Below the pieces are notes generated by a model, which was not told the origin of the DNA, searched no databases, and saw nothing but the letters and a program-made list of their open reading frames with translations. Shown piece after piece: positions 1 to 64,000 of a stretch of 64,000 bases of DNA. The translations under genes and the position numbers were made by a program. The DNA is from Candidatus Handelsmanbacteria bacterium (lineage in GTDB: Bacteria; Latescibacterota; UBA2968; UBA8231). Each line of letters opens with the position of its first letter. Position 1 is the stretch's first letter. The stretch is taken from positions 1-64,000 of the forward strand of contig VGJS01000014.1 in NCBI GenBank assembly GCA_016867395.1, written 5' to 3'.

Positions 1-225
1 GTGGGGAAGGCGCCGCGGCTTTTGAGGATCTTCCGTAGCGAATGGTTGAGGGATTCAATGGCGTTGGTAGTGGAGATCACCTTGCGGATTTCGGGTGGGT
101 AGGCAACGAAGGTGGTCCACTGGTCCCACTGTCCCCGCCACAGCCGGCTGATCGAGGCGTACTTGGCATCCCAGGTGCTGGCAAAGGCGTCGAGAGGCAC
201 CTGGGCCTCCGCGGTGGTGGCCGCC
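1..225 (-). mobile_element. Older IS256-family copy B, 3' part of its transposase (interrupted)
   Basis: These 225 bp repeat 395-619 of copy A at a constant offset of 394 and encode the C-terminal region of the same transposase, around the catalytic Glu motif. The match stops exactly at 225, where copy A is inserted. The far end of copy B lies before the window. Confidence 0.85.
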
Positions 226-1469
226 GAGTCAATGAAGCTTTTTGTGTAAATGGCAGTGTCAGTTTTCAGCGGCGATCTCAGGAAACATCAGGGCAAATTG
301 GTTGAGTGCCGCTTTCCAGTCCCGGATGGGTCGGGTCCATTTCTTGGCAATATTCCTCATGGCCAGGAAGAGCAGCTTGGTGACGGCGTCATCGGTGGGG
401 AAGGCGCCGCGGCTTTTGAGGATCTTCCGTAGCGAATGGTTGAGGGATTCAATGGCGTTGGTAGTGGAGATCACCTTGCGGATTTCGGGTGGGTAGGCAA
501 CGAAGGTGGTCCACTGGTCCCACTGTCCCCGCCACAGCCGGCTGATCGAGGCGTACTTGGCATCCCAGGTGCTGGCAAAGGCGTCGAGAGGCACCTGGGC
601 CTCCGCGGTGGTGGCCGCCTGGTAGATCTTCTTCAGGTCGCCGGCCACCTGCTTGCGGTCCTTGTAGGTGACAAAGCGCAACGACTGGCGGACCAGATGG
701 ACGATGCACAGTTGGACCTGGGCCAGGGGAAATACCGCTTCCAGGGCTTCGGGGAAACCGCTGCGGCCATCGACGCAGGCGATGAGCACTTGGCGCAAGC
801 CTCGGCTCTTCAACTCGGTGAGCACCTGCAACCAGAACTTGGCCCCCTCGTTGGGCGACAGCCACAGACCCAGCAGTTCCTTGTCGCCCTCCAGGGTGAC
901 CCCCAGGGCCAGGTAGACCGCCGACACCGGCCGGCACTGCCAGGCTTTGACCTCGGCCAACACCGAATCCGTGACATCCAAGATCAGGCCGGGAGAAACC
1001 TCGGCCCCAAACAACTCCTCCCGGTGGCCCTGGATCTCGGCCACCGTCATCCCGCGGGCATAGAGCGAAATGATCCTCTCGTCGAAGCCGGGTAAACGAC
1101 GCTCCCCCTTGGGCACGATCTGTGGGGTGAAACTGCCCTCCCGGTCTCGGGGCACCTCCAGGGCCAATTCCCCCTGCCCGGTCTGGACCCTCTTGGCGGT
1201 GCTGCCATTGCGGGAGTTGCCCCCGTTGCGCCCCTCCACCGCGTGTTTCTCATACCCCAGATGGTGGGTCAGCTCCCCTTGCAGCATCCGCTCCACCAGA
1301 CCCTTGCTCAGCTCCTTGAGCAGGCCGTGCTTCCCCAGAAGATCCTCGGGGCTCTTGCAGTCTTTGATCAGTTCGTCCAGCAACTCTTTCCGGATGGCCG
1401 TCAGTCTTCCTCCTTGTTATTCCAAGGGTCGTTAGCGATGGCCATTTACACAAAAGATCTCATGTACTC
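226..1469 (-). mobile_element. IS256-family insertion sequence, copy A, with both ends and target duplication
   Basis: The element is bounded by imperfect 29-bp terminal inverted repeats (226-254 and 1441-1469) that agree at 23 of 29 positions and share a perfect inner 15-bp block (240-254 versus 1441-1455). It is flanked by an 8-bp direct repeat, tggccgcc, at 218-225 and 1470-1477, the size expected for IS256-family insertion. The flanks join into one continuous copy of a related element, so copy A jumped into an older IS. Length is 1244 bp, slightly short for the family because the transposase has lost 72 bp. Both ends look competent, so it might be moved by a transposase supplied from another copy. 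Confidence 0.88.
259..1383 (-). CDS. IS256-family (mutator-type) transposase, probably inactive
   Basis: A 374-residue DDE transposase of the IS256/MULE type. The second catalytic Asp (in IACVDGRSGF) and the catalytic Glu (in TTNAIESLN) are present. The segment with the first Asp (LDA) is missing: compared with the older copy at 1761-1860, this gene lacks 72 bp (24 codons) just before VYLALGVTLEG, with a short accgc repeat at both deletion ends in the longer copy. The family normally reads MAIRKELLDELIKDC at the start; here that ATG is ACG near 1401, behind a good aaggagga ribosome site, so only a TTG at 1383 or the ACG itself can start translation. Loss of the first Asp and of the start codon makes activity unlikely. 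Confidence 0.85.
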   Translation of the reverse strand: MLDELIKDCKSPEDLLGKHGLLKELSKGLVERMLQGELTHHLGYEKHAVEGRNGGNSRNGSTAKRVQTGQGELALEVPRDREGSFTPQIVPKGERRLPGFDERIISLYARGMTVAEIQGHREELFGAEVSPGLILDVTDSVLAEVKAWQCRPVSAVYLALGVTLEGDKELLGLWLSPNEGAKFWLQVLTELKSRGLRQVLIACVDGRSGFPEALEAVFPLAQVQLCIVHLVRQSLRFVTYKDRKQVAGDLKKIYQAATTAEAQVPLDAFASTWDAKYASISRLWRGQWDQWTTFVAYPPEIRKVISTTNAIESLNHSLRKILKSRGAFPTDDAVTKLLFLAMRNIAKKWTRPIRDWKAALNQFALMFPEIAAEN

Positions 1470-2064
1470 TGGCCGCCTGGTAGATCTTCTTCAGGTCGCA
1501 GGCCACCTGCTTGCGGTCCTTGTAGGTGACAAAGCGCAACGACTGGCGGACCCGGTGGGACGATACACAACTGGACCTGGGCCTGGGGAAATACCGCTTC
1601 CAGGGCTTCGGGGAAACCGCTGAGGCCATCGACGCAGGCGATGAGCACTTCGCGTAGGCCTCGGCTCTTCAACGCGGTGAGCACCTACAACCAGAATTTG
1701 GCCCCCTCGTTGGGCGACAGCCACAGACCCAACAATTCCTTGTCGCCCGCCAGGGGGACCCCCAGGGCCAGGTAGACCGCCTTGTTGCGAATCACCCCAT
1801 TGTCGCGCACCTTGACCATCAGGGCATCCAACTACAGGATGGGGTAAACCGCTGACACCGGCCGGCACTGCTAGGCTTTGACCTGGTCCCGCACCGCATC
1901 GGTGACATCCGAAATCAGGCCGTGCTTCCCGAGAAGATCTTCGGGGCTCTTACAGTCTTTGATCAATTCGTCCAGCAGCTCTTTGCGGATGGCCATTAGT
2001 ATTCCTCCTTGTTATACCAAGGGTCCGTAGGTATGGCCAGTTACACAAACATTATCATAGACTC
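1470..2064 (-). mobile_element. Older IS256-family copy B, 5' part, decayed
   Basis: This continues the transposase sequence interrupted at 225 and ends at 2064 with a terminal repeat (2036-2064) related to those of copy A. It keeps the catalytic segment missing from copy A, but the codon before the first Asp is now TAG (around 1833). A block equivalent to copy A positions about 988-1322 is deleted, again between two short caggcc repeats, joining mid-gene to the N-terminal coding region at about 1920. The start region keeps ATG (1995-1993) with an aaggagga site. Frameshifts and stops make it a dead copy. Confidence 0.82.
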
Positions 2065-2218
2065 GGCATATGTGCTTTGCCGTTCGGACCAGGCAATCCG
2101 CCAGCTCTTTATCGAGGGCCTGCTCGTCCGGGTGCGGGGGATCGCGGAGATCGTCAACTTCCCCGGGCGGTTATTCCAGCACCGGCTAATGTTCCAGAAC
2201 AACGTGCCGCTGCGCTAA
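2065..2218 (+). pseudogene. 3' stump of an unidentified gene next to the IS
   Basis: Directly outside the terminal repeat of copy B there is an open frame of about 50 codons ending in TAA at 2216-2218, with coding-like composition (for example LFIEGLLVRVRGIAEIVNFP). No start or ribosome site lies between the IS end and the frame, so it looks like the end of a gene cut by the insertion. The parent family is not recognised. Confidence 0.4.
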
Positions 2219-2309
2219 CCTGATGACTCCTTCCAGCACATGATGTAGTTCAGCTAACAGCGTCTCTGCCACCCTTTGGCCCACCCAACATCAAATGACG
2301 AGGAACTGC

Positions 2310-3122
2310 ATGTATACCCTTGCCAATCAACAACTCACTGTCTCGGTCCTCGACCCCGTGGCTGATCAGGAGCGCATGGGCTCCCGATACTGCACCGGTG
2401 GGTACATCTTTCAGGTGACTGACCACAAGGTGGGCGACCTGCTCAGCGGCCCCACGTATCCAGACAGCTTCAACGTCTTCGATGGCCAGGGCATCCCCGA
2501 CGCCTTCAACCTCAGCCCCCTGCGCGACCCCTATTCGGCCGACCCCACCAGCCTGATCGTCGGTATCGGCCTCTGCGACATCAAGAATAGAAAGGTGCTG
2601 GAATTTTGCAAGTGGGATGTTAGCCACCAGCAGGACCAGGTGCGCATGGTCACCGAGCAGCACTTCCAGGATCATGCCCTGCGCCTGGAACGCATCGTCA
2701 CCCTCATTGAGCGCACCGTGCGCTCCCAGATCCGGGTGGAGAACCTCGGCCAGGGCTTTCTCAACCTGCGCTGGTTCCCCCATCCCTTTTACCCCCATCC
2801 CGAGACCGACGAACTCTTCCGGGTCAATTTCCCGGTCTCCTTTGCTGAAGACCCCGGTTTTGTCATGGGCGCCAACGGGTATATCCGCCGCAAAACCTCG
2901 CCCTGGAAGGGGGGCCAGACCAAGCTCGACCACGAGGGCAACACCAAGCTTGTGATCCAGCAGCGCCATCCCAAGCTGGGCTTGGTCAGCGCCACCTGCA
3001 GCTTTGCCCCGGACTTCTTCCTGATCTGGGGCAACCCCCGCACCTTCTCCTGGGAGCCCTACTTAGAGCGCACCCTCCTGGGCAGCCAGGAGTACGCCTG
3101 GTCCATCGACTACGACTTCTGA
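2310..3122 (+). CDS. Conserved hypothetical protein, possible galactose-mutarotase-like fold
   Basis: A 270-residue soluble protein with no signal peptide or membrane segment. The start at 2310 is chosen because gagga lies seven bases upstream; an in-frame ATG at 2295 has no such site. The alternating hydrophobic pattern and motifs such as NLRWFPHPFYPHP near the middle and SFAPDFFLIWGNPRTFSWEPY near the end recall the large beta-sandwich of aldose-1-epimerase-like proteins that act on or bind hexoses. That assignment is inference from pattern only; catalytic His/Glu positions could not be placed with certainty. It stands alone between the IS remnant and argS, 78 bp upstream of the latter. Confidence 0.55.
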   Translation: MYTLANQQLTVSVLDPVADQERMGSRYCTGGYIFQVTDHKVGDLLSGPTYPDSFNVFDGQGIPDAFNLSPLRDPYSADPTSLIVGIGLCDIKNRKVLEFCKWDVSHQQDQVRMVTEQHFQDHALRLERIVTLIERTVRSQIRVENLGQGFLNLRWFPHPFYPHPETDELFRVNFPVSFAEDPGFVMGANGYIRRKTSPWKGGQTKLDHEGNTKLVIQQRHPKLGLVSATCSFAPDFFLIWGNPRTFSWEPYLERTLLGSQEYAWSIDYDF

Positions 3123-3200
3123 ACTGTTTGCGTTTACAGGGTCTCCACGCTATTATCTATTGTTCCACTATCAAGTTACCTGATAAGGACCCCCGCATTC

Positions 3201-4934
3201 ATGACCCTCCGCCACCTGCTCGAATCCCGCCTGACCCAGGCCCTGCAAAAGGCCGGCGCCCCGTCCGAGGCTCCGCCCATGCTGGGTCCGGCCACCCGGC
3301 CCGAGTTCGGGGACTACCAGGGCAACGGGGTCATGGGGGCGGCCAAGAAGATGGGCCTCAAGCCCCGCGAACTGGCCGAAAAAGTGGTGGCCGCCCTCGA
3401 CCTGGAGGGCATCGCCGAGAAGGTAGAGATCGCCGGCCCCGGCTTCATCAACATCACCCTGAAAAGCGCCTGGCTGGCCGGCTATGTTAACGGGGTGCTG
3501 GCCGACGAGCGGTTGGGGGTGGCCACAACAGCCGCACCGCAGACCGTGGTGGTCGATTACTCCCACCCCAACCTGGCCAAGGAGATGCACGTCGGCCACC
3601 TGCGCAGCACCATCATCGGCGACGCGCTAGTCCGCATCCTCGAATTCCTCGGCCACCGGGTGATCCGCCACAACCACGTGGGGGACTGGGGCACCCAGTT
3701 CGGCATGCTCATCGCCCACCTCGACCACTTCGAAGGGCAGGGCCAGGACGTGTCGGGGGAGTTGGCCGACCTGGAGGAGTTCTACCGGGTGTCCAAGCAG
3801 CGCTTCGACGAGGACGCGGGCTTTGCCCGCATCGCCCGCGAGTACGTGGTGAGGTTACAAGGCGGCGACCCCAATTGCCTTGAGGTGTGGCAGCGCTTCG
3901 TCGGCGAGTCCCTGAGCCACTGCGAGCAGGTGTACGCGCGGCTGGGCGTCACTCTCAAACGCGAGGACGTGCGACCCGAAAGCGCGTACAACGACGACCT
4001 GCCCTGCGTCGTGGAGGACCTGCGCAAGGCCGGGCTCTTGCGCCAATCCCAGGGCGCCCTGTGCGTGTTTTTAGAGGAGTTCAAGGACAAGGAGGGGGAG
4101 ATCACCCCGGTGATCATCCAGAAGTCTGACGGCGCCTACCTCTACGCCACCACCGACCTGGCCGCGGTGCGCTACCGGGCCCGCCAACTCAAGGCCGACC
4201 GCGTCCTCTACGTGGTGGACGCCCGCCAGGACCTTCACCTGCGCCAGGTCTTTGCAGTGGCCCGGGCCGCTGATTTCGCCCCTGCCTCCTGCTCCCTGGA
4301 GCACCACGCCTTCGGCACCATGATGGGACGGGACGGCAAACCCTTCCGCACCCGGCAGGGCGGCACCGTGAAGTTGCTTGAATTACTCGACGAGGCCGAG
4401 GCACGGGCTTTTGCCCTGGTCTCGGAGAAGAACCCCGACCTCGCCGAGGAGGAACGCCGGCAGATCGCCCGGGTGGCGGGCATCGGCAGCGTCAAATACG
4501 CCGACCTCTCCCTTAACCGCACCACTGACTACCTCTTCGATTGGGACAAGATGCTGGCCCTCGACGGCAACACCGCGCCCTACCTTCAGTACTCCTATGC
4601 GCGGGTGCAGAGCATCTTTCGCCGGGGCGACCTGGAAGCCCCCGGCGCCCAGGCCCGGCTGCTCATCGCCGAACCTGCCGAAAAGACCCTGGCCCTCAAA
4701 CTGGCCCATTTCGCCGAGACCGTGGAGGGGGTGGCCAGCGAATGTTACCCCAACATGCTCTGCGCCTATCTCTACAGCCTGGCCGAAACCTTCATGCGCT
4801 TCTACGAGACCTGCCCGGTGCTCAAGGCCGAGGACCCCGTGCGCCAGAGCCGGCTCCTGCTCTGCCAGGGCACCGCCCGCACCATCCGGACCGGCCTGGG
4901 CCTTTTGGGCATCGAGACCGTGGAGCGGATGTAA
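3201..4934 (+). CDS. argS: Arginyl-tRNA synthetase
   Basis: Charges tRNA-Arg with arginine in the cytoplasm. The 577-residue length is normal. The N-terminal Arg-specific additional domain (about residues 1-105) precedes the Rossmann catalytic core with the class I HIGH-type motif HVGH at residues 130-133 in SHPNLAKEMHVGHLRSTIIG. A GRDGKPFRTRQGG segment occupies the usual KMSK-loop position, which is commonly divergent in ArgS. The C-terminal anticodon-binding helical domain (from about 460) ends in the family-typical RTIRTGLGLLGIETVERM. It is followed by repeat R1 and then by the zinc-ribbon/aro genes on the same strand. Confidence 0.97.
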   Translation: MTLRHLLESRLTQALQKAGAPSEAPPMLGPATRPEFGDYQGNGVMGAAKKMGLKPRELAEKVVAALDLEGIAEKVEIAGPGFINITLKSAWLAGYVNGVLADERLGVATTAAPQTVVVDYSHPNLAKEMHVGHLRSTIIGDALVRILEFLGHRVIRHNHVGDWGTQFGMLIAHLDHFEGQGQDVSGELADLEEFYRVSKQRFDEDAGFARIAREYVVRLQGGDPNCLEVWQRFVGESLSHCEQVYARLGVTLKREDVRPESAYNDDLPCVVEDLRKAGLLRQSQGALCVFLEEFKDKEGEITPVIIQKSDGAYLYATTDLAAVRYRARQLKADRVLYVVDARQDLHLRQVFAVARAADFAPASCSLEHHAFGTMMGRDGKPFRTRQGGTVKLLELLDEAEARAFALVSEKNPDLAEEERRQIARVAGIGSVKYADLSLNRTTDYLFDWDKMLALDGNTAPYLQYSYARVQSIFRRGDLEAPGAQARLLIAEPAEKTLALKLAHFAETVEGVASECYPNMLCAYLYSLAETFMRFYETCPVLKAEDPVRQSRLLLCQGTARTIRTGLGLLGIETVERM

Positions 4935-4957
4935 AAGAAAGGTAGATCGGGAGCGGG

Positions 4958-5143
4958 CCGGGTGTGCCCTGGAGGTGTCTCCCGGGGAGTGGCCAGGCAG
5001 GGCAGGACGCGGGAGGAGTGGGGTGGTGATCGGAGCCGCAACGCCCCGCGTTATAGGGCGTTGCGGGGGAAGGGTTGCGGGTGAGGGCTAGCGAGCGGGG
5101 CGGCGAGTCAGCGCCTTGGGAGACACCGGAAGGGCATTCCCGG
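4958..5143 (+). repeat. Dispersed structured repeat R1 (with hairpin module)
   Basis: A member of the eight-copy intergenic repeat family. Outer arms are 4958-4970 and 5131-5143 (11 of 13 positions pair). The inner arms ggtgtctccc (4974-4983) and gggagacacc (5118-5127) pair perfectly. An extra perfect 9-bp hairpin lies at 5038-5064 (gcaacgccc / gggcgttgc). The core shared with other copies includes gctagcgagc and gcgccttggga. It fills most of the gap between argS and the next gene; no gene is seen in it. Confidence 0.85.
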
Positions 5144-5208
5144 CACGATACCTTCCCACCCTGGAAACACTGAAGGGGCGACCCCGGAGCGCCCGCGAGG
5201 AAAAGCTG

Positions 5209-5373
5209 ATGACACCGAAAAAACTCCGGTGCGATACCTGCGGCAAGGAGACCGACCAGTTGCGCCGCGACGTGGTGGACCAGGGGTACAACGCCCTCAA
5301 CAAGACCCCGCTGTGGAATTGCGAGACGTGTTACGAGAAGAAACGCGCCCAGCGGCAGGAGCCGCCCCGGTGA
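5209..5373 (+). CDS. Small zinc-ribbon protein
   Basis: A 54-residue protein with two CxxC pairs, CDTCGKE near the N terminus and CETCYEKK near the C terminus, spaced as in a single zinc-binding ribbon. The ATG at 5209 follows gaggaaaagctg, a plausible ribosome site; longer upstream in-frame starts would run through repeat R1 and are rejected. Its TGA overlaps the GTG start of aroK, so the two are translationally coupled. The function is unknown; ribbons of this size usually bind nucleic acid or protein. Confidence 0.75.
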   Translation: MTPKKLRCDTCGKETDQLRRDVVDQGYNALNKTPLWNCETCYEKKRAQRQEPPR

Positions 5374-5918
5374 AAGGCCCCATCTTTCTCACCGGCTTCA
5401 TGGGCACCGGCAAGACCAAGATCGGCCGGCTCCTGGCCCAACGCCTGGGCCGGGTCTTTCTCGACACCGACCACCTCATCGAGGAACAGGCCGGCAAGAG
5501 GATCCCCCAGATCTTCGCCGCCCAGGGGGAGGCCGCCTTCCGCCAGTTGGAGCACCAGTGCCTGGCCGAGGCCGCGGCCCGCGCCAACGCGGTGGTCGCC
5601 CTGGGCGGGGGGGCCATTGCCCAGGAGCGCAACTGGGAATTGCTGGGCCGGGCCGGCGGGGTGGTGGTCTGCCTCCAGGCTTCGGTGGACACCATCCTCG
5701 ACCGGGTCAGCCGCAAGGAGGATCGGCCCCTGCTGGCCGGCCTCAACCCCCAGGAGAAACGCGCCAAAATCGAGCGCCTGCTGGCCGAGCGCGCCCCCTT
5801 CTACGCCCGGGCCGATGTCCAGTTCGACACCAGCGACCACCTGGACCCCGAAACCACCGCCCTTCGCCTAGCCCAGACCCTGGAACAATGGGATGCAGAC
5901 CATCGCCCTGGCCCTTGA
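5370..5918 (+). CDS. aroK: Shikimate kinase
   Basis: Phosphorylates shikimate to shikimate-3-phosphate in the aromatic amino acid (chorismate) pathway. The 182-residue length is normal. It has the P-loop GFMGTGKT (residues 9-16), the shikimate-binding FLDTDHLIE, the GGGAI strand-turn and the lid region RKEDRPLL. The start is the GTG at 5370 that overlaps the TGA of the preceding gene; it leaves no unneeded N-terminal extension. The 3' end overlaps aroB by 26 bases, so the three genes form one translational unit. Confidence 0.95.
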   Translation: MKGPIFLTGFMGTGKTKIGRLLAQRLGRVFLDTDHLIEEQAGKRIPQIFAAQGEAAFRQLEHQCLAEAAARANAVVALGGGAIAQERNWELLGRAGGVVVCLQASVDTILDRVSRKEDRPLLAGLNPQEKRAKIERLLAERAPFYARADVQFDTSDHLDPETTALRLAQTLEQWDADHRPGP

Positions 5919-6990
5919 GCCCCACCCCTACGCCATCCACGTGGGGCACGGGGTGCTCTCCCGCCTGGGAGCCTTGTGCCGGGAGGCGGGCCTGGGCCGG
6001 CAGGTGGCCCTGGTCACCGACCACACCGTGGCCGGCCTGCACCTGGCCCCCGCCGCCGCCAGCCTGCGGGAGGCCGGCTTCGCGGTGACCGAGGTGCGTA
6101 TCGCCGGCACCGACGCGGCCAAGCACCTGCGCACCGCCGAGGAGGTCTTTGGCCGGTTGATCGAGGCCGGCCTGGATCGCCGGGCCTGGGTCCTGGCCCT
6201 GGGCGGGGGGGTGGTGGGGGATCTGGCCGGCTTCGTGGCCGCCACCTTCCTGCGCGGCATCCCCTTTGTGCAGGTGCCCACCACCATCGTCTCCCAGGTG
6301 GACGCCAGCATCGGCGGCAAGACCGGGGTCAACCACCCCCTGGGCAAGAACATGATCGGCGCCTTCCACCAGCCCCGCCTGGTGTGCATCGACACCGCGC
6401 TCCTGCGCACCCTGCCCCGCCGCGAGCTGGTGGCCGGAATGGCCGAAGTGGTAAAACACGCCCTGATCCGCGACGCGGAGCTTTTCTCGCTGCTGGAGCG
6501 GGATATCGAGCGGATCGTCGGCCTGGAACTCAGCCCCGACGAACTGGATCAGCTCATCGCCGCCAACGCCCGCATCAAGGCCGAGGTGGTGGCCGCTGAC
6601 GAGAAGGAGAGCGAATTGCGGGCCCTCCTCAACTACGGCCACACCATCGGCCACGCCATCGAATCGGCCAGCCAGTACGGGTACCTGCACGGGGAGGCCG
6701 TGATCCTGGGCATGATCGGAGCCGGGGAACTGGCGGTGCAGCGGGGGATGTGGCCGGCCCCTGAGCGCCAGCGCCAGGACGCGCTGCTGGCGCGGCTGGG
6801 CATCCCCGCGGGCCTGTCGCGCCTCTCCGCCGACCTCATCGTCGAACGCACCCGCGCCGACAAGAAACGCCTGGAGGGCCGGCACCGCTTTGTCCTGCCC
6901 CGCCGCATCGGCCAGGTGGAGATCATCGACGGCATCAGCGACGGGGAGGTACAAGCCGCCGTCGCCTACATCCAACACCAACACCCGTGA
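5893..6990 (+). CDS. aroB: 3-dehydroquinate synthase
   Basis: Converts DAHP to 3-dehydroquinate, the second step of the shikimate pathway, using NAD and a divalent metal. The 365-residue protein has the glycine-rich ALGGGVVGDLAGFVAATFLRG-type segment, the KTGVNHP loop, and metal-ligand regions in MAEVVKHALI, NYGHTIGHAIE and LHGEAV. It overlaps aroK and is followed five bases later by rimO, so aroK, aroB and rimO are likely co-transcribed. Confidence 0.96.
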   Translation: MQTIALALEPHPYAIHVGHGVLSRLGALCREAGLGRQVALVTDHTVAGLHLAPAAASLREAGFAVTEVRIAGTDAAKHLRTAEEVFGRLIEAGLDRRAWVLALGGGVVGDLAGFVAATFLRGIPFVQVPTTIVSQVDASIGGKTGVNHPLGKNMIGAFHQPRLVCIDTALLRTLPRRELVAGMAEVVKHALIRDAELFSLLERDIERIVGLELSPDELDQLIAANARIKAEVVAADEKESELRALLNYGHTIGHAIESASQYGYLHGEAVILGMIGAGELAVQRGMWPAPERQRQDALLARLGIPAGLSRLSADLIVERTRADKKRLEGRHRFVLPRRIGQVEIIDGISDGEVQAAVAYIQHQHP

Positions 6991-6994
6991 AGCC

Positions 6995-8473
6995 ATGAGC
7001 CAGTCCAACCCCCCCAAGGTCCACCTGGTCAACCTCGGCTGCCCCAAGAACCTGGTGGACTCGGAGAAGATGAGCGGCCTGCTCCAGGGCAATGGCTACG
7101 TGCTGACCGCCGACCCGGAACAGGCCGACGTGGTGGTGGTCAATACCTGCGGTTTCATCGGGCCGGCCAAGGAGGAATCCATCCAGGCCATCCTCGAAGC
7201 CAACCGCCTTAAGGAGGAGGGCCGGGTCCGGGCGGTGATCGCCACCGGCTGCCTGGCCCAGCGCTACCAGGAGGAATTGCAGATCGAGCTGCCCGAGGCC
7301 GACCAGATCCTGCCCCTGGCCGAGGAGGCCCACATCGCCGCGCATGTGGACCGCGCCCTGGGCCGGACCCGCGACCATTACCTCGACAGCGCCCCCAGAG
7401 CACAGCTGACCCCGCGCCACTGGGCCTACCTGCGCATCTCCGACGGCTGCGACCACCAGTGCGCCTTCTGCGCCATCCCCGGCATCCGCGGCAAACACCA
7501 CAGCGAGCCCATCGACAAACTGGTGGAGGAGGCCCGCCGCCTGGCCGATGGCGGGGTACGCGAGCTGGTGCTGGTCTCCCAGGACTCGGTGCGCTATGGG
7601 GCCGACCTGTACGGCCGGGCCCAACTGGTGCCACTCATGGAGCAGTTGGCGGATATCCCGGACATCGCGTGGCTGCGGCTCATGTACACCTATCCGGCCT
7701 TCTGGACCGGGGAAATGATCGCCCTCTTCGCCAATCACCCCAAGGTCTGCAAGTACATCGACATGCCCCTGCAGCACATCGCCGACCCGGTGCTGCGGCG
7801 CATGAAGCGGGCCACCACCCGGCAAAAGACCCTGGACCTCCTGGCCGATTTGCGCGAACGCATCCCCGGGGTGGGACTGCGTTCTTCTTTCATCGTGGGG
7901 TTTCCGGGGGAAACAGAGGCGCAGTTCGAAGAATTGCTGGAATTCGTCGCACAGACCCGCTTTGACTACGCCACGGCCTTCATCTACTCGCCCGAGGAGG
8001 GCACCTCCGCCTACAAACTAGACGGGGAGATGGATGAAGAGACCAAGGCCGAACGCTACCGCCTCCTCACCGAGTTGCAGGAGCGCATCTCCGGCGAACG
8101 CAACCACGCTCTGGTGGGCACATCCCAGATCGTACTGGTGGATGAGCGCACCCCCGAGGGCCAGCACCTGGGCCGCATGGAGCGCGACGCCCCCGAGATC
8201 GACGGCCAGGTGCTGATCGAGGGTCCGGCCGAGCCAGGGCAGTTCATCGAGGTGGAGATCACCGGCGCCGCCCCCTACGAACTGAATGGCCGAGTATTGG
8301 CCCCACAGCGGCGGGGAGATGACCCCATAGGGCTTTCCCGGGGAGTGGCTGGGAAGGGAAGTTCGCGGGATGGGTTGCGGGGAGAGCGGAGCCAGAGCGA
8401 GCAGGGCGGGAAGGACGCGCCTTGGGAAAGCCCGGAGCGGGTCGCTCCCCGACGCGACGGAGTGCAACCATGA
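6995..8473 (+). CDS. rimO: Ribosomal protein uS12 methylthiotransferase RimO, with repeat-derived tail
   Basis: A radical-SAM enzyme that methylthiolates an Asp of ribosomal protein S12. It has an N-terminal UPF0004 domain with three cluster Cys (NLGCPKNLVDSEK, NTCGF, TGCLAQRY), a radical-SAM core with CDHQCAFC (Cys152, 156, 159), and a TRAM domain ending at about residue 433. The start at 6995 matches the family start, five bases after aroB. The family should stop near residue 435, but the frame continues about 55 codons through repeat R2 to a TGA that overlaps the next ATG. The tail is Arg/Gly/Ser-rich and unlike any RimO domain. It may be harmless or may be removed. Confidence 0.95.
   Translation: MSQSNPPKVHLVNLGCPKNLVDSEKMSGLLQGNGYVLTADPEQADVVVVNTCGFIGPAKEESIQAILEANRLKEEGRVRAVIATGCLAQRYQEELQIELPEADQILPLAEEAHIAAHVDRALGRTRDHYLDSAPRAQLTPRHWAYLRISDGCDHQCAFCAIPGIRGKHHSEPIDKLVEEARRLADGGVRELVLVSQDSVRYGADLYGRAQLVPLMEQLADIPDIAWLRLMYTYPAFWTGEMIALFANHPKVCKYIDMPLQHIADPVLRRMKRATTRQKTLDLLADLRERIPGVGLRSSFIVGFPGETEAQFEELLEFVAQTRFDYATAFIYSPEEGTSAYKLDGEMDEETKAERYRLLTELQERISGERNHALVGTSQIVLVDERTPEGQHLGRMERDAPEIDGQVLIEGPAEPGQFIEVEITGAAPYELNGRVLAPQRRGDDPIGLSRGVAGKGSSRDGLRGERSQSEQGGKDAPWESPERVAPRRDGVQP
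8308..8456 (+). repeat. Dispersed structured repeat R2 (inside rimO 3' end)
   Basis: Outer arms gcggggagatgacccc (from 8311) and gggtcgctccccgacgc (to 8455) pair imperfectly. Inner arms gggctttccc (8330-8339) and gggaaagccc (8424-8433) pair perfectly. The copy lies wholly inside the open frame of rimO and ends just before the downstream DUF971 start. Confidence 0.85.
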
Positions 8474-8799
8474 ACAAGAAAAGACCCGCCGAGATCGGCC
8501 TGAGCGACACCGAGCTGGCCATCCGCTGGCAGGACGGCAGCGAGAACCGCTACTCTCTGCAAGAGCTGCGCCGCAACTGCCCCTGCGCCCAGTGCCGCGC
8601 CCTGCGCGAGGAACCCGGGGTGCAAGCGCCGCCCGCGCCGGGCCCCCTCGAACTGCCCATGCTCAACGACACCGCCGCCAGCGCCACGGCCAGGGCCGCC
8701 GGCTGGGAGCTGGTGGGCCGCTACGGTTTGCGCCTCACCTGGGCCGACGGCCACGACCACGGCATCTACACCTTCGAGTACCTGCGCGAAGAGGGCTGA
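8470..8799 (+). CDS. DUF971 (GBBH-like N-terminal domain) protein
   Basis: A 109-residue protein of the DUF971 family, the domain also found at the N terminus of gamma-butyrobetaine hydroxylase. The hallmark NCPCAQCRAL with clustered Cys sits at about residues 36-45, and the C-terminal half has the typical LTWADGHDHGIYTFEYLRE. Stand-alone members are often linked to iron-sulfur or metal handling, but no reaction is established. The ATG at 8470 overlaps the rimO stop (ATGA). Confidence 0.88.
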   Translation: MNKKRPAEIGLSDTELAIRWQDGSENRYSLQELRRNCPCAQCRALREEPGVQAPPAPGPLELPMLNDTAASATARAAGWELVGRYGLRLTWADGHDHGIYTFEYLREEG

Positions 8800-8802
8800 G
8801 GC

Positions 8803-9993
8803 TCAGTCAAAGAAGTCCCCGTCCTCCTCCCGCAGGTACTTCCGCGCCGCTTTCTCGTTCAGCTCGATCCCCATCCCTGGCCTGTCCCACACCTCGATGA
8901 AGCTGTCCCTGACGATGGGATCGGGCACGCCATCCACAATATCGTACCACCACTCGGGCCGGCCCGTGGGATACTCGAAGGCGATGTAGTTCTGCGGCAT
9001 GGATGCCGCCACCTGCACCAGCGCCGCCAACCCAAGCAAACCATTGCCCGTGCCGTGCGGGGCCATCAGGATGCCGTGCAGGTCGGCGTACTCGGCGATC
9101 CACTTCAGCTCGGCAATCCCACCCACATCGCAGGGGTCCGGCCCGACGATACTCACTGCCCGCTTCTCGATCAGCTCCTGAAAGTTCTGCCGCAGATAGA
9201 TCTGTTCGCCGGTGTGGATGGGTGTGGTGGTGCTCCGCGTCACCTCGCGGTACATATCGGCCTGCACATAGGGGGTGTAGTCGCCGGTGAGCATGTCCTC
9301 CAGCCACATCACGTTGAAGGGCTCGACGGCCCGGGCCAGGCGGATGGCATCTGGCACGGTCCAGCCCGGCCCGCAGTCCAGGGCCAGGCCCACCTCGTCC
9401 CCCAGCACCTTCTTCATCGCCTCGATGCAGGCGACGATGTGCTTGAGGCCCTGCTCGGTCAACAAGCCGCGGGTGTGGTAGGGGCTACCGCTGCGTACCT
9501 CCCCGTACATGTAGTTGGGCACCTCCTGGGGCATCGAGCTGTGGAAGGCGATGCCTTGCTTGATGATGCTGAACTTCTCCGGGCTCTCCTTCATCCGCTG
9601 CATGTTCTCGGCGTGGGCCTGGGACGAGGAGCCGGCCATGGGGAAACGCACCGCCCCGTTGTACACCCGCACCCGGTCGCGCACCTTGCCACCCAGCAGC
9701 TTGTACACCGGCATTCCGGCAGCCTTGCCAGCCAGGTCCCACAGGGCCATCTCGATGGCGCTCACCGCGCTGCCCCAGGGCTTGAAGCTGCCCAGCTTGC
9801 GGATCTTGAGCATGACCCGCTCCACATCGGTGGGGTCCTCACCCAGGATATATTGCTTGTAGTAGAGCACGTGGGGCTTGAGGTAGGGCTTGCTGGCCTC
9901 CACCTCGCCGTAGCCGCACAGTCCAGCGTCGGTGGTGATGCGGACCACGGGGTTCTGGCCGATGACTGCGCACTTCAGATCGGTGATCTTCAT
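8803..9993 (-). CDS. Enolase-superfamily enzyme (mandelate racemase/muconate lactonizing group)
   Basis: A 396-residue member of the mandelate racemase/muconate lactonizing subgroup, which abstracts the alpha-proton of a carboxylate, commonly in sugar-acid dehydration or racemisation. It has an N-terminal capping domain and then a TIM barrel with metal ligands in LALDCG, MWLEDM and HTGEQI, and a His in MAPHGTG at the end of the barrel. Substrate cannot be read from the sequence; sugar-acid dehydratase is the likeliest guess given the sugar-catabolic content elsewhere in the window. It is convergent with the DUF971 gene (three-base gap). Confidence 0.9.
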   Translation of the reverse strand: MKITDLKCAVIGQNPVVRITTDAGLCGYGEVEASKPYLKPHVLYYKQYILGEDPTDVERVMLKIRKLGSFKPWGSAVSAIEMALWDLAGKAAGMPVYKLLGGKVRDRVRVYNGAVRFPMAGSSSQAHAENMQRMKESPEKFSIIKQGIAFHSSMPQEVPNYMYGEVRSGSPYHTRGLLTEQGLKHIVACIEAMKKVLGDEVGLALDCGPGWTVPDAIRLARAVEPFNVMWLEDMLTGDYTPYVQADMYREVTRSTTTPIHTGEQIYLRQNFQELIEKRAVSIVGPDPCDVGGIAELKWIAEYADLHGILMAPHGTGNGLLGLAALVQVAASMPQNYIAFEYPTGRPEWWYDIVDGVPDPIVRDSFIEVWDRPGMGIELNEKAARKYLREEDGDFFD

Positions 9994-10078
9994 CGCTTAT
10001 CGCCTTTCTGGTGAACAATGGAAACCTGCGCTGACGGCCTCAGCTTAGGCACACGCCGCACCCAGGTCGAGCTGCCCC

Positions 10079-10108
10079 TTGGCATTGTTCGACCCCCCAG
10101 TGTATATT
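10079..10108 (+). promoter_or_regulatory. Sigma70-like promoter
   Basis: ttggca (10079-10084) and tatatt (10103-10108) are separated by 18 bases and lie 35 bases upstream of the start of the small secreted protein at 10143. Confidence 0.5.
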
Positions 10109-10142
10109 GCACCGGCCAATGCTTTCCAGGGAGGATTTTGCC

Positions 10143-10412
10143 ATGAAGCATCTTGTGTTCTTGTTCAGCCTCGGCCTTTGCTCCTGGGCCGCGGCCCAGG
10201 AGCCGCCCCTCAACCGCACCCCGGAGGACGACTCCACCTTTGGCCGTTTCACCGAGCGCTACGAATACGACCACAACCTGCCCCTGCACGCCAAGGTGCT
10301 GGACACCCGCATCTACAACAAAGAGCAGCTCTGGCAGGAGTGCGAGCACGTGATCCTGGTCGAGGACCAGAAGCAGATCAGCCTGCCCTGGCTGGAGAAG
10401 TACCTTCGCTAG
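10143..10412 (+). CDS. Small secreted protein of unknown function
   Basis: An 89-residue protein with a signal peptide (MKHLVFLFSLGLCSWAAAQE; cleavage expected after AAAQ or AAA). The mature part is about 70 residues, charged, with RIYNKEQLWQECEHVILVEDQ and no recognised domain. The start at 10143 has gggaggattttgcc upstream; an earlier ATG at 10107 lies almost on the promoter. Its 3' end overlaps the convergent heptose adenylyltransferase by 35 bases. Confidence 0.6.
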   Translation: MKHLVFLFSLGLCSWAAAQEPPLNRTPEDDSTFGRFTERYEYDHNLPLHAKVLDTRIYNKEQLWQECEHVILVEDQKQISLPWLEKYLR

Positions 10413-10911
10413 CGCCGGGCTGCCCGGTGCGGATGGCCTCGACCAACCCGGTGGTCGAGTACCCGGGAGAGAAAGGCAGGATGCGGATCTGCCCGCCGCC
10501 CCGGCGTATCACCTCGGCCTCGGGAAGGTCCTCGGCAATGTAGTCGCCCCCCTTGCAGTGGATGTCGGGCCGCAGCCGGGCCAACAACTCGTTGGCCCGC
10601 ACCTCTTCGAAGACCACCACCTCGTCCACGCAGCGCAGGGCCGCCAGCATGGCGGCCCGGTCCTCCTGGGAGCGCAGGGGCCGGTCTGGCCCCTTGAGCC
10701 GGCGCACCGAATCGTCGCTGTTGAGGCCCACAATCAGCAAATCCCCCTGGCTGCGGGCCTGCTGCAAGAAGCGTACATGGCCGGGGTGCAAGAGGTCGAA
10801 GCAGCCGTTGGTGCTGACCACCACCCGCCCCTCCTCGCGCCAGGTCTGCCGCCCTTGCAGGAGTTCGTCCAGGGGTCGGGGACCGGCGGGGGTCCAGACA
10901 AAGGCCGCCAT
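10378..10911 (-). CDS. rfaE2: D-glycero-beta-D-manno-heptose 1-phosphate adenylyltransferase
   Basis: A 177-residue nucleotidyltransferase with TNGCFDLLHPGHVRFLQQ (HxGH motif HPGH) and LKGPDRPLRSQEDRAAML. It makes ADP-heptose from heptose-1-phosphate for outer-membrane or surface glycans. Only the adenylyltransferase half is present; the kinase half (HldA/RfaE1) must be elsewhere. It starts immediately after the stop of the GT2 gene, so it is the last gene of the minus-strand glycan cluster. Confidence 0.9.
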   Translation of the reverse strand: MAAFVWTPAGPRPLDELLQGRQTWREEGRVVVSTNGCFDLLHPGHVRFLQQARSQGDLLIVGLNSDDSVRRLKGPDRPLRSQEDRAAMLAALRCVDEVVVFEEVRANELLARLRPDIHCKGGDYIAEDLPEAEVIRRGGGQIRILPFSPGYSTTGLVEAIRTGQPGASEGTSPARAG

Positions 10912-11736
10912 CTAAGCCAACCTGTCAAAGAGCTTCAGGAGCAGGGCGCAGCGCCGGCCCCGCCAAGGGCCGTAGTGTTTGCACATGAAGGCGCTGCGGC
11001 TCTGGCGCATCCAGCCCTTGCGCCGGCCAGGGTCCACTGGCGTCTTGTTGTGATAATGGTACAATTTGGATTGCGGGACATAGAGGACTTTGTACCCTGC
11101 CTGCCGCGCCCGGTAGCACAGGTCCACGTCCTCATAGTACATGAAGAAGGTCGTCCCATCCCAGCCGCCAGCCCGATCCAGGGCCTCGCGCCGTATCCAC
11201 AGCGCCGCCCCAGTCACCCAGTCCACACCCCGCTCCTGCTCGTATCCCAGGAAATGCCGTTGGGAGAAGCGCTCCAGGAGCGGCCGGAGCGCAGGCAATG
11301 ACTGGAGCAGGCGGTCGATGGCAATACTGGTCAGGGTAGGGAAACGCCCCATCGAGCGCTCGACCTCACCTGCGCTATCCAGGAGCCGGCTGCCAAAGAC
11401 CCCGCACTCAGGATGCCGCGCCATCACCTCCAGCATGGCCCGCAGGCTGCCGGGGGGCGCCTCGGTGTCGGGATTGAGAAAGAGCAACAGGGGCGCGCTG
11501 CTGGCTAGGGCGCCGGTGTTGTTGTTGGCGGCAAAACCCTGAGGCTGCGCGTTGCAGACCAGCGTCACCTCGGGGAACTGCTCGCCCACCAGCTCGGCGC
11601 TGCCGTCGTCGGAACCGTTCTCGACCACGATAACCTCCGCCGGAACCTCCGGGTGGGCCCGCAGCGAGCCCAGGCACTGCCCCAGCCACTGCCGGGCCTT
11701 GTGGCTGACGATAATGATGGAGAGATCGGGAGTCAT
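10912..11736 (-). CDS. Family 2 glycosyltransferase (rhamnosyltransferase-like)
   Basis: A 274-residue GT-A fold enzyme. The N-terminal DLSIIIVSHKARQWLGQCL, VIVVENGSDDGSAELV and LLFLNPDTE (DxD-type motif) are typical of family 2 enzymes that build O-antigen or other surface glycans. The later part has WVTGAALWIRREALDRAGGWD and FFMYYEDVDLCYRARQAG. There is no membrane anchor. Repeat R3 separates it from the flippase upstream; it abuts rfaE2 downstream. Sugar specificity cannot be read. Confidence 0.9.
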   Translation of the reverse strand: MTPDLSIIIVSHKARQWLGQCLGSLRAHPEVPAEVIVVENGSDDGSAELVGEQFPEVTLVCNAQPQGFAANNNTGALASSAPLLLFLNPDTEAPPGSLRAMLEVMARHPECGVFGSRLLDSAGEVERSMGRFPTLTSIAIDRLLQSLPALRPLLERFSQRHFLGYEQERGVDWVTGAALWIRREALDRAGGWDGTTFFMYYEDVDLCYRARQAGYKVLYVPQSKLYHYHNKTPVDPGRRKGWMRQSRSAFMCKHYGPWRGRRCALLLKLFDRLA

Positions 11737-11759
11737 GTTCGTTTAGAGTCGCGTGGAAA

Positions 11760-11909
11760 GCGGCGGGGAGATGACCCCCGAGAGCTTTCCCTGGGTAGTG
11801 GCTGAGCGGGGAAGTCCGCGTGGCAGGGTTGGGAGGTAGCGGAGCTTCGCGAGCGAGGGGGAAAGGACGTGCCTTGGGAAAGCTCGGAGTGGGTCACTCC
11901 CCGATGCCA
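11760..11909 (+). repeat. Dispersed structured repeat R3
   Basis: Outer arms are 11761-11778 and 11891-11908. Inner arms gagctttccc (11782-11791) and gggaaagctc (11876-11885) pair perfectly and differ from R2 by a compensating pair. Both flanking genes are on the minus strand, yet the repeat has the same + orientation as all other copies. Confidence 0.85.
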
Positions 11910-11913
11910 CATA

Positions 11914-13392
11914 TCAACCATCGCGTCGCTCCGCCAGGAGCCGGCGCACTTGAGCCACACTCTCGGCGATTTGCTGCCGCTCCAGCAACCCCACCACCCC
12001 CGCGTAGATCCCCACCATCAGGGCACTGCGCAGTATAAAGTCCACCAGGGCCTGGCCCTGGGCCACGGCGCTGTACCCCAACCCAGCGAGGGCGGCCAGG
12101 CCCAGCCCCAGCAGCGGGGCCCCAAAGATACTGGGCCACGACACCTCCGCGTAGCGCCGCACCCCCCAGCACAGACTGACCAACCCCCGCCCCCCCCCCC
12201 CTCCCATGCTGTAGGCCACCCCCCGAATTCCCCACTGCCAGGCCATGAAGGGCACCAGCAGCCCGGCCACTAGCGCCTGCAACCCCATGAGTTGCGCGCT
12301 CAGCCGGGTGCTACCCACCGCCCACAGGAGCCCGAAGCAGTCGTCCATCAGCGGGCGCAGGAAGGCGTACCCGGCCAGCCACACGATCATCGCCGCTGAT
12401 TCCGCCCAGTTGGGGTTGGTCAGCGCGATCACCTCGCGGGCATTGAGCACCAGCACCAGGGCCAGGGGCCAGGAGATCCATACCTCCAGGCTGAGCATGC
12501 GCGAGAAAACCTCGCTCAGGCGCGGCCGGTCGTGTTGGTAGCGGGCATACAGGGTGCTGGTGTAGTTGAAGATGATGTGGGTGAGGATCGCCGTGGGGAT
12601 CTGCACCCAGAACCAGGCGTTTTCGTACAGGGCCACCTCGTCCCCGCCCACCACCAACCCCACCACCAGCTTGTCGTACCACAACACGAAGGTCTGGAGC
12701 ATCCAGCCCACCCAGATCCACACCCCGTACCCCAGCAGGCGCCGGGTCCATTCCGGGTCCAGGTGCAGGCGGCCAAAACCCTGGGGCCGGCTCAGGCCCA
12801 CGGCCCCGGAGTAAAAGCAGGTGTAGACTAGGCTGAACACCGAGTAGGTGGTCCAGCCACCCAGGATCAGGCTCCACATCCCCCAGCCGGCCCAGGCCGC
12901 CCCCAGCGCCCCCACCAGCGACAGCACCGTGCCCAGGCCGTGGAAGAGGGAGAGCCGGCCGAACTCCAGGTCCAGGCGCAAGAGGCCCTCGGCGGTGAGG
13001 GTGAGGTTGCGCAGGAAGAAGAGCAGGGAGAAGGCGCCGGCCACCAGCGCGACCTCGGCGCTGAACCTCTGCGGCCACCAGTGGTGCAGACCCCAGAGCG
13101 CCAGGAGGGCTCCCAGCAGGGTCAGGCCGCAGATGAGCAGGTTGAGGGTGAAGTGGGTCTGGAGGAAGGCGCCGGTCTTGTCCTGGAAGTGCAGCAGACC
13201 GTACATCAGCCCGAACTCCCGCGGGCTGGCCAACAGAATGAAGAGGGTCACGCCGAAGACCGCGTCGGCAAAGACCGAGGGGGGCAGTTCGCGCCGGATC
13301 AGCACCGTGAGCGCCACGCTGGCCAGCCGGGCCAGGTATCCGCTGCCCAGGGTGTAGAGAAACCCCTTGAGGAGTTTCTGCGGGGCGCTCAT
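11914..13392 (-). CDS. Polysaccharide flippase (Wzx/MATE-like) with G12 tract
   Basis: A 492-residue integral membrane protein with about 12-14 hydrophobic segments, of the polysaccharide-biosynthesis (Wzx-like) exporter type that moves lipid-linked glycan units across the inner membrane. The ATG at 13392 overlaps the stop of the YfhO-like gene by four bases; a longer in-frame opening upstream is only read-through of that gene. Coding-strand positions 12201-12190 are 12 consecutive G, giving GGGGG in a predicted membrane/loop region; a one-base slip would truncate the protein by about 90 residues. The C terminus ends in a charged segment (RRLLAERRDG). Confidence 0.85.
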   Translation of the reverse strand: MSAPQKLLKGFLYTLGSGYLARLASVALTVLIRRELPPSVFADAVFGVTLFILLASPREFGLMYGLLHFQDKTGAFLQTHFTLNLLICGLTLLGALLALWGLHHWWPQRFSAEVALVAGAFSLLFFLRNLTLTAEGLLRLDLEFGRLSLFHGLGTVLSLVGALGAAWAGWGMWSLILGGWTTYSVFSLVYTCFYSGAVGLSRPQGFGRLHLDPEWTRRLLGYGVWIWVGWMLQTFVLWYDKLVVGLVVGGDEVALYENAWFWVQIPTAILTHIIFNYTSTLYARYQHDRPRLSEVFSRMLSLEVWISWPLALVLVLNAREVIALTNPNWAESAAMIVWLAGYAFLRPLMDDCFGLLWAVGSTRLSAQLMGLQALVAGLLVPFMAWQWGIRGVAYSMGGGGGRGLVSLCWGVRRYAEVSWPSIFGAPLLGLGLAALAGLGYSAVAQGQALVDFILRSALMVGIYAGVVGLLERQQIAESVAQVRRLLAERRDG

Positions 13393-15863
13393 GTGGGGGA
13401 GAGGACGCGCCCTCTCCGCCAGTCCCAGATCCCTACCCCGACCACCGCCAGCAGGCTCAGCAGCGCGGCCCAGCGCGAGAGGGAGACCACCCGCGAATGG
13501 TAGCGCAATTCCACCTGGTGCTCCCCGGCCGGCAGGTACACCGCCTGCCACACGTAGTTGGCCCGCAGGAGCCGGGTGGGCTGGCCGTCCACGGTGGCCT
13601 GCCAGTTGGGGAAGAAGTTCTCGGCGATCAAGAGCAGACGCGGCCCCTGGGAGCGGGTCCTGAGCGAGACCCGGCCCCCGGCCAGGTCGTAGACCTGCCG
13701 CTCCACCTGGTCCTGGGCCGGATCACCCTCGCCGCTGAGGGCTCCGGGCGGCTCCTCTTCGAGCAAGACCCTGCGCCGCAAATCCACCTTGCCCTCCACC
13801 AGCAGGGCGAAAGCCTCGTCCTGGGACACCACCTGCCCCTCTGGCACCAGGCTGTGCCAGGGCAGGGCCGTGGGGTTGTCGTAGAGCAGGTACTGCTCGC
13901 CCTTGAAGGCCAGGGGGAAGGCGGGTGAGTTGAATTCGATGCCGCCGGGCGCGGCGATGTACCGGGCGCTCAAGAGATTCAGCAGGGGATGGACCGCCTC
14001 CAGCAACTGCTCGTCGCTGTAGGGCACCTGCTGGCCGCGATAGTACTTGGCCCCCAGGTACGCGCTGACCGGGGCGAGTTCCTGCAAAAGCCGGTCGTAG
14101 CGCTGCAAGGTGAAATCGTGGAAGCCGCTCACCCCAGGCACCCCGTACAAATGATACCCGGGGCTATCGAGGACGCTGTAGTCGGGCAGAGGGAAGACCC
14201 GCCAGAGCTGGCCGTCCTGCTTGATGAACTCGACGGTGCGCGGGTTCTCCTTGCGAATGTCGGTGTGGCGGGCGGGGTCCTCGTACTTGAGAAAGACCCG
14301 GTCGATGCGCCAGGTGTCCGCCAGGGTCAGGAGGATGAGTCCGGCCACCAGCCCGCCGGCGGCCAGCCGGCCCTGGCTGCGCAGGTAGAGCAGGCCCGTG
14401 CCCACCCCGGCCACCGCCGCCGCGATCAGGCTGCCCCGCGAGAGCCAGTCGAGCCCGGCTTCTAGGACCTGGCGTTTGGCCGGAGCGATGTCCCCATAAA
14501 AGAGCGAGATCCACATGCCCGTCATCGCGCCGGGGGCCAGGGCCAGGAGCAGGGCCAGGCCCGTCAACACCCCGCCGCACATGAGAAGGCGCCGATCCAG
14601 GCCGGCCTCGCCTTCGAGCAGGCAGTGCAGGCTGTGGGCCGCCAGCACACAGGCAGGGAAAGCAAAGAGAAAGGCGATCATGCCCGGGGTGCGCAGCACC
14701 TTGGCGCCGGGGGCCAGGTGGTAGAAGACCCAGTGCACCGGTGTGTGCGGCCCTACGGCGTAGCCCAGGGCAAAGAGAAAGAGCAACACCATGAACACCA
14801 GCCGGGGCTGCCCTTTCAGGCCGGGCAGGGCCAGCAGGGCCAAGAGCACCACCAGGATGCCGAAGTACTCCGAATTGAGCTTGAGGGCATTGCGGCCCCA
14901 GTAGTAGTTCTGGTTCTCCTTGGGATCGGCAAAGCCCCCGAACTCCGGCACCAGGAGCGAGCCCACCTCCTCGGGGTGCAGGGCCCAACTGCGGGCGAAT
15001 TCGAGCTGCTCCTCCGGGCTGCGGCCTTGCTCACCGGCCGCCCGCTTGGATTCGCTGCGGGTGTAGAAGAAGGAGGGGAAAAGCCCCTCGGCGCCCACCC
15101 CCAGGCCAAGGGCAATGGCCAGGGCAAAGAGGCCGGCGCGTTGGCCCAGGACGGGTCTGGGAGTGCCGGCGCGGTAGAGGTGGTAGAGTTTGAAGAGCAG
15201 GTAGAAACTCGCCCCCCACAGCGCGTAGTAGAGCATCTGGAGGTGCGGGGAGTAGATGCCGGCGGCCACCAGCAGGGCCAGACCCGCAAAGTACAGGGGC
15301 CGGCCCTCGTCCATCCCCCGTTCGATCATCAGCCCCATCAGCGGGAAGAGGGCGATCACCGCCATCTTGGCGTAGTGGCCGGCGTACGGGAAGGCCAGGA
15401 AGGTGGGCGCCGACATGTAGGCGACGCCGGCCCATAGCGCCGCGTTGCGGCTTATCCCCAGCCGGCGCAGGTACAGGTACATGGCCAGGCCGGCCAGGAA
15501 AACGGTCAGGATATAGCGCCAGCCGATGTGCCGCTGGAAGGTGGTGAACAGGTACCCCACAAAGGTGGGGAAGTACTGCCAGCGCAGGCCCTCGCCCTCG
15601 GGGAAGCCGCCCATGCGCTCGCTCCACATCGGCTGGGCCAGTTCTCCCAGCTTGGCCCCCAGCGAGGTCTCGCCCCGGTGGTAGTCGGTGCCGACATCGC
15701 TGCCAAAGACGATCTTGCCCGAGAAAATGAATTCGGAGAAATAGACCAGACTCAAGAGCAGGAATAGAGCCGCCGGGAACCAGGGCCGGTGCCAGAGGGA
15801 GATGCCCGGATCAATCGCCGCTGCGCTAGTAGGGGCTGCCAGCCCCGTGGCCTTCTTGGCCAT
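13389..15863 (-). CDS. YfhO-like multi-spanning membrane protein (GT-C type)
   Basis: An 824-residue membrane protein of the YfhO kind. An N-terminal cytosolic stretch and first membrane helix (LFLLLSLVYFSEFIF) are followed by a luminal loop with GSDVGTDYHRGE and many membrane helices to about residue 490. A large C-terminal extracytoplasmic region then includes a beta-sandwich with SQGPRLLLIAENFFPNWQA and PAGEHQVELRYHS, closed by a last helix. YfhO proteins are associated with glycosylation of lipoteichoic acid or other surface glycans in lipid-linked-sugar pathways; here the role is inferred from the family and the neighbouring glycosyltransferases. One base separates it from the GT4 gene. 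Confidence 0.85.
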   Translation of the reverse strand: MAKKATGLAAPTSAAAIDPGISLWHRPWFPAALFLLLSLVYFSEFIFSGKIVFGSDVGTDYHRGETSLGAKLGELAQPMWSERMGGFPEGEGLRWQYFPTFVGYLFTTFQRHIGWRYILTVFLAGLAMYLYLRRLGISRNAALWAGVAYMSAPTFLAFPYAGHYAKMAVIALFPLMGLMIERGMDEGRPLYFAGLALLVAAGIYSPHLQMLYYALWGASFYLLFKLYHLYRAGTPRPVLGQRAGLFALAIALGLGVGAEGLFPSFFYTRSESKRAAGEQGRSPEEQLEFARSWALHPEEVGSLLVPEFGGFADPKENQNYYWGRNALKLNSEYFGILVVLLALLALPGLKGQPRLVFMVLLFLFALGYAVGPHTPVHWVFYHLAPGAKVLRTPGMIAFLFAFPACVLAAHSLHCLLEGEAGLDRRLLMCGGVLTGLALLLALAPGAMTGMWISLFYGDIAPAKRQVLEAGLDWLSRGSLIAAAVAGVGTGLLYLRSQGRLAAGGLVAGLILLTLADTWRIDRVFLKYEDPARHTDIRKENPRTVEFIKQDGQLWRVFPLPDYSVLDSPGYHLYGVPGVSGFHDFTLQRYDRLLQELAPVSAYLGAKYYRGQQVPYSDEQLLEAVHPLLNLLSARYIAAPGGIEFNSPAFPLAFKGEQYLLYDNPTALPWHSLVPEGQVVSQDEAFALLVEGKVDLRRRVLLEEEPPGALSGEGDPAQDQVERQVYDLAGGRVSLRTRSQGPRLLLIAENFFPNWQATVDGQPTRLLRANYVWQAVYLPAGEHQVELRYHSRVVSLSRWAALLSLLAVVGVGIWDWRRGRVLSPT

Positions 15864-15864
15864 C

Positions 15865-16995
15865 TCAGTTGTCCTCGCGTCGGTTCGCTGCCGCTGCTCT
15901 CAGGTACACTTCTTCCTGGTCCCGGGCGATCTGCTCCCAGTCGAAGCGCCCCGCCCACACCCGCCCCTCTTTTCCCAGGCGCTGCCGCAGCTCGGGCTGG
16001 TCGAGCAACTGCCGCATCCCCTGGGCCAGGGCCCCGGGCTGGCCGGCCTCCACCAGCAGGCCCGTCTCTCCCTCGCGCACCGCGTCGCGCAGACCGCTGA
16101 CCCGGGTGCCCAGCACCGCCTTGCAGGAAGCCTGGGCCTCCGCTGCGGCGATGCCCCAGCCCTCGTAGCGCGAGGGCATGCAGGCGAAGAGAGCCTGGCG
16201 GAGCAGCTCGCATTTCTGCGCCTCGTCCACCGCGCCTAATAGTTCCACGCGGCCTTCGACGCCGGCCTGGCTGATGAGCCGCCGCACCTGCGCCACCGCC
16301 TCAGGGGTGCCGCGTCCAGCCACCTTCAGTTGGACCTGAGGGTACTGAGGCGCCACCTGGGCGTAGGCCGCGATCAGGGTGTCTAGGCCCTTGGTGTGGA
16401 CATCCATACGCCCGAAGTAGAGCAGATACGGCTCCTCCTCCGGCTCCAGGCCAAAGTACCGGGCATCGACGCCGGTGTACACGCAGTCGATCTGCACCTG
16501 GCGCTCTCCTAGGCGGTGCCGCACCTCCTCCTGCACGCTGGGGGAGATGGTCACGATGTTGGCGTACCGCCGCAGGGTGAGGGCTTCGGCCGCCCAGGCG
16601 ACCCCGCCCACCAGCGGGTGCTTAACCAGGGCGTGGGCCCCGACGAAGTGATAAAAAAATAGCAGGCCCCGCCGCCGCAGCCGCGCCTCGGGCCACAGGG
16701 GCGCAAAGGCCGAGAACTCGTGTACCCACACCTCCCATTCCTGGCGGCGCAGGCAGGCCAGGGCCTGGCAGCAGTAGCTGAGCCGGCTGCGGGCATAGCT
16801 GGCGTCCGACCCCACCCGCAGGAAGCGCACCCCATCCGCCACCTCTTCGCGGGCCGCCCCAGGAAAGTGGCCGGTGACCACTGTGACCTGGTGGCGGCCA
16901 GCCAGCCGGCGGTAGATCTCCCGGGCCCGCAGCGCCCCACCGCCCCCCAGCCAGGGGTTTTTTACGTCGTCGTAGATCAGGTGGCAGATCTTCAC
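15865..16995 (-). CDS. Family 4 (GT-B) glycosyltransferase
   Basis: A 376-residue GT-B glycosyltransferase. The N-terminal acceptor domain begins MKICHLIYDDVKNPWLGGGG, and the C-terminal donor domain has LLYFGRMDVHTKGLDTLI, the EX7E-like region in SRYEGWGIAAAEAQA, and GLLVEAGQPGALAQGM. It transfers a sugar from a nucleotide donor to a growing surface glycan. It is the first gene of the minus-strand cluster GT4, YfhO-like, flippase, GT2, rfaE2. The next gene upstream belongs to the degraded region, so the promoter should lie in 16996-17069. Confidence 0.92.
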   Translation of the reverse strand: MKICHLIYDDVKNPWLGGGGALRAREIYRRLAGRHQVTVVTGHFPGAAREEVADGVRFLRVGSDASYARSRLSYCCQALACLRRQEWEVWVHEFSAFAPLWPEARLRRRGLLFFYHFVGAHALVKHPLVGGVAWAAEALTLRRYANIVTISPSVQEEVRHRLGERQVQIDCVYTGVDARYFGLEPEEEPYLLYFGRMDVHTKGLDTLIAAYAQVAPQYPQVQLKVAGRGTPEAVAQVRRLISQAGVEGRVELLGAVDEAQKCELLRQALFACMPSRYEGWGIAAAEAQASCKAVLGTRVSGLRDAVREGETGLLVEAGQPGALAQGMRQLLDQPELRQRLGKEGRVWAGRFDWEQIARDQEEVYLRAAAANRREDN

Positions 16996-17069
16996 GGGGG
17001 TATTTGTTGTACCGGGTTGCCTGAAGAGTGATACAGTTCCGTGGGTAGAACCAATCTGAGCCTTTCCAC

Positions 17070-17539
17070 CTACATGCGCGCCAGTGCTCCGGTAGATGGG
17101 TATTTCCCCACCCCGATCAAGGTCCGCCGCTCCAGAAGGCGGTCACTGTGGTTGAACCCCAAAATACGCGCAGTGACCTCCCCAACATTGGTTTGCGGTT
17201 GGATAACCACCCCTTCCAGTCTGAAGTGCATTCCCCATCGGTCTATGCGCGGATTAAAGAATCGGCAGAATCCGCCAGTCCCAATCAAGACCGAGCCTAC
17301 ATCACTGCCCTTCTGGCGATTGCAGAACATACAGGCATACGCCAAGTTGTCCGCCTCTGTTGACCCGCCGTGCTTCACACTGATAATGTGATCGACCTCG
17401 CAACCAAAGAAGGTGGCCTCTTCGTGTATCAAGCAGTATTCACAGAGGTATTCCGCACGACTTGCGAGCAGTATTCACAGAGGTATTCCGCACGACTTGC
17501 GATCAGACTTCGAAGTCCTTCGCTGATATAGCTAGGCAT
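17070..17539 (-). pseudogene. HNH endonuclease, frameshifted by a 35-bp tandem duplication
   Basis: The 3' part encodes a clear HNH nuclease (CEVDHIISVKHGG, DNLAYACMFCNRQKGSD). The start MPSYISEGLRSLIASRAEYL lies at 17539 and reads to EYC, where a perfect 35-bp tandem duplication (17433-17502) throws the frame. Removing one unit restores a 144-codon gene in one frame. It overlaps the 3' end of the preceding 80-residue gene by eight bases. HNH proteins of this size occur in mobile and defence loci. Confidence 0.85.
17433..17502. repeat. Perfect tandem duplication, 2 x 35 bp
   Basis: Units 17433-17467 and 17468-17502 are identical. The unit length is not a multiple of three, which disrupts the HNH gene. 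Identity of the copies suggests a recent slip, or an assembly artefact. Confidence 0.95.
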
Positions 17540-17774
17540 TGGCAAGGTGCAGGCGAGCGCCTGCCTTGGCCAACCTCATGAGATGTTCCAATTGCAGATA
17601 GTGCTCTAGCTCCGACTTTTCTTCAGGTGAAAGGCTACTGTTTTTCTCTCTGGCAACCAACTCTGCCACACGGTCTTTCACCCCTTCAGATGGGTGAAAG
17701 CTGATCACCCCGCTCGGGCTCGTTCCAGCCGCGATAAACTCAACGACTTCCTTATAGGCTTTCAGGGTGCTCAT
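17532..17774 (-). CDS. Small helical protein paired with HNH endonuclease
   Basis: An 80-residue protein, helix-rich and charged (MSTLKAYKEVVEFIAAGTSP near the N terminus, KSELEHYLQLEHLMRLAKA near the C terminus). Similar short proteins are found directly upstream of small HNH genes in other bacteria, often in mobile or toxin-antitoxin-like loci; that recollection is family-level, not checked. A ribosome site (aaggagttgcgcg) precedes the ATG at 17774. It overlaps the start of the broken HNH gene. It is intact although its partner is not. Confidence 0.65.
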   Translation of the reverse strand: MSTLKAYKEVVEFIAAGTSPSGVISFHPSEGVKDRVAELVAREKNSSLSPEEKSELEHYLQLEHLMRLAKAGARLHLANA

Positions 17775-17793
17775 CGCGCAACTCCTTCGTATG

Positions 17794-18045
17794 TCACTGC
17801 CCTTTAGCTATCTTGACTCTCACCTCTTTCGACCTGCCCAGCAGGGGAAAGAAGTTTCTCGGTGGACAACCGCGGACCGCCAGATTAAGGTCCGAACCCT
17901 TGCGAATCCGGCCTTCAGCAACAGAGCCGAATACATGGACCTCCTGGCATCCTCCTTCTCTCAGGATCTGCACCGCGCGCTCGATATCCGCTCTGTATGC
18001 CTTTGGAAAGGTCTCCAGTATTGATGCAGAGCCCTTGCCCGCCGC
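17794..18045 (-). pseudogene. Fragment of a minimal nucleotidyltransferase (MNT-type)
   Basis: An open frame without a usable start reads ILETFPKAYRADIERAVQIL, then VFGSVAEGRIRKGSDLNLAV, the active-site strand of small nucleotidyltransferases that usually pair with HEPN toxins. The second catalytic Asp of the DxD motif is Asn (DLN). After PRNFFPLLGR the family sequence is lost and the frame ends at 17794-17796. The 5' end has no ATG, GTG or TTG behind a ribosome site. It is a fossil of a toxin-antitoxin module. Confidence 0.7.
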
Positions 18046-18093
18046 CGAAAAATGTCCCCTCGCCGCTATCTTGCCCCTCGCTCCTCTGATCGC

Positions 18094-18192
18094 TCAAGAC
18101 GCCGAGCGGTTATGCGCCGAATTCACGCCGACCGAGCTGCGTATTTCGCTCGCGGTGGCTTTCCTGACTACGTGGACTTTTTTCGGTTTCAT
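18094..18192 (-). pseudogene. Remnant of a small antitoxin-like gene
   Basis: A 32-codon frame starting ATG at 18192 reads MKPKKVHVVRKATASEIRSS and then loses similarity before a TGA at 18096-18094. The opening resembles short proteins that precede toxin genes in bacterial toxin-antitoxin pairs; the rest is missing. Confidence 0.45.
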
Positions 18193-18203
18193 GCCTCCAT
18201 CCG

Positions 18204-18413
18204 CTATAAAGTTTCAAGCACTTCGATTTCGTCAGCTATAGGTGCATCTCGCCCCTCGACCTTAAGCGCGATTTCCTTTGTGCGATCGCGCAATTTGGTC
18301 CGTGTGTCGATCACGTTTCGGGTTTCCTTTGCTATGCGAGCCGCCAAGTCCGCATCCCTGGGGATTGGCAGCAACACCTCAAAGAGCCTTTTGTCCAGGG
18401 TAGAGATCTTCTC
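18204..18413 (-). pseudogene. C-terminal fragment, possibly of a type I restriction-modification subunit
   Basis: About 70 codons (EKISTLDKRLFEVLLPIPRD, then IAKETRNVIDTRTKLRDRT, ending EIEVLETL) with no start codon in a suitable place. The helical, charged end resembles the tail of DNA-methylase/restriction proteins, but this is uncertain. It is fused out of frame to the truncated Doc gene, overlapping its 3' end. Confidence 0.4.
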
Positions 18414-18546
18414 CGCCAGAGGTCATTCTCGGCTGAGCCAGGGTAGACTCAAGGGCGCCCAGATCTCGCAACCCACCAGAACCACCGGTCTCCTCGACGA
18501 TGCGGCGGTGGAGGTAGAATACTTCACTGAGCCTCAGAAACCTCAC
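18379..18546 (-). pseudogene. doc: Truncated Doc (death-on-curing) toxin
   Basis: A GTG at 18546 overlaps the stop of the antitoxin gene by one base (TAGTG), as in working phd-doc pairs. The frame reads VRFLRLSEVFYLHRRIVEET and GLRDLGALESTLAQPRMTSG then EDLYP, typical of the Doc N terminus. After about 50 residues it joins unrelated sequence and stops. The Fic/Doc catalytic HPFxxGNKRTA-type motif is absent, so the toxin is dead. Confidence 0.78.
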
Positions 18547-18740
18547 TAGCTGAGCCGCTTGTAAAGCTCGTGGTTATGAGATATTACTCGCTCGGCGGCG
18601 GCCCTGAACTCTTCCTCGGACTCAACGAGCAGATCCATGAGCACACTGCGCGCCAGTTGTTCAGGAGTCACCCCCAATTCCGCAGCCTGGGCTTGGAGTC
18701 TGAGGGCCTCCTGATCGTTTAGCTCCAGCGTTAGGTCCAT
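18546..18740 (-). CDS. Antitoxin-like protein preceding truncated Doc
   Basis: A 64-residue protein (MDLTLELNDQEALRLQAQAA at the start, EEFRAAAERVISHNHELYKR near the end). It fits the size, charge and position of the antitoxin in a doc-type module: ribbon-like N terminus, C-terminal helix to cap the toxin. The start at 18740 has ggaggtaggagcagg upstream; a longer frame into hisB is rejected. It may now be an orphan because Doc is truncated. Confidence 0.65.
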   Translation of the reverse strand: MDLTLELNDQEALRLQAQAAELGVTPEQLARSVLMDLLVESEEEFRAAAERVISHNHELYKRLS

Positions 18741-18798
18741 CCTGCTCCTACCTCCGCTTTTTTCTAGATTGAATCCCACGCGCTCACCACTCGATACC

Positions 18799-19389
18799 CT
18801 ACAACACCCCCTTGGTCGAGGGAATTCCCTGCTCGCCGGGCCGCAGGGCCACGGCCTGGGCCAGGGCCCGGCCGCAGGACTTGAAGAGGGCCTCGATGCC
18901 ATGGTGGTCGTCGCTGCCGCGCAGGAGGTCCAGGTGCAGGTTCATGCGGGCCTGGTCGGCAAAGGCGCGCATGAACTCCCGCACCAATCCCACCGGCAGT
19001 CCGCCCACCTGCAAGCCGCTGAAGGCGGCCTGGAACACCAGGTAGGGCCGGCCCGACAGGTCGATCACCGCCCGGGCCAGGGCCTCGTCCATGGGCACGT
19101 AGCTGTGGCCGAAGCGATAGATGCCGGCCTTGTCGCCCAGGGCCTGGCCCAGGGCCTGGCCCAGGCAGATCCCCACATCCTCCACGGTGTGGTGGGCATC
19201 CACCTGTAGATCCCCCCGGCATTTGAGCTTGAGATCGAACAGGCCGTGGCGGGCAAAGGCGGTGAGCATGTGGTCGAAGAAGCCGATGCCGGTGTCGATC
19301 TGGAGCTGCCCGCTCCCATCTATGTTCAACTCTACCTCGATCTGAGTCTCGGAGGTGTGGCGCTGCACGCGCCCGGTGCGCTGGCTCAT
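18799..19389 (-). CDS. hisB: Imidazoleglycerol-phosphate dehydratase
   Basis: Dehydrates imidazole-glycerol-phosphate to imidazole-acetol-phosphate (sixth step of histidine synthesis), with Mn bound by two His-rich motifs. The 196-residue length is that of the stand-alone enzyme. Motifs are GFFDHMLTAFARHG, DAHHTVEDVG and DDHHGIEALFKSCGRAL. Its ATG overlaps the hisD stop (ATGA). It is last in the hisG-hisD-hisB operon; other his genes are not in this window. Confidence 0.97.
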   Translation of the reverse strand: MSQRTGRVQRHTSETQIEVELNIDGSGQLQIDTGIGFFDHMLTAFARHGLFDLKLKCRGDLQVDAHHTVEDVGICLGQALGQALGDKAGIYRFGHSYVPMDEALARAVIDLSGRPYLVFQAAFSGLQVGGLPVGLVREFMRAFADQARMNLHLDLLRGSDDHHGIEALFKSCGRALAQAVALRPGEQGIPSTKGVL

Positions 19390-20699
19390 GGCTGGCTCCT
19401 GTAGTCTTGCAGGCGGAGGCGCAGGGCCTCGGCGTGGGCCTCAAACCCCTCGGCCTCGGCAAGGCGGACGATCTGGTCTCCAACCCGGTCCAACCTCTTG
19501 GCGGTGTAGGCCACGATGCTGGTGGTCTTGGTAAAATCCCCCACCCCCAACGAAGAGGAGAAGCGGGCCGCCCCGTTGGTGGGCAGCACATGATTGGTGC
19601 CGGCGAAGTAGTCGCCCACCGGCTCGGTGGCCGCCGGCCCCAGGAAGAGGGCGCCGGCGTTTTTTATCTGGTCCACCCAGCTCCAGGGGTCCCTCACCAG
19701 CAATTCGGCGTGCTCGGGGGCCAGGCGGTTGAGCAGCTCGACGCCGGTTTCCAGGTCCGGCACCACCACCAGGGCTCCAAAATTCTCCAGAGCCCGGGCT
19801 GCGGCCTCGGCCCTGGGCAGGCGGGCCAACTGCTGCTCCACGGCCTGTTGCACCTGCGCCGCCTGGGCCGCCGAGGGGGTGATACAGACCACGGCCTCGA
19901 AGCCGGTGCCGTGCTCGGCCTGGGAGAGCAGGTCCGCGGCCGCATAGCCCGGGTTCGCCTCGGCGTCTGCCAACACCACCAGTTCCGAGGGGCCGGGAAT
20001 CATCTCGATGCCCACCACCCCGTACACCTGCTGCTTGGCCGCCACGGTGTACAGGCTACCCGGCCCGACGATCTTGTCCACCTTTTTGACGGTGGCGGTG
20101 CCAAAGGCCATCGCGCCCACTGCCTGTGCCCCGCCCAGACCGTACACCTCGCTCAGGCCCAGCAACTGCGCCGCAGCCAGGATGGTGGGGTGGGGCAGGC
20201 CGTCTGCCTGGGGCGGGGAGACCACGCACAACTCCGGCACCCCCGCCACCTGCGCGGGGATGGCCGCCATCAGCAGACTGGAGAAGAGCGGGGCCTGGCC
20301 GCCGGGCACGCAGATACCCACCCGCTCGATGGGCAGCACCTTCTTGCCGAGGATCACCCCGTCCCCATCCTCCATGAACCACGAGTTGACCCGCTGCCGC
20401 TGGTGGAAGGCGCGGATATTGGCCGCCGCCGCCTCGATGGCTCGCCTGAGTTCGGGGTCCAACTGTTCCAGCGCCTGCTCCAGCGTCGCTGCCGGCACGC
20501 GGAACTGTTCCGGCTGCAGTTTCACCCGGTCGAATTTCTCCGTGTACTCGGCCAGGGCCTCGTCGCCGCGTCGCCGCACCGCCTCCAGTACCTGGCGCAC
20601 GGTCTCCTCCACCTGGGAGGGGATGCGCTGCTGCCGGCCGAGGATGGCCCGGAGCTTGGCCGGCAGCGGGTCGGCCGGGTAGTAGAGGATCTCAATCAC
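19386..20699 (-). CDS. hisD: Histidinol dehydrogenase
   Basis: Oxidises L-histidinol to histidine in two NAD-dependent steps with Zn. The 437 residues are normal. Visible motifs are RVGICVPGGQAPLFSSLLMA (substrate/NAD region), PGPSELVVLADAEANPGYAA, LSQAEHGTGFEAV with Zn/catalytic Gln-His, and LAPEHAELLVRD with the catalytic Glu-His. It directly follows hisG and overlaps hisB. Confidence 0.97.
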   Translation of the reverse strand: MIEILYYPADPLPAKLRAILGRQQRIPSQVEETVRQVLEAVRRRGDEALAEYTEKFDRVKLQPEQFRVPAATLEQALEQLDPELRRAIEAAAANIRAFHQRQRVNSWFMEDGDGVILGKKVLPIERVGICVPGGQAPLFSSLLMAAIPAQVAGVPELCVVSPPQADGLPHPTILAAAQLLGLSEVYGLGGAQAVGAMAFGTATVKKVDKIVGPGSLYTVAAKQQVYGVVGIEMIPGPSELVVLADAEANPGYAAADLLSQAEHGTGFEAVVCITPSAAQAAQVQQAVEQQLARLPRAEAAARALENFGALVVVPDLETGVELLNRLAPEHAELLVRDPWSWVDQIKNAGALFLGPAATEPVGDYFAGTNHVLPTNGAARFSSSLGVGDFTKTTSIVAYTAKRLDRVGDQIVRLAEAEGFEAHAEALRLRLQDYRSQP

Positions 20700-21578
20700 T
20701 CAGTACACCACCTTGTTGAGGGGGTACTCGATAATGCCCTCGGCGCCGCTGCGCTTGAGCTGGGGGATCAGGTCGCGCACTACCTTCTCGTCGGTGATGA
20801 TCTCCAGGGCCACCCACTCGGGGTCCGACTGGCCCGAGACCGTGGGGGTGTGCAGGGCCGGCAGTTGAGCCAGCACCGCGTCGAGCTTGCTGCGCGGTAC
20901 GTTCATCTTGAGCCCCACCTTGGCCTCGGCCTCCAGCGCCCCCTTGAGCAGGAGCAGCAGATTCTCGGCCTTCTCCCGTTTCCAAGGATCTGCCCAGGCC
21001 GCCTGGTTGGCGATGAAGCGGGTGGTGGACTCGAACATGGTCTCAAGGATGCGCAGGCGGTTGGCGCGCAGCGAGGAGCCGGTCTCGGTGCCATCGACGA
21101 TGGCGTCCGCTATGCCGGGGATATTGGCCTTGACCTCGGTAGCGCCCCAGGAAAAATCGATCTGGGCTTCGACGCCACGCTCTGCCAGGAAACGGCGTGT
21201 GGCGCCCGGCAGTTCCGTGGCGATGCGTTTGCCCTGGAGGTCCTCGACCTTTTTGATGGGCGAGTCCTCGGGCACGGCGATCACCCAGCTGTAGGGCCGC
21301 GAGCTGGTCTTGCTGTAGACCAACTCGGCCACTTCCACTACCTGAGCACTGCTCTCCAGAATACAATCCTTGCCGCTCAAACCCACGTCCGCCACCCCGC
21401 GCTCCACGTACTGGGGGATTTCCTGGGCTCGGAACATCAGGCCCTCCAGTTCGGGGTCGTCGATCTCGGGCACGTACGAGCGAGAGGGCAGGCGCAGGTT
21501 GTACCCGGCCCTGGCGAAGAGTTTGAAGGTGGCCTCCTGCAGGCTACCGGAGGGCAAGGCGATCTTCAGGGTGTTCAT
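20700..21578 (-). CDS. hisG: ATP phosphoribosyltransferase, long form
   Basis: Commits PRPP and ATP to histidine synthesis. The 292-residue length and the C-terminal ACT-like regulatory domain ([20 protein letters not shown], then [19 protein letters not shown]) mark the long form that is feedback-inhibited by histidine and does not need HisZ. The catalytic domain has [30 protein letters not shown] and [19 protein letters not shown]. It is first gene of hisGDB; its promoter should lie in 21579-21636. Confidence 0.96.
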
Positions 21579-21636
21579 GGCGTCATTTCTGCGAAAGAGG
21601 GTCCATGGCAGGGAAAGTCTCTAAAGATAACGCTCC

Positions 21637-24558
21637 TCATTGACCCTCGTCCATTTTTCCCCTCTCCTGTTGGTGGCAGCGCGCGATGGCCGAGCGGGCC
21701 ACCAGAGCCCAGCCCGACTGGCTGTACTCCTCGCTCAGGCGCTGGTAATAGGGCAGGGCCTGGGCGCAGCCGCCGGCCTTGTCCGCCAGTTCGGCCAACC
21801 GGCCAAGGGCTTCGTCGGCCAGGTCGTGGTCCGGGTGTTTGGCCAGCAGTTGTTTCAGTTGCTCCGCTGCCCCTTTGGTGTCTCCCTGCTGCTCGGCCAC
21901 CCGCGCCAGGTAGAAGAGCCCCTGGGCCTCGGGTCCTTCCCCCTGGCCTAGCAGTTGGGCAAAGGACAGGGCCGCGGCGTCTAGCTGCCCCTGCTGCAAC
22001 TGGAAACGCCCCTGGCGCAGGTACGCCTCGGCCGTGTGGTGGTTCCAGGGCAGGCGGGCGAGCTGCTGGTACAGCGCCTGAGCCAGGGTGTCCTCAGCGC
22101 CGCGTTCGGCCTGCACCGCCTGCGAAAAAAGCCCCTCGGCCTCGCCCACAAAGCGGGTGTTCTCGGCAAAGTACTCCTCCACCCTGAGAGTGTCGCCCAG
22201 GGCCAGGAAAAGGCCCACGGGCCCGTTGAGGCGGCCCAGGGTCTGGGGCGCCAGATCGCCGGCGGACAACTGGATATGGGCCGCGTCCACCTCGAACTGG
22301 TCCCAGGACGGGTCCACGCTGGCCCAGAACCCCACGTACACCTCGGCCCACAGGTGGGGGATCAGCATCCCCGAAGGCGAGGCCACCAGGCCGGCGCAGG
22401 CCCGGGCCGGGATGCCGACGGCCCGGCACAGGGAGAGGAAGAGCACGGTGTACTCGCTACAGGTGCCTTCCATCTCTTCCAGGATCTCGGCGGTGGACTT
22501 GAAGCGCACTGCCGTCTCCACCGGGCGCATCCGGTCGTGGACCCAGCGCTGCAGGCGCAGGGCCACCTGCCAGGCGTTGTTTTCCCGGCCCCGCAACTGG
22601 GCGGCCAGTTCAAGGATGCGCGGATCGTCGGACTGCACGTAGAGCGAAGGCTGGAGATAGGGCTCCAGGCCGGGCGGAACCACCAGGGGCAGCCGGGCCG
22701 CTTCGCCGCGGCGATCCTCGGGCCGCTGGATGGCCAGGCGCACCACCCCATCCAGACCCTCCACCACCTGCTGGCGCTCGTCCTGATGCACCAGGGATCC
22801 CAACAGGTGGGAGGGCAGCCGCAGGACCAGGCGCTCGACCTTGGCCGGGGCCGGCAGCGGGTAGTCGAGTAAGACCAGCTTGTCGGGCCCAGGGATGCCC
22901 CAGGAGAGGGCGCGGCCCGCCCTCACCCTCCCCTCCTCGACCCCGATCAGAGGGGCCTGGCGCTGCACCTGCCGGCCCTGGGCATCGAGCCAGCAAAGTA
23001 CATCGGCATCGCCGGGGGCCGATCCCAGGCGGGCCACCAACGCCGCCTCACCTTCGCCCGGCTCAAACTCCACGAAGAGGGTGCCGGTAGTCTCGGAGTT
23101 GGGGTTGAAGACGCGCAGCGAATCCCGTCGCCCGGCCTGGGCCCGGCCCTCGGCAGCCAGCTTGAGCAGGGCCACCTCGGCCAGCACCGCCCCGGTGTCG
23201 GTGCTTACCTGCCGCTGCACCACCCGCCCGTCCAGGCGCTGCTCCAGGCGCACCTGGTCCCCCTCCCAGGCCCCCACCACCGCGACGACCTGCCCCATCT
23301 CGCCGCGTTCCTCGACAAAGGCGAGGGGCCGGTACGCCGGGTCGGTCCACAGCTCGAAGAGCCGGCGCACCAGGCTCCCGCCCCAGGTGACCTCCTCCTC
23401 CAGGTAGTGCCAGCCCTCGGTCTCCTGGAAGAGATCCCGCCGCAGCACCTGGTGTTTGTATCCGGTCTTGCCCCCCCGCTCCCGCAGCTCCTGCCAGTCC
23501 TCCCACTCGGCTTCCCTGGGGGATGGGGAAGGCTGGGCACAGAAGGCGTACAGGTACCCGTCCGCTCCTCCTGCATAGAGCCAGGGGCCGGCGGCGCACA
23601 GATACAGCCCCCCTCTGCCCAGCACCTGCTGCCGCCAAAGGAGTCGCCCGCTGCGGGCTTCGAGGGCCAGGATCTCCCCGTCCTCCGTGGCCACCAGCAC
23701 CTCGCCGCCCGGGCCCAGGGCCAGGGGGCCGGAGCCCTTGGCCTCCAGCGGGAACCTCCACTTCACCCCGCCGCCGGGGTCCAGGCCGTAGACCCAGCCA
23801 TTGCCGGCCAGGCAGACCAGCCGGCCTGCGCTGTAGAGCGGCTCGGCCTGCAGCGGGGCACCCAGGCGCTCCTCCCAATCCAGGGCCAGATCCTTCCGGC
23901 GGAAGGCCCGCAGGTACCCGTCCGCGCCGCCCACCACCAGCCGGTCACCATCGCCCACCGGCCCGGCCACCACCGGGGAGCGGGTCTCGACCTGGTTCAA
24001 CCGCACGCCGCTGGCCAGGTCCACCTGCAACAACTGTCCCGGCCGGGCCGCGGTATAGACCATTCCTCCGCTGACCCAAGGCCTGGAGGGCTGGGAGTCC
24101 CCGGTGTGGAGCCGCCATTCCTCGCTCCCCTCCACCCCGGACAGGGCGTAGATCCAGCCGTCGGCGCTGCCCAGCAGGCAGCGGCTGCCCTCCACCACCA
24201 CCCCTGCCTCGCCCCAGCCCTGGCGTTGGGCGCTCCAGATAGGCGCCCCGGCGCTGGCTTCGAGCACCTCCACCCGGCCCCAGGCATCGGCCACCAGCAC
24301 CTGCCCGGCGGCCAGGGCCAGGGAATGGCGCAGCGGGCCGTACCCGCCCCGCTGCCAGACCGGCGCCCCGTCCTGCTGACGCAGCGCCACCACCTGGCCC
24401 TCGCCATTGCCCGCAAACACCAGCGAGTCCCTCCAGGCCAGGGCGGTCGCCGGGGTGCGGGTGAAGTGTTTCCACTGCAGGGCGTAGGGGAAAGACTCCT
24501 GAGCCCCGCTGCTCTGGCTCAGCAGCAGCAGAACCGCCCAACACCAGCCCTGGGTCAT
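21637..24558 (-). CDS. PQQ-type beta-propeller / transglutaminase-like / TPR fusion, exported
   Basis: A 973-residue exported protein. A signal peptide (cleavage after SSGAQ, about residue 20) is followed by PQQ/WD-like propeller blades to about residue 345 (repeated pattern such as VVALRQQDGAPVWQRGGYG, LALEARSGRLLWRQQ), a beta-rich middle domain (about 360-630), a transglutaminase/protease-like core with the triad Cys700 (GTCSEYTVLF), His735 (PHLWAEVYV) and Asp749 (SVDPSWDQF), and TPR repeats from about 800 to the end. The triad is intact, so peptidase or amide-crosslinking activity is possible. The start overlaps the permease stop (ATGA), suggesting co-expression. No characterised homologue is recognised. 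Confidence 0.85.
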   Translation of the reverse strand: MTQGWCWAVLLLLSQSSGAQESFPYALQWKHFTRTPATALAWRDSLVFAGNGEGQVVALRQQDGAPVWQRGGYGPLRHSLALAAGQVLVADAWGRVEVLEASAGAPIWSAQRQGWGEAGVVVEGSRCLLGSADGWIYALSGVEGSEEWRLHTGDSQPSRPWVSGGMVYTAARPGQLLQVDLASGVRLNQVETRSPVVAGPVGDGDRLVVGGADGYLRAFRRKDLALDWEERLGAPLQAEPLYSAGRLVCLAGNGWVYGLDPGGGVKWRFPLEAKGSGPLALGPGGEVLVATEDGEILALEARSGRLLWRQQVLGRGGLYLCAAGPWLYAGGADGYLYAFCAQPSPSPREAEWEDWQELRERGGKTGYKHQVLRRDLFQETEGWHYLEEEVTWGGSLVRRLFELWTDPAYRPLAFVEERGEMGQVVAVVGAWEGDQVRLEQRLDGRVVQRQVSTDTGAVLAEVALLKLAAEGRAQAGRRDSLRVFNPNSETTGTLFVEFEPGEGEAALVARLGSAPGDADVLCWLDAQGRQVQRQAPLIGVEEGRVRAGRALSWGIPGPDKLVLLDYPLPAPAKVERLVLRLPSHLLGSLVHQDERQQVVEGLDGVVRLAIQRPEDRRGEAARLPLVVPPGLEPYLQPSLYVQSDDPRILELAAQLRGRENNAWQVALRLQRWVHDRMRPVETAVRFKSTAEILEEMEGTCSEYTVLFLSLCRAVGIPARACAGLVASPSGMLIPHLWAEVYVGFWASVDPSWDQFEVDAAHIQLSAGDLAPQTLGRLNGPVGLFLALGDTLRVEEYFAENTRFVGEAEGLFSQAVQAERGAEDTLAQALYQQLARLPWNHHTAEAYLRQGRFQLQQGQLDAAALSFAQLLGQGEGPEAQGLFYLARVAEQQGDTKGAAEQLKQLLAKHPDHDLADEALGRLAELADKAGGCAQALPYYQRLSEEYSQSGWALVARSAIARCHQQERGKMDEGQ

Positions 24559-25553
24559 TCGCTCATCTCGTCATACTGGAAATTCGACCTCACCACCATC
24601 ACCTCGCCGCCGAATGGATACACGTACCCCCAGAACAGGGCGCCAGCCAGGACCACCGCCAGATAATAGACCAACAGCCGCCGGCCGAACACCGCCCCCA
24701 GCACCGCCAGGGTCTGGAACTTGGTGGCCGGGCCGGCGATGAAGAAGGCCAAAGCCGCCCCCGGACTCATGCCCATGTTCATCATCATCTGGACGATGGG
24801 GATGGTGCCGCCGCCGCAGGCGTAGAGGGGCACGCCCATGCCCACGGCCAGGGGCACCCCCCAATAGCTCCCCGGACCCAGCCACTGGCGGACCAGGTCG
24901 GCCGAGAGGAAGGTCTTGGTGAGGGCGGCGACGAAGATGCCCAGGGCGAAGTACTTGCCGATGAAGGCCAGGTCCACGCCCAGGCGGCGAGCCAGCAGCC
25001 GGAGCTCAGCGCCCAGGCCGGCACCAACGATCCGTGCCCCTGGCGCCAGATCCAAGGCTACCCCGGAGAAATCGAGCAGCCCTCGCCGCACAGCCCCCTG
25101 GGCGCACAACCCTGCCGCTGCCCCTAGACTGAAGGCGGTGAGCACCCGGGCCAGGGCCATCTCCCAGCCCAGGGCCCCGGCGGTGTACACCAGCAGGGAG
25201 GGATTCATCAGGGGAGAGGCCACCAGAAAGGCGATCAAGGGAGCGGCAGAGGCGCCGACCGCCAGCAGACTGCCCACCACCGGAATGGCGGCAAAGGTAC
25301 ACAGGGGTGAGACCAGGGCCAGGAAGGCGGCGGCGGCGATGGACCCGCGCCGGGACAGGACCCGGCCCACCTCGCCCCTGGGCAGAAAGCGCCAGGCTAG
25401 GGTGCTCAGGGCCGCCCCGATCAGCACAAAGTACCACATCTGCGCCAGCAGATCCCAGCACACCGCGGCGATCCGCCCGGTATAGGTGTCCTGAAAGGCG
25501 GTTTGCACCGCGCCCAGCAGGGTCAGGAGGGGGCGCAGGAGTGCGTCGAACAT
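24555..25553 (-). CDS. UPF0718 / ArsP-like permease
   Basis: A 332-residue membrane protein with about 8-10 helices of the predicted-permease family that includes the organoarsenical exporter ArsP. It has paired hydrophobic repeats and the conserved YACGGGTIPIVQMMMNMG and FIAGPATKFQTLA in the second half, with LVASPLMNPSLLVYTAG as the counterpart in the first half. The start at 25553 is chosen because the upstream extension (to 25634) covers an AT-rich control region. No arsR-type regulator is adjacent, so the substrate is open. Confidence 0.82.
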   Translation of the reverse strand: MFDALLRPLLTLLGAVQTAFQDTYTGRIAAVCWDLLAQMWYFVLIGAALSTLAWRFLPRGEVGRVLSRRGSIAAAAFLALVSPLCTFAAIPVVGSLLAVGASAAPLIAFLVASPLMNPSLLVYTAGALGWEMALARVLTAFSLGAAAGLCAQGAVRRGLLDFSGVALDLAPGARIVGAGLGAELRLLARRLGVDLAFIGKYFALGIFVAALTKTFLSADLVRQWLGPGSYWGVPLAVGMGVPLYACGGGTIPIVQMMMNMGMSPGAALAFFIAGPATKFQTLAVLGAVFGRRLLVYYLAVVLAGALFWGYVYPFGGEVMVVRSNFQYDEMSE

Positions 25554-25659
25554 GGCCAAAGAGTATGGGCAACCCCTGGTTGTGACAACATATCTACATT
25601 GATAATCAGCCTCTTCAATATATATTAATACCAAATTTGCCGAGTTGAGGAGGCCTGTC
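25554..25659. promoter_or_regulatory. AT-rich divergent control region
   Basis: About 105 bases between the divergent permease and TPR genes, much richer in A+T than the surroundings. It contains tgataatca (a 9-base palindrome) and caatatatattaata. A two-way promoter is likely; a metal-responsive operator is possible but no known consensus matches clearly. Confidence 0.4.
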
Positions 25660-26766
25660 TTGATCCGACTTTTCTGGCTCTGCTCACTGCTGCTCCTGCC
25701 GGCGCTTCGCGCCCAGGCCCAGGAGGCCGCCGAACCATCTTCAACTGTTTTTGATTCTGTAGCTATTGTCCACTATCAAGCAGGATACAAGCTGCTACAG
25801 GCTCAAAATTTTCGTAATGCCGCTGCTGAATTCGAGCAAGCCGTAGCCGCCGCCCCTACCTATGGTGATGCTTTCTACGCCTTGGGCAAGGTATACAGAG
25901 CCCTCAACGAATACGACAAAGCAATTAAAGCGTACGAAACCGCAAAAAACCTGCCCTTATCTTCGCAGGTCAAAGGCAATCCATCCAAAGAGCTATCCGT
26001 TGTTTACGATAAGTTTGCTCGTAAGCTTTATGGGCAACGCAAGTATCAAGAAGCTGTTACCATGTGTGATAAAGCTCTGGAACTTGAACCAGCTAAACCA
26101 GAAGTGTACTATGTTAAAGGGCTCAGCCATTTCAGGTTTGGCGCTCTTGAAGAGGCCCGGAAAGCATATATGCAGGAGCTCCAAATCAACCCTTCTTACG
26201 CCCAAGCACACAAGGCCATTGGCGATCTCTACAGGCAAAACCGTAGCTACAGCCTGGCAATCGAGGCGTACAAGAAAGCAATTGCCCTCGACTCGACCCT
26301 GACGGACGCCTGGGGGGGGGTAGCCCGATCTCAGATGGACAACCAAAGTTTGGACGAAGCCTTAAAAACCTTAACTCGGGCCGTAGTGCTCGATCCAAAA
26401 TACGAGGAAGGCCACTTGCTGATGGGGGTAACCCTCAATCGGCTAGGCCGGCAACAGGACGCCATCGCCCCTCTTCGCCAAGCCATCGCCCTAGACGGCA
26501 AGGACCCCGAGGCCCACTTCCGCCTGGCCGAAGCTTACTATGCCCTGGGGGACTATCGCAATGCGCTGAGTACAGCACAGAGTGCTGTACAGTACAAAAA
26601 AGATAACCGTCCACCGGGAAAGGCAGCTGAAGCGACGATAGCCGATAGTTACCTCAAGCTGGGCCAAAAAGATCAGGCCCGCCTCTGGTACCAAAAAGCC
26701 CTTGATGATCCTCTCTTCAAAGACTATTGCGCCCACCAGCTCGAAGAACTCGCTAAGGCCAAGTAG
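25660..26766 (+). CDS. Exported TPR-repeat protein
   Basis: A 368-residue protein with a signal peptide (LIRLFWLCSLLLLPALRAQA) and about eight tetratricopeptide repeats (for example AAEFEQAVAAAPTYGDAFYA, EYDKAIKAYETAKNLP, SLAIEAYKKAIALDSTLTDA). TPR arrays mediate protein-protein contacts; a periplasmic scaffold role is likely. The TTG at 25660 has gaggagg seven bases upstream and is preferred to the TTG at 25645. Base composition of the first 700 bp is clearly AT-richer than the neighbours. A run of nine G lies at 26312-26320. It ends 11 bases before rdgB. Confidence 0.8.
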   Translation: MIRLFWLCSLLLLPALRAQAQEAAEPSSTVFDSVAIVHYQAGYKLLQAQNFRNAAAEFEQAVAAAPTYGDAFYALGKVYRALNEYDKAIKAYETAKNLPLSSQVKGNPSKELSVVYDKFARKLYGQRKYQEAVTMCDKALELEPAKPEVYYVKGLSHFRFGALEEARKAYMQELQINPSYAQAHKAIGDLYRQNRSYSLAIEAYKKAIALDSTLTDAWGGVARSQMDNQSLDEALKTLTRAVVLDPKYEEGHLLMGVTLNRLGRQQDAIAPLRQAIALDGKDPEAHFRLAEAYYALGDYRNALSTAQSAVQYKKDNRPPGKAAEATIADSYLKLGQKDQARLWYQKALDDPLFKDYCAHQLEELAKAK

Positions 26767-26777
26767 CCTCTGCCCGC

Positions 26778-27377
26778 ATGCCTCTGCTGGTAGCCACCCA
26801 CAACGCCGGAAAACTGCGCGAGTTCCGGCAATTGCTGGACCCTCTCGAACTGGTTTCGGCCGTGGACCTGGCCTCTGACCTGGTGGTGGAAGAAACAGGC
26901 CACACCTTTGCCGACAACGCCCTACTCAAGGCCCGGGCCTTCTCCCAGGCCACCGGGCTGATCGCCCTGGCCGATGATTCGGGTCTGGAGGTCGATGCCC
27001 TCGATGGCGCGCCAGGCGTGCTCTCGGCCCGGTACGGGGGGCCCGGCCCGGACGATGCGGGCCGCTGCCGGCTCCTGTTACAAAACCTGTTGCTCTTTCC
27101 CGACCCCGCCCAGCGCACCGCGCGTTTCCGCTGCTGCCTGATGGCCTGGGCCCCCGATGGCCGCCACTGCCGGGCCGAGGGGATCTGCGAGGGCTTCATC
27201 GCCGCCGCCCCGGCGGGGGAGGGCGGCTTTGGCTACGATCCCCTCTTCTTCGTCCCTGAGCACAACCAGACCATGGCCCAACTTCCCTCCCAAACCAAAA
27301 ACCAGCTCAGCCACCGCGCCCGCGCCCTGCGCACCCTCCATCCCCTCCTCCTGCAGACCTTTCCCGAGCTGGGCTAA
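26778..27377 (+). CDS. rdgB: XTP/dITP diphosphatase (RdgB/HAM1 family)
   Basis: Removes non-canonical purine nucleotides (ITP, dITP, XTP) from the pool. It has the family start LLVATHNAGKLREFRQLL, the central ALADDSGLEVDALDGAPGVL with catalytic Asp, SARYGGPG, and the C-terminal GGFGYDPLFF and SHRARALRTL. The 199-residue length is normal. Repeat R4 begins a few bases after the stop. Confidence 0.96.
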   Translation: MPLLVATHNAGKLREFRQLLDPLELVSAVDLASDLVVEETGHTFADNALLKARAFSQATGLIALADDSGLEVDALDGAPGVLSARYGGPGPDDAGRCRLLLQNLLLFPDPAQRTARFRCCLMAWAPDGRHCRAEGICEGFIAAAPAGEGGFGYDPLFFVPEHNQTMAQLPSQTKNQLSHRARALRTLHPLLLQTFPELG

Positions 27378-27382
27378 CACCG

Positions 27383-27530
27383 CGGCGGGGAGATGACCCC
27401 GGAGGTCTCTCTCGGGGAGCGGTAGGGTAGGGAAGACCGCGTGGTGGGGCGGCGAGGGAGCGGAGGGATAGCGAGCGAGGGGGCACGGCCCGCCTTGAGA
27501 GAGACCGGAGCGGGTCGCTCCCCGACGCCA
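27383..27530 (+). repeat. Dispersed structured repeat R4
   Basis: Outer arms are 27384-27400 and 27512-27529. Inner arms ggtctctctc (27404-27413) and gagagagacc (27497-27506) pair perfectly with a sequence different from R1-R3, i.e. several compensating changes. It lies between rdgB and the creatininase-family gene. Confidence 0.86.
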
Positions 27531-27630
27531 CGCTGCGAGTCTCTTTTCTTGACCATGTTCATCCCTGCCCCTATTCTCTTCTGACACCCTCGATCCACAC
27601 CCCTCCTGCCGACTCCGGAGTCACACTGCC

Positions 27631-28449
27631 ATGCATTACGGACATTTGGCCTGGCCCGACATCAAACAGATCGACAAGGACAAGGTCGTCCTCCTCCCCT
27701 TGGGTTCCTGCGAGCAGCACGGCCCCCACATGCCCATCCTCACCGACACCCTCATCGTCACCGCCTTCGCCGAAGCCGTCGAAAAACAGCTTGGCGACCA
27801 GGTACTGCTCCTGCCCACCCTGTGGGCCGGCATGTCCGACCACCACCTCAATTTCGCCGGCACCGTCACCTTCAATCCCGAACTCTACACCCGCGTCCTG
27901 GTTCGCGCCCTGGAAACCCTGATCAAACACGGTTTCCGCAAGATCTTCCTGCTCAACGGCCACGGCGGCAACCAGGTGCCGGCCAACCAGGCCCTGGTCG
28001 AGCTGTACAGCCGCGGCCACGAGCGCCGCGACCTGTGGGTGGGCTTCGCCAGCTACTGGACCCTGGGCCAGCCCACCATCAAGAAGGCCGGCACCGCCGG
28101 CATCGAGGGGATCAAGTTCGAGAGCCCCATGCTCACCCATGCCGACGAATGGGAGTACTCCCTGGGCCTGCATCTCTTCCCCGAGCTGTGCCATCCGGAC
28201 CGGGTCAAGGCCGTGCCCACCCCCTTCAAGACCGCCTATTACGACGTGGACATGTCCATCCAGACCATCAGCCTCTCCACCCCCTTCACCGCCTTCCTCG
28301 CCACCGGGGCGGCCAATCGGCCCCATTTGGCCAGCCCCGAGAAGGGCAAGGTCCTCTACCAGGGCATCCTGGGCGATTTGCTGGAGTTTTTCGCCACCTA
28401 CAGGACCTGGAAGGAACACCCGTCCAACCAGGACATGGGGGTTTTCTAG
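27631..28449 (+). CDS. Creatininase-family amidohydrolase
   Basis: A 272-residue metal-dependent amidohydrolase. It has PLGSCEQHGPHMPILTDT (metal-binding Glu/His/Asp), GMSDHHLNFAGTVTF and FLLNGHGGNQVPANQAL, all hallmarks of the creatininase fold. Members hydrolyse creatinine, N-formyl or pterin-type amides; the real substrate here is unknown. It is followed six bases later by the first ABC exporter gene and may share its transcript. Confidence 0.9.
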   Translation: MHYGHLAWPDIKQIDKDKVVLLPLGSCEQHGPHMPILTDTLIVTAFAEAVEKQLGDQVLLLPTLWAGMSDHHLNFAGTVTFNPELYTRVLVRALETLIKHGFRKIFLLNGHGGNQVPANQALVELYSRGHERRDLWVGFASYWTLGQPTIKKAGTAGIEGIKFESPMLTHADEWEYSLGLHLFPELCHPDRVKAVPTPFKTAYYDVDMSIQTISLSTPFTAFLATGAANRPHLASPEKGKVLYQGILGDLLEFFATYRTWKEHPSNQDMGVF

Positions 28450-28455
28450 TCGCCG

Positions 28456-30207
28456 ATGTTCGGGCCTTTCACTGTCTATATACGCCCCTATCGCCGACAC
28501 CTGCTGGCCGGCCTGCTGATGATCCTGCTGGCTCAGGCCGCCGCCGCCCTGATCCCGCTGCTGACCGGCGAGGCCGTCGCCGCCGTCGACCCGCTGGCCC
28601 CGCAGCCTCTGGAGCGCCTGGGCCTGATCCACGGCTATGTGCTGCAGATCGCCGGCCTGGCCCTGGGGGTGGCCTTCTGCAACCACTTCATGCGCCGGCT
28701 CACCGGCGGAGCCTCGGTCGGCATCGAGTACGATATCCGCAAGGAGTACTTCGCCCACCTGCTCAAACTGCCCCTCTCCTTCTATCAGCAGCAGAGCACC
28801 GGGGACCTGATGTCCCGCGCCACCAACGACCTCAATGCGGTGCGCATCTTCTTCACCTACGGGCTGCGCTCCCTGGCCGAGGCCCTGACCATCTTCTTCT
28901 TCAGCGTCGCCATGATGCTCTCCATCGACTGGCAACTGGCCCTGGTGGTGTTGGTGCCCATGCCGGTCTTTGCCCTGCTGATCATCCGCATGGCCTCCCT
29001 GGTCCACAACCGCTTCCGCACCATCCAGGACTTCTTTGGTCACATCAGCACCTTTATCCAGGAAAACGTCGCCGGCATCCGCATCGTCAAGGCCTACGCC
29101 CAGGGCCCCGCGCAACTGGCCGCCTTCGACGAACTCAACCACGAGTACCTGCAAAAAAACTACCTGCTGACCCGCACCCACGCTGTGTACCACCCCATGT
29201 CCGCGGTGATCTCCTCGGTGGGGCTGGGTCTGATCCTATGGTTCGGGGGGAGGCAGGTTATCGCCGGCACCCTGTCCATCGGCGATTTCGTGGCCTTCAA
29301 CGGGTACCTGACCATGCTGATCCGGCCCCTCTCCTTCATCGGCTGGGTCATCGACCGCTTCCAGCGCTCCCTGGTCGCCATGCGCCGCATCAACGAGATC
29401 ATGGAGGTGGAGCCCGAGATCCGCGACCGCGCCCCGGCCCTGCTGCTCAAGGAGAAGGAAGTGGAGGGTCGGGTCAGCTTCCGCAACCTGAGCTTTGCGT
29501 ACGGGGACAGCCCGGTGCTGCGGGACATCAGTTTGGAGATTCCCGCCGGCTCCACCCTCGGGGTGGTGGGGCGGGTGGGGGCGGGCAAGACCACCCTGGC
29601 CCGGCTCATCCCGCGCCTGATCGAGGCCGGCCCCGGCCAACTGCTCATCGACGGCACTCCGGTCGAAAACTGGCCCCTCGAAGCGTTGCGCCAGTCCATC
29701 GGCTACGTCTCCCAGAGCCCCTTCCTCTTCTCCGACACCATCGCCGCCAACCTGGGCTACGGGGCGCCCCGTGCCGGCGAGGAGCAGGTGCGGTGGGCCG
29801 CGGAGCAGGCCCAGTTGCGGCAGGACGTGGAGGCTTTTCCAGAGGGCTTTGGCACTCTCATCGGCGAGCGGGGTGTCACCCTCTCTGGCGGCCAGAAGCA
29901 GCGGGCCACCCTGGGCCGGGCCCTGATCCTGCAACCGAGGATCCTCATCCTCGACGACGCCCTCTCCGCGGTGGACACCCACACCGAGGAGGCCATCCTG
30001 GGTCATCTGCGCCAGGTGATGAAGGGCCGCACCACCCTGCTCATCGCCCACCGCATCTCCACCCTGCGCGACGCCGACCACATCATCGTGCTGGACGAGG
30101 GCCGCATCACCGAGCAGGGGCGCCACGAGGAGTTGGTGGCTCGAGGCGGGCTCTATGCCGACCTCCACCGCCGGCAGCAACTGGCCGCCGAGCTGGAAAC
30201 CCTGTGA
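28456..30207 (+). CDS. ABC exporter half-transporter, degenerate-site subunit
   Basis: A 583-residue type IV ABC exporter: six membrane helices (to about 310) fused to an ATPase domain with Walker A GRVGAGKTT, signature LSGGQKQRATLGRAL and Walker B ILILDDALSAVD. The catalytic Glu after Walker B is Asp, the mark of the degenerate-site subunit in heterodimeric exporters such as TM287/288. Its partner follows with a GTG/TGA overlap. Export of lipid, peptide or drug is plausible; no substrate is indicated. The start at 28456 follows the creatininase stop by six bases. Confidence 0.93.
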   Translation: MFGPFTVYIRPYRRHLLAGLLMILLAQAAAALIPLLTGEAVAAVDPLAPQPLERLGLIHGYVLQIAGLALGVAFCNHFMRRLTGGASVGIEYDIRKEYFAHLLKLPLSFYQQQSTGDLMSRATNDLNAVRIFFTYGLRSLAEALTIFFFSVAMMLSIDWQLALVVLVPMPVFALLIIRMASLVHNRFRTIQDFFGHISTFIQENVAGIRIVKAYAQGPAQLAAFDELNHEYLQKNYLLTRTHAVYHPMSAVISSVGLGLILWFGGRQVIAGTLSIGDFVAFNGYLTMLIRPLSFIGWVIDRFQRSLVAMRRINEIMEVEPEIRDRAPALLLKEKEVEGRVSFRNLSFAYGDSPVLRDISLEIPAGSTLGVVGRVGAGKTTLARLIPRLIEAGPGQLLIDGTPVENWPLEALRQSIGYVSQSPFLFSDTIAANLGYGAPRAGEEQVRWAAEQAQLRQDVEAFPEGFGTLIGERGVTLSGGQKQRATLGRALILQPRILILDDALSAVDTHTEEAILGHLRQVMKGRTTLLIAHRISTLRDADHIIVLDEGRITEQGRHEELVARGGLYADLHRRQQLAAELETL

Positions 30208-31994
30208 GCGAAAACATCCAGCAGGAGGAGGAGGTCCAGGAACGGCCCTTCGACAAGCGCTTGCTCCTGCGCCTGCTGGTGTACCTGCGCCCGTACAAGG
30301 GCCGGGTGGCCGCGGCCCTGGCCCTCATCCTCGTTTCGGCCATCTCCGGACAACTGGGCCCCAGCCTCACCCAGATCGCCGTGGACGAGCACGTCCTTAA
30401 GGGGGATCTGGAGGGCCTCAGATGGATCATCCTGCTCTTCTTCGGCAGCCTCGCCCTCCAGTACCTGGCCCAGTACGGGCAGACCATGGTTACGGAACTG
30501 ACCGGCCAGTACGCCATGCGCGATCTGCGGCGGCAGATCTTCGTGCATTTGCAACACCTGCCCATGCGCTACTTCGACCGCACCCCGGTGGGCCGGATCA
30601 TGACCCGCACCACCAACGACGTCGAGGCCCTCAACGAGTTCTTCACCGACGGGGTGGTCTCGGTCTTCCTCGACCTTTTCACCCTGGTGGCAATTGTCTT
30701 CTTCATGGCGCAGATGGACTGGGAACTGACCCTGGTCTCCTGCGCGGTGATCCCTGCCCTCTGCGCTCTGACCTTCTACACCCAGGACCGGGCCATGCGG
30801 GCCTACCGCGAGCTGCGTTTCCGGCTGGCCCGGCTCAACGCCTACCTCCAGGAAAACATCGCCGGCATGGAGGTGGTGCAGCTCTTCAACCGCCAGGAGC
30901 GCAACCAGCAGGATTTCGACCGCGAGCATCTGCCCTACCGCCGCGCCGAGGAGCGGGAGATCCGTTACTACGCCATCTTCTTCCCTTTCAGCGAATTGAT
31001 CGGCACCTTGGGGGGGGGGCTGGTCCTCTGGTGGGGTGCCGATGCGGTATTCGGCCAGCGCATCGAGTTAGGCGTACTGGTGGCCTTCTTGCAGTACGTG
31101 CGCCGCTTCTTCCGCCCCATCATGGACATCAACGACCGCTACACCCTGCTCCTGGGGGCGATGGCCTCCTCGGAGCGGATCTTCACCCTGCTCGACACCC
31201 CCACCGAGTCCCAGGGCGGCCCGCCGCAGCGCGATGGCGCGGCGCAGGGCGGCGTCATCGAGTTCGATCGCGTCAGCTTCAAGTACAACCCCGAGGCCCC
31301 GGACTATGTGCTCAAGGACGTTTCCTTCCGCCTGGAGGCCGGGCACAGCCTGGCCCTGGTGGGGGCCACCGGCTCAGGCAAGACCACCATCGTCAACCTG
31401 CTCTGCCGCTTCTACGACATTCAGGAGGGGGAGATCCGGGTGGATGGGAAGGAGGTGCGGGAATGGCACGTGGAGGACCTGCGCCGGCGCATCGGCATCG
31501 TGCAGCAGGATGTGTTCCTGTTCTCGGGGGATATCCGGGGAAATATCCGGCTGGGGAACCTGGACATCGCGGACCAGCGGGTGGAGGAGGCCGCCCGCCA
31601 CGTCAACGCCGAGCGCTTCATCCGCCGCCTGCCCGGAGGGTTTGCCCAGCCCGTGGCCGAGGGCGGCTCCACCCTTTCATCGGGCGAGCGTCAGTTGCTC
31701 TCCTTTGCCCGGGCCCTGGCCTTTGACCCGCAGATCCTGGTGCTCGACGAGGCCACCTCCAACATCGACACCGAGACCGAGCAGCTCATCCAGGAGGCCA
31801 TCGGTGTGCTGATGCAGGACCGCACCTCCATCGTCATCGCCCACCGCCTCTCCACCATCCGCCACGCCGACCAGATCCTGGTCCTTCACCACGGCCAGGT
31901 GCGCGAGCGGGGAAAACACGAGGACCTGATCAAGCTGGGTGGAATCTACAGCCGGCTCTACCAGTTGAACTATGGGATGGGCGGAGAGGGGTAA
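30204..31994 (+). CDS. ABC exporter half-transporter, catalytic-site subunit
   Basis: A 596-residue partner of the preceding gene. The GTG at 30204 overlaps the upstream TGA; a much longer open frame reaching back to 27822 is shadow coding. Six helices (to about 330) precede the ATPase domain with Walker A GATGSGKTT, Walker B ILVLDEATSNID with the normal catalytic Glu, and a relaxed signature LSSGERQLLSFARAL. The split of a canonical Glu here and Asp in the partner predicts one active and one degenerate ATP site. A run of ten G (31010-31019) lies in the membrane domain. Confidence 0.93.
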   Translation: MSENIQQEEEVQERPFDKRLLLRLLVYLRPYKGRVAAALALILVSAISGQLGPSLTQIAVDEHVLKGDLEGLRWIILLFFGSLALQYLAQYGQTMVTELTGQYAMRDLRRQIFVHLQHLPMRYFDRTPVGRIMTRTTNDVEALNEFFTDGVVSVFLDLFTLVAIVFFMAQMDWELTLVSCAVIPALCALTFYTQDRAMRAYRELRFRLARLNAYLQENIAGMEVVQLFNRQERNQQDFDREHLPYRRAEEREIRYYAIFFPFSELIGTLGGGLVLWWGADAVFGQRIELGVLVAFLQYVRRFFRPIMDINDRYTLLLGAMASSERIFTLLDTPTESQGGPPQRDGAAQGGVIEFDRVSFKYNPEAPDYVLKDVSFRLEAGHSLALVGATGSGKTTIVNLLCRFYDIQEGEIRVDGKEVREWHVEDLRRRIGIVQQDVFLFSGDIRGNIRLGNLDIADQRVEEAARHVNAERFIRRLPGGFAQPVAEGGSTLSSGERQLLSFARALAFDPQILVLDEATSNIDTETEQLIQEAIGVLMQDRTSIVIAHRLSTIRHADQILVLHHGQVRERGKHEDLIKLGGIYSRLYQLNYGMGGEG

Positions 31995-32139
31995 ACGGAA
32001 GTTGCGCCTTGCGCTCGAGACAGTCCAGTTTCTTGGGCACATATCCGTCCTCAAGAAAGATGGCCGCGGTGCGCCAGGCCCTGCTTTTCAGGTTGGGATT
32101 CGATGAATGACAAGCCGGCTCTACGCGAAACCTCTCTTC

Positions 32140-32910
32140 CTAGGTGCGGTCGAGTTGCGCCATCTCCTGGGAGGTCAGTTCCCAGTCAAAAATCTCCTGA
32201 TTCGCGCTCAAGTGCTCCTTTGAGCTGGCCTTGGGGATGACGACTACCGCCTTTTGCACCAGCCACCGAAGGGCTACCTGGGCTGCGGATTTGCCGTGTC
32301 GCTGGCCGATCTGCCGCAGCATCTGGTCGGTGGCTGTCTTACCCCGCGCCAGCGGGCAGTAGGCAGTGGTCACCACCTTTTGGTCTTGGTGGTGCCTTCG
32401 CAATTCCTCCTGGTTGTGACCCACGTGGTAGAGCACCTGGTTGACGCACACCGGCGCCCGGGAGACCGCCTGGGCCTGGTCCACCTGAGCAGAGGAGAAG
32501 TTGCTGACCCCGATGCTCCTCACCTTTCCCTGATCGCAGAGGGCATTGAAACTGCCCAGGGTCTCCTCCAGGGGCACCTCCGCGTCAGGCCAGTGAATGA
32601 GCAGCAGGTCCACGTAGGGTGTCCCCAGCAATTCCAGGCATTCCTGGAACTGCCGCAGCACCTGCTCGTGTCGCAGCGCGTCCTTCCAAATCTTGGTGGT
32701 GAGGAAGATCTCCCGCCGGTCCACGCCGCTTTGGGCGAGGGCTTTACCGATGGCCTCTTGATTCTGGTACATGTGGGCCGTATCGATTTGCCGGTATCCC
32801 AAGTCCAGGGCCAGCCCGACCACCTCGGTGCAGTGAGGTCCCTTCAGGTCCCAGGTGCCCAGGCCCATCAAGGGCATGGAGTGGCCAGAAGTTAGTTCGA
32901 CCGCATGCAT
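32140..32910 (-). CDS. Aldo/keto reductase
   Basis: A 256-residue NAD(P)H-dependent reductase of carbonyl groups. The tetrad is visible: Asp in YRQIDTAHMY, Tyr in the same motif, Lys in LTTKIWKDAL and His in LLIHWPDAEV. It also has SIGVSNFSSAQ and the nucleotide-binding VVIPKASSKEHL. The start at 32910 has aggaggacctc upstream; a longer frame to 33042 is rejected. The C-terminal end is a little short for the family. The 145 bases between it and the ABC gene hold no convincing gene. Confidence 0.92.
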   Translation of the reverse strand: MHAVELTSGHSMPLMGLGTWDLKGPHCTEVVGLALDLGYRQIDTAHMYQNQEAIGKALAQSGVDRREIFLTTKIWKDALRHEQVLRQFQECLELLGTPYVDLLLIHWPDAEVPLEETLGSFNALCDQGKVRSIGVSNFSSAQVDQAQAVSRAPVCVNQVLYHVGHNQEELRRHHQDQKVVTTAYCPLARGKTATDQMLRQIGQRHGKSAAQVALRWLVQKAVVVIPKASSKEHLSANQEIFDWELTSQEMAQLDRT

Positions 32911-33041
32911 GAGGTCCTCCTGAAAGAATCCGTACCCAGCTATTTGTAGTAGGATAGGTGCTGAATTGGCGCAGAGGGTAGGCTGCGATCCGTGAGACTG
33001 GAAAGCGAAGGGGACAACGCTGTGAAGTAACCGTGACACCA

Positions 33042-33057
33042 CAGCCCGTGCGGGCTG
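33042..33057. other. Perfect 7-bp hairpin in divergent intergenic region
   Basis: cagcccg (33042-33048) and cgggctg (33051-33057) pair perfectly around a 2-base spacer. There is no T run, and it lies between two divergent genes, so it is not a standard terminator; it may be an operator-like palindrome. Confidence 0.4.
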
Positions 33058-33109
33058 CTGATGCTCAGGCTGTTTCGCTTTGGCCCGCTATCTGCCTAGC
33101 TTTGCCGCC

Positions 33110-33487
33110 ATGACTAGCACCCCGGAACTGACCACCCGCGACGTCCTGCACCAGATCGCCCGCCGGCTCGCGCTGATCGAGGAGGACGTGCGTGCCCTAC
33201 ATATGGGAGTAACCAGTGGCTTCCAGCGGCTGGACACCAGGATCGACACCATAGCTGGCCGACTCGATGCCAAGATAGACAAGCTGGATCTCAAGATCGA
33301 CACCAAGGTGGGCGATGCCTACCACCGGGTCGATGCCAAGATCGATATTCAGATTACCCGGCTGGAAACAAGAACCGATACCAGATTCAGCCGGCTGGAA
33401 GCAAAGACCGACACCCACCTGCGCTGGACCCTCGGGATGGTCCTGGCCAGTTGGCTCTCCCTCATGGGCGCGGTGCTGCTCCAGTAG
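33110..33487 (+). CDS. Coiled-coil protein with C-terminal membrane anchor
   Basis: A 125-residue protein. After a short N-terminal helix, it has a repeating pattern of seven/eleven residues rich in R-L-D-x-K-I-D (for example RLDTRIDTIAGRLDAKIDKL), predicting a long coiled coil, then a single C-terminal membrane helix (TLGMVLASWLSLMGAVLL). This layout resembles small tail-anchored proteins of the DUF1640/Bdr kind. The start at 33110 is preferred to 33080, which lies in the upstream palindrome region. Function is unknown. Confidence 0.65.
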   Translation: MTSTPELTTRDVLHQIARRLALIEEDVRALHMGVTSGFQRLDTRIDTIAGRLDAKIDKLDLKIDTKVGDAYHRVDAKIDIQITRLETRTDTRFSRLEAKTDTHLRWTLGMVLASWLSLMGAVLLQ

Positions 33488-33519
33488 TACGAGGGAAGTA
33501 GCGCCGGCTGCTTTCAGCC

Positions 33520-33612
33520 TCAGCCCCGCTCCTCCCAGCAGTCCATCAGGGTGCTGAAGATCAGCAGCCCGGCCACCAACCCCACGACCACCCCCAGCAG
33601 AAAACGGGTCAT
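33520..33612 (-). CDS. 30-residue single-span membrane peptide
   Basis: A short frame reads MTRFLLGVVVGLVAGLLIFS then TLMDCWEERG and a stop. It is one membrane helix with a positive N terminus and acidic tail. A ggaggg site lies eight bases before the ATG at 33612, and the frame begins five bases after the stop of the coiled-coil gene at 33617. It is therefore likely to be the third gene of the YtxH operon. Such small proteins are usually missed by automatic calling. Confidence 0.55.
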   Translation of the reverse strand: MTRFLLGVVVGLVAGLLIFSTLMDCWEERG

Positions 33613-33616
33613 GGTC

Positions 33617-33988
33617 TCAGCCCTCCCCGCCGACTTCGGGCCGGAGCGGGCCGGCCCCCACCCCCTCCTCAGGTCTTTCGCCGCGCCGGATGCCCTCCTG
33701 CATGATCCGGCGCAACTCCATCTCCTGGAGCCTCAGTTCGGCCTTGAGCCCGTCCACTTGGTCCTGCATGGCCCTGATCTTCTCGTCTGCGGCCAACCCC
33801 TGCTCCTGCCCGGCGCGCAGCCGGGTGTGAACCTCCTCGCCCAGGTCGGCCAGGGCAGCCCGCAGCCGCCGGCGGGTGGCGGCCATATCGGCCCGCACCC
33901 CCAGGGCCTGGCCCAGCACCCGGCCCCGCTCGGCCACGTCGGCCAGGCGGCCCCGGAGCATCTCAGCTATTTGCTGCTTCGTCGCCAT
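33617..33988 (-). CDS. Coiled-coil protein in YtxH operon
   Basis: A 123-residue soluble protein, almost entirely predicted coiled coil (LRAALADLGEEVHTRLRAGQ, MQDQVDGLKAELRLQEMELR), with a Gly/Pro/Arg-rich tail. It overlaps the 3' end of the YtxH-like gene by 26 bases, so the two are coupled. No family is recognised; it may be a partner or structural regulator of the membrane-anchored YtxH-like protein. Confidence 0.65.
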   Translation of the reverse strand: MATKQQIAEMLRGRLADVAERGRVLGQALGVRADMAATRRRLRAALADLGEEVHTRLRAGQEQGLAADEKIRAMQDQVDGLKAELRLQEMELRRIMQEGIRRGERPEEGVGAGPLRPEVGGEG

Positions 33989-34217
33989 CGCGCTTTCCTT
34001 TCTCTCGCCTTTCCATCAGTTCCTCCACCGCCTGGATCGCCTGGTCCCTGGTCTCGCCGGCCCGCCGGCTGAGCTTTCGCCGGGTGATGTCGCCCCGGTG
34101 CGGGGCCAGCAGCAGCCCCAGGGCCCCGCCGATGGCCAGGCCGGCCAGGCACCCCGCCAGAAAACTGAGCACCTGCTCGGTATCCGAATCCGCGCTGTTC
34201 CTCAGTTGGTAGCCCAT
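33963..34217 (-). CDS. YtxH-like membrane protein
   Basis: An 84-residue protein with one membrane helix (FLAGCLAGLAIGGALGLLLA) followed by PHRGDITRRKLSRRAGE, the pattern of YtxH/gas-vesicle-protein-like general stress proteins. A charged C-terminal helix follows. It is first of a three-gene minus-strand unit with the coiled-coil protein and the 30-residue peptide. Its control region is the AT-rich stretch up to 34320. Confidence 0.72.
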   Translation of the reverse strand: MGYQLRNSADSDTEQVLSFLAGCLAGLAIGGALGLLLAPHRGDITRRKLSRRAGETRDQAIQAVEELMERREKGKRDGDEAANS

Positions 34218-34363
34218 GGTTCACGCCTCCAGCATGCCGCCCGCTCGCCGATTCGAGGGGTCGTATATAATAATATCATTCCTGATTTGAACGATACCCC
34301 CCTGATCCGTATTTTTAATGATTGCCTCTCCCAGACCCTCCTACCGGCGAGGTCAGACGCGCC
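34218..34363. promoter_or_regulatory. AT-rich divergent control region of ytxH-like operon and guaB
   Basis: About 145 bases between divergent genes. An AT-rich core at about 34263-34280 (tatataataatatc) could supply -10 boxes for either direction. Exact -35 boxes are not clear. Confidence 0.35.
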
Positions 34364-35845
34364 ATGGCCAAGGTACTCACTGCCCTCTCGCATAGCCTCA
34401 AGGAATTCCGCCTCCTGCCCGGTTACACCCCTGCCGACAGCACGGCCCCCAAGGCCTCGCTGTGTACCCGCTTCTGCCGCCAGGGAGACGGCTACCTACA
34501 GCTCTACTCCCCCTTCCTGAGCGCAGCCATGCAGGCCGTTACCGGCACCGAGATGGCCATCGCCCTGGCCCAACTGGGCGGCATTGGCATCCTGCCAGTC
34601 AGCCAGACCATTGAGGAGCAGAGCGCCAAGATCGACCGGGTCAAGCGCTTCAAGGCCGGCTTCCAGACCAATATCCTCACCCTCTCGCCCCAGCAACGCA
34701 TCGGCCAGGTCATGGAGATCATGGCCCAGACCGGGTACTCGACTTTTCCGGTGACCCTGAGCGGCAACTTCCACGACAAGCTGATCGGCATCCTCACCGA
34801 CAAGGACTTCGACGCCCGCCGCGACCAGGAATGCCCGGTGGCCTCACGCATGAAGACCGACGTGCAGGCCGGGGTGGATCTCAACGACCTGAAGGAAGCC
34901 AATCAACTGATGATCAAGTACGGCCGCGGCTTCCTGCCCATCCTCTCCAGGGAGGGGGTACTGCAGGCGGTGGTCTTCAAGAAGGACCTGGACAAGCACC
35001 TCCTGCATCCCAACGAGTCCATCGACCAGCACAAACGCCTGCTGGTGGGCGCGGCGGTCTCCACCCACCCCGAGGACCAGCAGCGGGTCCGCACCCTGGT
35101 CGAGCGCGAGGTGGACGTGCTAGTGGTGGATGCCTCCGACGGACACACCCAGTTCCAGCAGGAGATGATCCGCTGGGTCAAGGCCAATTTCCGGGTGCCG
35201 GTGGTGGGCGGCAACGTAGTCACCGCCGAGGGCTTCCGCTTTTTGGCCGAGGCCGGCGCCGACGCGGTCAAGATCGGTATGGGCATCGGCTCGGGCTGCA
35301 CTACCTCCGAGATCAAGGCCACCGGCCGCGGCCAGGGCACGGCGCTGATGGATATCGCCCAGGCCCGCGACGAGCTGGCCGGCAAAAAAGGCATCTATAT
35401 CCCCATGATCGCCGACGGGGGGATCAGCGGGCCGGCGGACATGGCCGTGGCCCTGGCCCTGGGCGCCGACGCACTGATGATGGGCAATTTCTTCGCCCGC
35501 TACACCGAGAGCGCCGGAAATCTGGTCCGCAACGCCGCCGGCGAGATCGTCAAGGAATACTGGATGGAGGGCAGCATGCGGGCCCGCAACTTCCGGCGCT
35601 ACGCTCACGTCAAGGACCTGCTCTTCGAGGAGGGCATCACCGGGTACGTGCCGCACCTGGGCTCCATCTACGACAAGTTCCCGGTGGTGCTCCAAATCCT
35701 CCGCGCCACCCTAGCCACCGCCGGCTGCCACAACATCGACGAACTGCACCAGAAGGCGGTGCTCGAAATGCTCTCCCCCTCGGCCCTGATGGACAGCAAG
35801 GTCCACGACATGGTGCCCATGAACATCGACCAGCAAATCCTCTAA
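34364..35845 (+). CDS. guaB: IMP dehydrogenase, divergent catalytic-loop form
   Basis: Oxidises IMP to XMP, the committed step to GMP. The 493-residue protein has the TIM barrel split by a CBS-pair domain (about 105-225). Catalytic Cys312 lies in [20 protein letters not shown] rather than the usual GPGSICTT form, and the flap reads [17 protein letters not shown]. This variant loop resembles the IMPDH/GMP-reductase-like group of some clostridia and kinetoplastids. The start at 34364 gives the usual N terminus ([20 protein letters not shown]). A GMP reductase cannot be fully ruled out, but the CBS pair and flap favour IMPDH. Confidence 0.85.
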
Positions 35846-35855
35846 GGAGCGCCCC

Positions 35856-36695
35856 GTGAAGATCGGCTACTCTACCTGGGGCATGCCGACCCTGCCCATC
35901 GACACCGCCCTCGACCATCTCGCCAACTTGGGCTTCGAGGGGGTGGAGCCCACCGTCATCCCCGGCTGGTCCACCGAGCTGGATACCCTTGACGTGGCCG
36001 AGCGCAAGCGTATCCGCCGGCTCTTCGACCAGCACGGGCTGGAGATGCCGGCCGTGGCCGGGCACCGCTCCCTCATCGAAACGGACCCGGCGGCGCATGC
36101 CGAGAATTGGCGGCGTCTGACCGGGGCCATCGACCTGTGCGCCGAGTGGGCCGGCCCCGAGGGGGGGCCCGGCCTGGACACCACCCTGGGCGGCGGGCCA
36201 GATGATTGGGAGCCCAAACGGTCGCTGATCCTCGAAAGACTAGGCGCGTTGGTCGAGTACGCCGCCAAACGCGGGGTGGTGGTGGCCGTCGAGCCCCACG
36301 TCTCCTCCTCCCTCGACCTGCCCGAAAAAACCCTCTGGCTGCTGGAGCAGATCAACTCCCCGTACTTCAAGCTCAACTTCGACATCAGCCACTTCGAGGT
36401 GATGGGCCTGCCCACCGCCCCGGTGGTGGCTGCCCTGGCCCCGCACGCCTCCCACACCCACGTCAAGGACCAGCGCGGGGTGGTGCCCAATTTTGAGTTC
36501 CTCATCCCGGGGGAGGGGCCCTTCAACTTTGTCCACTATCTGACCGAGATGAAAAAAGCCGGGTACACCGGCCACATCACCGCCGAGGTGAGCATCATGG
36601 TGCAGAAGCGGCCCAACTACGACCCTCTGGCCGCAGCCACCCTCACCTACCAGACCCTGGACCGGGCCTTCCGCGCTGCGGGGCTAAAAACATGA
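35856..36695 (+). CDS. Xylose-isomerase-like TIM barrel (sugar phosphate isomerase/epimerase)
   Basis: A 279-residue AP-endonuclease-2/xylose-isomerase-like barrel. It begins MKIGYSTWGMPTLPIDTALD, carries metal-ligand-type positions in VAVEPHVSSS, FDISHFEVMG, HTHVKDQRG and ITAEVSIM. Members isomerise or epimerise keto-sugars, inositol derivatives or hydroxypyruvate. It begins ten bases after guaB, but the function is probably in the sugar-catabolic set rather than in purine synthesis. Repeat R5 follows. Confidence 0.88.
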   Translation: MKIGYSTWGMPTLPIDTALDHLANLGFEGVEPTVIPGWSTELDTLDVAERKRIRRLFDQHGLEMPAVAGHRSLIETDPAAHAENWRRLTGAIDLCAEWAGPEGGPGLDTTLGGGPDDWEPKRSLILERLGALVEYAAKRGVVVAVEPHVSSSLDLPEKTLWLLEQINSPYFKLNFDISHFEVMGLPTAPVVAALAPHASHTHVKDQRGVVPNFEFLIPGEGPFNFVHYLTEMKKAGYTGHITAEVSIMVQKRPNYDPLAAATLTYQTLDRAFRAAGLKT

Positions 36696-36700
36696 GAAGG

Positions 36701-36841
36701 CGGCGGGGAGATGACCCCGGAGGCATTTGCCAGGGGAGTACCTGGGAAGGGAAGGACGCGGGAAGGGGTGAAGGGAGACAGACCGAGCGGGGTGGCAAGT
36801 CCGCGCCTTGGGAAAGGCCGGAGGGGGTGACTCCCCGACGT
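36701..36841 (+). repeat. Dispersed structured repeat R5
   Basis: Outer arms are 36701-36718 and 36825-36840. Inner arms ggcatttgcc (36722-36731) and gggaaaggcc (36810-36819) pair with two mismatches. It lies between the TIM-barrel gene and a broken PhyH gene. Confidence 0.83.
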
Positions 36842-36866
36842 TACCCAAAAATCAATGTGATCAACC

Positions 36867-37604
36867 ATGCTGAGCGAGCGAGAAATCGCCGAATTCCACC
36901 GTGAAGGCTTCCTTGTCTTCGCGCGGATGCTGAGTCCCGAAAGGCTGGCCCATTTACCGGCCCCTCTTCGACGCCCTGGCAGATTAGGGCCAGACGCTGG
37001 AGGCGCCGGTTCCCCACTTTGCCCTTGAACTCGACGGCAAGGAAGAGCCCATCCCGCACCTGCTCCACAAGGTGCGGGGAGTGTGCCAGGTCGAGCCATG
37101 CCTGCTGGAGTTGGCCGCCGAGCCGGCCATTACCGGGCATGTCGCTCCCCTAATAGGGCCGGATTTAGACGTCTTTGGCACCAAGTTCCTCCCCAAGCTG
37201 CCCGGCGGGGGCAGTTCCACCCACTGGCACCAGGACAACTACTACTTTGCCACCATCTCCGCGCAGGTACTCTCCTGCGGCATCTACCTGGAGGAGGCCG
37301 ACCGCGACAACGGCTGTCTGCGGGTGGTGCCCCGCAGCCATCTGAGGGCCTGGTCGAACACCAGCGCGATCCGCGCACCCACGGCAGTTGGTGCCAGGTG
37401 GAGGACGCACAGGCCCTCGATTTACCCGTGCCGGCCGGCACCGTGGTCCTCTTCTCGGCTAATCTCCTGCACGGTGCCAATGACAACTTCGATACCCGGC
37501 GCACCCGCTACAGCACGGCCTGGCATTGTATCCCGGGCAGCCTGCACCTCGAACGCTTCCCGTGCCGGGTCTATCCGGACCGGCACACGGTGCGCGGCTG
37601 CTGA
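36867..37604 (+). pseudogene. PhyH-family (Fe/2-oxoglutarate) dioxygenase, broken
   Basis: The frame starts MLSEREIAEFHREGFLVFAR, typical of PhyH dioxygenases, then shifts near 36953 and meets an in-frame TAG near 36984. The central part is readable from about 36986 to 37350, with STHWHQDNYYFATISAQVLS (Fe-binding HxD) and DNGCLRVVPRSH. A second shift near 37355 moves the last part (VPAGTVVLFSANLLHGANDN, with the third Fe-ligand His) to another frame ending at 37604. Two shifts and one stop make it a pseudogene unless they are sequencing errors. Confidence 0.85.
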
Positions 37605-37634
37605 AGCAGGCGCCCCTCTTAAGGGAGAAATGGC

Positions 37635-38186
37635 ATGAGATACCAAGCGTTGCTCGGCGTCCTGGCCCTGGCCGCCGCGCTCCTGAACTGCAACTCCACC
37701 GTCAACGAGGGCCCGAGAGCCACCGGGTCGCTCCAACCCCTTCCCAACCTGGGATCAGGCACCGAGGCTCGGCTGAATGGCCTCCATGTCAAAACCCTTC
37801 AACTGCTCAAGGGTGAGGTCGGGGAAGGGCTTTCCCTTCAGTTCCAGGCCGGGGGCATGTCCGGGGTCCGCCAGTTCGAGTTCACTTTAGCCCTGGAACC
37901 GGCTGAGGCCTTTGACCTCAATTCGGCCTCCTTTGCGCCCGCCAAGCCCTTCATCACCATGGGCTCAGGGGTGCAGATCATCCCTGAAAAAACCCTGCGC
38001 CTCGGCGGCGCCTATCTGGATGCTTCCGGGTACACGGGCGATGGGGAACTGGGCACCCTTCACTTGAAAACCCGTTCCAGCCAGGCGCGTATCCGCATTC
38101 TGCGTTTCTCTGTGGGCCCTTCCTCCAGCAAGCGCGACACCTATACCGAGCAGCAGTTGAACCTGGGCCTGAACCTGGGGCCTTGA
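37635..38186 (+). CDS. Lipoprotein of unknown function, possibly cohesin-like domain
   Basis: A 183-residue protein with a lipoprotein signal peptide; the lipobox ALLNC places the acylated Cys at residue 19. The mature part is beta-rich (VRQFEFTLALEPAEAFDLNS, GDGELGTLHLKTRSSQARIR), reminiscent of cohesin-type carbohydrate- or protein-binding sandwiches, but similarity is only in pattern. Start ATG at 37635 has aagggag upstream. It is followed by tRNA-Ala. Confidence 0.6.
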   Translation: MRYQALLGVLALAAALLNCNSTVNEGPRATGSLQPLPNLGSGTEARLNGLHVKTLQLLKGEVGEGLSLQFQAGGMSGVRQFEFTLALEPAEAFDLNSASFAPAKPFITMGSGVQIIPEKTLRLGGAYLDASGYTGDGELGTLHLKTRSSQARIRILRFSVGPSSSKRDTYTEQQLNLGLNLGP

Positions 38187-38221
38187 CGGGGCCGGCGCGA
38201 TGGTTTAATTTTTTGCTTGCT

Positions 38222-38297
<76 letters not shown>

Positions 38298-38341
38298 CTT
38301 CTCAAATTTCAATAGCACTGAAAGACTGGTTCAGGTCCAAC

Positions 38342-38369
38342 CCCCTCACCGCATAGCGAGGGGTTTTTT
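38342..38369 (+). terminator. Rho-independent terminator after tRNA-Ala
   Basis: cccctc (38342-38347) pairs with gagggg (38358-38363) around a ten-base loop, followed by six T (38364-38369). It lies about 45 bases downstream of the tRNA. Confidence 0.85.
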
Positions 38370-38387
38370 GTTGAACGTCCGCAATAG

Positions 38388-38534
38388 TGGCGGGGAGTGA
38401 GCCCCGCAGGCATTTCCCAGGGAAGTGGCCGAAAAGGGAAGTCCGCGTGGTGGGGCTGTGGGCTAGCGGAGCGACAGCGAGCGGGGGTAAAGGACGCGCC
38501 TTGGGAAAGGCTGGAGCGGGCTGCTTCCCTACGC
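38388..38534 (+). repeat. Dispersed structured repeat R6
   Basis: Outer arms are 38388-38405 and 38518-38534. Inner arms ggcatttccc (38409-38418) and gggaaaggct (38503-38512) pair with one mismatch and a G-T. It lies between the tRNA terminator and the dehydrogenase gene. Confidence 0.83.
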
Positions 38535-38618
38535 TCCCTCCAGACATTGCCCCCTCCCCACTACTGCGCTAAATTGAGGTGACTTCGGCCATCGGCCCGC
38601 ATCAGGAGCCCCCCATCC

Positions 38619-39665
38619 ATGCTCGCCTCCATCTTCCACGTTACCCACACCGCCGACTTCTACGACGAGGCCGGCAAGCTCAAATTCAAGGACATTGGCA
38701 CTGAAGTCCTGGCCAACCAGCCCCATATCCAGACCTCCCTGCTCAAAGAACACCGCCCCCACCTCGACGCCGAGCAGCTCCGCCAGGCCAACGGGGTGGT
38801 GGTGCTCACCCCCCAGGTCACGTCCCGCACCTTCGAAGGCAACCCAAATCTTTTGGCCATCGGCCGCTTTGGCGTGGGGTACGACTCGGTGGACGTGGCC
38901 GCCTGCACCCAGGCCGAGGTGCTGATCTACATCACCGCCGGAGCGGTCAACCGCTCGGTGGCCGAGGCCACCATCGGCTGGATGATCGCCCTCTCGCACC
39001 ACACCGCCACTAAGGACCGCCTGGTACGCCAACTCCAGTGGAACGAGCGGGCCAAGTACATGGGCCGCGACCTGCGCGAGCACACCTTTGGCGCTGTGGG
39101 CCTGGGCGGCATCGCTCGCGAGACCCTCCGCCTGCTGACCCCCTTTGGCATGAACCCGCCCGTTGCCTTCGATCCCTTTGTCACTCCGGCCACCGCCAAA
39201 GAACTGGGCGTGGAGATGGTGCCCCTGCCCGAACTGATGCGGCGGGCCGATTTCGTCTCCATTCACTGCCCGCTCACCCCAGAGACCCGCGACCTGATCG
39301 GGCCGGCTGAGCTGGCGCTGATGAAGCCCGACGGCTTTCTCATCAACACCGCGCGGGGCGGCATTGTCAATGAAAAAGCCCTGTATGAGGCGCTGAAGGA
39401 CCGGCGCATCGCCGGGGCGGCCATCGACTGCTTCGACGTCGAGCCCGTGGTCTATCCCCACCCCTTTGCTAAGCTGGACAACGCGCTCCTGGCCCCCCAC
39501 TCCATCGCCTGGACCGACGAACTCTTCCGCGACATCGGCCGGGCCGTCTGCCAGGGCATGGTGGACCTGTCCCTGGGCTGCCGGCCCCATGGCGCGGTCA
39601 ACCCCGAGGTCTTCGACCGGCCCGGCTTCAAGGAGAAGTGGTCGCGGGTGCGGGTGGTGCCCTGA
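38619..39665 (+). CDS. D-2-hydroxyacid dehydrogenase family protein
   Basis: A 348-residue NAD-dependent dehydrogenase that reduces 2-oxo acids or oxidises D-2-hydroxy acids. The NAD-binding loop is AVGLGGIARETLRLL. Catalytic Arg lies in LINTARGGIVNEKAL, Glu in CFDVEPVVYP and His in LLAPHSIAWTDEL. The FVSIHCPLTPETRDLIG motif is also present. Substrate is unknown; phosphoglycerate-, glyoxylate- or hydroxypyruvate-type activity is likely in this sugar-catabolic context. Confidence 0.92.
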   Translation: MLASIFHVTHTADFYDEAGKLKFKDIGTEVLANQPHIQTSLLKEHRPHLDAEQLRQANGVVVLTPQVTSRTFEGNPNLLAIGRFGVGYDSVDVAACTQAEVLIYITAGAVNRSVAEATIGWMIALSHHTATKDRLVRQLQWNERAKYMGRDLREHTFGAVGLGGIARETLRLLTPFGMNPPVAFDPFVTPATAKELGVEMVPLPELMRRADFVSIHCPLTPETRDLIGPAELALMKPDGFLINTARGGIVNEKALYEALKDRRIAGAAIDCFDVEPVVYPHPFAKLDNALLAPHSIAWTDELFRDIGRAVCQGMVDLSLGCRPHGAVNPEVFDRPGFKEKWSRVRVVP

Positions 39666-39706
39666 GCCGACAACCCGCTTCCTCACACACTGCAAGGAGT
39701 TCGGCC

Positions 39707-40469
39707 ATGCGCTGCTGTACACCTCGTCCCGTGCTCCTGGGTCTGGCCTGCGCCGCTTTGGCCCTGGCCTTCACCCTGCTGCCGGCCCGGGCCGGAGCCC
39801 AGGAACAGGAAGAGGAGGGCTACACCAACCTCCACATCCTGCCCATCGACATCAGCCAGGAGGAGTTGCGGGAGGTGATGGGCAACTTTTCCTCCGCCCT
39901 GGGGTTGGGCTGCGGCCACTGCCACGTCATGGGGCTGGACGACCGCGATTTCTCCTCGGACGAAAAGGAAACCAAGCGCGCGGCATGATGCTCCTGACCC
40001 AGAGCATCAACGACTCCCTTGCAACGGTAATCGGTCGGCAGGAGGTGATGCGGGTGGAGTGCATCACCTGCCACCGGGGCCAGACTGAGCCGCGCACCCT
40101 GCGCGGGGTCCTGACCCAAACCGCCGCCACGAAGGGGGCTGAGGCCGCGGTGGCTAAGTACCGCGAATTGCGGGACCAGTTCTACGGGCGGGGCAGGTAC
40201 GATTTTGGCGAGAACGCCCTGATCGAGACCATCCAGTCCCTGGAGAAGGACAAGGCCGAAACCGCAGCGCTGCCGCCACTGTTGCAGCGCAACCTGGCAT
40301 TCTTCCCCCAGTCCGCCATTACCCATGTAAACTGGGCCGTCTGCTGATCAAACAGCACAAGAAGGACGAGGCCATGCCCCACTTTGAAGAAGCCAAGAAG
40401 CTTCAGCCGGACAACCGCTGGCTCCTGCGTCAAATCCAGGAACTGGCCCATGAGGGGAGAGGGCACTAG
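39707..40469 (+). pseudogene. Reaction-centre-type cytochrome c with TPR tail, frameshifted
   Basis: The frame begins MRCCTPRPVLLGLACAALAL (signal peptide) and encodes the CytoC_RC-type domain: LPIDISQEELREVMGNFSSA and the first haem motif CGHCH (from residue 69). A shift near 39983 moves the second haem motif CITCH (40060) to the next frame, and another near 40335 moves the final TPR-like part (DEAMPHFEEAKKLQPDN) to the third frame, which ends at 40469. Parent proteins are exported multihaem-like cytochromes found in many non-phototrophs. Two independent shifts indicate decay, unless caused by assembly. Confidence 0.82.
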
Positions 40470-40470
40470 C

Positions 40471-41289
40471 ATGGGCAGACAACTGCTCAAGGACCAGACC
40501 GCCTGGATCAGCGGTGGGGCCTCTGGGATGGGCGAGGCCATCGCTGCACTCTTCGCCCAGGAAGGCGCCCGGGTCGCCGTGGCCGACGTGCAGGAGGAGC
40601 GTGGACAGGCAGTGGCTGAGCGCATCGCTAGCGCCGGAGGTCAGGTGTTCTTTTCCCTCTGCAACGTAACTCAGGAGGCCCAGGTGCGCGGCTCCCTCGA
40701 CCAGACCGCCGCCCGTTTCGGGGGATTGCAGATCGTGGTGAACTGCGCTGGGATCGTCCACGTCGGCCCCTTGCACGAATATGCTGAGGCGGACTGGGAG
40801 TTGTTGATGGGCGTCAACCTCAAGTCCATCTACTTCTCCCTCAAACACGCCCTGCCCCACCTCCGCCGCCACGAGCGCAGCTATATGGTGAACATCGGCT
40901 CGGTGGGCAGCCTCATCAGCCAGGGCCTGACCCCCGCGTACATCGCCTCCAAACACGCGGTGCTGGGCCTGAGCCGCTCCATCGCCCTCGACTACGCCGT
41001 GGACGGGCTGCGCTGCAACTGCATCTGCCCTGGGATCACCGACACCCCCATGTTGCGCTACCACCTGAGCACCACCCCCGACCCAGACGCCACCCTGGCC
41101 GCGCGCCTGCGCCGGGTGCCTTTGGGGGTGGCCATGCACCCGCCCGATATCGCCCGCGCCGCCCTCTACTTCTCCTGCGATGACTCCTCGGGGGTCACCG
41201 GCACCTCGCTGGTGGTGGATGGTGGGTACATCGCCGCCGCTGAATGGGAAACCACTACTCCGACCCAGTTCATGAGGAACCCGTCATGA
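40471..41289 (+). CDS. Short-chain dehydrogenase/reductase
   Basis: A 272-residue classical SDR. It has the cofactor loop ISGGASGMGEAIAALFAQEG, VADVQEERG (Asp suggesting NAD preference), NCAGIVHVGPLHEY, and catalytic Ser-Tyr-Lys in NIGSVGSLI and YIASKHAVLGLS. The start at 40471 is one base after the end of the cytochrome remnant. It overlaps the next gene with ATGA, so both are one unit. Likely role is oxidation of a sugar or polyol alcohol. Confidence 0.93.
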   Translation: MGRQLLKDQTAWISGGASGMGEAIAALFAQEGARVAVADVQEERGQAVAERIASAGGQVFFSLCNVTQEAQVRGSLDQTAARFGGLQIVVNCAGIVHVGPLHEYAEADWELLMGVNLKSIYFSLKHALPHLRRHERSYMVNIGSVGSLISQGLTPAYIASKHAVLGLSRSIALDYAVDGLRCNCICPGITDTPMLRYHLSTTPDPDATLAARLRRVPLGVAMHPPDIARAALYFSCDDSSGVTGTSLVVDGGYIAAAEWETTTPTQFMRNPS

Positions 41290-42125
41290 AAACTAAATTC
41301 GCCTGCGCCGATTTTACCTTTCCGCTTCTGTCCCACGACCAGTCCCTCCAGCTCATCTCCCTGCTCGACTTCACGGGTGTGGACATCGGCCTTTTCGAGG
41401 AACGCTCCCACCTTTGGCCCTCGCGGGAGTTCAAGAACGTCTCGCGCTCGGCCCGCGCCCTGCGCAAGAAACTCGACGGCCTGGGCCTCAAGCCGGCCGA
41501 TATCTTTTTGCAGATGGCCCCCGACTTCACCGCCTTTGCCGTCAACCACCCCAAGTCCCAGCGGCGGCGTAAAGCCCGAGACTGGTTCCTGCGCACCCTC
41601 GACTACACCGCCGAATGCGGGGGCCGGCACATCACCATACTGCCGGGCGTCCACTTTGAGGTGGAAACCCAAGCTGATTCGCTGGACCGTTGCGCCGACG
41701 AACTCGCCTGGCGGATGGCCCAGGCCAAGAAGCACCGCCTCGTTGTCTCGGTGGAGGCCCATGTGGGCTCCATCGCGCCCCGACCCAGCCTGGCTGCTGC
41801 CCTCATCAAGCGGGTGCCCGGCCTCACCCTCACCCTCGACTACACCCACTTCACCCGAATCGGTCTGCCCGATTCCTCGGTGGAGCCCCTGGTCAAGCAC
41901 GCCAGCCACTTCCACGTACGTGGGGCGCGAAGGGGCCGGCTGCAGGAGCGTTTCACCCACAACACCATCGACTACGCGCGGGTATTCAAGACCATGCAGA
42001 AGAGCAATTATAAGGGCTGGATAGGTATCGAGTTCGTCTGGCAGGACTGGGAGCACTGCAACGAGTGCGACAACCTCTCGGAGACCATCCTCTTCCGCGA
42101 TTTCTTCCGGAAAATGGCGGGATGA
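41286..42125 (+). CDS. Xylose-isomerase-like TIM barrel (sugar phosphate isomerase/epimerase)
   Basis: A 279-residue barrel. Metal-ligand-type residues lie in VVSVEAHVGS, LTLDYTHFTRIG, ASHFHVRGARRG and GIEFVWQDWEHC. Its ATG overlaps the SDR stop, which couples a dehydrogenase to an isomerase; oxidation of a sugar or cyclitol followed by isomerisation fits the pair. The substrate is not predictable. Confidence 0.87.
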   Translation: MKTKFACADFTFPLLSHDQSLQLISLLDFTGVDIGLFEERSHLWPSREFKNVSRSARALRKKLDGLGLKPADIFLQMAPDFTAFAVNHPKSQRRRKARDWFLRTLDYTAECGGRHITILPGVHFEVETQADSLDRCADELAWRMAQAKKHRLVVSVEAHVGSIAPRPSLAAALIKRVPGLTLTLDYTHFTRIGLPDSSVEPLVKHASHFHVRGARRGRLQERFTHNTIDYARVFKTMQKSNYKGWIGIEFVWQDWEHCNECDNLSETILFRDFFRKMAG

Positions 42126-42184
42126 AAGCCCCGGGCAAATGGCGTATATCTCATAGAAGGGACTTGTTTCCCATTTAGGCCGCC

Positions 42185-42630
42185 ATGCCCGACCTGAACC
42201 GCTAAGCCCCTTCACACCGCGCCGAACTGGAGCGCCTGCTTGACACTCCCGCCTGGCAGGAGGCCCTGCGCCCCGGGCGGGTGGAACAGGACCGCGCCGA
42301 GAAGATCCCTTTGGACAGACCCGCAACTTCATCGGCATGGTCGGCGATCAGTTGCTCGCTCTCAACCTGCAACGGGCCGAGGCGCTGGTCGCCGCCGGCC
42401 TGCGCGACGAGCTGCCTCTGCTCGGCGAATTGGCCCGGTGGCCTCTCGATCTAAAGCCGCCTGCAACTCATGGACAAGGTCGCCGACGGGGACCTGCGCA
42501 CCCGCATCCGGGCCGGCATCCCCTCCCTCGAAGTGCTACCCACCCAGTAAGACTGCTACGGCTGCGCCCTGGCAACCCTGTACATCAACCAGGCTGTCGA
42601 TAAGGAGTTGTTGGCAGCAGGAAACTTAAC
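42185..42630 (+). pseudogene. Unidentified pseudogene
   Basis: Coding-like sequence spread over three frames. ATG at 42185 is followed by a TAA after six codons, then APSHRAELERLLDTPAWQEA in the same frame, a shift near 42315 to NFIGMVGDQLLALNLQRAEA, and another near 42465 to LQLMDKVADGDLRTRIRAGI with a TAA near 42550. The original protein is not recognised. Confidence 0.55.
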
Positions 42631-42632
42631 TG

Positions 42633-43229
42633 CTAGCGCGGCGAAATCATGTTGTAGTTGTTGATATCCCCGACCATGAACTCCCCCTTCTCCACGAACC
42701 CGAACTTGCGGTAGAAGTGCACCGCGCGCGGATTGTCCTGGCGCACCCCGCCCGACAGCACCATCCGCTGGCGCCCGCACGTCCTGGGGATGTGGCGCAG
42801 GTGCTCCATCATCTGGCTGCCCAGGCCGGCGCTTTAGTGGGCGTCAGCCACCGAACGCGCCAAGGTGCAATCCCCCTCTGCATCCAAGCGGATGCCCAGC
42901 TTTTCGTATTGCTTCCGGTCAACCTCGTGTATCCCGAAGACCAGGAAAAAGTAAGCGATTCCCTGCTCGGCCTCCCCTGACCCCAGAATGGCCAGGAGGC
43001 GCAGGGCCTGGCTGCAATCTAGTTCCGCGCAGATCCGGTCGGCGGTCTCCTGGTCAACGGCATGGGGGCCGGAGACCCGCCGCGTCGCCTCAGAAAGATG
43101 GCTGAAATAGCAGCCGAGGAGTAACGCGTCCCCCCGATGCAGCGGGCGTAGCAGGACCGGTTTCCCCGAGGGGAGGCGCAGCTACTGGGAAAATAGCGTG
43201 GGCTTGGCGTTAATGTCGGTCGGCTTCAT
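42633..43229 (-). pseudogene. GNAT-family acetyltransferase, degraded
   Basis: From ATG 43229 the frame meets TAG at 43184-43182, after 15 codons. The following coding-like sequence (LRLPSGKPVLLRPLHRGDAL; RMVLSGGVRQDNPRAVHFYR near the end; then KFGFVEKGEFMVGD) is the C-terminal acceptor region of a GNAT acetyltransferase. Another stop lies at 42837-42835, and at least one frameshift near 42780 separates the parts. It is convergent with the pseudogene at 42185-42630. Confidence 0.68.
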
Positions 43230-43252
43230 CTCAGGGAGCGCTTATTTTTCAT

Positions 43253-43281
43253 TTGGTCGGCGCGGTGCGGCAAAATAGATT
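43253..43281 (+). promoter_or_regulatory. Sigma70-like promoter of rhaM
   Basis: ttggtc (43253-43258) and tagatt (43276-43281) are 17 bases apart, about 70 bases before the rhamnose mutarotase start. Confidence 0.45.
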
Positions 43282-43348
43282 AGAGACCAGCATCCCCGAG
43301 CCCCAAGCAACCGTTTTTGAACGATAACAAAAGAGGAGCGCAGTCGCC

Positions 43349-43666
43349 ATGTTCACCATCGGCATGCTGATGAAGGTCAAACCAGGCTGTTACCCCGAGT
43401 ATAAGAAGGCCCACGACGAGTTGTGGCCGGCCATCGCCAAGAGCATGTCGGACAACAAGGTCAGTATGGAGATCTTCCTCTACCGCGACCAGCTCTTCCT
43501 CCACGCTATCGCCCCCTCTGAGGCCGACTGGGACAAGAGCCGGCAGCACCCCGAGCTCAGGCGCTGGCACGACTACATGGCCACCCTGCTCCAGGCCAAC
43601 ACCGAAGGCAAAATTATCTTTGAGGAGTTGGAGAAGGCCTTCACCTTTGGCGATTTCGGGGACTGA
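43349..43666 (+). CDS. rhaM: L-rhamnose mutarotase-like protein
   Basis: Interconverts anomers of L-rhamnose or a related sugar. The 105-residue length and the pattern MLMKVKPGCYPEYKKAHDEL, VSMEIFLYRDQLFLHA and RWHDYMATLLQ match the RhaM (dimeric alpha/beta barrel) family, including a His in AHDELWP. aagaggagcg precedes the ATG. No rhamnose isomerase, kinase or aldolase lies nearby, so a free sugar other than rhamnose may be the substrate. Confidence 0.86.
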   Translation: MFTIGMLMKVKPGCYPEYKKAHDELWPAIAKSMSDNKVSMEIFLYRDQLFLHAIAPSEADWDKSRQHPELRRWHDYMATLLQANTEGKIIFEELEKAFTFGDFGD

Positions 43667-43669
43667 GGT

Positions 43670-44959
43670 TCAGTGGACCAGAGCCAGCTTTTTGGACTGC
43701 GCACCCGCCGGCGTCTCTAGCCGGTACACGTAACTCCCCTAACCGGCGCGGCGGCCCTGCTAGTCGAGCCCCTCCCAGGTTGCGGCGTGTTGCCCGGCAG
43801 GCTGGGCCCCCTCTGCCAGCCGGCGCAACTGCCGGCCCAGCAGGTCGAAGATATTCAGCCGCACCAGAACCGGATCGGCCAGCTCATAGGTGATGTTGGC
43901 GGTGGGGTTGGCCGGATTGGGGTAGCTCTGGTTTAGACAAAATGCGGAGGGGCGCACCGCCGTCTCCTCTACCGCGGTGGGGGCCGGCGGGCTGATCCCT
44001 TCGAGGGCCCATGTATCATTAGTACCTGGTACCGCGGATCCCGCCCCAGGCAAAGACCACCATCCGCCCCTCGCCCTCCACGTACACCGCTACCGCCCCG
44101 TCCCGCTCCGGGGGGCGGGGCTCCCTTTGGGTTGAGCGACGCCCATGAGTTCATCCTTAAGTCAAAGGTTCACATCTCGTTGGTGCGCACCTGTTCTCCC
44201 AGGTTGCCCCCGAAGAGCAGGGCCCGGTGGTTTTAAGGGTCGTACACCTGGGCCGTGAACATCCGTCCGGGGGTCGCTGCTCCGGGGTCAGTTCGGTCTA
44301 AGTGTTGGCCGCAAAGTCGAAGGCCCAGATATCGTCCAGGGACCCGGAGCGCTGCCCTCCGTAGACGATCATCCGCCGCCCCCGGCGGTCATGACTGGCC
44401 GAGTGCAGGCAGCGCAGCCCTGGGCCTTCGCGCTCGAAGATCCGGGTCCGCGCCCCACTGCTTAGATCAACGCGCCAGGTATCGCCGAAGCGGCCCTCGT
44501 CGGTGAATCCGGCGAAGATGTCCATGCTCCCCGAAGCTGGGTCGGGGGCGCTATCCGTGCCGTAGCGCTTGTTGGGCTCCCCCCTGGCCAGCCGAAGTTC
44601 GGCCCAGACGCCCTGTCGCAGATCAAAAGCCCATAGGTCGTTTAAGAGCCCTTCGTCGCCCTGGGTCGTATACCGCGCTGGGGGCCAGGCGCGGCTGGGG
44701 CGTCGGTGGGCGGGGTGAGGTCAGCCCACTCCAGGGTGCACAGATCCAGGGCCCAGACAGCGTTGAGATTCCCCATAGGACTGATGCCGCCAAAGACCAC
44801 CAGCCGGTGGCCCTGCGGGTCGTAGACGGCCGTTGCCCGGCTGCGGTGGGGCGGGGCGGCCCCTCTGGTTCTTGGCTGCACCCACTCCTGGGCACCGGCA
44901 GCGCCGGGCAGCAGGATTAGCCCGAAGAGGAGCAAGAATCCTCGCACAGCGGTCTTCAT
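43670..44959 (-). pseudogene. Kelch-repeat exported protein with C-terminal sorting domain, degraded
   Basis: The 5' part (ATG 44959) has a signal peptide (FLLLFGLILLPGAAGAQEW) and Kelch repeats (VYDPQGHRLVVFGGISPMG). The frame breaks at 44642; further Kelch units (RRMIVYGGQRSGSLDDIWAF) lie in other frames. The 3' part has CLNQSYPNPANPTANITYEL, LLGRQLRRLAEG and the closing LETPAGAQSKKLALVH, typical of a C-terminal secretion/sorting domain, but crossed by stops near 43762 and 43740. Several stops and shifts make it a pseudogene. Confidence 0.82.
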
Positions 44960-45126
44960 CCTGCTGTACCTCCTTGTCCGAAGATGCCGTGCCTCAGCAA
45001 ACAGGCTTTTGGGGGATGCCCCAGCGCTGCGGCTGGTTTTCCGGTCGCTCCCGCCCCTGGTCTTGAGGCCCCGGCGGACTTAATGTAGTTTTGGGTCGGC
45101 CCGACCACCACCTCCAGGAGAAGCCC

Positions 45127-45942
45127 ATTAAAACCACCCTGACCCCCAAGCAGATCGCCCTGTACCGCCAGCAGGGTTTCATCGTCATCGAGGATTTTCT
45201 CTCCCCGGCCGAGTTGGAGACCTGGCGAGAAGCCGTGGACGAGTCCGTGACCCAGCGAGGCCGGCGCAAACTGGCCGGCCGCCAGGACTTGCAGTCGGGG
45301 GATTCTTTCTACGACCGCGTCTTCACCCAGCGCATCAATCTGTGGATGGACCACCCGGTAATGCGTCGGCTCATGCTCGACCCAGGCATCGGCAAGCTGG
45401 CCGCTGACCTCGAAGGCGTGGATGGCATCCGCATCTGGCACGACCAGACCCTGATCAAGGAGGCCTGGGCCAACCCCACGGCCTGGCATCTGGACAACCC
45501 ATACTGGTCCTTCTCCTCGCCCCACGCCATCAGCATCTGGGTGGCCCTCGACGACGTGACCTACGAGAACGGCTGCCTCTACTTCCTCCCTGGCTCCCAC
45601 CGCGAGGGCCGCTTCGAGAGCTGCGGCATCGGCGAAAATATGGCCGAGATCTTCAAGGTCTACCCCGAATGGGCCGAGCGCCGGGCCGTGGCCGCGCCCA
45701 TGAAGGCCGGCTCCTGTTCTTTCCACAACGGCCTCACCGCCCACGGGGCCGGGCCCAACATGACCCCGGGCCGGCGCCGGGCCATGACCTGCGCGTACAT
45801 GCCCGACGGCAGCACCTTCAACGGCCAGAAGAACGTGCTGCCCGAGGACTACCTGGGCAAGCTGAAACCCGGGGATGTTTTGGACTGGGACGAGCAGAAT
45901 CCGCTGATCTACCACCGGAGCAAACCCTGCGTCTCGGCTTGA
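45127..45942 (+). CDS. PhyH-family dioxygenase (possible ATT start)
   Basis: A 271-residue Fe(II)/2-oxoglutarate oxygenase. Fe ligands are His and Asp in TAWHLDNPYWSF and a distal His in NGLTAHGAGPN. The family start (KTTLTPKQIALYRQQGF) follows an ATT at 45127, with aggag six to seven bases upstream; no ATG is near. A TTG at 45091 is in frame but has no clear ribosome site. Either the gene uses the rare ATT codon or its start was mutated. It lies upstream of the Gfo/Idh/MocA genes and may oxidise the same substrate. Confidence 0.86.
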   Translation: MKTTLTPKQIALYRQQGFIVIEDFLSPAELETWREAVDESVTQRGRRKLAGRQDLQSGDSFYDRVFTQRINLWMDHPVMRRLMLDPGIGKLAADLEGVDGIRIWHDQTLIKEAWANPTAWHLDNPYWSFSSPHAISIWVALDDVTYENGCLYFLPGSHREGRFESCGIGENMAEIFKVYPEWAERRAVAAPMKAGSCSFHNGLTAHGAGPNMTPGRRRAMTCAYMPDGSTFNGQKNVLPEDYLGKLKPGDVLDWDEQNPLIYHRSKPCVSA

Positions 45943-46050
45943 CAAAGCGCACGGGGCTCCCTCAGGAGATGGGCCAGCCTCCCGAGTATCTCCTGATCCA
46001 GGGCCGTTCGCGCGAATTCCCGGGCTCTGTCTGACAAGAGAAAGGTCGCG

Positions 46051-47214
46051 ATGGAAAAGGTGAGGGTTGCCATCCTGGGTTGTGGGTCTCGCGGCAATGC
46101 ACACGGGGCGGCCTGGAAGCAACTGTTGGATGTGGATGTGGTGGCCCTGTGTGACATCGACCCGGAGCGGCTGCACGCCGCCGGGGAAAGGCTGGGGGTG
46201 GCGCGGCGCTACGCTGATTTAGAGGAGATGTTCGCGTGCGAAGACCTGGACGTGGTCAGCGTGCCTGCCCGGGCGGACTGGCATTTTCCGCTGGCCAGGG
46301 CCGTGCTGGAGCATGGGGTGAGCGCCGTGGTCGAGAAACCGATCACCCTCGACCTGCGCGAGGCGGACCAATTGGTGGATAGGGCAGGGGCCCAGGGCTG
46401 CCTGCTGGCCGTCCACCACCAGAACAGCGTTGGCCCGGTGCAGCAAAAGGCCAAGGCACTTCTCGCCGCCGGCGCGATCGGGGAATTGCGCTGTCTGCGC
46501 GGAGAATGCAAAGGGTACTACGGCGGCTTTGGCATGATGGAGACCGGGACACACATCCTGGACCAGATGCGCAACTTCGGCGGCGAGGTCGAATGGGTGC
46601 AGGCGCGTGTCACTGTGCGCGGCCGCGACATCGGCGCCCAGGACGTGGCCCAGGCGCCCCGCGGCCTGGGCCTGGTGGCCGGCGATCACGTCACCGCCTA
46701 TTACGCCTTCCGCAATGGCGTATACGGCACCATCGAGTCCTTTTACCGGCCCAAGCTCGAATCCCGTTTCTCGGGTGTGGACCTGATCGGCACCGAGGGA
46801 ATGCTCTGCTGGCGCACGGGCGGAAATGGCCTGTACCTGGTGAAGGAACCCATCGGCAACCTCATGGGCGGCGCCTCCTGGGAGGCGGTGTCCCTGAGCG
46901 AGGAGGACCGCCGGGTGCCGGGCACGGACCTGATCAGCGACGATTCCGGGGTCTGGATGGCCCAGGAAATGGTGAATGCACTGCGCCAGAAACGCGAACA
47001 CGCCTGTAACGGCGCAGCCGCCCGCACCGTGCTGGAGATGATCCTCGGCTGCTACACCTCGCACGCCTGCGGCGGGCGCGCCCAGCTACCGCTTTTGGAC
47101 CGCACCCACCCGCTCCAGCGCCTGTGCGAGGCCGCCGGGGTCCCGGTGCCCGAATTCCGGGTCTCGACGGACGCGGAGTTCCTCGCTGCCGAGTGGGCCC
47201 GATCGGGCAGGTGA
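46051..47214 (+). CDS. Gfo/Idh/MocA oxidoreductase 1
   Basis: A 387-residue NAD(P)-dependent oxidoreductase. N-terminal Rossmann domain: VRVAILGCGSRGNAHGAAW, and the conserved VVEKPITLDLREAD with catalytic-type Lys. The C-terminal domain carries GMMETGTHILDQMRNFGGEV. These enzymes oxidise the hydroxyl of a sugar, inositol or sugar acid. It has aagagaaagg upstream of the ATG. It is the first of three consecutive family members (gaps 10 and 51 bases), which suggests stepwise or parallel oxidation of related substrates. Confidence 0.93.
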   Translation: MEKVRVAILGCGSRGNAHGAAWKQLLDVDVVALCDIDPERLHAAGERLGVARRYADLEEMFACEDLDVVSVPARADWHFPLARAVLEHGVSAVVEKPITLDLREADQLVDRAGAQGCLLAVHHQNSVGPVQQKAKALLAAGAIGELRCLRGECKGYYGGFGMMETGTHILDQMRNFGGEVEWVQARVTVRGRDIGAQDVAQAPRGLGLVAGDHVTAYYAFRNGVYGTIESFYRPKLESRFSGVDLIGTEGMLCWRTGGNGLYLVKEPIGNLMGGASWEAVSLSEEDRRVPGTDLISDDSGVWMAQEMVNALRQKREHACNGAAARTVLEMILGCYTSHACGGRAQLPLLDRTHPLQRLCEAAGVPVPEFRVSTDAEFLAAEWARSGR

Positions 47215-47224
47215 GGCCCCCCTC

Positions 47225-48265
47225 GTGACCATCCGCCTCGGCATTCTGGGCGCCGCGCATTCACACCTGAGCGGCAAGGTGCAGGCCATCACCAGCGGGC
47301 AGGTGGAAGAGGTGGAACTCGCCGGCGCCTGGGAGTCCGACCCGGCGATCCGCGCCCGGCGCGAAGCCGACCCCATTTACGCCGGCCTGCGCTGGGTCCC
47401 GCGCGCCGAGGATTTGCTCGCCGACGACTCTATCCAGGGCATCGTCATCGACGGCGAGGTCTGGCAGTTCCTCGACCACACCCGCCAGGCCCTGCTGGCC
47501 GGCAAACACGTGTACCTCGAAAAGCCGGCTGGCCTCTCCCTCGCTGTGTACCGGGAGGTGCTCGACTTGGCCGCTGCCCGCCGGCTGGTGGTGCTGATGG
47601 CCTATCACTTCCGCAACAGCCCGCCCTTCCAACTCCTCTTTCGCCTGGCCGGCGAGCGCGTCCTGGGGGACATCTTCGCGGTGCGCGGCCGCATTGGCAA
47701 GCCAAAAGCCCACTACGACCGCTGGCTGGAGTCCATGCCCTATCCCGGCCATATCATGTTCGAGATGTGCGGCCACCTGATCGATCCGATGGTCGCCCTG
47801 CTCGGCCGGCCGCAGCGCGTCACGCCCTTCCTTCGCTCGGACTACCGACGGCCGCAAAGCGGCGAAGGCCCCATCCTCCTGCCGGCGCGCAACCTCCCCG
47901 GCGAGGACGCCGGGCGGCCCTTCATCGACAACAGCCTGGCGGTCTTCGAGTGGGAACGGACCATGGGGGTGGTGGAGTCCGCCGGCATGGAGGTGTGCGC
48001 CACCCGCCGCTTCGAGGTGTTGGGCACCCGCGGCACCTTTGTCGTCGAGCCGCCCGGCGGGACCCAGGCGCGGCTGTGCCTGGAGGAGGCCACCGCCGGG
48101 TTTCAGCAGGGCTGGCAGGTCGTGGATGGGAGTCCCTGGACCGCTTTTGCCCAGGACCTGCGCGATTTGGCGGCGGCGATCCGGGGCGAGCGTATGCCCC
48201 AGTTCGGCCCGGACCACGATTTCGTCGTCCAGGAGACCCTGCTGCGGGCAGCCGGCGCCCGCTGA
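47225..48265 (+). CDS. Gfo/Idh/MocA oxidoreductase 2
   Basis: A 346-residue member. It starts GTG and reads TIRLGILGAAHSHLSGKVQA, an AHSH-type variant of the nucleotide loop, with VYLEKPAGLSLAVYREVLDL around the catalytic Lys and MFEMCGHLIDPMVALLGRP in the C-terminal domain. The altered loop marks it as a different subfamily from its neighbours. It starts ten bases after the first gene. Confidence 0.92.
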   Translation: MTIRLGILGAAHSHLSGKVQAITSGQVEEVELAGAWESDPAIRARREADPIYAGLRWVPRAEDLLADDSIQGIVIDGEVWQFLDHTRQALLAGKHVYLEKPAGLSLAVYREVLDLAAARRLVVLMAYHFRNSPPFQLLFRLAGERVLGDIFAVRGRIGKPKAHYDRWLESMPYPGHIMFEMCGHLIDPMVALLGRPQRVTPFLRSDYRRPQSGEGPILLPARNLPGEDAGRPFIDNSLAVFEWERTMGVVESAGMEVCATRRFEVLGTRGTFVVEPPGGTQARLCLEEATAGFQQGWQVVDGSPWTAFAQDLRDLAAAIRGERMPQFGPDHDFVVQETLLRAAGAR

Positions 48266-48316
48266 ACCTTCGACCCCTTTTCCGACACCCTCACCCTTTC
48301 GTTGAGCAGACTAACA

Positions 48317-49267
48317 ATGACCCAGCTGCGGGTGGCGCTCATCGGCTGCGGCGCCAGAGGACGAGGTCACCTGAAGACGCTCGGGAAGTTCGCGGATGTG
48401 GAAGTGGCCGCCCTGTGCGACCCTGTGGCCGCGGCGCGCGATGCCGCCGGGGAAGCCTTTGGCATCGGGCTTCGATACGAAACCGTGGACGAATTGCTCG
48501 ACCAGGTGCAACTCGACGCAGTCTTTGTCGCCACCCCGGCCCACCTGAACGGGCCGGCCGCGCTCCAGTGCCTGCAACGCGGCCTCCATACGCTGCTGGA
48601 GAAGCCGCCGGGTATGCGCGTAGCCGAGACCCGGCAGCTGCAGGAGACCGCGGTGCAGACCGGCGCTAAGGCGATGGTGGGCTGGAATCGCCGCTTTCAT
48701 CCGCTCATCGTCCAGGCGCGGGAGGCGGTCGAGGCGCAGGGGGCGATCACCCAACTGGTGGGCGAGTTCCACAAGAGCATGGCGGCACTCGCAGGGTCCG
48801 GGCGTTTCCCCGAGATCGTCATGGACAACATGCTGCTGGAAACCCCCATTCACGCCATCGACGTGGTCCGGGCCATGGCCGGGGCCGAGGTCCGCGAGGT
48901 CCACGCCATCACCCGACGCGCCATCTCGCGCTACAAAGACGTATACGCCGCGCTGGTGCTTTTCGAGAATGGCTGCGTGGCGCAACTGACCGCCAATTAC
49001 ACCACCGGTGCGCGCCTGGAACGCTATGAGATCCACGGCCAGGGTGTCTCCGCTTATCTGGAGGGGGTCTCGCAGGGCACCCTCGTCTCCCAGGGAGAGA
49101 CGCTCGCGTTGAGTGACGAGGGAGACGGGGGCATGTACGCGCAGACGCGTTTCTTCCTCGACTGCGTGAAGGAGGACCGCCCCATCGGACTGCCTGCCGC
49201 CAACCTCGACGAGGCGATCAAGACCATGGCTTTGGCCGAGGCGATCCTGAGCGGCGTCCGGGATTAG
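48317..49267 (+). CDS. Gfo/Idh/MocA oxidoreductase 3
   Basis: A 316-residue member. It reads MTQLRVALIGCGARGRGHLK, with TLLEKPPGMRVAETRQLQ around the catalytic Lys and MLLETPIHAIDVVRAMAGAE in the C-terminal domain. The ATG at 48317 is preferred to the TTG at 48302. It is convergent with hrpB (11-base gap). Confidence 0.92.
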   Translation: MTQLRVALIGCGARGRGHLKTLGKFADVEVAALCDPVAAARDAAGEAFGIGLRYETVDELLDQVQLDAVFVATPAHLNGPAALQCLQRGLHTLLEKPPGMRVAETRQLQETAVQTGAKAMVGWNRRFHPLIVQAREAVEAQGAITQLVGEFHKSMAALAGSGRFPEIVMDNMLLETPIHAIDVVRAMAGAEVREVHAITRRAISRYKDVYAALVLFENGCVAQLTANYTTGARLERYEIHGQGVSAYLEGVSQGTLVSQGETLALSDEGDGGMYAQTRFFLDCVKEDRPIGLPAANLDEAIKTMALAEAILSGVRD

Positions 49268-49277
49268 CACAGATCCC

Positions 49278-51782
49278 TCAGCGCCACTCGTGCTTGGGGT
49301 AGCGCCGGCGCAGTTCCTTTTTCAGCTCGGGGTAGGTGTTCTGCCAGAAGCTGGCCAGGTCGTCGGTGACCTGCAGCGGGCGGAAATGGGGCCCCAGGAT
49401 CTCCAAGAGCACCCGCTGCCGGCCCCCGGCCACGGTGGGGCTTTCGCGCACGTCGTACAACTCCTGGATCTTGGCCCGGCCCCTGGGCGGGGCGTCGGCC
49501 TGGTACTCGAGTTTGAGGCAGTGGCCGTTGCTCAGTTGCAGCCGCGTGGGCGCCATCTGCTCGACGAACTGCTGCTCCTGCCAAGAAAGCGCCCCCTGCA
49601 CGGCGGGCAGGCAGGCCCGCTCGCGGATCTGGCTGTACCGGGTAGCCCCAGAGACGATCTCGTGCAGGATCACCCGCAACTCCTCCAGTGTATAGGCCAA
49701 CAGTTCCCGCTCTGGGAACCAGGCGGCCACCGAGCGCGCCCGCGCCAGCCACTGCTCCACGCCCTGATCCCACCTCTCCAGCACCAATTCGCCGGCCTCG
49801 ATGCGCTCCACTAGAATCTCGGCGGCCGCTGCCGGGTCGGACTTGGGCAACACCCGCTCCTCGTATACCAGCCCCTCGAAGCTGCGCCGTTCTCGCTGCT
49901 CTACGGCCCGCATCTCGCTGTTCCACACCGTTTCCACCCGCACCTCCACCCGTCCCTCCTCCACCTCCTCCAGCCACCCGGGCTCGATGGCGCTGGCCAG
50001 GGAGAGCACGGTCCTCACCCCGCCACCGGTCTCCACCTCGCGCACCTCGGCGGCCACCAGCATCCGGGCGGGCCGCGCCACGCTCTGCCGGTCCAGCTCC
50101 ACCCGCCGCTGCCCGGCCAGAGCGCAGTTGAGGCTGTCGGGGTCGCGGTGCAGGGCCACCTGGTCGTAAAAGGCGGCGATCAGGCACTTGCTCAACTCCT
50201 CGGTCTGACCTCGGGTCTCGGATGATAGCCCTGCTTTCCGGCACAGGTCGCGGTACTGGCGGCAGACCTGATCCACCTCGCGGCCTGCCTGGGCATTGAG
50301 CCCCAACTCCGCGCACCGCTGCGCCTCGAAGCGGGCCTGTTTCGCCTTCTCGAATCCGCGCTCCCGCACCTCCAGATCCGAGGGGTACGCCTCGTCGCTC
50401 TGGGTGTACTGGGGGCGCAGGGGCTGGGTCAAAATGTCGCGCTCGCCCAAGAGCGCGGCCCAAACCAGGGCCCGGCCCAGGCACTGGCGCCGGTGGGCCT
50501 CGACCAGCAGGCGCGAGAGGCGGGGGTGCATGGGGAAGGCGGCCAGTTGCCGGCCCAGCGGGGTAAGCTGCTGCTCGGCGTCGAGTGCTCCAAATCCCCG
50601 TAGCAGGCGATGGGCGCGGGCTAGGGCCAAATCCTGAGGCGGCTCCAGCCACTCCAACCCGCCAAACTCCAGCCCCATCTCCTTTAGTTGCAGCAGCGGC
50701 TCGGCAAGGTCCACCCGCTGGATCTCCGGGGTGGAATGGCTGGGACGGGCGTGGTGCTCGGCCTCGGACCACAGCCGGGTACAGGTGCCCGGCGACGTGC
50801 GACCGGCCCGGCCCTGCCGCTGGTCGGCCGAAGCCCGGCTGATCCCCTCGACCATCAGCACGTTGATGCCGCGCCGCGGATCGTGGCGATGCACCCGGGC
50901 CAGGCCGCTGTCGATGACGTGGCGGACGCCCGGAATGGTGATGGAGGTCTCGGCCACGTTGGTGGCCACGATCACCTTGCGGCGGTCCGCCGGGCGCAGG
51001 GCCAGGTCCTGCTGGTCGGGAGGCAAGGTGCCGTGCAGGGGGAGGAAGAGCAGCTCCTCGTTCCAGCGCAGCTGCTGACAGGACTGGATGGTGCGGCGGA
51101 TCTCGTACGCCCCGGGCATGAAGACCAGCACCTCGCCCTCGGTCCCGCCATCGAGCAGCAGGCGCAGGGCACGGGCGGCCTGGTCCCAGACGGGTTCCTG
51201 GGCGGGGCGGGGCAGGTAGCGGGTTTCAACCGGGTGTGCGCGTCCGTGGGCCTCGACCACCGGGCACCCCAGGTAGCCCGCCACGGCACGGGTTTCCAGA
51301 GTGGCCGACATCACCATCAGCCTCAGCTCGGGCCGGCGGGTCTGCTGCAGCCTGCGGGTCAGAGCCAGGGCCAGGTCGAGGGCCAGGCTGCGCTCGTGGA
51401 ATTCGTCCAGCACCACCGCGCCCACCCCGCGCAAAGCGGGTTCGTTCTGGATCAGGCGCAGGAAGATGCCTTCGGTGAGGAAGCGGATGCGGGTGCGCGA
51501 GCCGATGCGTCTTTCGAAGCGGGTCTGGTACCCGACCTCCTCGCCCAGTTCGGTCCCCAGCTCCTCGGCCACGCGGGAAGCCACCCAGCGGGCGGCCAGC
51601 CGGCGGGGCTGCAGCACCAGGATCTGCCCGTCCACTGCGCCGCTGCGGGCGATGAGCTGCGGCACCTGGGTGGTCTTGCCCGAGCCCGTGGGCGCGCTGA
51701 GTACCAGGCGGTTGGCCTGGTGCAGGTGCACGGTGAGCTGCGTTTCGACTTCGAGGATGGGCAGGGGTGAGGCCGTGGTCAT
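49278..51782 (-). CDS. hrpB: ATP-dependent helicase HrpB
   Basis: A DEAH-type RNA/DNA helicase, 834 residues. It has Walker A SAPTGSGKTTQVPQL, Walker B variant DEFHERSLAL (DEFH), SATLETRAVA (motif III), VATNVAETSITIPG and QRQGRAGR (motif VI), then the helicase-associated and HrpB C-terminal domains (ending LKKELRRRYPKHEWR). The start at 51782 gives the usual family N terminus; the longer frame to 51932 overlaps the promoter of the divergent DUF433 gene. The cellular role of HrpB is poorly defined. Confidence 0.96.
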   Translation of the reverse strand: MTTASPLPILEVETQLTVHLHQANRLVLSAPTGSGKTTQVPQLIARSGAVDGQILVLQPRRLAARWVASRVAEELGTELGEEVGYQTRFERRIGSRTRIRFLTEGIFLRLIQNEPALRGVGAVVLDEFHERSLALDLALALTRRLQQTRRPELRLMVMSATLETRAVAGYLGCPVVEAHGRAHPVETRYLPRPAQEPVWDQAARALRLLLDGGTEGEVLVFMPGAYEIRRTIQSCQQLRWNEELLFLPLHGTLPPDQQDLALRPADRRKVIVATNVAETSITIPGVRHVIDSGLARVHRHDPRRGINVLMVEGISRASADQRQGRAGRTSPGTCTRLWSEAEHHARPSHSTPEIQRVDLAEPLLQLKEMGLEFGGLEWLEPPQDLALARAHRLLRGFGALDAEQQLTPLGRQLAAFPMHPRLSRLLVEAHRRQCLGRALVWAALLGERDILTQPLRPQYTQSDEAYPSDLEVRERGFEKAKQARFEAQRCAELGLNAQAGREVDQVCRQYRDLCRKAGLSSETRGQTEELSKCLIAAFYDQVALHRDPDSLNCALAGQRRVELDRQSVARPARMLVAAEVREVETGGGVRTVLSLASAIEPGWLEEVEEGRVEVRVETVWNSEMRAVEQRERRSFEGLVYEERVLPKSDPAAAAEILVERIEAGELVLERWDQGVEQWLARARSVAAWFPERELLAYTLEELRVILHEIVSGATRYSQIRERACLPAVQGALSWQEQQFVEQMAPTRLQLSNGHCLKLEYQADAPPRGRAKIQELYDVRESPTVAGGRQRVLLEILGPHFRPLQVTDDLASFWQNTYPELKKELRRRYPKHEWR

Positions 51783-51854
51783 GTAGTAAAAGTAAGGGGC
51801 CTGGGGTATATTGAGAATAGATGTTGAGTCATGCCATTGACCCCTGGAGGATTT

Positions 51855-52094
51855 ATGACCAGAGATGAACTCTTGGCGAGGATCTCTATCAACCCGAACA
51901 TCTGTTTCAATAAGCCCTGTATTCGCGGCCACCGCCTCTGGGTTTTTCTGGTCCTCGACCTACTCCCCAGCGGGATGTCCACCCAGGAACTCCTCGCCGA
52001 ATACTCTGGATTCGAAGAGGCCGATGTACGGGCCTGTATCGCGTGTAGCGCGGAGCTGTCGCGGGAGCAGTACTTGGAGGTTTCTGTGGGGTAG
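51855..52094 (+). CDS. DUF433 antitoxin
   Basis: A 79-residue protein of the DUF433 family with ISINPNICFNKPCIRGHRLW and LLAEYSGFEEADVRACIACS, a winged-helix-type antitoxin that usually precedes a DUF5615 PIN-like toxin. ggagg lies six bases before the ATG at 51855; an earlier ATG (51831) is not needed. Its toxin partner is truncated (next entry), so this appears to be an orphan. Confidence 0.87.
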   Translation: MTRDELLARISINPNICFNKPCIRGHRLWVFLVLDLLPSGMSTQELLAEYSGFEEADVRACIACSAELSREQYLEVSVG

Positions 52095-52099
52095 GGGTG

Positions 52100-52147
52100 G
52101 TGGAACTGAAGCTGGGTGAAACCCTCGGAGAGCAAGCCGCTACACTC
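52100..52147 (+). pseudogene. N-terminal stub of a DUF5615 PIN-like toxin
   Basis: A GTG five bases after the DUF433 stop opens a frame reading [16 protein letters not shown], which resembles the usual LKLDENLG-type start of DUF5615 toxins (with the conserved Asp changed to Gly). After about 16 codons the sequence runs into the 3' end of the convergent FKBP gene, so the rest is lost. Confidence 0.5.
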
Positions 52148-52946
52148 ACCGCACCCGGAGCAACTCCACTTCAAAGCTTAGCGTGGCGTTGGGCGGGATC
52201 ACCCCGCCAGCCCCGCGCGCCCCGTAGCCCAGCTCGGGGGGGATGATCAGGCGGGCCTTGCCGCCCTGGCGCATCATGGCGATGCCCTCGTCCCAGCCGG
52301 CGATCACCCGGCCCCGGCCCAGCACGAACTGCAGCGGCTCGCCCCGGTCGAGGGAGCTGTCGAACTTGGTGCCATCCTCCAGCCAGCCAGTGTAATGGGT
52401 CTCGACCACGTCTCCGGCCTGGGGCGCCGGCCCGGTGCCGCTCACGATGTCGATGAAGTGCAGACCGCTGGCCGTGACCGTGTCGCGCAGGGCAGTGGGT
52501 GTATCCACGGGCACTTGTGTTTGCTCTTGAGGCTCTAGAGCCGCTACCGCAGTCGCGATGAAATCCGCCGTACTGTTAGAACCCAGTACATGTGCGTGAA
52601 CCTTCACTAACCCTTCCTCATCACCCAGGGTGAGCCAAGTAGATGCGTAACCTCCCGAAGTAGTTACCGCGCTCTCAACTGACAACTTACCTTTCCCCTC
52701 AGTTATCTCGAAGTCAACACGGTGGTTGGTAACCAGGGTCCCGCGAGAACTCGTTACTATAACTACCAAAGGATCGGCTAGTGTTTCACCCAACCGACCT
52801 TCCTGTTCGTTACCCGAAACTCGAGCGATAGTCAGTTCCTCGTCTGTTGAAGAGGGATTTCTCCCGCCACAACCTTCTACCAGCAATAAAACTAGGGTAT
52901 ATACCAATCCCCTCTGTGCCCCATTCAACCGTGCAGCGCCAGCCAT
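52146..52946 (-). CDS. FKBP-type peptidyl-prolyl isomerase lipoprotein with Ig-like domain
   Basis: A 266-residue lipoprotein: signal peptide with lipobox LLVEGC (Cys26), an Ig-like beta domain (about 45-145; [20 protein letters not shown]) and a C-terminal FKBP domain (about 160-266; [40 protein letters not shown]). It should assist folding of exported proteins. The first half of the gene is clearly AT-richer than the FKBP half, suggesting a recent domain join. The start at 52946 gives the shortest signal peptide; it overlaps the cupin stop. Confidence 0.88.
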
Positions 52947-53254
52947 ATCGTCTCCTCGTCCGGGTCGGTCCATTCCACTCGGTGCCGGCAGTGCGCCGGG
53001 ATGTGGATGTAGTCGCCTTTCTTCATCTCCATCACCTCTGTCTCGCCCTCAAAAAATAGCCGCGCCCCACCCTTCACCACCAGCAACCACTCCTCCCGCG
53101 CCTGATCGTACCACTGCCCCTTGGGAGTGGTGTGTCCCCGCGAGACAATCCGCTCCAGGGTGAAGCCCGGCCGCTGCACCAGGGTCTCGAACAACTCCTC
53201 GGCCAAGTGCGCCGGGATCTCGGCCAGCAGGTTCTTCACTTCAGGTGCGCCCAC
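52925..53254 (-). CDS. Cupin-domain protein
   Basis: A 109-residue single-domain cupin with [20 protein letters not shown] and [20 protein letters not shown], giving the usual metal-binding His/Glu set. The product may be a small sugar-binding or isomerase-like protein. It overlaps the start of the FKBP gene downstream, so the two are coupled. Confidence 0.85.
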
Positions 53255-53294
53255 CTTCAGTCCTCAGGAAGCCCGCAGTGGCGGAGATACAGCC

Positions 53295-53494
53295 ACGCGG
53301 CGGGGAGACGGCCCCAGAGACCTTTCCTGGGGGGCAAAAGGGGTGGGGAGGACGCGGGTGAAGAGGTGGGGAGAGCGGAGCTGCAACGCCCCACCGTATG
53401 GGGCGTTGCGGGGGTGGGGTGGCAGGGCCAGGCTAGCGAGCAGGGCTGCAAGTCCGCGCCTGGGGAACGGTCGGAGTGGGCTGCTCCCCGCCGC
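53295..53494 (+). repeat. Dispersed structured repeat R7 (with hairpin module)
   Basis: Outer arms are 53295-53314 and about 53477-53494. Inner arms gacctttcct and ggggaacggtc (from 53461) pair imperfectly. It holds the extra hairpin as a perfect 11-bp stem (53382-53392 and 53398-53408, five-base loop). Flanking genes are both on the minus strand. Confidence 0.85.
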
Positions 53495-53612
53495 GCTCTG
53501 TAGGACTGACCAGGGATGGCCGGCGAGCGTCAAAGACCGCCAATCCGAAGGATTGAGCGCCATGAGCGAAGGGGCCCACTTCCCGCCGCACCCAAGGGAA
53601 ATCGCTCCACTC

Positions 53613-54644
53613 CTATGCCCCCAGCACCTCGGGCGCGTACCCAAAGATAGCCGGCGAACCCCCCGTGTGCAGGAAGACCACCGGCCGGTCCCTTCCCAAC
53701 TTGCCCGCCCGCACCTCGGCGATCAGCCCGGCCACCGCCTTGCTGGTGTACACCGGGTCCAGCAAAATGCCCTCGGTGCGGGCCAGTAGGCGCAGCGCCT
53801 CCAGACCCTGCGGCGTGGGGATACCGTAGCGCTCGCCCACCTGGGAGTCGTCGTTGTCGAAGTCGCCGGCCTTGAACTCCATCCTCAGCCCCAGGCGCGC
53901 CGCGCCCTGGTTGGCGATGCGGGCCATGTTCTCGAAGCGCTGCGGCCACTTCTCGAAAGGGCTGAACCCCTTCACCCGGATCTGGCTCTCCACAAACCTC
54001 AATCCCAGGACCACCCCGGATTGGGTGGTATCCAGCGCGGCGAGATAGACATGAGAAGGAGAGATGCCCTGGGCCCGGCTCTGCTGCGCGATCTCCAGGG
54101 CCGACTCGGCGTATGCCAGGGCGTCGATATCGACCGTATCGGCCTGGCGCGGCCAATAGGGCCGCCGGCCCTGCTTTTTCAACTCCTCCATGCGGGCGAG
54201 GATGGCCTTGCCCTGTTTTTCCGAATCAGCGTCGGGCAGGATGGTACACTTGGCCCCGAAGAGCCACTGCAGGAGGTGGTTGCCCTGCACCTGGTGGTGG
54301 TCCACCTCGCGGATGGGCCGCAGCAGGAGGTGCAACTCCAGGCCCAGCCTGGCGCAAGCGGCGGCCATCTGCCGGCAATAGTTGGACTGCACGCCGGCGC
54401 CGGTGACGATCACGTCGGCGTCGTGACGCAGGGCCTCGGCCAGCGAAAACTCCAGCATCCGGGTCTTGTTGCCCCCGTAGCCCAGGCCAGTCAGGTCGTC
54501 CCGCTTAATATAGATGGGCGGCCCACCGACGGCGGCGCTGAAGCGGGGCAACTCTTCGAGCGGGGTGGGCAGCACCGAGGCCAGTTTGACCCTGGGCAGG
54601 CGGGACAGGGCCGCAGCCAACGCTTGCTCTTTTTCACTGCTCAT
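53613..54644 (-). CDS. D-cysteine desulfhydrase / ACC deaminase-family PLP enzyme
   Basis: A 343-residue PLP-dependent enzyme of the tryptophan-synthase-beta fold. The PLP Lys is in GYGGNKTRMLEFSLAEAL. It has YIKRDDLTGLG near the N terminus, and VGERYGIPTPQGLEAL and VVFLHTGGSPAIFGY near the C terminus, matching D-cysteine desulfhydrases (which release H2S and pyruvate) more than ACC deaminases. The start at 54644 has aggaggaaag upstream. It shares one base with the stop of the Gfo/Idh/MocA gene. Confidence 0.9.
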   Translation of the reverse strand: MSSEKEQALAAALSRLPRVKLASVLPTPLEELPRFSAAVGGPPIYIKRDDLTGLGYGGNKTRMLEFSLAEALRHDADVIVTGAGVQSNYCRQMAAACARLGLELHLLLRPIREVDHHQVQGNHLLQWLFGAKCTILPDADSEKQGKAILARMEELKKQGRRPYWPRQADTVDIDALAYAESALEIAQQSRAQGISPSHVYLAALDTTQSGVVLGLRFVESQIRVKGFSPFEKWPQRFENMARIANQGAARLGLRMEFKAGDFDNDDSQVGERYGIPTPQGLEALRLLARTEGILLDPVYTSKAVAGLIAEVRAGKLGRDRPVVFLHTGGSPAIFGYAPEVLGA

Positions 54645-55744
54645 CACTTTCCTCCTGTGGGCCAGCCCTTGGCCGGCAGGCGGGACAGCTCGTTCTGCCG
54701 GTGGCACTCCTCGATGAGGGCGATCTGCACCCTCACTTGTTGCGGGGTTACGTGCAGGGGAGCGCCGGCGCGCAGCACTTGGTAAAGGTGGTCGTAAAAA
54801 CACCTGGACATGTACCCAAAAAGATTCTGCTGCGCCTTGGAGGGCTGCCAGGTCTTCTCGGCGAATTTCAGTTCCTCGCGGCAGTAACTTGGCCCGGGCA
54901 GGGGGCTGCGGATGAGTTGCTGTTTGGGCGCCCGGCGCGGGTCGAAGTAGCGCCAGCGCATGCCCCGGGCCCCGCCGCTGAGCCCGCCCTGGGTGCCGTA
55001 CACCACATAGGTGTCGTGCGAGTACGAGGCACAGGAGGAGATCTCCAGGTCGATGAGGGGCTGGCCCTTGCCGCGCATCAGCACCTTGACGTGGTCTTCT
55101 GCATCGCCATAGGTGTTGGCCCGGTCAAAAGCGCAGACGATCTCTTCGGGCATCTGGAATCCCAGCAGGCAGACGATCTGGTCCATCGGGTGGGGGCCGG
55201 TGTTGAGCAGGTTGCCGCCCCGGCACTCCTGCAGGGTCTGCCAGTCCCAACGGCGGGCAAAGCCGCTGAAGGAGACATTGATCTGCACGATGCGGCCCAG
55301 CACGCCTGATTGGATGATCTGCTGCACCTTTTGGAAGTAGGGTGCATAACGCGACTGCTGGAAGGGGGCCAGGATACGGCGGGCCTTCTTGGCTGCCCGG
55401 ATCATCCGGTCCGCTTCGGAGACCTTCCAGGCCAAGGGCTTTTCGCAGACCACATGGTGGCCGGCCTCCAAAGCCTCGACGCTGACCGCAGGGTGCAGGT
55501 GGCTGGGCAGGGCGTTGACCACCAGGTCCAGGTCCTCGCGGGCCAGCAACTGGCGGTAATCGGCGTAGGTGTCGCACTTGAATTCGGTCTGGGCGCGCGC
55601 GCGGCGGTCGGCCAGGGCATCGGAGACGGCGATGATCCGGTATTTGCGGGGCGAGCGCTGGAACCAGCGCGAGTGGATGTCCAGGCCGCTGCGGCCCTGG
55701 CCCAGGACACCGACGCGTATGGGCTGGTTGTTTTTGGCGGGCAT
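54644..55744 (-). CDS. Gfo/Idh/MocA oxidoreductase 4
   Basis: A 366-residue member. It reads IRVGVLGQGRSGLDIHSRWF, with HHVVCEKPLAWKVSEADRMI around the catalytic Lys and GGNLLNTGPHPMDQIVCLLG in the C-terminal domain. Start ATG at 55744 has aggaggggacc upstream. It overlaps the desulfhydrase by one base (TGATG), so they are coupled although their substrates differ. Confidence 0.92.
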   Translation of the reverse strand: MPAKNNQPIRVGVLGQGRSGLDIHSRWFQRSPRKYRIIAVSDALADRRARAQTEFKCDTYADYRQLLAREDLDLVVNALPSHLHPAVSVEALEAGHHVVCEKPLAWKVSEADRMIRAAKKARRILAPFQQSRYAPYFQKVQQIIQSGVLGRIVQINVSFSGFARRWDWQTLQECRGGNLLNTGPHPMDQIVCLLGFQMPEEIVCAFDRANTYGDAEDHVKVLMRGKGQPLIDLEISSCASYSHDTYVVYGTQGGLSGGARGMRWRYFDPRRAPKQQLIRSPLPGPSYCREELKFAEKTWQPSKAQQNLFGYMSRCFYDHLYQVLRAGAPLHVTPQQVRVQIALIEECHRQNELSRLPAKGWPTGGK

Positions 55745-55892
55745 GGTCCCCTCCTGGGGGTGTGCTACGGGGGGCAAAAGGATGCCGCAAACCTACTGAG
55801 CACCCGCGCAGACTGTCAAGAAGAGCAAGGAGTACGCGGTTGATATGGACTGTCGCGCCGCGTACCTTATCCTCCCCTGGCGAAAGGACCCC

Positions 55893-56645
55893 ATGCGCCA
55901 CACCCGCCTCAATCCGCTGCCCGCCACCACCCCTGCCCCGGTCTTTCCCGGCCTGGAGATGGCCTCGGCCTGGGGGGAGCTGCAGTACCTGGTTTTGCCC
56001 GCCGGCGCACAGTGCGGGTCTTCCGCGGCACCCGACCGCGAAGTGGGGTACATACTGTTAGGGGGCGCCATTGACCTGGAAGGGCCGGACCTCGGAGCGC
56101 AGTTCGAGGGTCCTACAGCCCTGCTCTGTGGGGTGGGTTGGCCGCACACCCTGGCCAATGCCGGCGCTGGCACGGCCCAGCTTCTGCGCTTCAGCGCCGC
56201 GCTCCAGGGCAACGCCCCGGCGGCCCCCACATTCCGCGCCGAGTCCGTGGACCAGGCCCGGCTAAAGTGGCGGCCGGCGATCCACGGGGGCGCCGGCCAG
56301 ATCGCCACCCGCCACATCTGGGGCCCCGGCGATTTTTCCAGCCCCTGGGTCTTTCTCGATCACGCGGTGTTGGCCCCTCAAAGCTCCCTGGGCTATCATT
56401 ACCACGACGCCCTCGAAGAGTGTTTTGTGGTGCTCAGCGGTCAGGGTTATATCACCATCTCTGATCAAACCCTGGCCGTGGGTCCCGGCTCCGTGACCTG
56501 GCAGGGCATCGGCCAGCCCCACGGCCTGTACAATTCCGGAGGTGAGCCTCTCGATTTCCTGCGCGTGGCCGTGGGCATCCGGGGCGAGCAATACACTACT
56601 ATTGACCTGAACGACAGCCTGCTCAAACGAAAGCCGAGTTCGTAG
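55893..56645 (+). CDS. Two-domain cupin (bicupin) protein
   Basis: A 250-residue protein with two cupin folds. The second has the fuller metal motif (GYHYHDALEECFVVLSGQGY and PGSVTWQGIGQPHGLYNSGG); the first (QYLVLPAGAQCGSSAAPDRE, VGWPHTLANAGAGTAQLLRF) is degenerate. Bicupins may bind sugars or act as oxidases or isomerases. The start at 55893 is preferred to 55845. Repeat R8 starts right after the stop. Confidence 0.85.
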   Translation: MRHTRLNPLPATTPAPVFPGLEMASAWGELQYLVLPAGAQCGSSAAPDREVGYILLGGAIDLEGPDLGAQFEGPTALLCGVGWPHTLANAGAGTAQLLRFSAALQGNAPAAPTFRAESVDQARLKWRPAIHGGAGQIATRHIWGPGDFSSPWVFLDHAVLAPQSSLGYHYHDALEECFVVLSGQGYITISDQTLAVGPGSVTWQGIGQPHGLYNSGGEPLDFLRVAVGIRGEQYTTIDLNDSLLKRKPSS

Positions 56646-56649
56646 CGCC

Positions 56650-56768
56650 GGGGTGCAACGCCCCAACATATGGGGCGCTGAGGGGGTAGGGCAGCGGGGT
56701 CGGGCTAGCCAGCAGAGCGGCAAGTCCGCGCGTTGGGAGAGCCCGGAATGGGTCACGTCTCCGACGCC
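56650..56768 (+). repeat. Dispersed structured repeat R8, truncated at 5' end
   Basis: It keeps the hairpin module (arms from 56655 and 56671, one mismatch), the core gggctagccagc, the inner right arm gggagagccc (56734-56743) and the outer right arm (56750-56768). The left outer and inner arms are missing, and the copy begins next to the stop of the bicupin gene. Confidence 0.8.
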
Positions 56769-56788
56769 ATCAATCACAAGGAGACCTC

Positions 56789-57781
56789 ATGGACCCCAAG
56801 CAGATCTACCGCGAGGCAGAGACCGCCAATCGCATGAGCGCGGCAGCCCAGGCCTTTGTCGCCGCCCTCGATCCGGGCCAGCGGGCCAAAACCTGCATGG
56901 ACTTCGCTGACCAGACCCAGCGCCAGGACTGGCACTACATCCCCAGGAACCGGGCCGGCCTGCCCTTTAAGGAGATGGGCGAGCGCCAGCGGGAACTGGC
57001 CCATCGCCTGGTGGCCACCGGCCTGAGCGCCGGCGGGTACACCAAGACCCGCACCATCATGTCCCTGGAGCCCATCCTGCACCAACTCGAAGGGGCGGGC
57101 CGCCGATTTCCCCGCGACCCCGACCTCTACTATGTCAGCATCTTCGGCACCCCCGGCGACGCCACCCACTGGGGCTGGCGCTTCGAAGGCCACCACGTCT
57201 CCCTCAACTACACCTTGGTGGATGGCGCCATGGTCGGCCCCACCCCCAACTTCTTCGGAGCCAATCCTGGCCAGGTGCGCCACGGCGAGCACCAGGGTCT
57301 GCGCGCCCTCAGGGACGAAGAGGACCTGGGCCGGCAGCTAGTGAAAGAACTGGACGCCCCCCAGCGGCAGGCAGCCCTGATCAACGCCGAGGCCCCCTCC
57401 GACGTCCTCACCCGCAACCTGGCCCAGGTGGGGGACGAGGTGAATCCAGAGGGCCTGGCTGGAAACCAGATGACCAGCAGCCAGCGCCAGGTGCTCAAGG
57501 CCCTGGTGCAGGTCTACGTGCAGCGCCTGCCCGAGGAGATGGCCCAGGTGGAGTGGGGCAAGCTTGAAAGCACTGACCTGGGTACCCTCCACTTTGCCTG
57601 GGCCGGCGGCCTGGAGCCCGGCCAGCCCCACTACTACAGGGTGCAGGGCGGCCATTTCCTGGTCGAGTACGACAACACCCAGAACGACGCCAACCACATC
57701 CACGCGGTGTGGCGCGACCTGGCCAATGACTTTGGCGCCGATCTCCTGCGCCGCCATTACCAGCAGTCCCACTGGCCGTGA
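56789..57781 (+). CDS. DUF3500 family protein
   Basis: A 330-residue protein of the DUF3500 family. It has QDWHYIPRNRAGLPFKEMGE, YYVSIFGTPGDATHWGWRFE followed by GHHVSLNYTL, and the C-terminal HFLVEYDNTQNDANHIHAVW with clustered Asp/His that could bind metal. Function is not established. aaggag lies before the ATG. The TGA overlaps the GTG start of the GH13 gene, so the two are translated together. Confidence 0.88.
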   Translation: MDPKQIYREAETANRMSAAAQAFVAALDPGQRAKTCMDFADQTQRQDWHYIPRNRAGLPFKEMGERQRELAHRLVATGLSAGGYTKTRTIMSLEPILHQLEGAGRRFPRDPDLYYVSIFGTPGDATHWGWRFEGHHVSLNYTLVDGAMVGPTPNFFGANPGQVRHGEHQGLRALRDEEDLGRQLVKELDAPQRQAALINAEAPSDVLTRNLAQVGDEVNPEGLAGNQMTSSQRQVLKALVQVYVQRLPEEMAQVEWGKLESTDLGTLHFAWAGGLEPGQPHYYRVQGGHFLVEYDNTQNDANHIHAVWRDLANDFGADLLRRHYQQSHWP

Positions 57782-59982
57782 CCCGCGATCCGGCACTGCG
57801 GCGCGAGGTCTTCTTCGCCCAGCTACACCGTACCTACGCGCCCCATCAGTTCGACAACTGGCTGGTGTGGGGCGGCAACCTGTCCATCCAGCTCGACGGC
57901 GAGCGCTGCGCTCCTACTTTGGCCCGAGCCTTTGTCGGCCCTGCCCATCCCCAGGCCAGGGCCAAGGTGCGGGTGGAGCTTTTCGTCGCTGCCGTAGCCG
58001 CGGCACAGGTGCGGGAGGGAGACGCAGACGTGCGCCTGTGGACCGACGCGGACCAGCGCGGCCAGGTCGATGCAGAGGGCCGCTTCCAGCCCGGGCCGGG
58101 CCAGCACCTGCCCATGCACCTAGTCTGCGACGACCAGGGAGCGCCGATCCTCTCTGCCCAGAACCTTGTCTTCGAGTCTGCCGAGTTCAGCTTCTCCGTC
58201 ACTGGGGTCTTCAGCTACACGGCTCAATTCTCCGCCGATCCCCTGCCCCTCGACGACCCGGAGAAGGAGTGGGTCGGCCTAAGCCAGCTGGCCCACAACC
58301 AGGACGGGGTGGTGGTGGTCAGTCCCCAATGGTTGCGCTCAGGTCCTTCGCTGACGGAGGTCTGCGTGCGCAAGGTGGGTGCCCGGTTGGAGGGGGGGCA
58401 TTTCCGCAGTGGGCGCTTTGCCCAACTCACGGATCTGCTGGAAGACCTCCCTGTCGACGTGGTCTACCTGCTGCCCTTCTTCAAACCGGGGTTCTGCGAC
58501 CTGCACACCGGCCAAGACGTGCGCAAGGGCGCCCTGGGCAGCCCGTACGCCGTGGCCGATTTCTACCAGCTCGACCCCGAGCTGGTCACGCCACCGGAGG
58601 AGGTAGACCTGGGGAGACTGGCGGAAGAGGGGCTGGTGCGGGAGAGCGACCTGGAGGGTTGGGGGATCAGCCCAGCCGAGTTGGGGCGAATGACCGCTGC
58701 CCTGGCCCTGGCCCTGCGGGGCCGCGAGGCCCTGGTGCAGCTGATCGGCAAGGCCGAGTTGCGGCAGCTGACCCGCCGCGCCCATCAGCTGGGCAAGCGG
58801 GTGATCTTCGACCTGGTGCTGATGCAGACCAGCCGCGACAACCCGCTGATCCGCCGGCACCCCGAGTGGTACGTGCGCGACCAGGAGGGCCGGCCCGCCA
58901 TCCACCGGATCGCCTGGCTGGTCTATTCGGATGTGGCGCTCTTGGATTTGGTCTTCAACCAGGCGTTGCAGGAGTACCTGCTGGAGGTAGCCCCCTACTG
59001 GATCGGGCAGTGCGGCCTGGACGGGGTGCGCATCGACGCCAGCCAGACCGTGGACCGCCCCTTCCTCAAGCGGATCAAGAACCGCATCAACACCGTGCAA
59101 CCCGAGGCCCTGGTGCTGGGCGAAACCCTCTGCGCCCTGGACCAAGCCGTGGACGTGCCCGCCGATGCCATCTACGCCCTGTTGGTGGACTTCCACCGCG
59201 ACGTGGAGCACGCCCGCCCCTTCGTCCAGTTCCTCGAAGAGATGCACGCCCGCTTTGCTGCCCGCACCCTGGCCCTGGCCTACTTCGAGAACCACGACAG
59301 CCCCCGGGCCACCCAGGTGTGGCGCGAGAAATATACCCGTCGGTTACAGGAAGACCCCGATGTGGCCCGCTACTGGCGTGAATTACCTTGCCCAGTACAG
59401 CCAGAACCGGCCCAGCGCCCGCTCCTTATGGCCCTCCTGAAAAACCTCCAGGCCACCCTCATCGACCTGTCGGCCGGCCTGGCCGGGCGCAGCAATCTGC
59501 TCTATGGCCTGGAGTGGGGAAGCACCTGGGGCGCGGAGGATCGCACCGACTTCGAGAACCCCACCCTGGTCCAGCCCCACCAGGCCTCCCGGGAGCCCCG
59601 GGCCTCCCTTGCCCGGGCCTACCAGCTTCTGCACCAGCGCCGGGCCACCTGGGGGGAGTTGAGCGTCGGCGAGGTGTACTACCTGCGCAACGAGTTCGCT
59701 GGCGGCGATCCCGAGGACCGGGTCCTGGCCTACACCCGCCACACCGGGCAGGGGGCTCTGCTGGTGCTGCACAACCTCGACAGCAGCCGGCCCTGCAGCA
59801 CCACCTACGCCTTTGAATATCTCTCCTTTGCCACGCGGGAAACCCAGCCCCTCTTCGACACCTACGCGGTCTTCCAACTGCCCACCCCGCCACTCCCCGC
59901 CTGGGAGCCCCAGGGCTTCACCTTCGAGCTCCAACCCCTCCAAAGCTTGGTGCTGCGGCTCGGTAGCGCTGAGGGTCGGTGA
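57778..59982 (+). CDS. GH13-family glycoside hydrolase/glucanotransferase
   Basis: A 734-residue protein: an N-terminal beta domain (to about 170), then the GH13 barrel. Nucleophile Asp420 lies in GLDGVRIDASQT, acid/base Glu449 in ALVLGETL, and the transition-state Asp507 in YFENHDSPR. Region I is atypical (FDLVLMQTSRDNP in place of the usual DxxxNH), as in GlgE-type maltosyltransferases. It acts on alpha-glucan, maltose phosphate or another alpha-linked sugar. The GTG at 57778 overlaps the DUF3500 stop, so this pair may process one substrate. Confidence 0.85.
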   Translation: MTRDPALRREVFFAQLHRTYAPHQFDNWLVWGGNLSIQLDGERCAPTLARAFVGPAHPQARAKVRVELFVAAVAAAQVREGDADVRLWTDADQRGQVDAEGRFQPGPGQHLPMHLVCDDQGAPILSAQNLVFESAEFSFSVTGVFSYTAQFSADPLPLDDPEKEWVGLSQLAHNQDGVVVVSPQWLRSGPSLTEVCVRKVGARLEGGHFRSGRFAQLTDLLEDLPVDVVYLLPFFKPGFCDLHTGQDVRKGALGSPYAVADFYQLDPELVTPPEEVDLGRLAEEGLVRESDLEGWGISPAELGRMTAALALALRGREALVQLIGKAELRQLTRRAHQLGKRVIFDLVLMQTSRDNPLIRRHPEWYVRDQEGRPAIHRIAWLVYSDVALLDLVFNQALQEYLLEVAPYWIGQCGLDGVRIDASQTVDRPFLKRIKNRINTVQPEALVLGETLCALDQAVDVPADAIYALLVDFHRDVEHARPFVQFLEEMHARFAARTLALAYFENHDSPRATQVWREKYTRRLQEDPDVARYWRELPCPVQPEPAQRPLLMALLKNLQATLIDLSAGLAGRSNLLYGLEWGSTWGAEDRTDFENPTLVQPHQASREPRASLARAYQLLHQRRATWGELSVGEVYYLRNEFAGGDPEDRVLAYTRHTGQGALLVLHNLDSSRPCSTTYAFEYLSFATRETQPLFDTYAVFQLPTPPLPAWEPQGFTFELQPLQSLVLRLGSAEGR

Positions 59983-59989
59983 TCCAGAA

Positions 59990-60021
59990 GGTCGGGGGTG
60001 CCCTGGAGGTAGCTCCCGACC
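59990..60021 (+). terminator. GC-rich hairpin, possible terminator
   Basis: ggtcggg (59990-59996) pairs with cccgacc (60015-60021). There is no T run after it, so termination is uncertain. Its loop resembles the start of R1, and it may be a remnant of the repeat family. Confidence 0.35.
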
Positions 60022-60106
60022 CAATCTTGCTCGATTCTAATGTTGTGCCTACTTTCGTTAACATCCATCCCGCCTTTTTCTGATCCTTTTTTCCCCGGAG
60101 CATCCC

Positions 60107-60784
60107 ATGAAAACAACCCTTTTGCTCGCTGGTATTGCCTTGTTTGGATTTGGGGGCTGCGGCGCCAAAGAGCCCGAGGTCGAGACCGAGGACCAGAAGA
60201 TCATGTACTCCGTCGGCCTGGGCCTGGCCGACGGCAGCCTGGCCCACCTCAAGGAGCAGTTTACCGCCGATGAACTAGAGCTCATCGCCCAGGGCTTCAA
60301 GGACGCCATGGCCAACAAGGAGCGAATGGTGAGCATGGACGAGTACGGCCCCAAGATGGCCGAATTGCTCAACCAGCGCATCGCCAAGGCCGCCGAAGGC
60401 AAGAAGGCCGAAGGCCGGGCCTTCCTCGACCGCGCCGCCAGTGAGCCGGGCGCAACCAAGACCGCCTCGGGTCTGGTCTATCAGGAGTTGGTGGCCGGCA
60501 CCGGCCCGCAACCCGGCCCCACCGCCAAGGTGCAGGTCCACTACACCGGGTCCTTCGTGGACGGCCAGGTCTTCGATAGCTCGGTGCAGAAAGGCCAGCC
60601 GGCCGAGATGTCCCTCCAACAGGTTTTCCCCGGCTGGGCCGAAGGAGTGCAGTTGATGAAGGTGGGGGGCAAGGCCAAACTGGTCATCCCGCCCGAACTG
60701 GCCTACGGCGACCGCGGCATCCCGCAGCGCATCCCGCCGGGGGCCACTCTGATCTTTGAGGTGGAGTTGCTGGGGGTTCTGTAA
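60107..60784 (+). CDS. FKBP-type peptidyl-prolyl isomerase lipoprotein
   Basis: A 225-residue exported lipoprotein. The lipobox GFGGC gives Cys18. An N-terminal dimerisation domain (about 30-110) with [20 protein letters not shown] is as in Mip/FkpA; the C-terminal FKBP domain has [40 protein letters not shown] and [20 protein letters not shown]. It assists folding in the periplasm. It ends 19 bases before the TIM-barrel gene. Confidence 0.92.
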
Positions 60785-60803
60785 GTCCAAAGAGGAGGAA
60801 CCG

Positions 60804-61625
60804 ATGGCTGCCAAGATCGGCGTCATCCACTACAACTGGCCCGGTTACGACCTCGAAGGATTTCTCGCCAGGGCCACCCAGATCGGTTTCCGCTACTGCG
60901 AATTGCAGGTCGGGGACGTGTGGGACGGCCAGTCCCGCGATGGCGAGGAGCGGGCCGCGGCCGTGCGCAAGCTGGTCAAGAAATACGGCATGGAGGTTTC
61001 GGCCCTCACTGCCGGCAACGACTTCATCCAGGCAAACCCGGCCGACCTGCGGGCCCAGGTCGAGCGCTGCGGCTACCTCTTTGGGCTAGCCGCCCACCTG
61101 GGGACCGATGTGCTGCGCATGGATGGGGGCTGGAACCGCAACAACCAGGTGCCCGACCAGAGCAAATGGGACGGCCTAATGCTGGAGGGCTTCCTGCGCT
61201 GCGCCGAACTCGCCGAAAAGGCCCAGGTGCGCATGGCCCTGGACAACCACGGGGTGTCCACCAACGATGGGGACTGGCAGTTGAGACTGATCCAGCGGGT
61301 GGGCTCAAAACGCCTGGGCGTGAACCTCGACACCATGAACTACCGCTGGTTCGGCCACTCCCTGGAGAAGATCGACCACTTCTACCAGATCCTGGCCCCC
61401 CACACCTTCCACGTCCACCTCAAGGACGGCACCAACGACCAACCCCGGGGCAAAAGCTACAAGGGCGCGGCACTGGGAGAGGGGGAGATCCACCTCGGCG
61501 CGGCGGTCAAATACCTGAAGGAAGCCGGGTACCAGGGGGCCTGGGCCGCCGAGTACGAGGGGGCTGAGTTGCAGGGCGGGGTGGGGTACGAGAAGTGCCA
61601 CCGCTGGATGGCGGCGCACCTATAG
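60804..61625 (+). CDS. Xylose-isomerase-like TIM barrel (sugar phosphate isomerase/epimerase)
   Basis: A 273-residue barrel: MAAKIGVIHYNWPGYDLEGF, VRMALDNHGVST, LGVNLDTMNYRWFG, FHVHLKDGTND and WAAEYEGAELQ carry the usual metal-ligand-type residues. The start at 60804 has aaagaggaggaacc upstream. It follows the FKBP gene and is convergent with the small membrane protein. Substrate unknown. Confidence 0.88.
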   Translation: MAAKIGVIHYNWPGYDLEGFLARATQIGFRYCELQVGDVWDGQSRDGEERAAAVRKLVKKYGMEVSALTAGNDFIQANPADLRAQVERCGYLFGLAAHLGTDVLRMDGGWNRNNQVPDQSKWDGLMLEGFLRCAELAEKAQVRMALDNHGVSTNDGDWQLRLIQRVGSKRLGVNLDTMNYRWFGHSLEKIDHFYQILAPHTFHVHLKDGTNDQPRGKSYKGAALGEGEIHLGAAVKYLKEAGYQGAWAAEYEGAELQGGVGYEKCHRWMAAHL

Positions 61626-61637
61626 GGGAGGGGGCTG

Positions 61638-61970
61638 CTACTCGCGGTCGACCTTCCGGTCGCGCACGGAGGTCCGTTGCTTGTGGGCGGCTTCTTCCTT
61701 TTCCAAGGTAGCCATCTCTTCCTTGATTTCGGCGATCCGCTTGGCCAATTTGTTGCGTCTGTCGACCAGCGTGCGCTGGCCGTGATCGGCGACACCTTTT
61801 TGCGTCTGGGCGCTTTTGAGCCGGTCGTACGCCCCCTGGCGGATATGCACCACCTGGGCCAACTGGATCTTCATCAGATTGATCTTGTGAGCCGTCACGA
61901 ACTTGGCGACCACCACCAAGATGATCATCACCAGCATGATCGCCAAGGCAAAGAAATCAAAGGCATTCAT
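61638..61970 (-). CDS. Membrane-anchored coiled-coil protein
   Basis: A 110-residue protein with one N-terminal membrane helix (FFALAIMLVMIILVVVAKFV) and a long charged helix that is predicted coiled coil (LAKRIAEIKEEMATLEKEEA). It resembles small envelope or division-associated proteins, but no family is recognised. It is convergent with the TIM-barrel gene (12-base gap). Confidence 0.7.
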   Translation of the reverse strand: MNAFDFFALAIMLVMIILVVVAKFVTAHKINLMKIQLAQVVHIRQGAYDRLKSAQTQKGVADHGQRTLVDRRNKLAKRIAEIKEEMATLEKEEAAHKQRTSVRDRKVDRE

Positions 61971-62059
61971 TCGATCTGCTCCTCCTCATCTGCCGGCCTT
62001 GCGCTTTTCCTGACCGTTTAAAAGTATATCTTCATTCCAAATTCTGCAAGAATTCCCGC

Positions 62060-64000
62060 TCAGCGACCCAGTGCCAGTTGCTCGAAGCGCTGGCCCAGCC
62101 GCTTGGCGGAAACCGGCTGGGCCGTGCCCAGCTCCTGGGCAAAGAGCGACACCCTGAATTCCTCCAGCAGCCCCCCGCATTCCTCGGCCAGCGCGCGCCG
62201 GCACCCCTCCCCGGCGCCGGGGGAACGCCAGAAGCGCCCCAGCGCCTCCTCAAAGGGCCGCACCTGCGCGGCCCGCCGCGCATCCTTGGCCGGGCTGAGA
62301 CGGGCCCGCTCGGCCCGCAATAGCACGGCCTTGAGGTACCGCGCCAGGTGGGGCAGGTGTGCAAACGCGGTTTTCCGGAGGAAGTGCTTGGGCAAGAGGC
62401 GCTCCACATCGGCCTGAATGCCTGGGTAAGGATGGGGGCAGAGCCGGATCTGCTTGTAGGTCTGTAGCAGGGCCTCGATCAGGTCGAGGAACTGGGGCAC
62501 CAGGCCCCGCAACCGCGCCCTGGCCTGGTCCTTTCCGGCCATAAAGCTCTGTTCGTCTAGCGGATACAGTTGCTCGCGGGCAAAGGCATGGGACTTCAGG
62601 TGGATCAGAGCATCCTCCTGTAGTTCCTGCGGGGTGCCCAGGGAGCGGTAGAGGTCCTTGAACAAAGAAAGGCCGCTTAATTCCTTTTTGGTATGGCCCA
62701 GTTCCGCCGAAAACTCCTGCTCGTACAGGCCCAACAGGCCGGCCCGGCTGCCGGCCTCAGCCTCCTCTTGGTTCTTGTGGAGTTTGAGCCTTACCCCATC
62801 CTCCGCCACCTCCAGCCCCGGATACCCCCACAGCGGCAAGCCGGCCACTGCCGCCACCTCCACCCGCTTGGGCAAGGTCCCCAGGGTCCAGCCCTTCAAC
62901 CCTTCTCTGGACCACTGTGCCACGGCCTTTTTCCAGATCTCTAGTTCGGCGGGGGCCTTGCGCCCTTCCAACTGCTGGGTCAGCGCCCCCAGGTCGCGGC
63001 TGGCCAGCACCGGCTTGCCCTCCACCCCCTGCACCTCGACGCGCATACGCAGATGGGTCGGCATCTCGCTTAGATCCCAGTCCCTCGGCTGCACCCGCAC
63101 CCCGTACTGGTGGGTGATAAATGCGTCCAGGGACTCGAGAAAGCTCGGGTGGGTGGGCTGCAACTGGCCGGCGATCTGGGCGGCTCGCTCGTTGATGGGC
63201 ATCAACTGTCGGCGCAGGGCCTTGGGCAAGGAGCGCAAGAGGCAGGCGACCTTTTCTGCCAGCAGGCCGGGCACCAGCCATTCGAGCACCTCCGGGTGGA
63301 TGGCATCGACCAGCTTGTAGGGCAGCTTCAGGGTCACCCCGTCCTCCTCCTGGCCGGGGCGGTACGCGTACTCCAGGGGCAGTTCCCGGCCGTCCACCAC
63401 TAACGCGTCGGGGAAGGCGCCCAGGTCGCGGCGCTGTTTTTGGTCGCCGAGCAGGTCTTCCTCTTTCATGAGAAGGAATTCCGGTTCGGCCGGCCTCCTT
63501 GCCCGCACCAGCCGGTTGAGATCAGGCACCGAGGAGATCTCCTCCAGGTGTTGGGCGTAGAAGTCGTACACTGCCTGATCCACGTCGACCCCCTCGCGGC
63601 TGCGCACCCTGGTCTGCCAGGTTTCCACCTTCTCGCGCAGTCGGCGGTTGTGCTCCAAAAAGACGTGGGGGGCGCGGATCTGGTCCCCGACCAGGGCCTG
63701 GCGGATGAACAGTTCGGTGGCAGCCTTGGGGTCCACCCGGCTGTAGGGCACCTGCCGGGTGGCCACCTCCAGGCCGTAGAGGATGGCGGTCTGCCGCACC
63801 AGCACCCGGCCGGCGCGGATGTTCCAGGCCGGGTCCTTGTACGAGTAGCGGCACAGGTGCCCGCCCAAATCCACAAGCCACTCCGGCTCAATGCGGGCCG
63901 CGGTGCGGGCGAAGAGGCGCGAGGTCTCCACCATCTCCGCCGCGGCGATCCAGGGCGGCGCCCCCTTGCCCTTTTCCACCCCTTCGCCGCTGCTGGCGCG
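62060..64000 (-). CDS. hrpA: HrpA-type ATP-dependent helicase, C-terminal part (partial)
   Basis: The last 647 codons of an HrpA-type DEAH helicase, including the C-terminal DUF3418 region. Typical stretches are PPWIAAAEMVETSRLFARTA, LFIRQALVGDQIRAPHVFLE, RVRSREGVDVDQAVYDFYAQ and the closing SAKRLGQRFEQLALGR. The open frame continues to the window edge without a family-typical start, so the helicase core lies outside. HrpA acts on RNA (rescue of stalled ribosomes in E. coli). Together with hrpB it makes two related helicases in one window. Confidence 0.92.
   Translation of the reverse strand, partial: RASSGEGVEKGKGAPPWIAAAEMVETSRLFARTAARIEPEWLVDLGGHLCRYSYKDPAWNIRAGRVLVRQTAILYGLEVATRQVPYSRVDPKAATELFIRQALVGDQIRAPHVFLEHNRRLREKVETWQTRVRSREGVDVDQAVYDFYAQHLEEISSVPDLNRLVRARRPAEPEFLLMKEEDLLGDQKQRRDLGAFPDALVVDGRELPLEYAYRPGQEEDGVTLKLPYKLVDAIHPEVLEWLVPGLLAEKVACLLRSLPKALRRQLMPINERAAQIAGQLQPTHPSFLESLDAFITHQYGVRVQPRDWDLSEMPTHLRMRVEVQGVEGKPVLASRDLGALTQQLEGRKAPAELEIWKKAVAQWSREGLKGWTLGTLPKRVEVAAVAGLPLWGYPGLEVAEDGVRLKLHKNQEEAEAGSRAGLLGLYEQEFSAELGHTKKELSGLSLFKDLYRSLGTPQELQEDALIHLKSHAFAREQLYPLDEQSFMAGKDQARARLRGLVPQFLDLIEALLQTYKQIRLCPHPYPGIQADVERLLPKHFLRKTAFAHLPHLARYLKAVLLRAERARLSPAKDARRAAQVRPFEEALGRFWRSPGAGEGCRRALAEECGGLLEEFRVSLFAQELGTAQPVSAKRLGQRFEQLALGR

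Follow-up and report, generated by a model that had tools for sequence, protein, structure and literature searches.

Relation to known palindromic repeats

Correia/NEMIS, ERIC and similar MITEs are intergenic sequences of 100–200 bp with inverted ends that can be folded. The repeats described here share these features but, unlike such MITEs, are without target duplication, and their arms vary freely while pairing is kept. They occur in the window, the whole 64-kb stretch of DNA that was analyzed, which lies on contig C14 of a genome assembly of 4.94 Mb in 248 contigs (G000).

The repeats resemble REPINs and BIMEs, as portrayed in the excerpts of PMC3116915 and PMC2817692 cited here, in having two inverted conserved ends, a variable spacer and one long hairpin with compensatory changes, and in being high-copy, extragenic, near or overlapping gene ends, and mosaic. 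Compensatory changes are described for the spacer hairpins of REPINs in the same excerpt of PMC3116915; alignments, covariation and folds likewise placed inverted, tagged ends around a long-hairpin spacer in the present repeats. Their ends are GCGGC and GCGTC instead of the GTAG tag and REP palindrome, and no RAYT gene flanked by repeats was found in the five carrier genomes, the assemblies of which are incomplete. Unlike REPINs, the repeats are 147–260 bp long, contain nested additional hairpins and a purine-rich core that is asymmetric and conserved, and have no linked RAYT. They are also strongly replication-oriented, an orientation that does not appear in the cited part of PMC3116915.

CGTC-tagged REPs have stems of 8–9 bp with A–T at the first positions, loops of 4–5 nt and a CCA tail (PMC3733652). 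The repeats share with them a CGTC at one hairpin foot, the absence of a dedicated transposase and a location downstream of, and sometimes within, genes; here, however, the CGTC lies on the minus strand of the right arm, and both stem and loop differ from that definition (PMC3733652), the arm hairpin consisting of four G–C pairs and a 6-nt loop with the tag at one end only. IS200/IS605 elements and their non-autonomous derivatives are similar in showing no target duplication, hairpin ends and replication-linked orientation, and the first and last of these were found in the repeats, with GC skew as the proxy for replication. The IS200 elements of this genus differ, by eye, in their end sequences, and no shared ends were found. 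A likeness by description extends to the mitochondrial double-hairpin elements and GC clusters, which the cited part of PMC4478555 presents as short mobile GC-rich palindromes with an unknown mover, but these are organellar and shorter.

Integron attC sites can be set aside, as the ends read GCGGCG and GACGC(C) in place of the outer RYYYAAC/GTTRRRY core sites. No T run of an intrinsic terminator is present in the flanks, and a terminator scan of positions 1–20000 lists none in R1–R3. None of the copies had a significant match in Rfam 15; a permuted-tmRNA match overlapping R6 (E 0.69) falls below the gathering score. The first-pass annotation of this DNA had recognized no known RNA or REP class, which agrees with the Rfam result but not with the architecture, which is that of REPINs as far as the cited part of PMC3116915 describes it. 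The repeats are best read as a new orphan family of the REP/REPIN kind and are not placed in a named family, because neither the REPIN nor the CGTC REP definition describes them fully. Our preferred explanation, held with moderate confidence, is that they are non-autonomous mobile palindromic elements, REPIN/BIME-like in build, that move as single strands by means of an HUH/Y1-type enzyme acting in trans.

Copies in the window and their anatomy

The positions of the copies are given in Table 1. The eight-copy family proposed earlier was recovered, all eight copies by profile and R1–R7 also by the covariance model. Seven of the eight (R1–R7) are complete elements with a length of ~147 bp, or 198 bp when an extra internal hairpin is present. 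R8 is below covariance-model significance, and the nhmmer profile matches its 3′ half alone; it is nevertheless a genuine 5′-degenerate member, because the orthologous site of congener G004 carries a complete copy. BLAST E-values between non-self copies reach 1e-48, which, together with 109 model matches genome-wide, excludes chance similarity.

Table 1. Repeat copies and associated features in the 64-kb window
Feature	Position	Strand	Evidence	Remarks
R1	4953..5148	+	covariance model E 3e-7	long copy; variant outer arms; core carries inserted hairpin
MiaB-type radical SAM/TRAM gene	6995..8473	+	Pfam UPF0004, Radical_SAM, TRAM	
R2	8308..8455	+	model E 2e-26	full copy at 3′ end of radical SAM/TRAM gene
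R3	11760..11907	+	covariance model	full copy
R4	27382..27528	+	BLAST and covariance model	full copy; anatomy reference
R4 outer left arm P1	27382..27400	+	alignment	GCGGCGGGGAGATGACCCC; tagged, REP-like mini-hairpin
R4 inner left arm P2	27404..27413	+	covarying 10-bp stem	GGTCTCTCTC
R4 inner right arm P2′	27497..27506	+	covarying 10-bp stem	GAGAGAGACC
R4 outer right arm P1′	27510..27528	+	alignment	GCGGGTCGCTCCCCGACGC; minus strand starts GCGTC
R5	36700..36841	+	covariance model	full copy
R6	38387..38534	+	covariance model	full copy
R7	53297..53494	+	covariance model	long form, hairpin inserted; lies within a different palindromic repeat
Second palindromic element, right part	53495..53589	+	sequence	core with GACCAGGGATGGCCGGCGAG; interrupted by R7
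R8	56644..56769	+	nhmmer, 3′ half only (56689-56769), E 4e-7	5′-truncated copy

In a typical copy of 147 bp, the outer stem P1 is formed by GCGGCGGGGAGATGACCCC with GCGGGTCGCTCCCCGACGC and is followed by a 3-nt bulge, the 10-bp inner stem P2 and the core, a segment of ~80–90 nt between the P2 arms that is 70% purine. Tagged, inverted REP-like outer arms (GCGGCGGGGAG...CTCCCCGACGC) flank a spacer whose inner arms pair too, and the element ends are GCGGC(G) and GCGTC / GACGC(C). Direct reading of the sites confirmed the perfect 10-bp inner stems reported for R1–R4. The common plan of outer arms, core and inner arms needed amendment, since the outer arms of R1 differ and the cores of R1, R7 and R8 have an extra hairpin.

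The family is modular. The extra core hairpin of the long copies, of the CAACGCCCC..TATGGGGCGTTG type, is located at either of two positions, and is also found alone at orthologous sites of sister species. Elements with the same outer arms but wholly different cores exist, some of them bare hairpins of 38–43 bp, and R7 sits within an element of a second type. A second type of palindromic core, CTGAGCGGATT..CCTCGGAGCCGGCCAGGGATGGCCGGCGAGAATGAGCGAAGGGG, has the same outer arms and an own hairpin that apparently covaries; it is located at L220:505, L224:463, L226:433 and L233:690, and in L146 at the R7/R8 sites. Elsewhere in the own genome, two copies lie back to back in opposite orientations, 24 bp apart (L185:3001-3295, contig C12).

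Covariation of the stems

Among 31 copies, 17 of 27 pairs were changed on both sides, compared with 8.7 in shuffles. With 114 copies, 349 cells carried two-sided changes, against 82 in shuffles, and every slid control collapsed; the covarying stems noted at first are thus strongly supported, outer and inner alike. In a scan of all column pairs of the alignment, the top covarying pairs were those of P2 and the innermost pair of P1. A short third helix in the core is possible from the distribution of motifs, GGAC/GTCC occurring in 20 copies, the swapped GTCC/GGAC in 19 and same-same combinations in only 3, although this pattern may merely reflect two subfamilies.

Watson-Crick pairs make up 994 of the 1113 P2 cells, with 43 G–U and 22 A–C, and their dominance speaks no less for folded DNA or for templated correction than for RNA. 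The pairing is conserved best, if weakly, on the plus strand (inner-stem G–T 43 against A–C 22), which counts against our preferred explanation. The prevalence of full exchanges in the inner stem would also be expected if the covariation were a by-product of templated quasi-palindrome correction at replication and not of selection on folding. We regard this as possible but on the whole improbable, as conserved mismatches and asymmetries of the outer stem persist across copies, which indicates that the arms are not being homogenized. Such correction would bear only on what caused the covariation and is compatible with movement of the elements as single strands.

Distribution and mobility

The covariance model, trained on 31 copies, gave 109 matches in the own genome at E 0.01 or better (62 on the plus and 47 on the minus strand) and at least 49–67 in each of four congener genomes (G001–G004). 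Another 42 genomes from the class, 20 of the same family and 22 from outside it, gave no match with stricter filters. The search of the genome and its relatives, as proposed in the first-pass annotation, therefore outlines a family of the genus.

The window and the congeners are syntenic at the gene level, with 75–89% DNA identity. At the R1 site, the element is absent in G003 and G004, and G001 has only the small hairpin repeat. The R2 site is without the element in G001, G002 and G004, and the R5 site in G001 and G004. At the R3 site, G003 has a longer form and G002 an inverted copy, and the element is absent in G001 and G004. The R4 site is empty in G001 and G002, with a divergent member in G004 and a small hairpin in G003; R6 is absent in G001 and G004, and at its site G002 retains an arm remnant and G003 a related long element. 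Exact empty junctions cannot be written, because the flanking intergenic bases have diverged between the species, which counts against our preferred explanation. Judged from these comparisons, the repeats are mobile elements, since several window copies are missing at orthologous sites of sister species, one is inverted and one lies inside another repeat; the element-free sites bear out the mobile origin that had been raised as a possibility.

The median nearest-neighbor identity between copies is 82% and the highest 90%, a divergence that counts against our preferred explanation and by which no recent movement is seen and the last burst was not recent. In 53 of the 109 copies an A precedes the element, and the bases that follow are C-rich. 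No match pointed to carriage by phages or plasmids; two matches to viral contigs were rejected as chance, no element being there.

No excess of direct repeats of 3 to 10 bp was found at the ends, with offsets allowed. This bears on a further account, in which the repeats are MITEs moved by a DDE transposase that recognizes the 11-bp outer inverted repeats. Inverted outer arms, high copy number, insertion differences and the lack of coding capacity would suit such elements. We consider this account very improbable, given the missing target duplication, the free variation of the outer arm sequence with pairing kept (R1 class) and the strong replication orientation, for which ordinary MITEs are, to our knowledge, not known.

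Orientation relative to replication

GC skew was used as a proxy for replication direction in the fragmented assemblies. The plus orientation first reported for all copies holds for this contig, but not genome-wide (62 plus, 47 minus); in the window, the skew of the plus strand is negative throughout. Neighbors are nevertheless strongly concordant: of 58 pairs of adjacent copies on the same contig, 46 agree, where 29.4 are expected, a value reached in 0 of 5000 shuffles. Read along the element strand, the local skew has a negative sign for 96 of 107 copies of the own genome (P 4e-18), in 46 of 50 when one random copy per contig is taken (P 4e-10) and in 70 of 74 in regions of strong skew. The four congeners show the same in 35 of 40 (P 1e-6). 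The suggestion of a replication-oriented element was thus right in substance, with 90% agreement with the local skew.

In these cases, the G-rich plus strand of the element lies on the locally C-rich strand, and the minus, CGTC-tagged strand on the skew-positive one. The bias is not caused by composition, because the element is G-rich on the plus strand (core skew +0.45) and the bias runs opposite. In bacteria, the leading strand usually has positive GC skew; if this applies, the minus strand (5′ GCGTCGGGG) lies on the lagging-strand template. Two checks agree with this polarity. The IS200/IS605 family targets the lagging-strand template (PMC6006769), and the Y1 elements of this type in the same genomes have positive skew on the coding strand in 12 of 14 cases, opposite in sign to the repeats and in agreement with use of that template (PMC6006769). 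Secondly, the ribosomal L2 gene reads within a region of mostly positive skew.

The bias could also arise after insertion. Long palindromes at replication forks undergo hairpin-dependent deletion, and if insertion were random in orientation, copies with the more stable G-rich plus strand on the lagging template would be lost or selected against, and the survivors would look oriented. This is the main rival, because, as DNA, the plus strand is the one with the more stable fold (R4, −38.7 against −29.7 kcal/mol) and, in the orientation observed, it is not on the lagging template. We nonetheless hold orientation-dependent loss to be rather unlikely, as elements that share the outer arms but have other cores are biased likewise (13 of 16, with short flanks), and the IS200 elements show that an insertion-driven bias exists in these genomes.

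Gene context

By the calls of a home-made gene caller based on a simple codon score, the copies are flanked by convergent genes in 34 cases, by tandem genes in 34 (forward) and 20 (reverse), and by divergent genes in 18. The median distance to the facing stop codon is 15–17 nt on the left and 9–10 nt on the right side. The preference for forward over reverse tandem genes (34 against 20) is not significant, in accordance with the independence from transcription direction that was originally claimed.

R2 forms part of a gene. Translation of the radical SAM/TRAM gene runs through R2 to a stop beyond, so that R2 and its flank encode the last ~55 codons. The genes of the relatives stop before the R2 position, and most of the C-terminal extension of ~55 residues comes from R2.

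Structured RNAs under transcript selection (3′ UTR stabilizers, bidirectional attenuators or small RNAs) would account for the covarying stems and the conserved asymmetric core with its possible third helix (20/19/3 combinations), the nearness to stop codons (medians of 9–17 nt), the frequent placement between convergent genes and the excess of G–U over A–C on the plus strand. Such a function is unlikely as the explanation of the family: the orthologous genes of sister species do without copies, no T tract follows the stem, Rfam has no match, wobble states are rare relative to full Watson-Crick exchanges, and the third-helix pattern may reflect merely two subfamilies. Of the initial claim that covariation implies selection on folded RNA or cruciform DNA, the covariation stands, but selection on a folded RNA is not borne out, wobbles being few, the terminator signature missing and the orientation preference relative to genes not significant.

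Two further features were observed in the window. Near-identical direct repeats occupy its left end (1-2064; pairs 1-225/395-619 at 100%, 699-922/1558-1781 at 93% and 1321-1469/1916-2064 at 86%), which may be a transposase-like region that was duplicated or broken. The arginyl-tRNA synthetase gene at 3201-4934 was probably acquired horizontally, as the closest relatives found in named genomes (59–65% identity) suggest, which are mostly from Gammaproteobacteria, with other taxa too.

Search for a transposase

Searches with PF01797 and a RAYT query linked no transposase to the repeats, and no Y1 match was obtained in G002 or G004; both results count against our preferred explanation. In the own genome, the Y1 matches belong to IS200 elements with ends that are, by eye, unlike the repeats. 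The only clear RAYT is that of G003, with none in the four other carriers (incomplete assemblies), and no repeat copy lies within 450 bp of it. A tandem array of ~24-bp units, CCCACTCTCCCAAAAGGCAAGGAG, open in frame, precedes a RAYT-like Y1 gene in G003 (L216:1-2251, contig C177).

RAYT/Y1 was rejected as a linked mover because of the mismatch of the IS200 ends and because one repeat copy has an IS200 element inserted in its outer arm (L023:274-970, own-genome contig C126). A search for the arm pattern gave 106 arms (61 + 45), compared with 19 in a reversed control. Inspection of 20 places turned up chance matches and short elements that have different cores, and no transposons; an autonomous element with the same arms was likewise rejected.

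Proposed route of movement

Single-strand transposition of the HUH/Y1 kind fits the repeats because they combine tagged hairpin ends and replication polarity with turnover between species and no target duplication. IS200/IS605 elements transpose in this way, and the same has been proposed for REPINs. In the mechanism that we propose, two inverted, tagged REP-like outer arms enclose the spacer, and the loops accept further hairpin modules. With GC skew taken to mark replication direction, the elements would travel as single strands folded on the lagging-strand template, where a transposase of the IS200 or RAYT kind would cut and join them in trans. This enzyme may have been lost since, lie unlinked elsewhere or be missing from the assemblies. 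Afterwards, purifying selection would leave copies beside stop codons and mostly outside genes. An RNA role after insertion is possible, given the proximity to stop codons and the strong hairpin.

A more speculative variant, to which we give little credence, is a self-contained class of single-strand-mobile palindromes that would grow by taking up hairpin modules in one another's loops, that would enter the lagging template in one polarity and whose mover would be a host factor or an unlinked non-RAYT enzyme.

With more than 100 copies in this genome and five related species, the repeats offer a large natural set for comparing directly how REP-like palindromes are inserted, how they are lost and how they are oriented to replication. 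Orphan REPs, the CGTC type among them, spread with no transposase of their own by a route that is still an open question (PMC3733652). For the present repeats, the strong orientation relative to replication, for which IS200 serves as the internal control, suggests a testable single-strand route.
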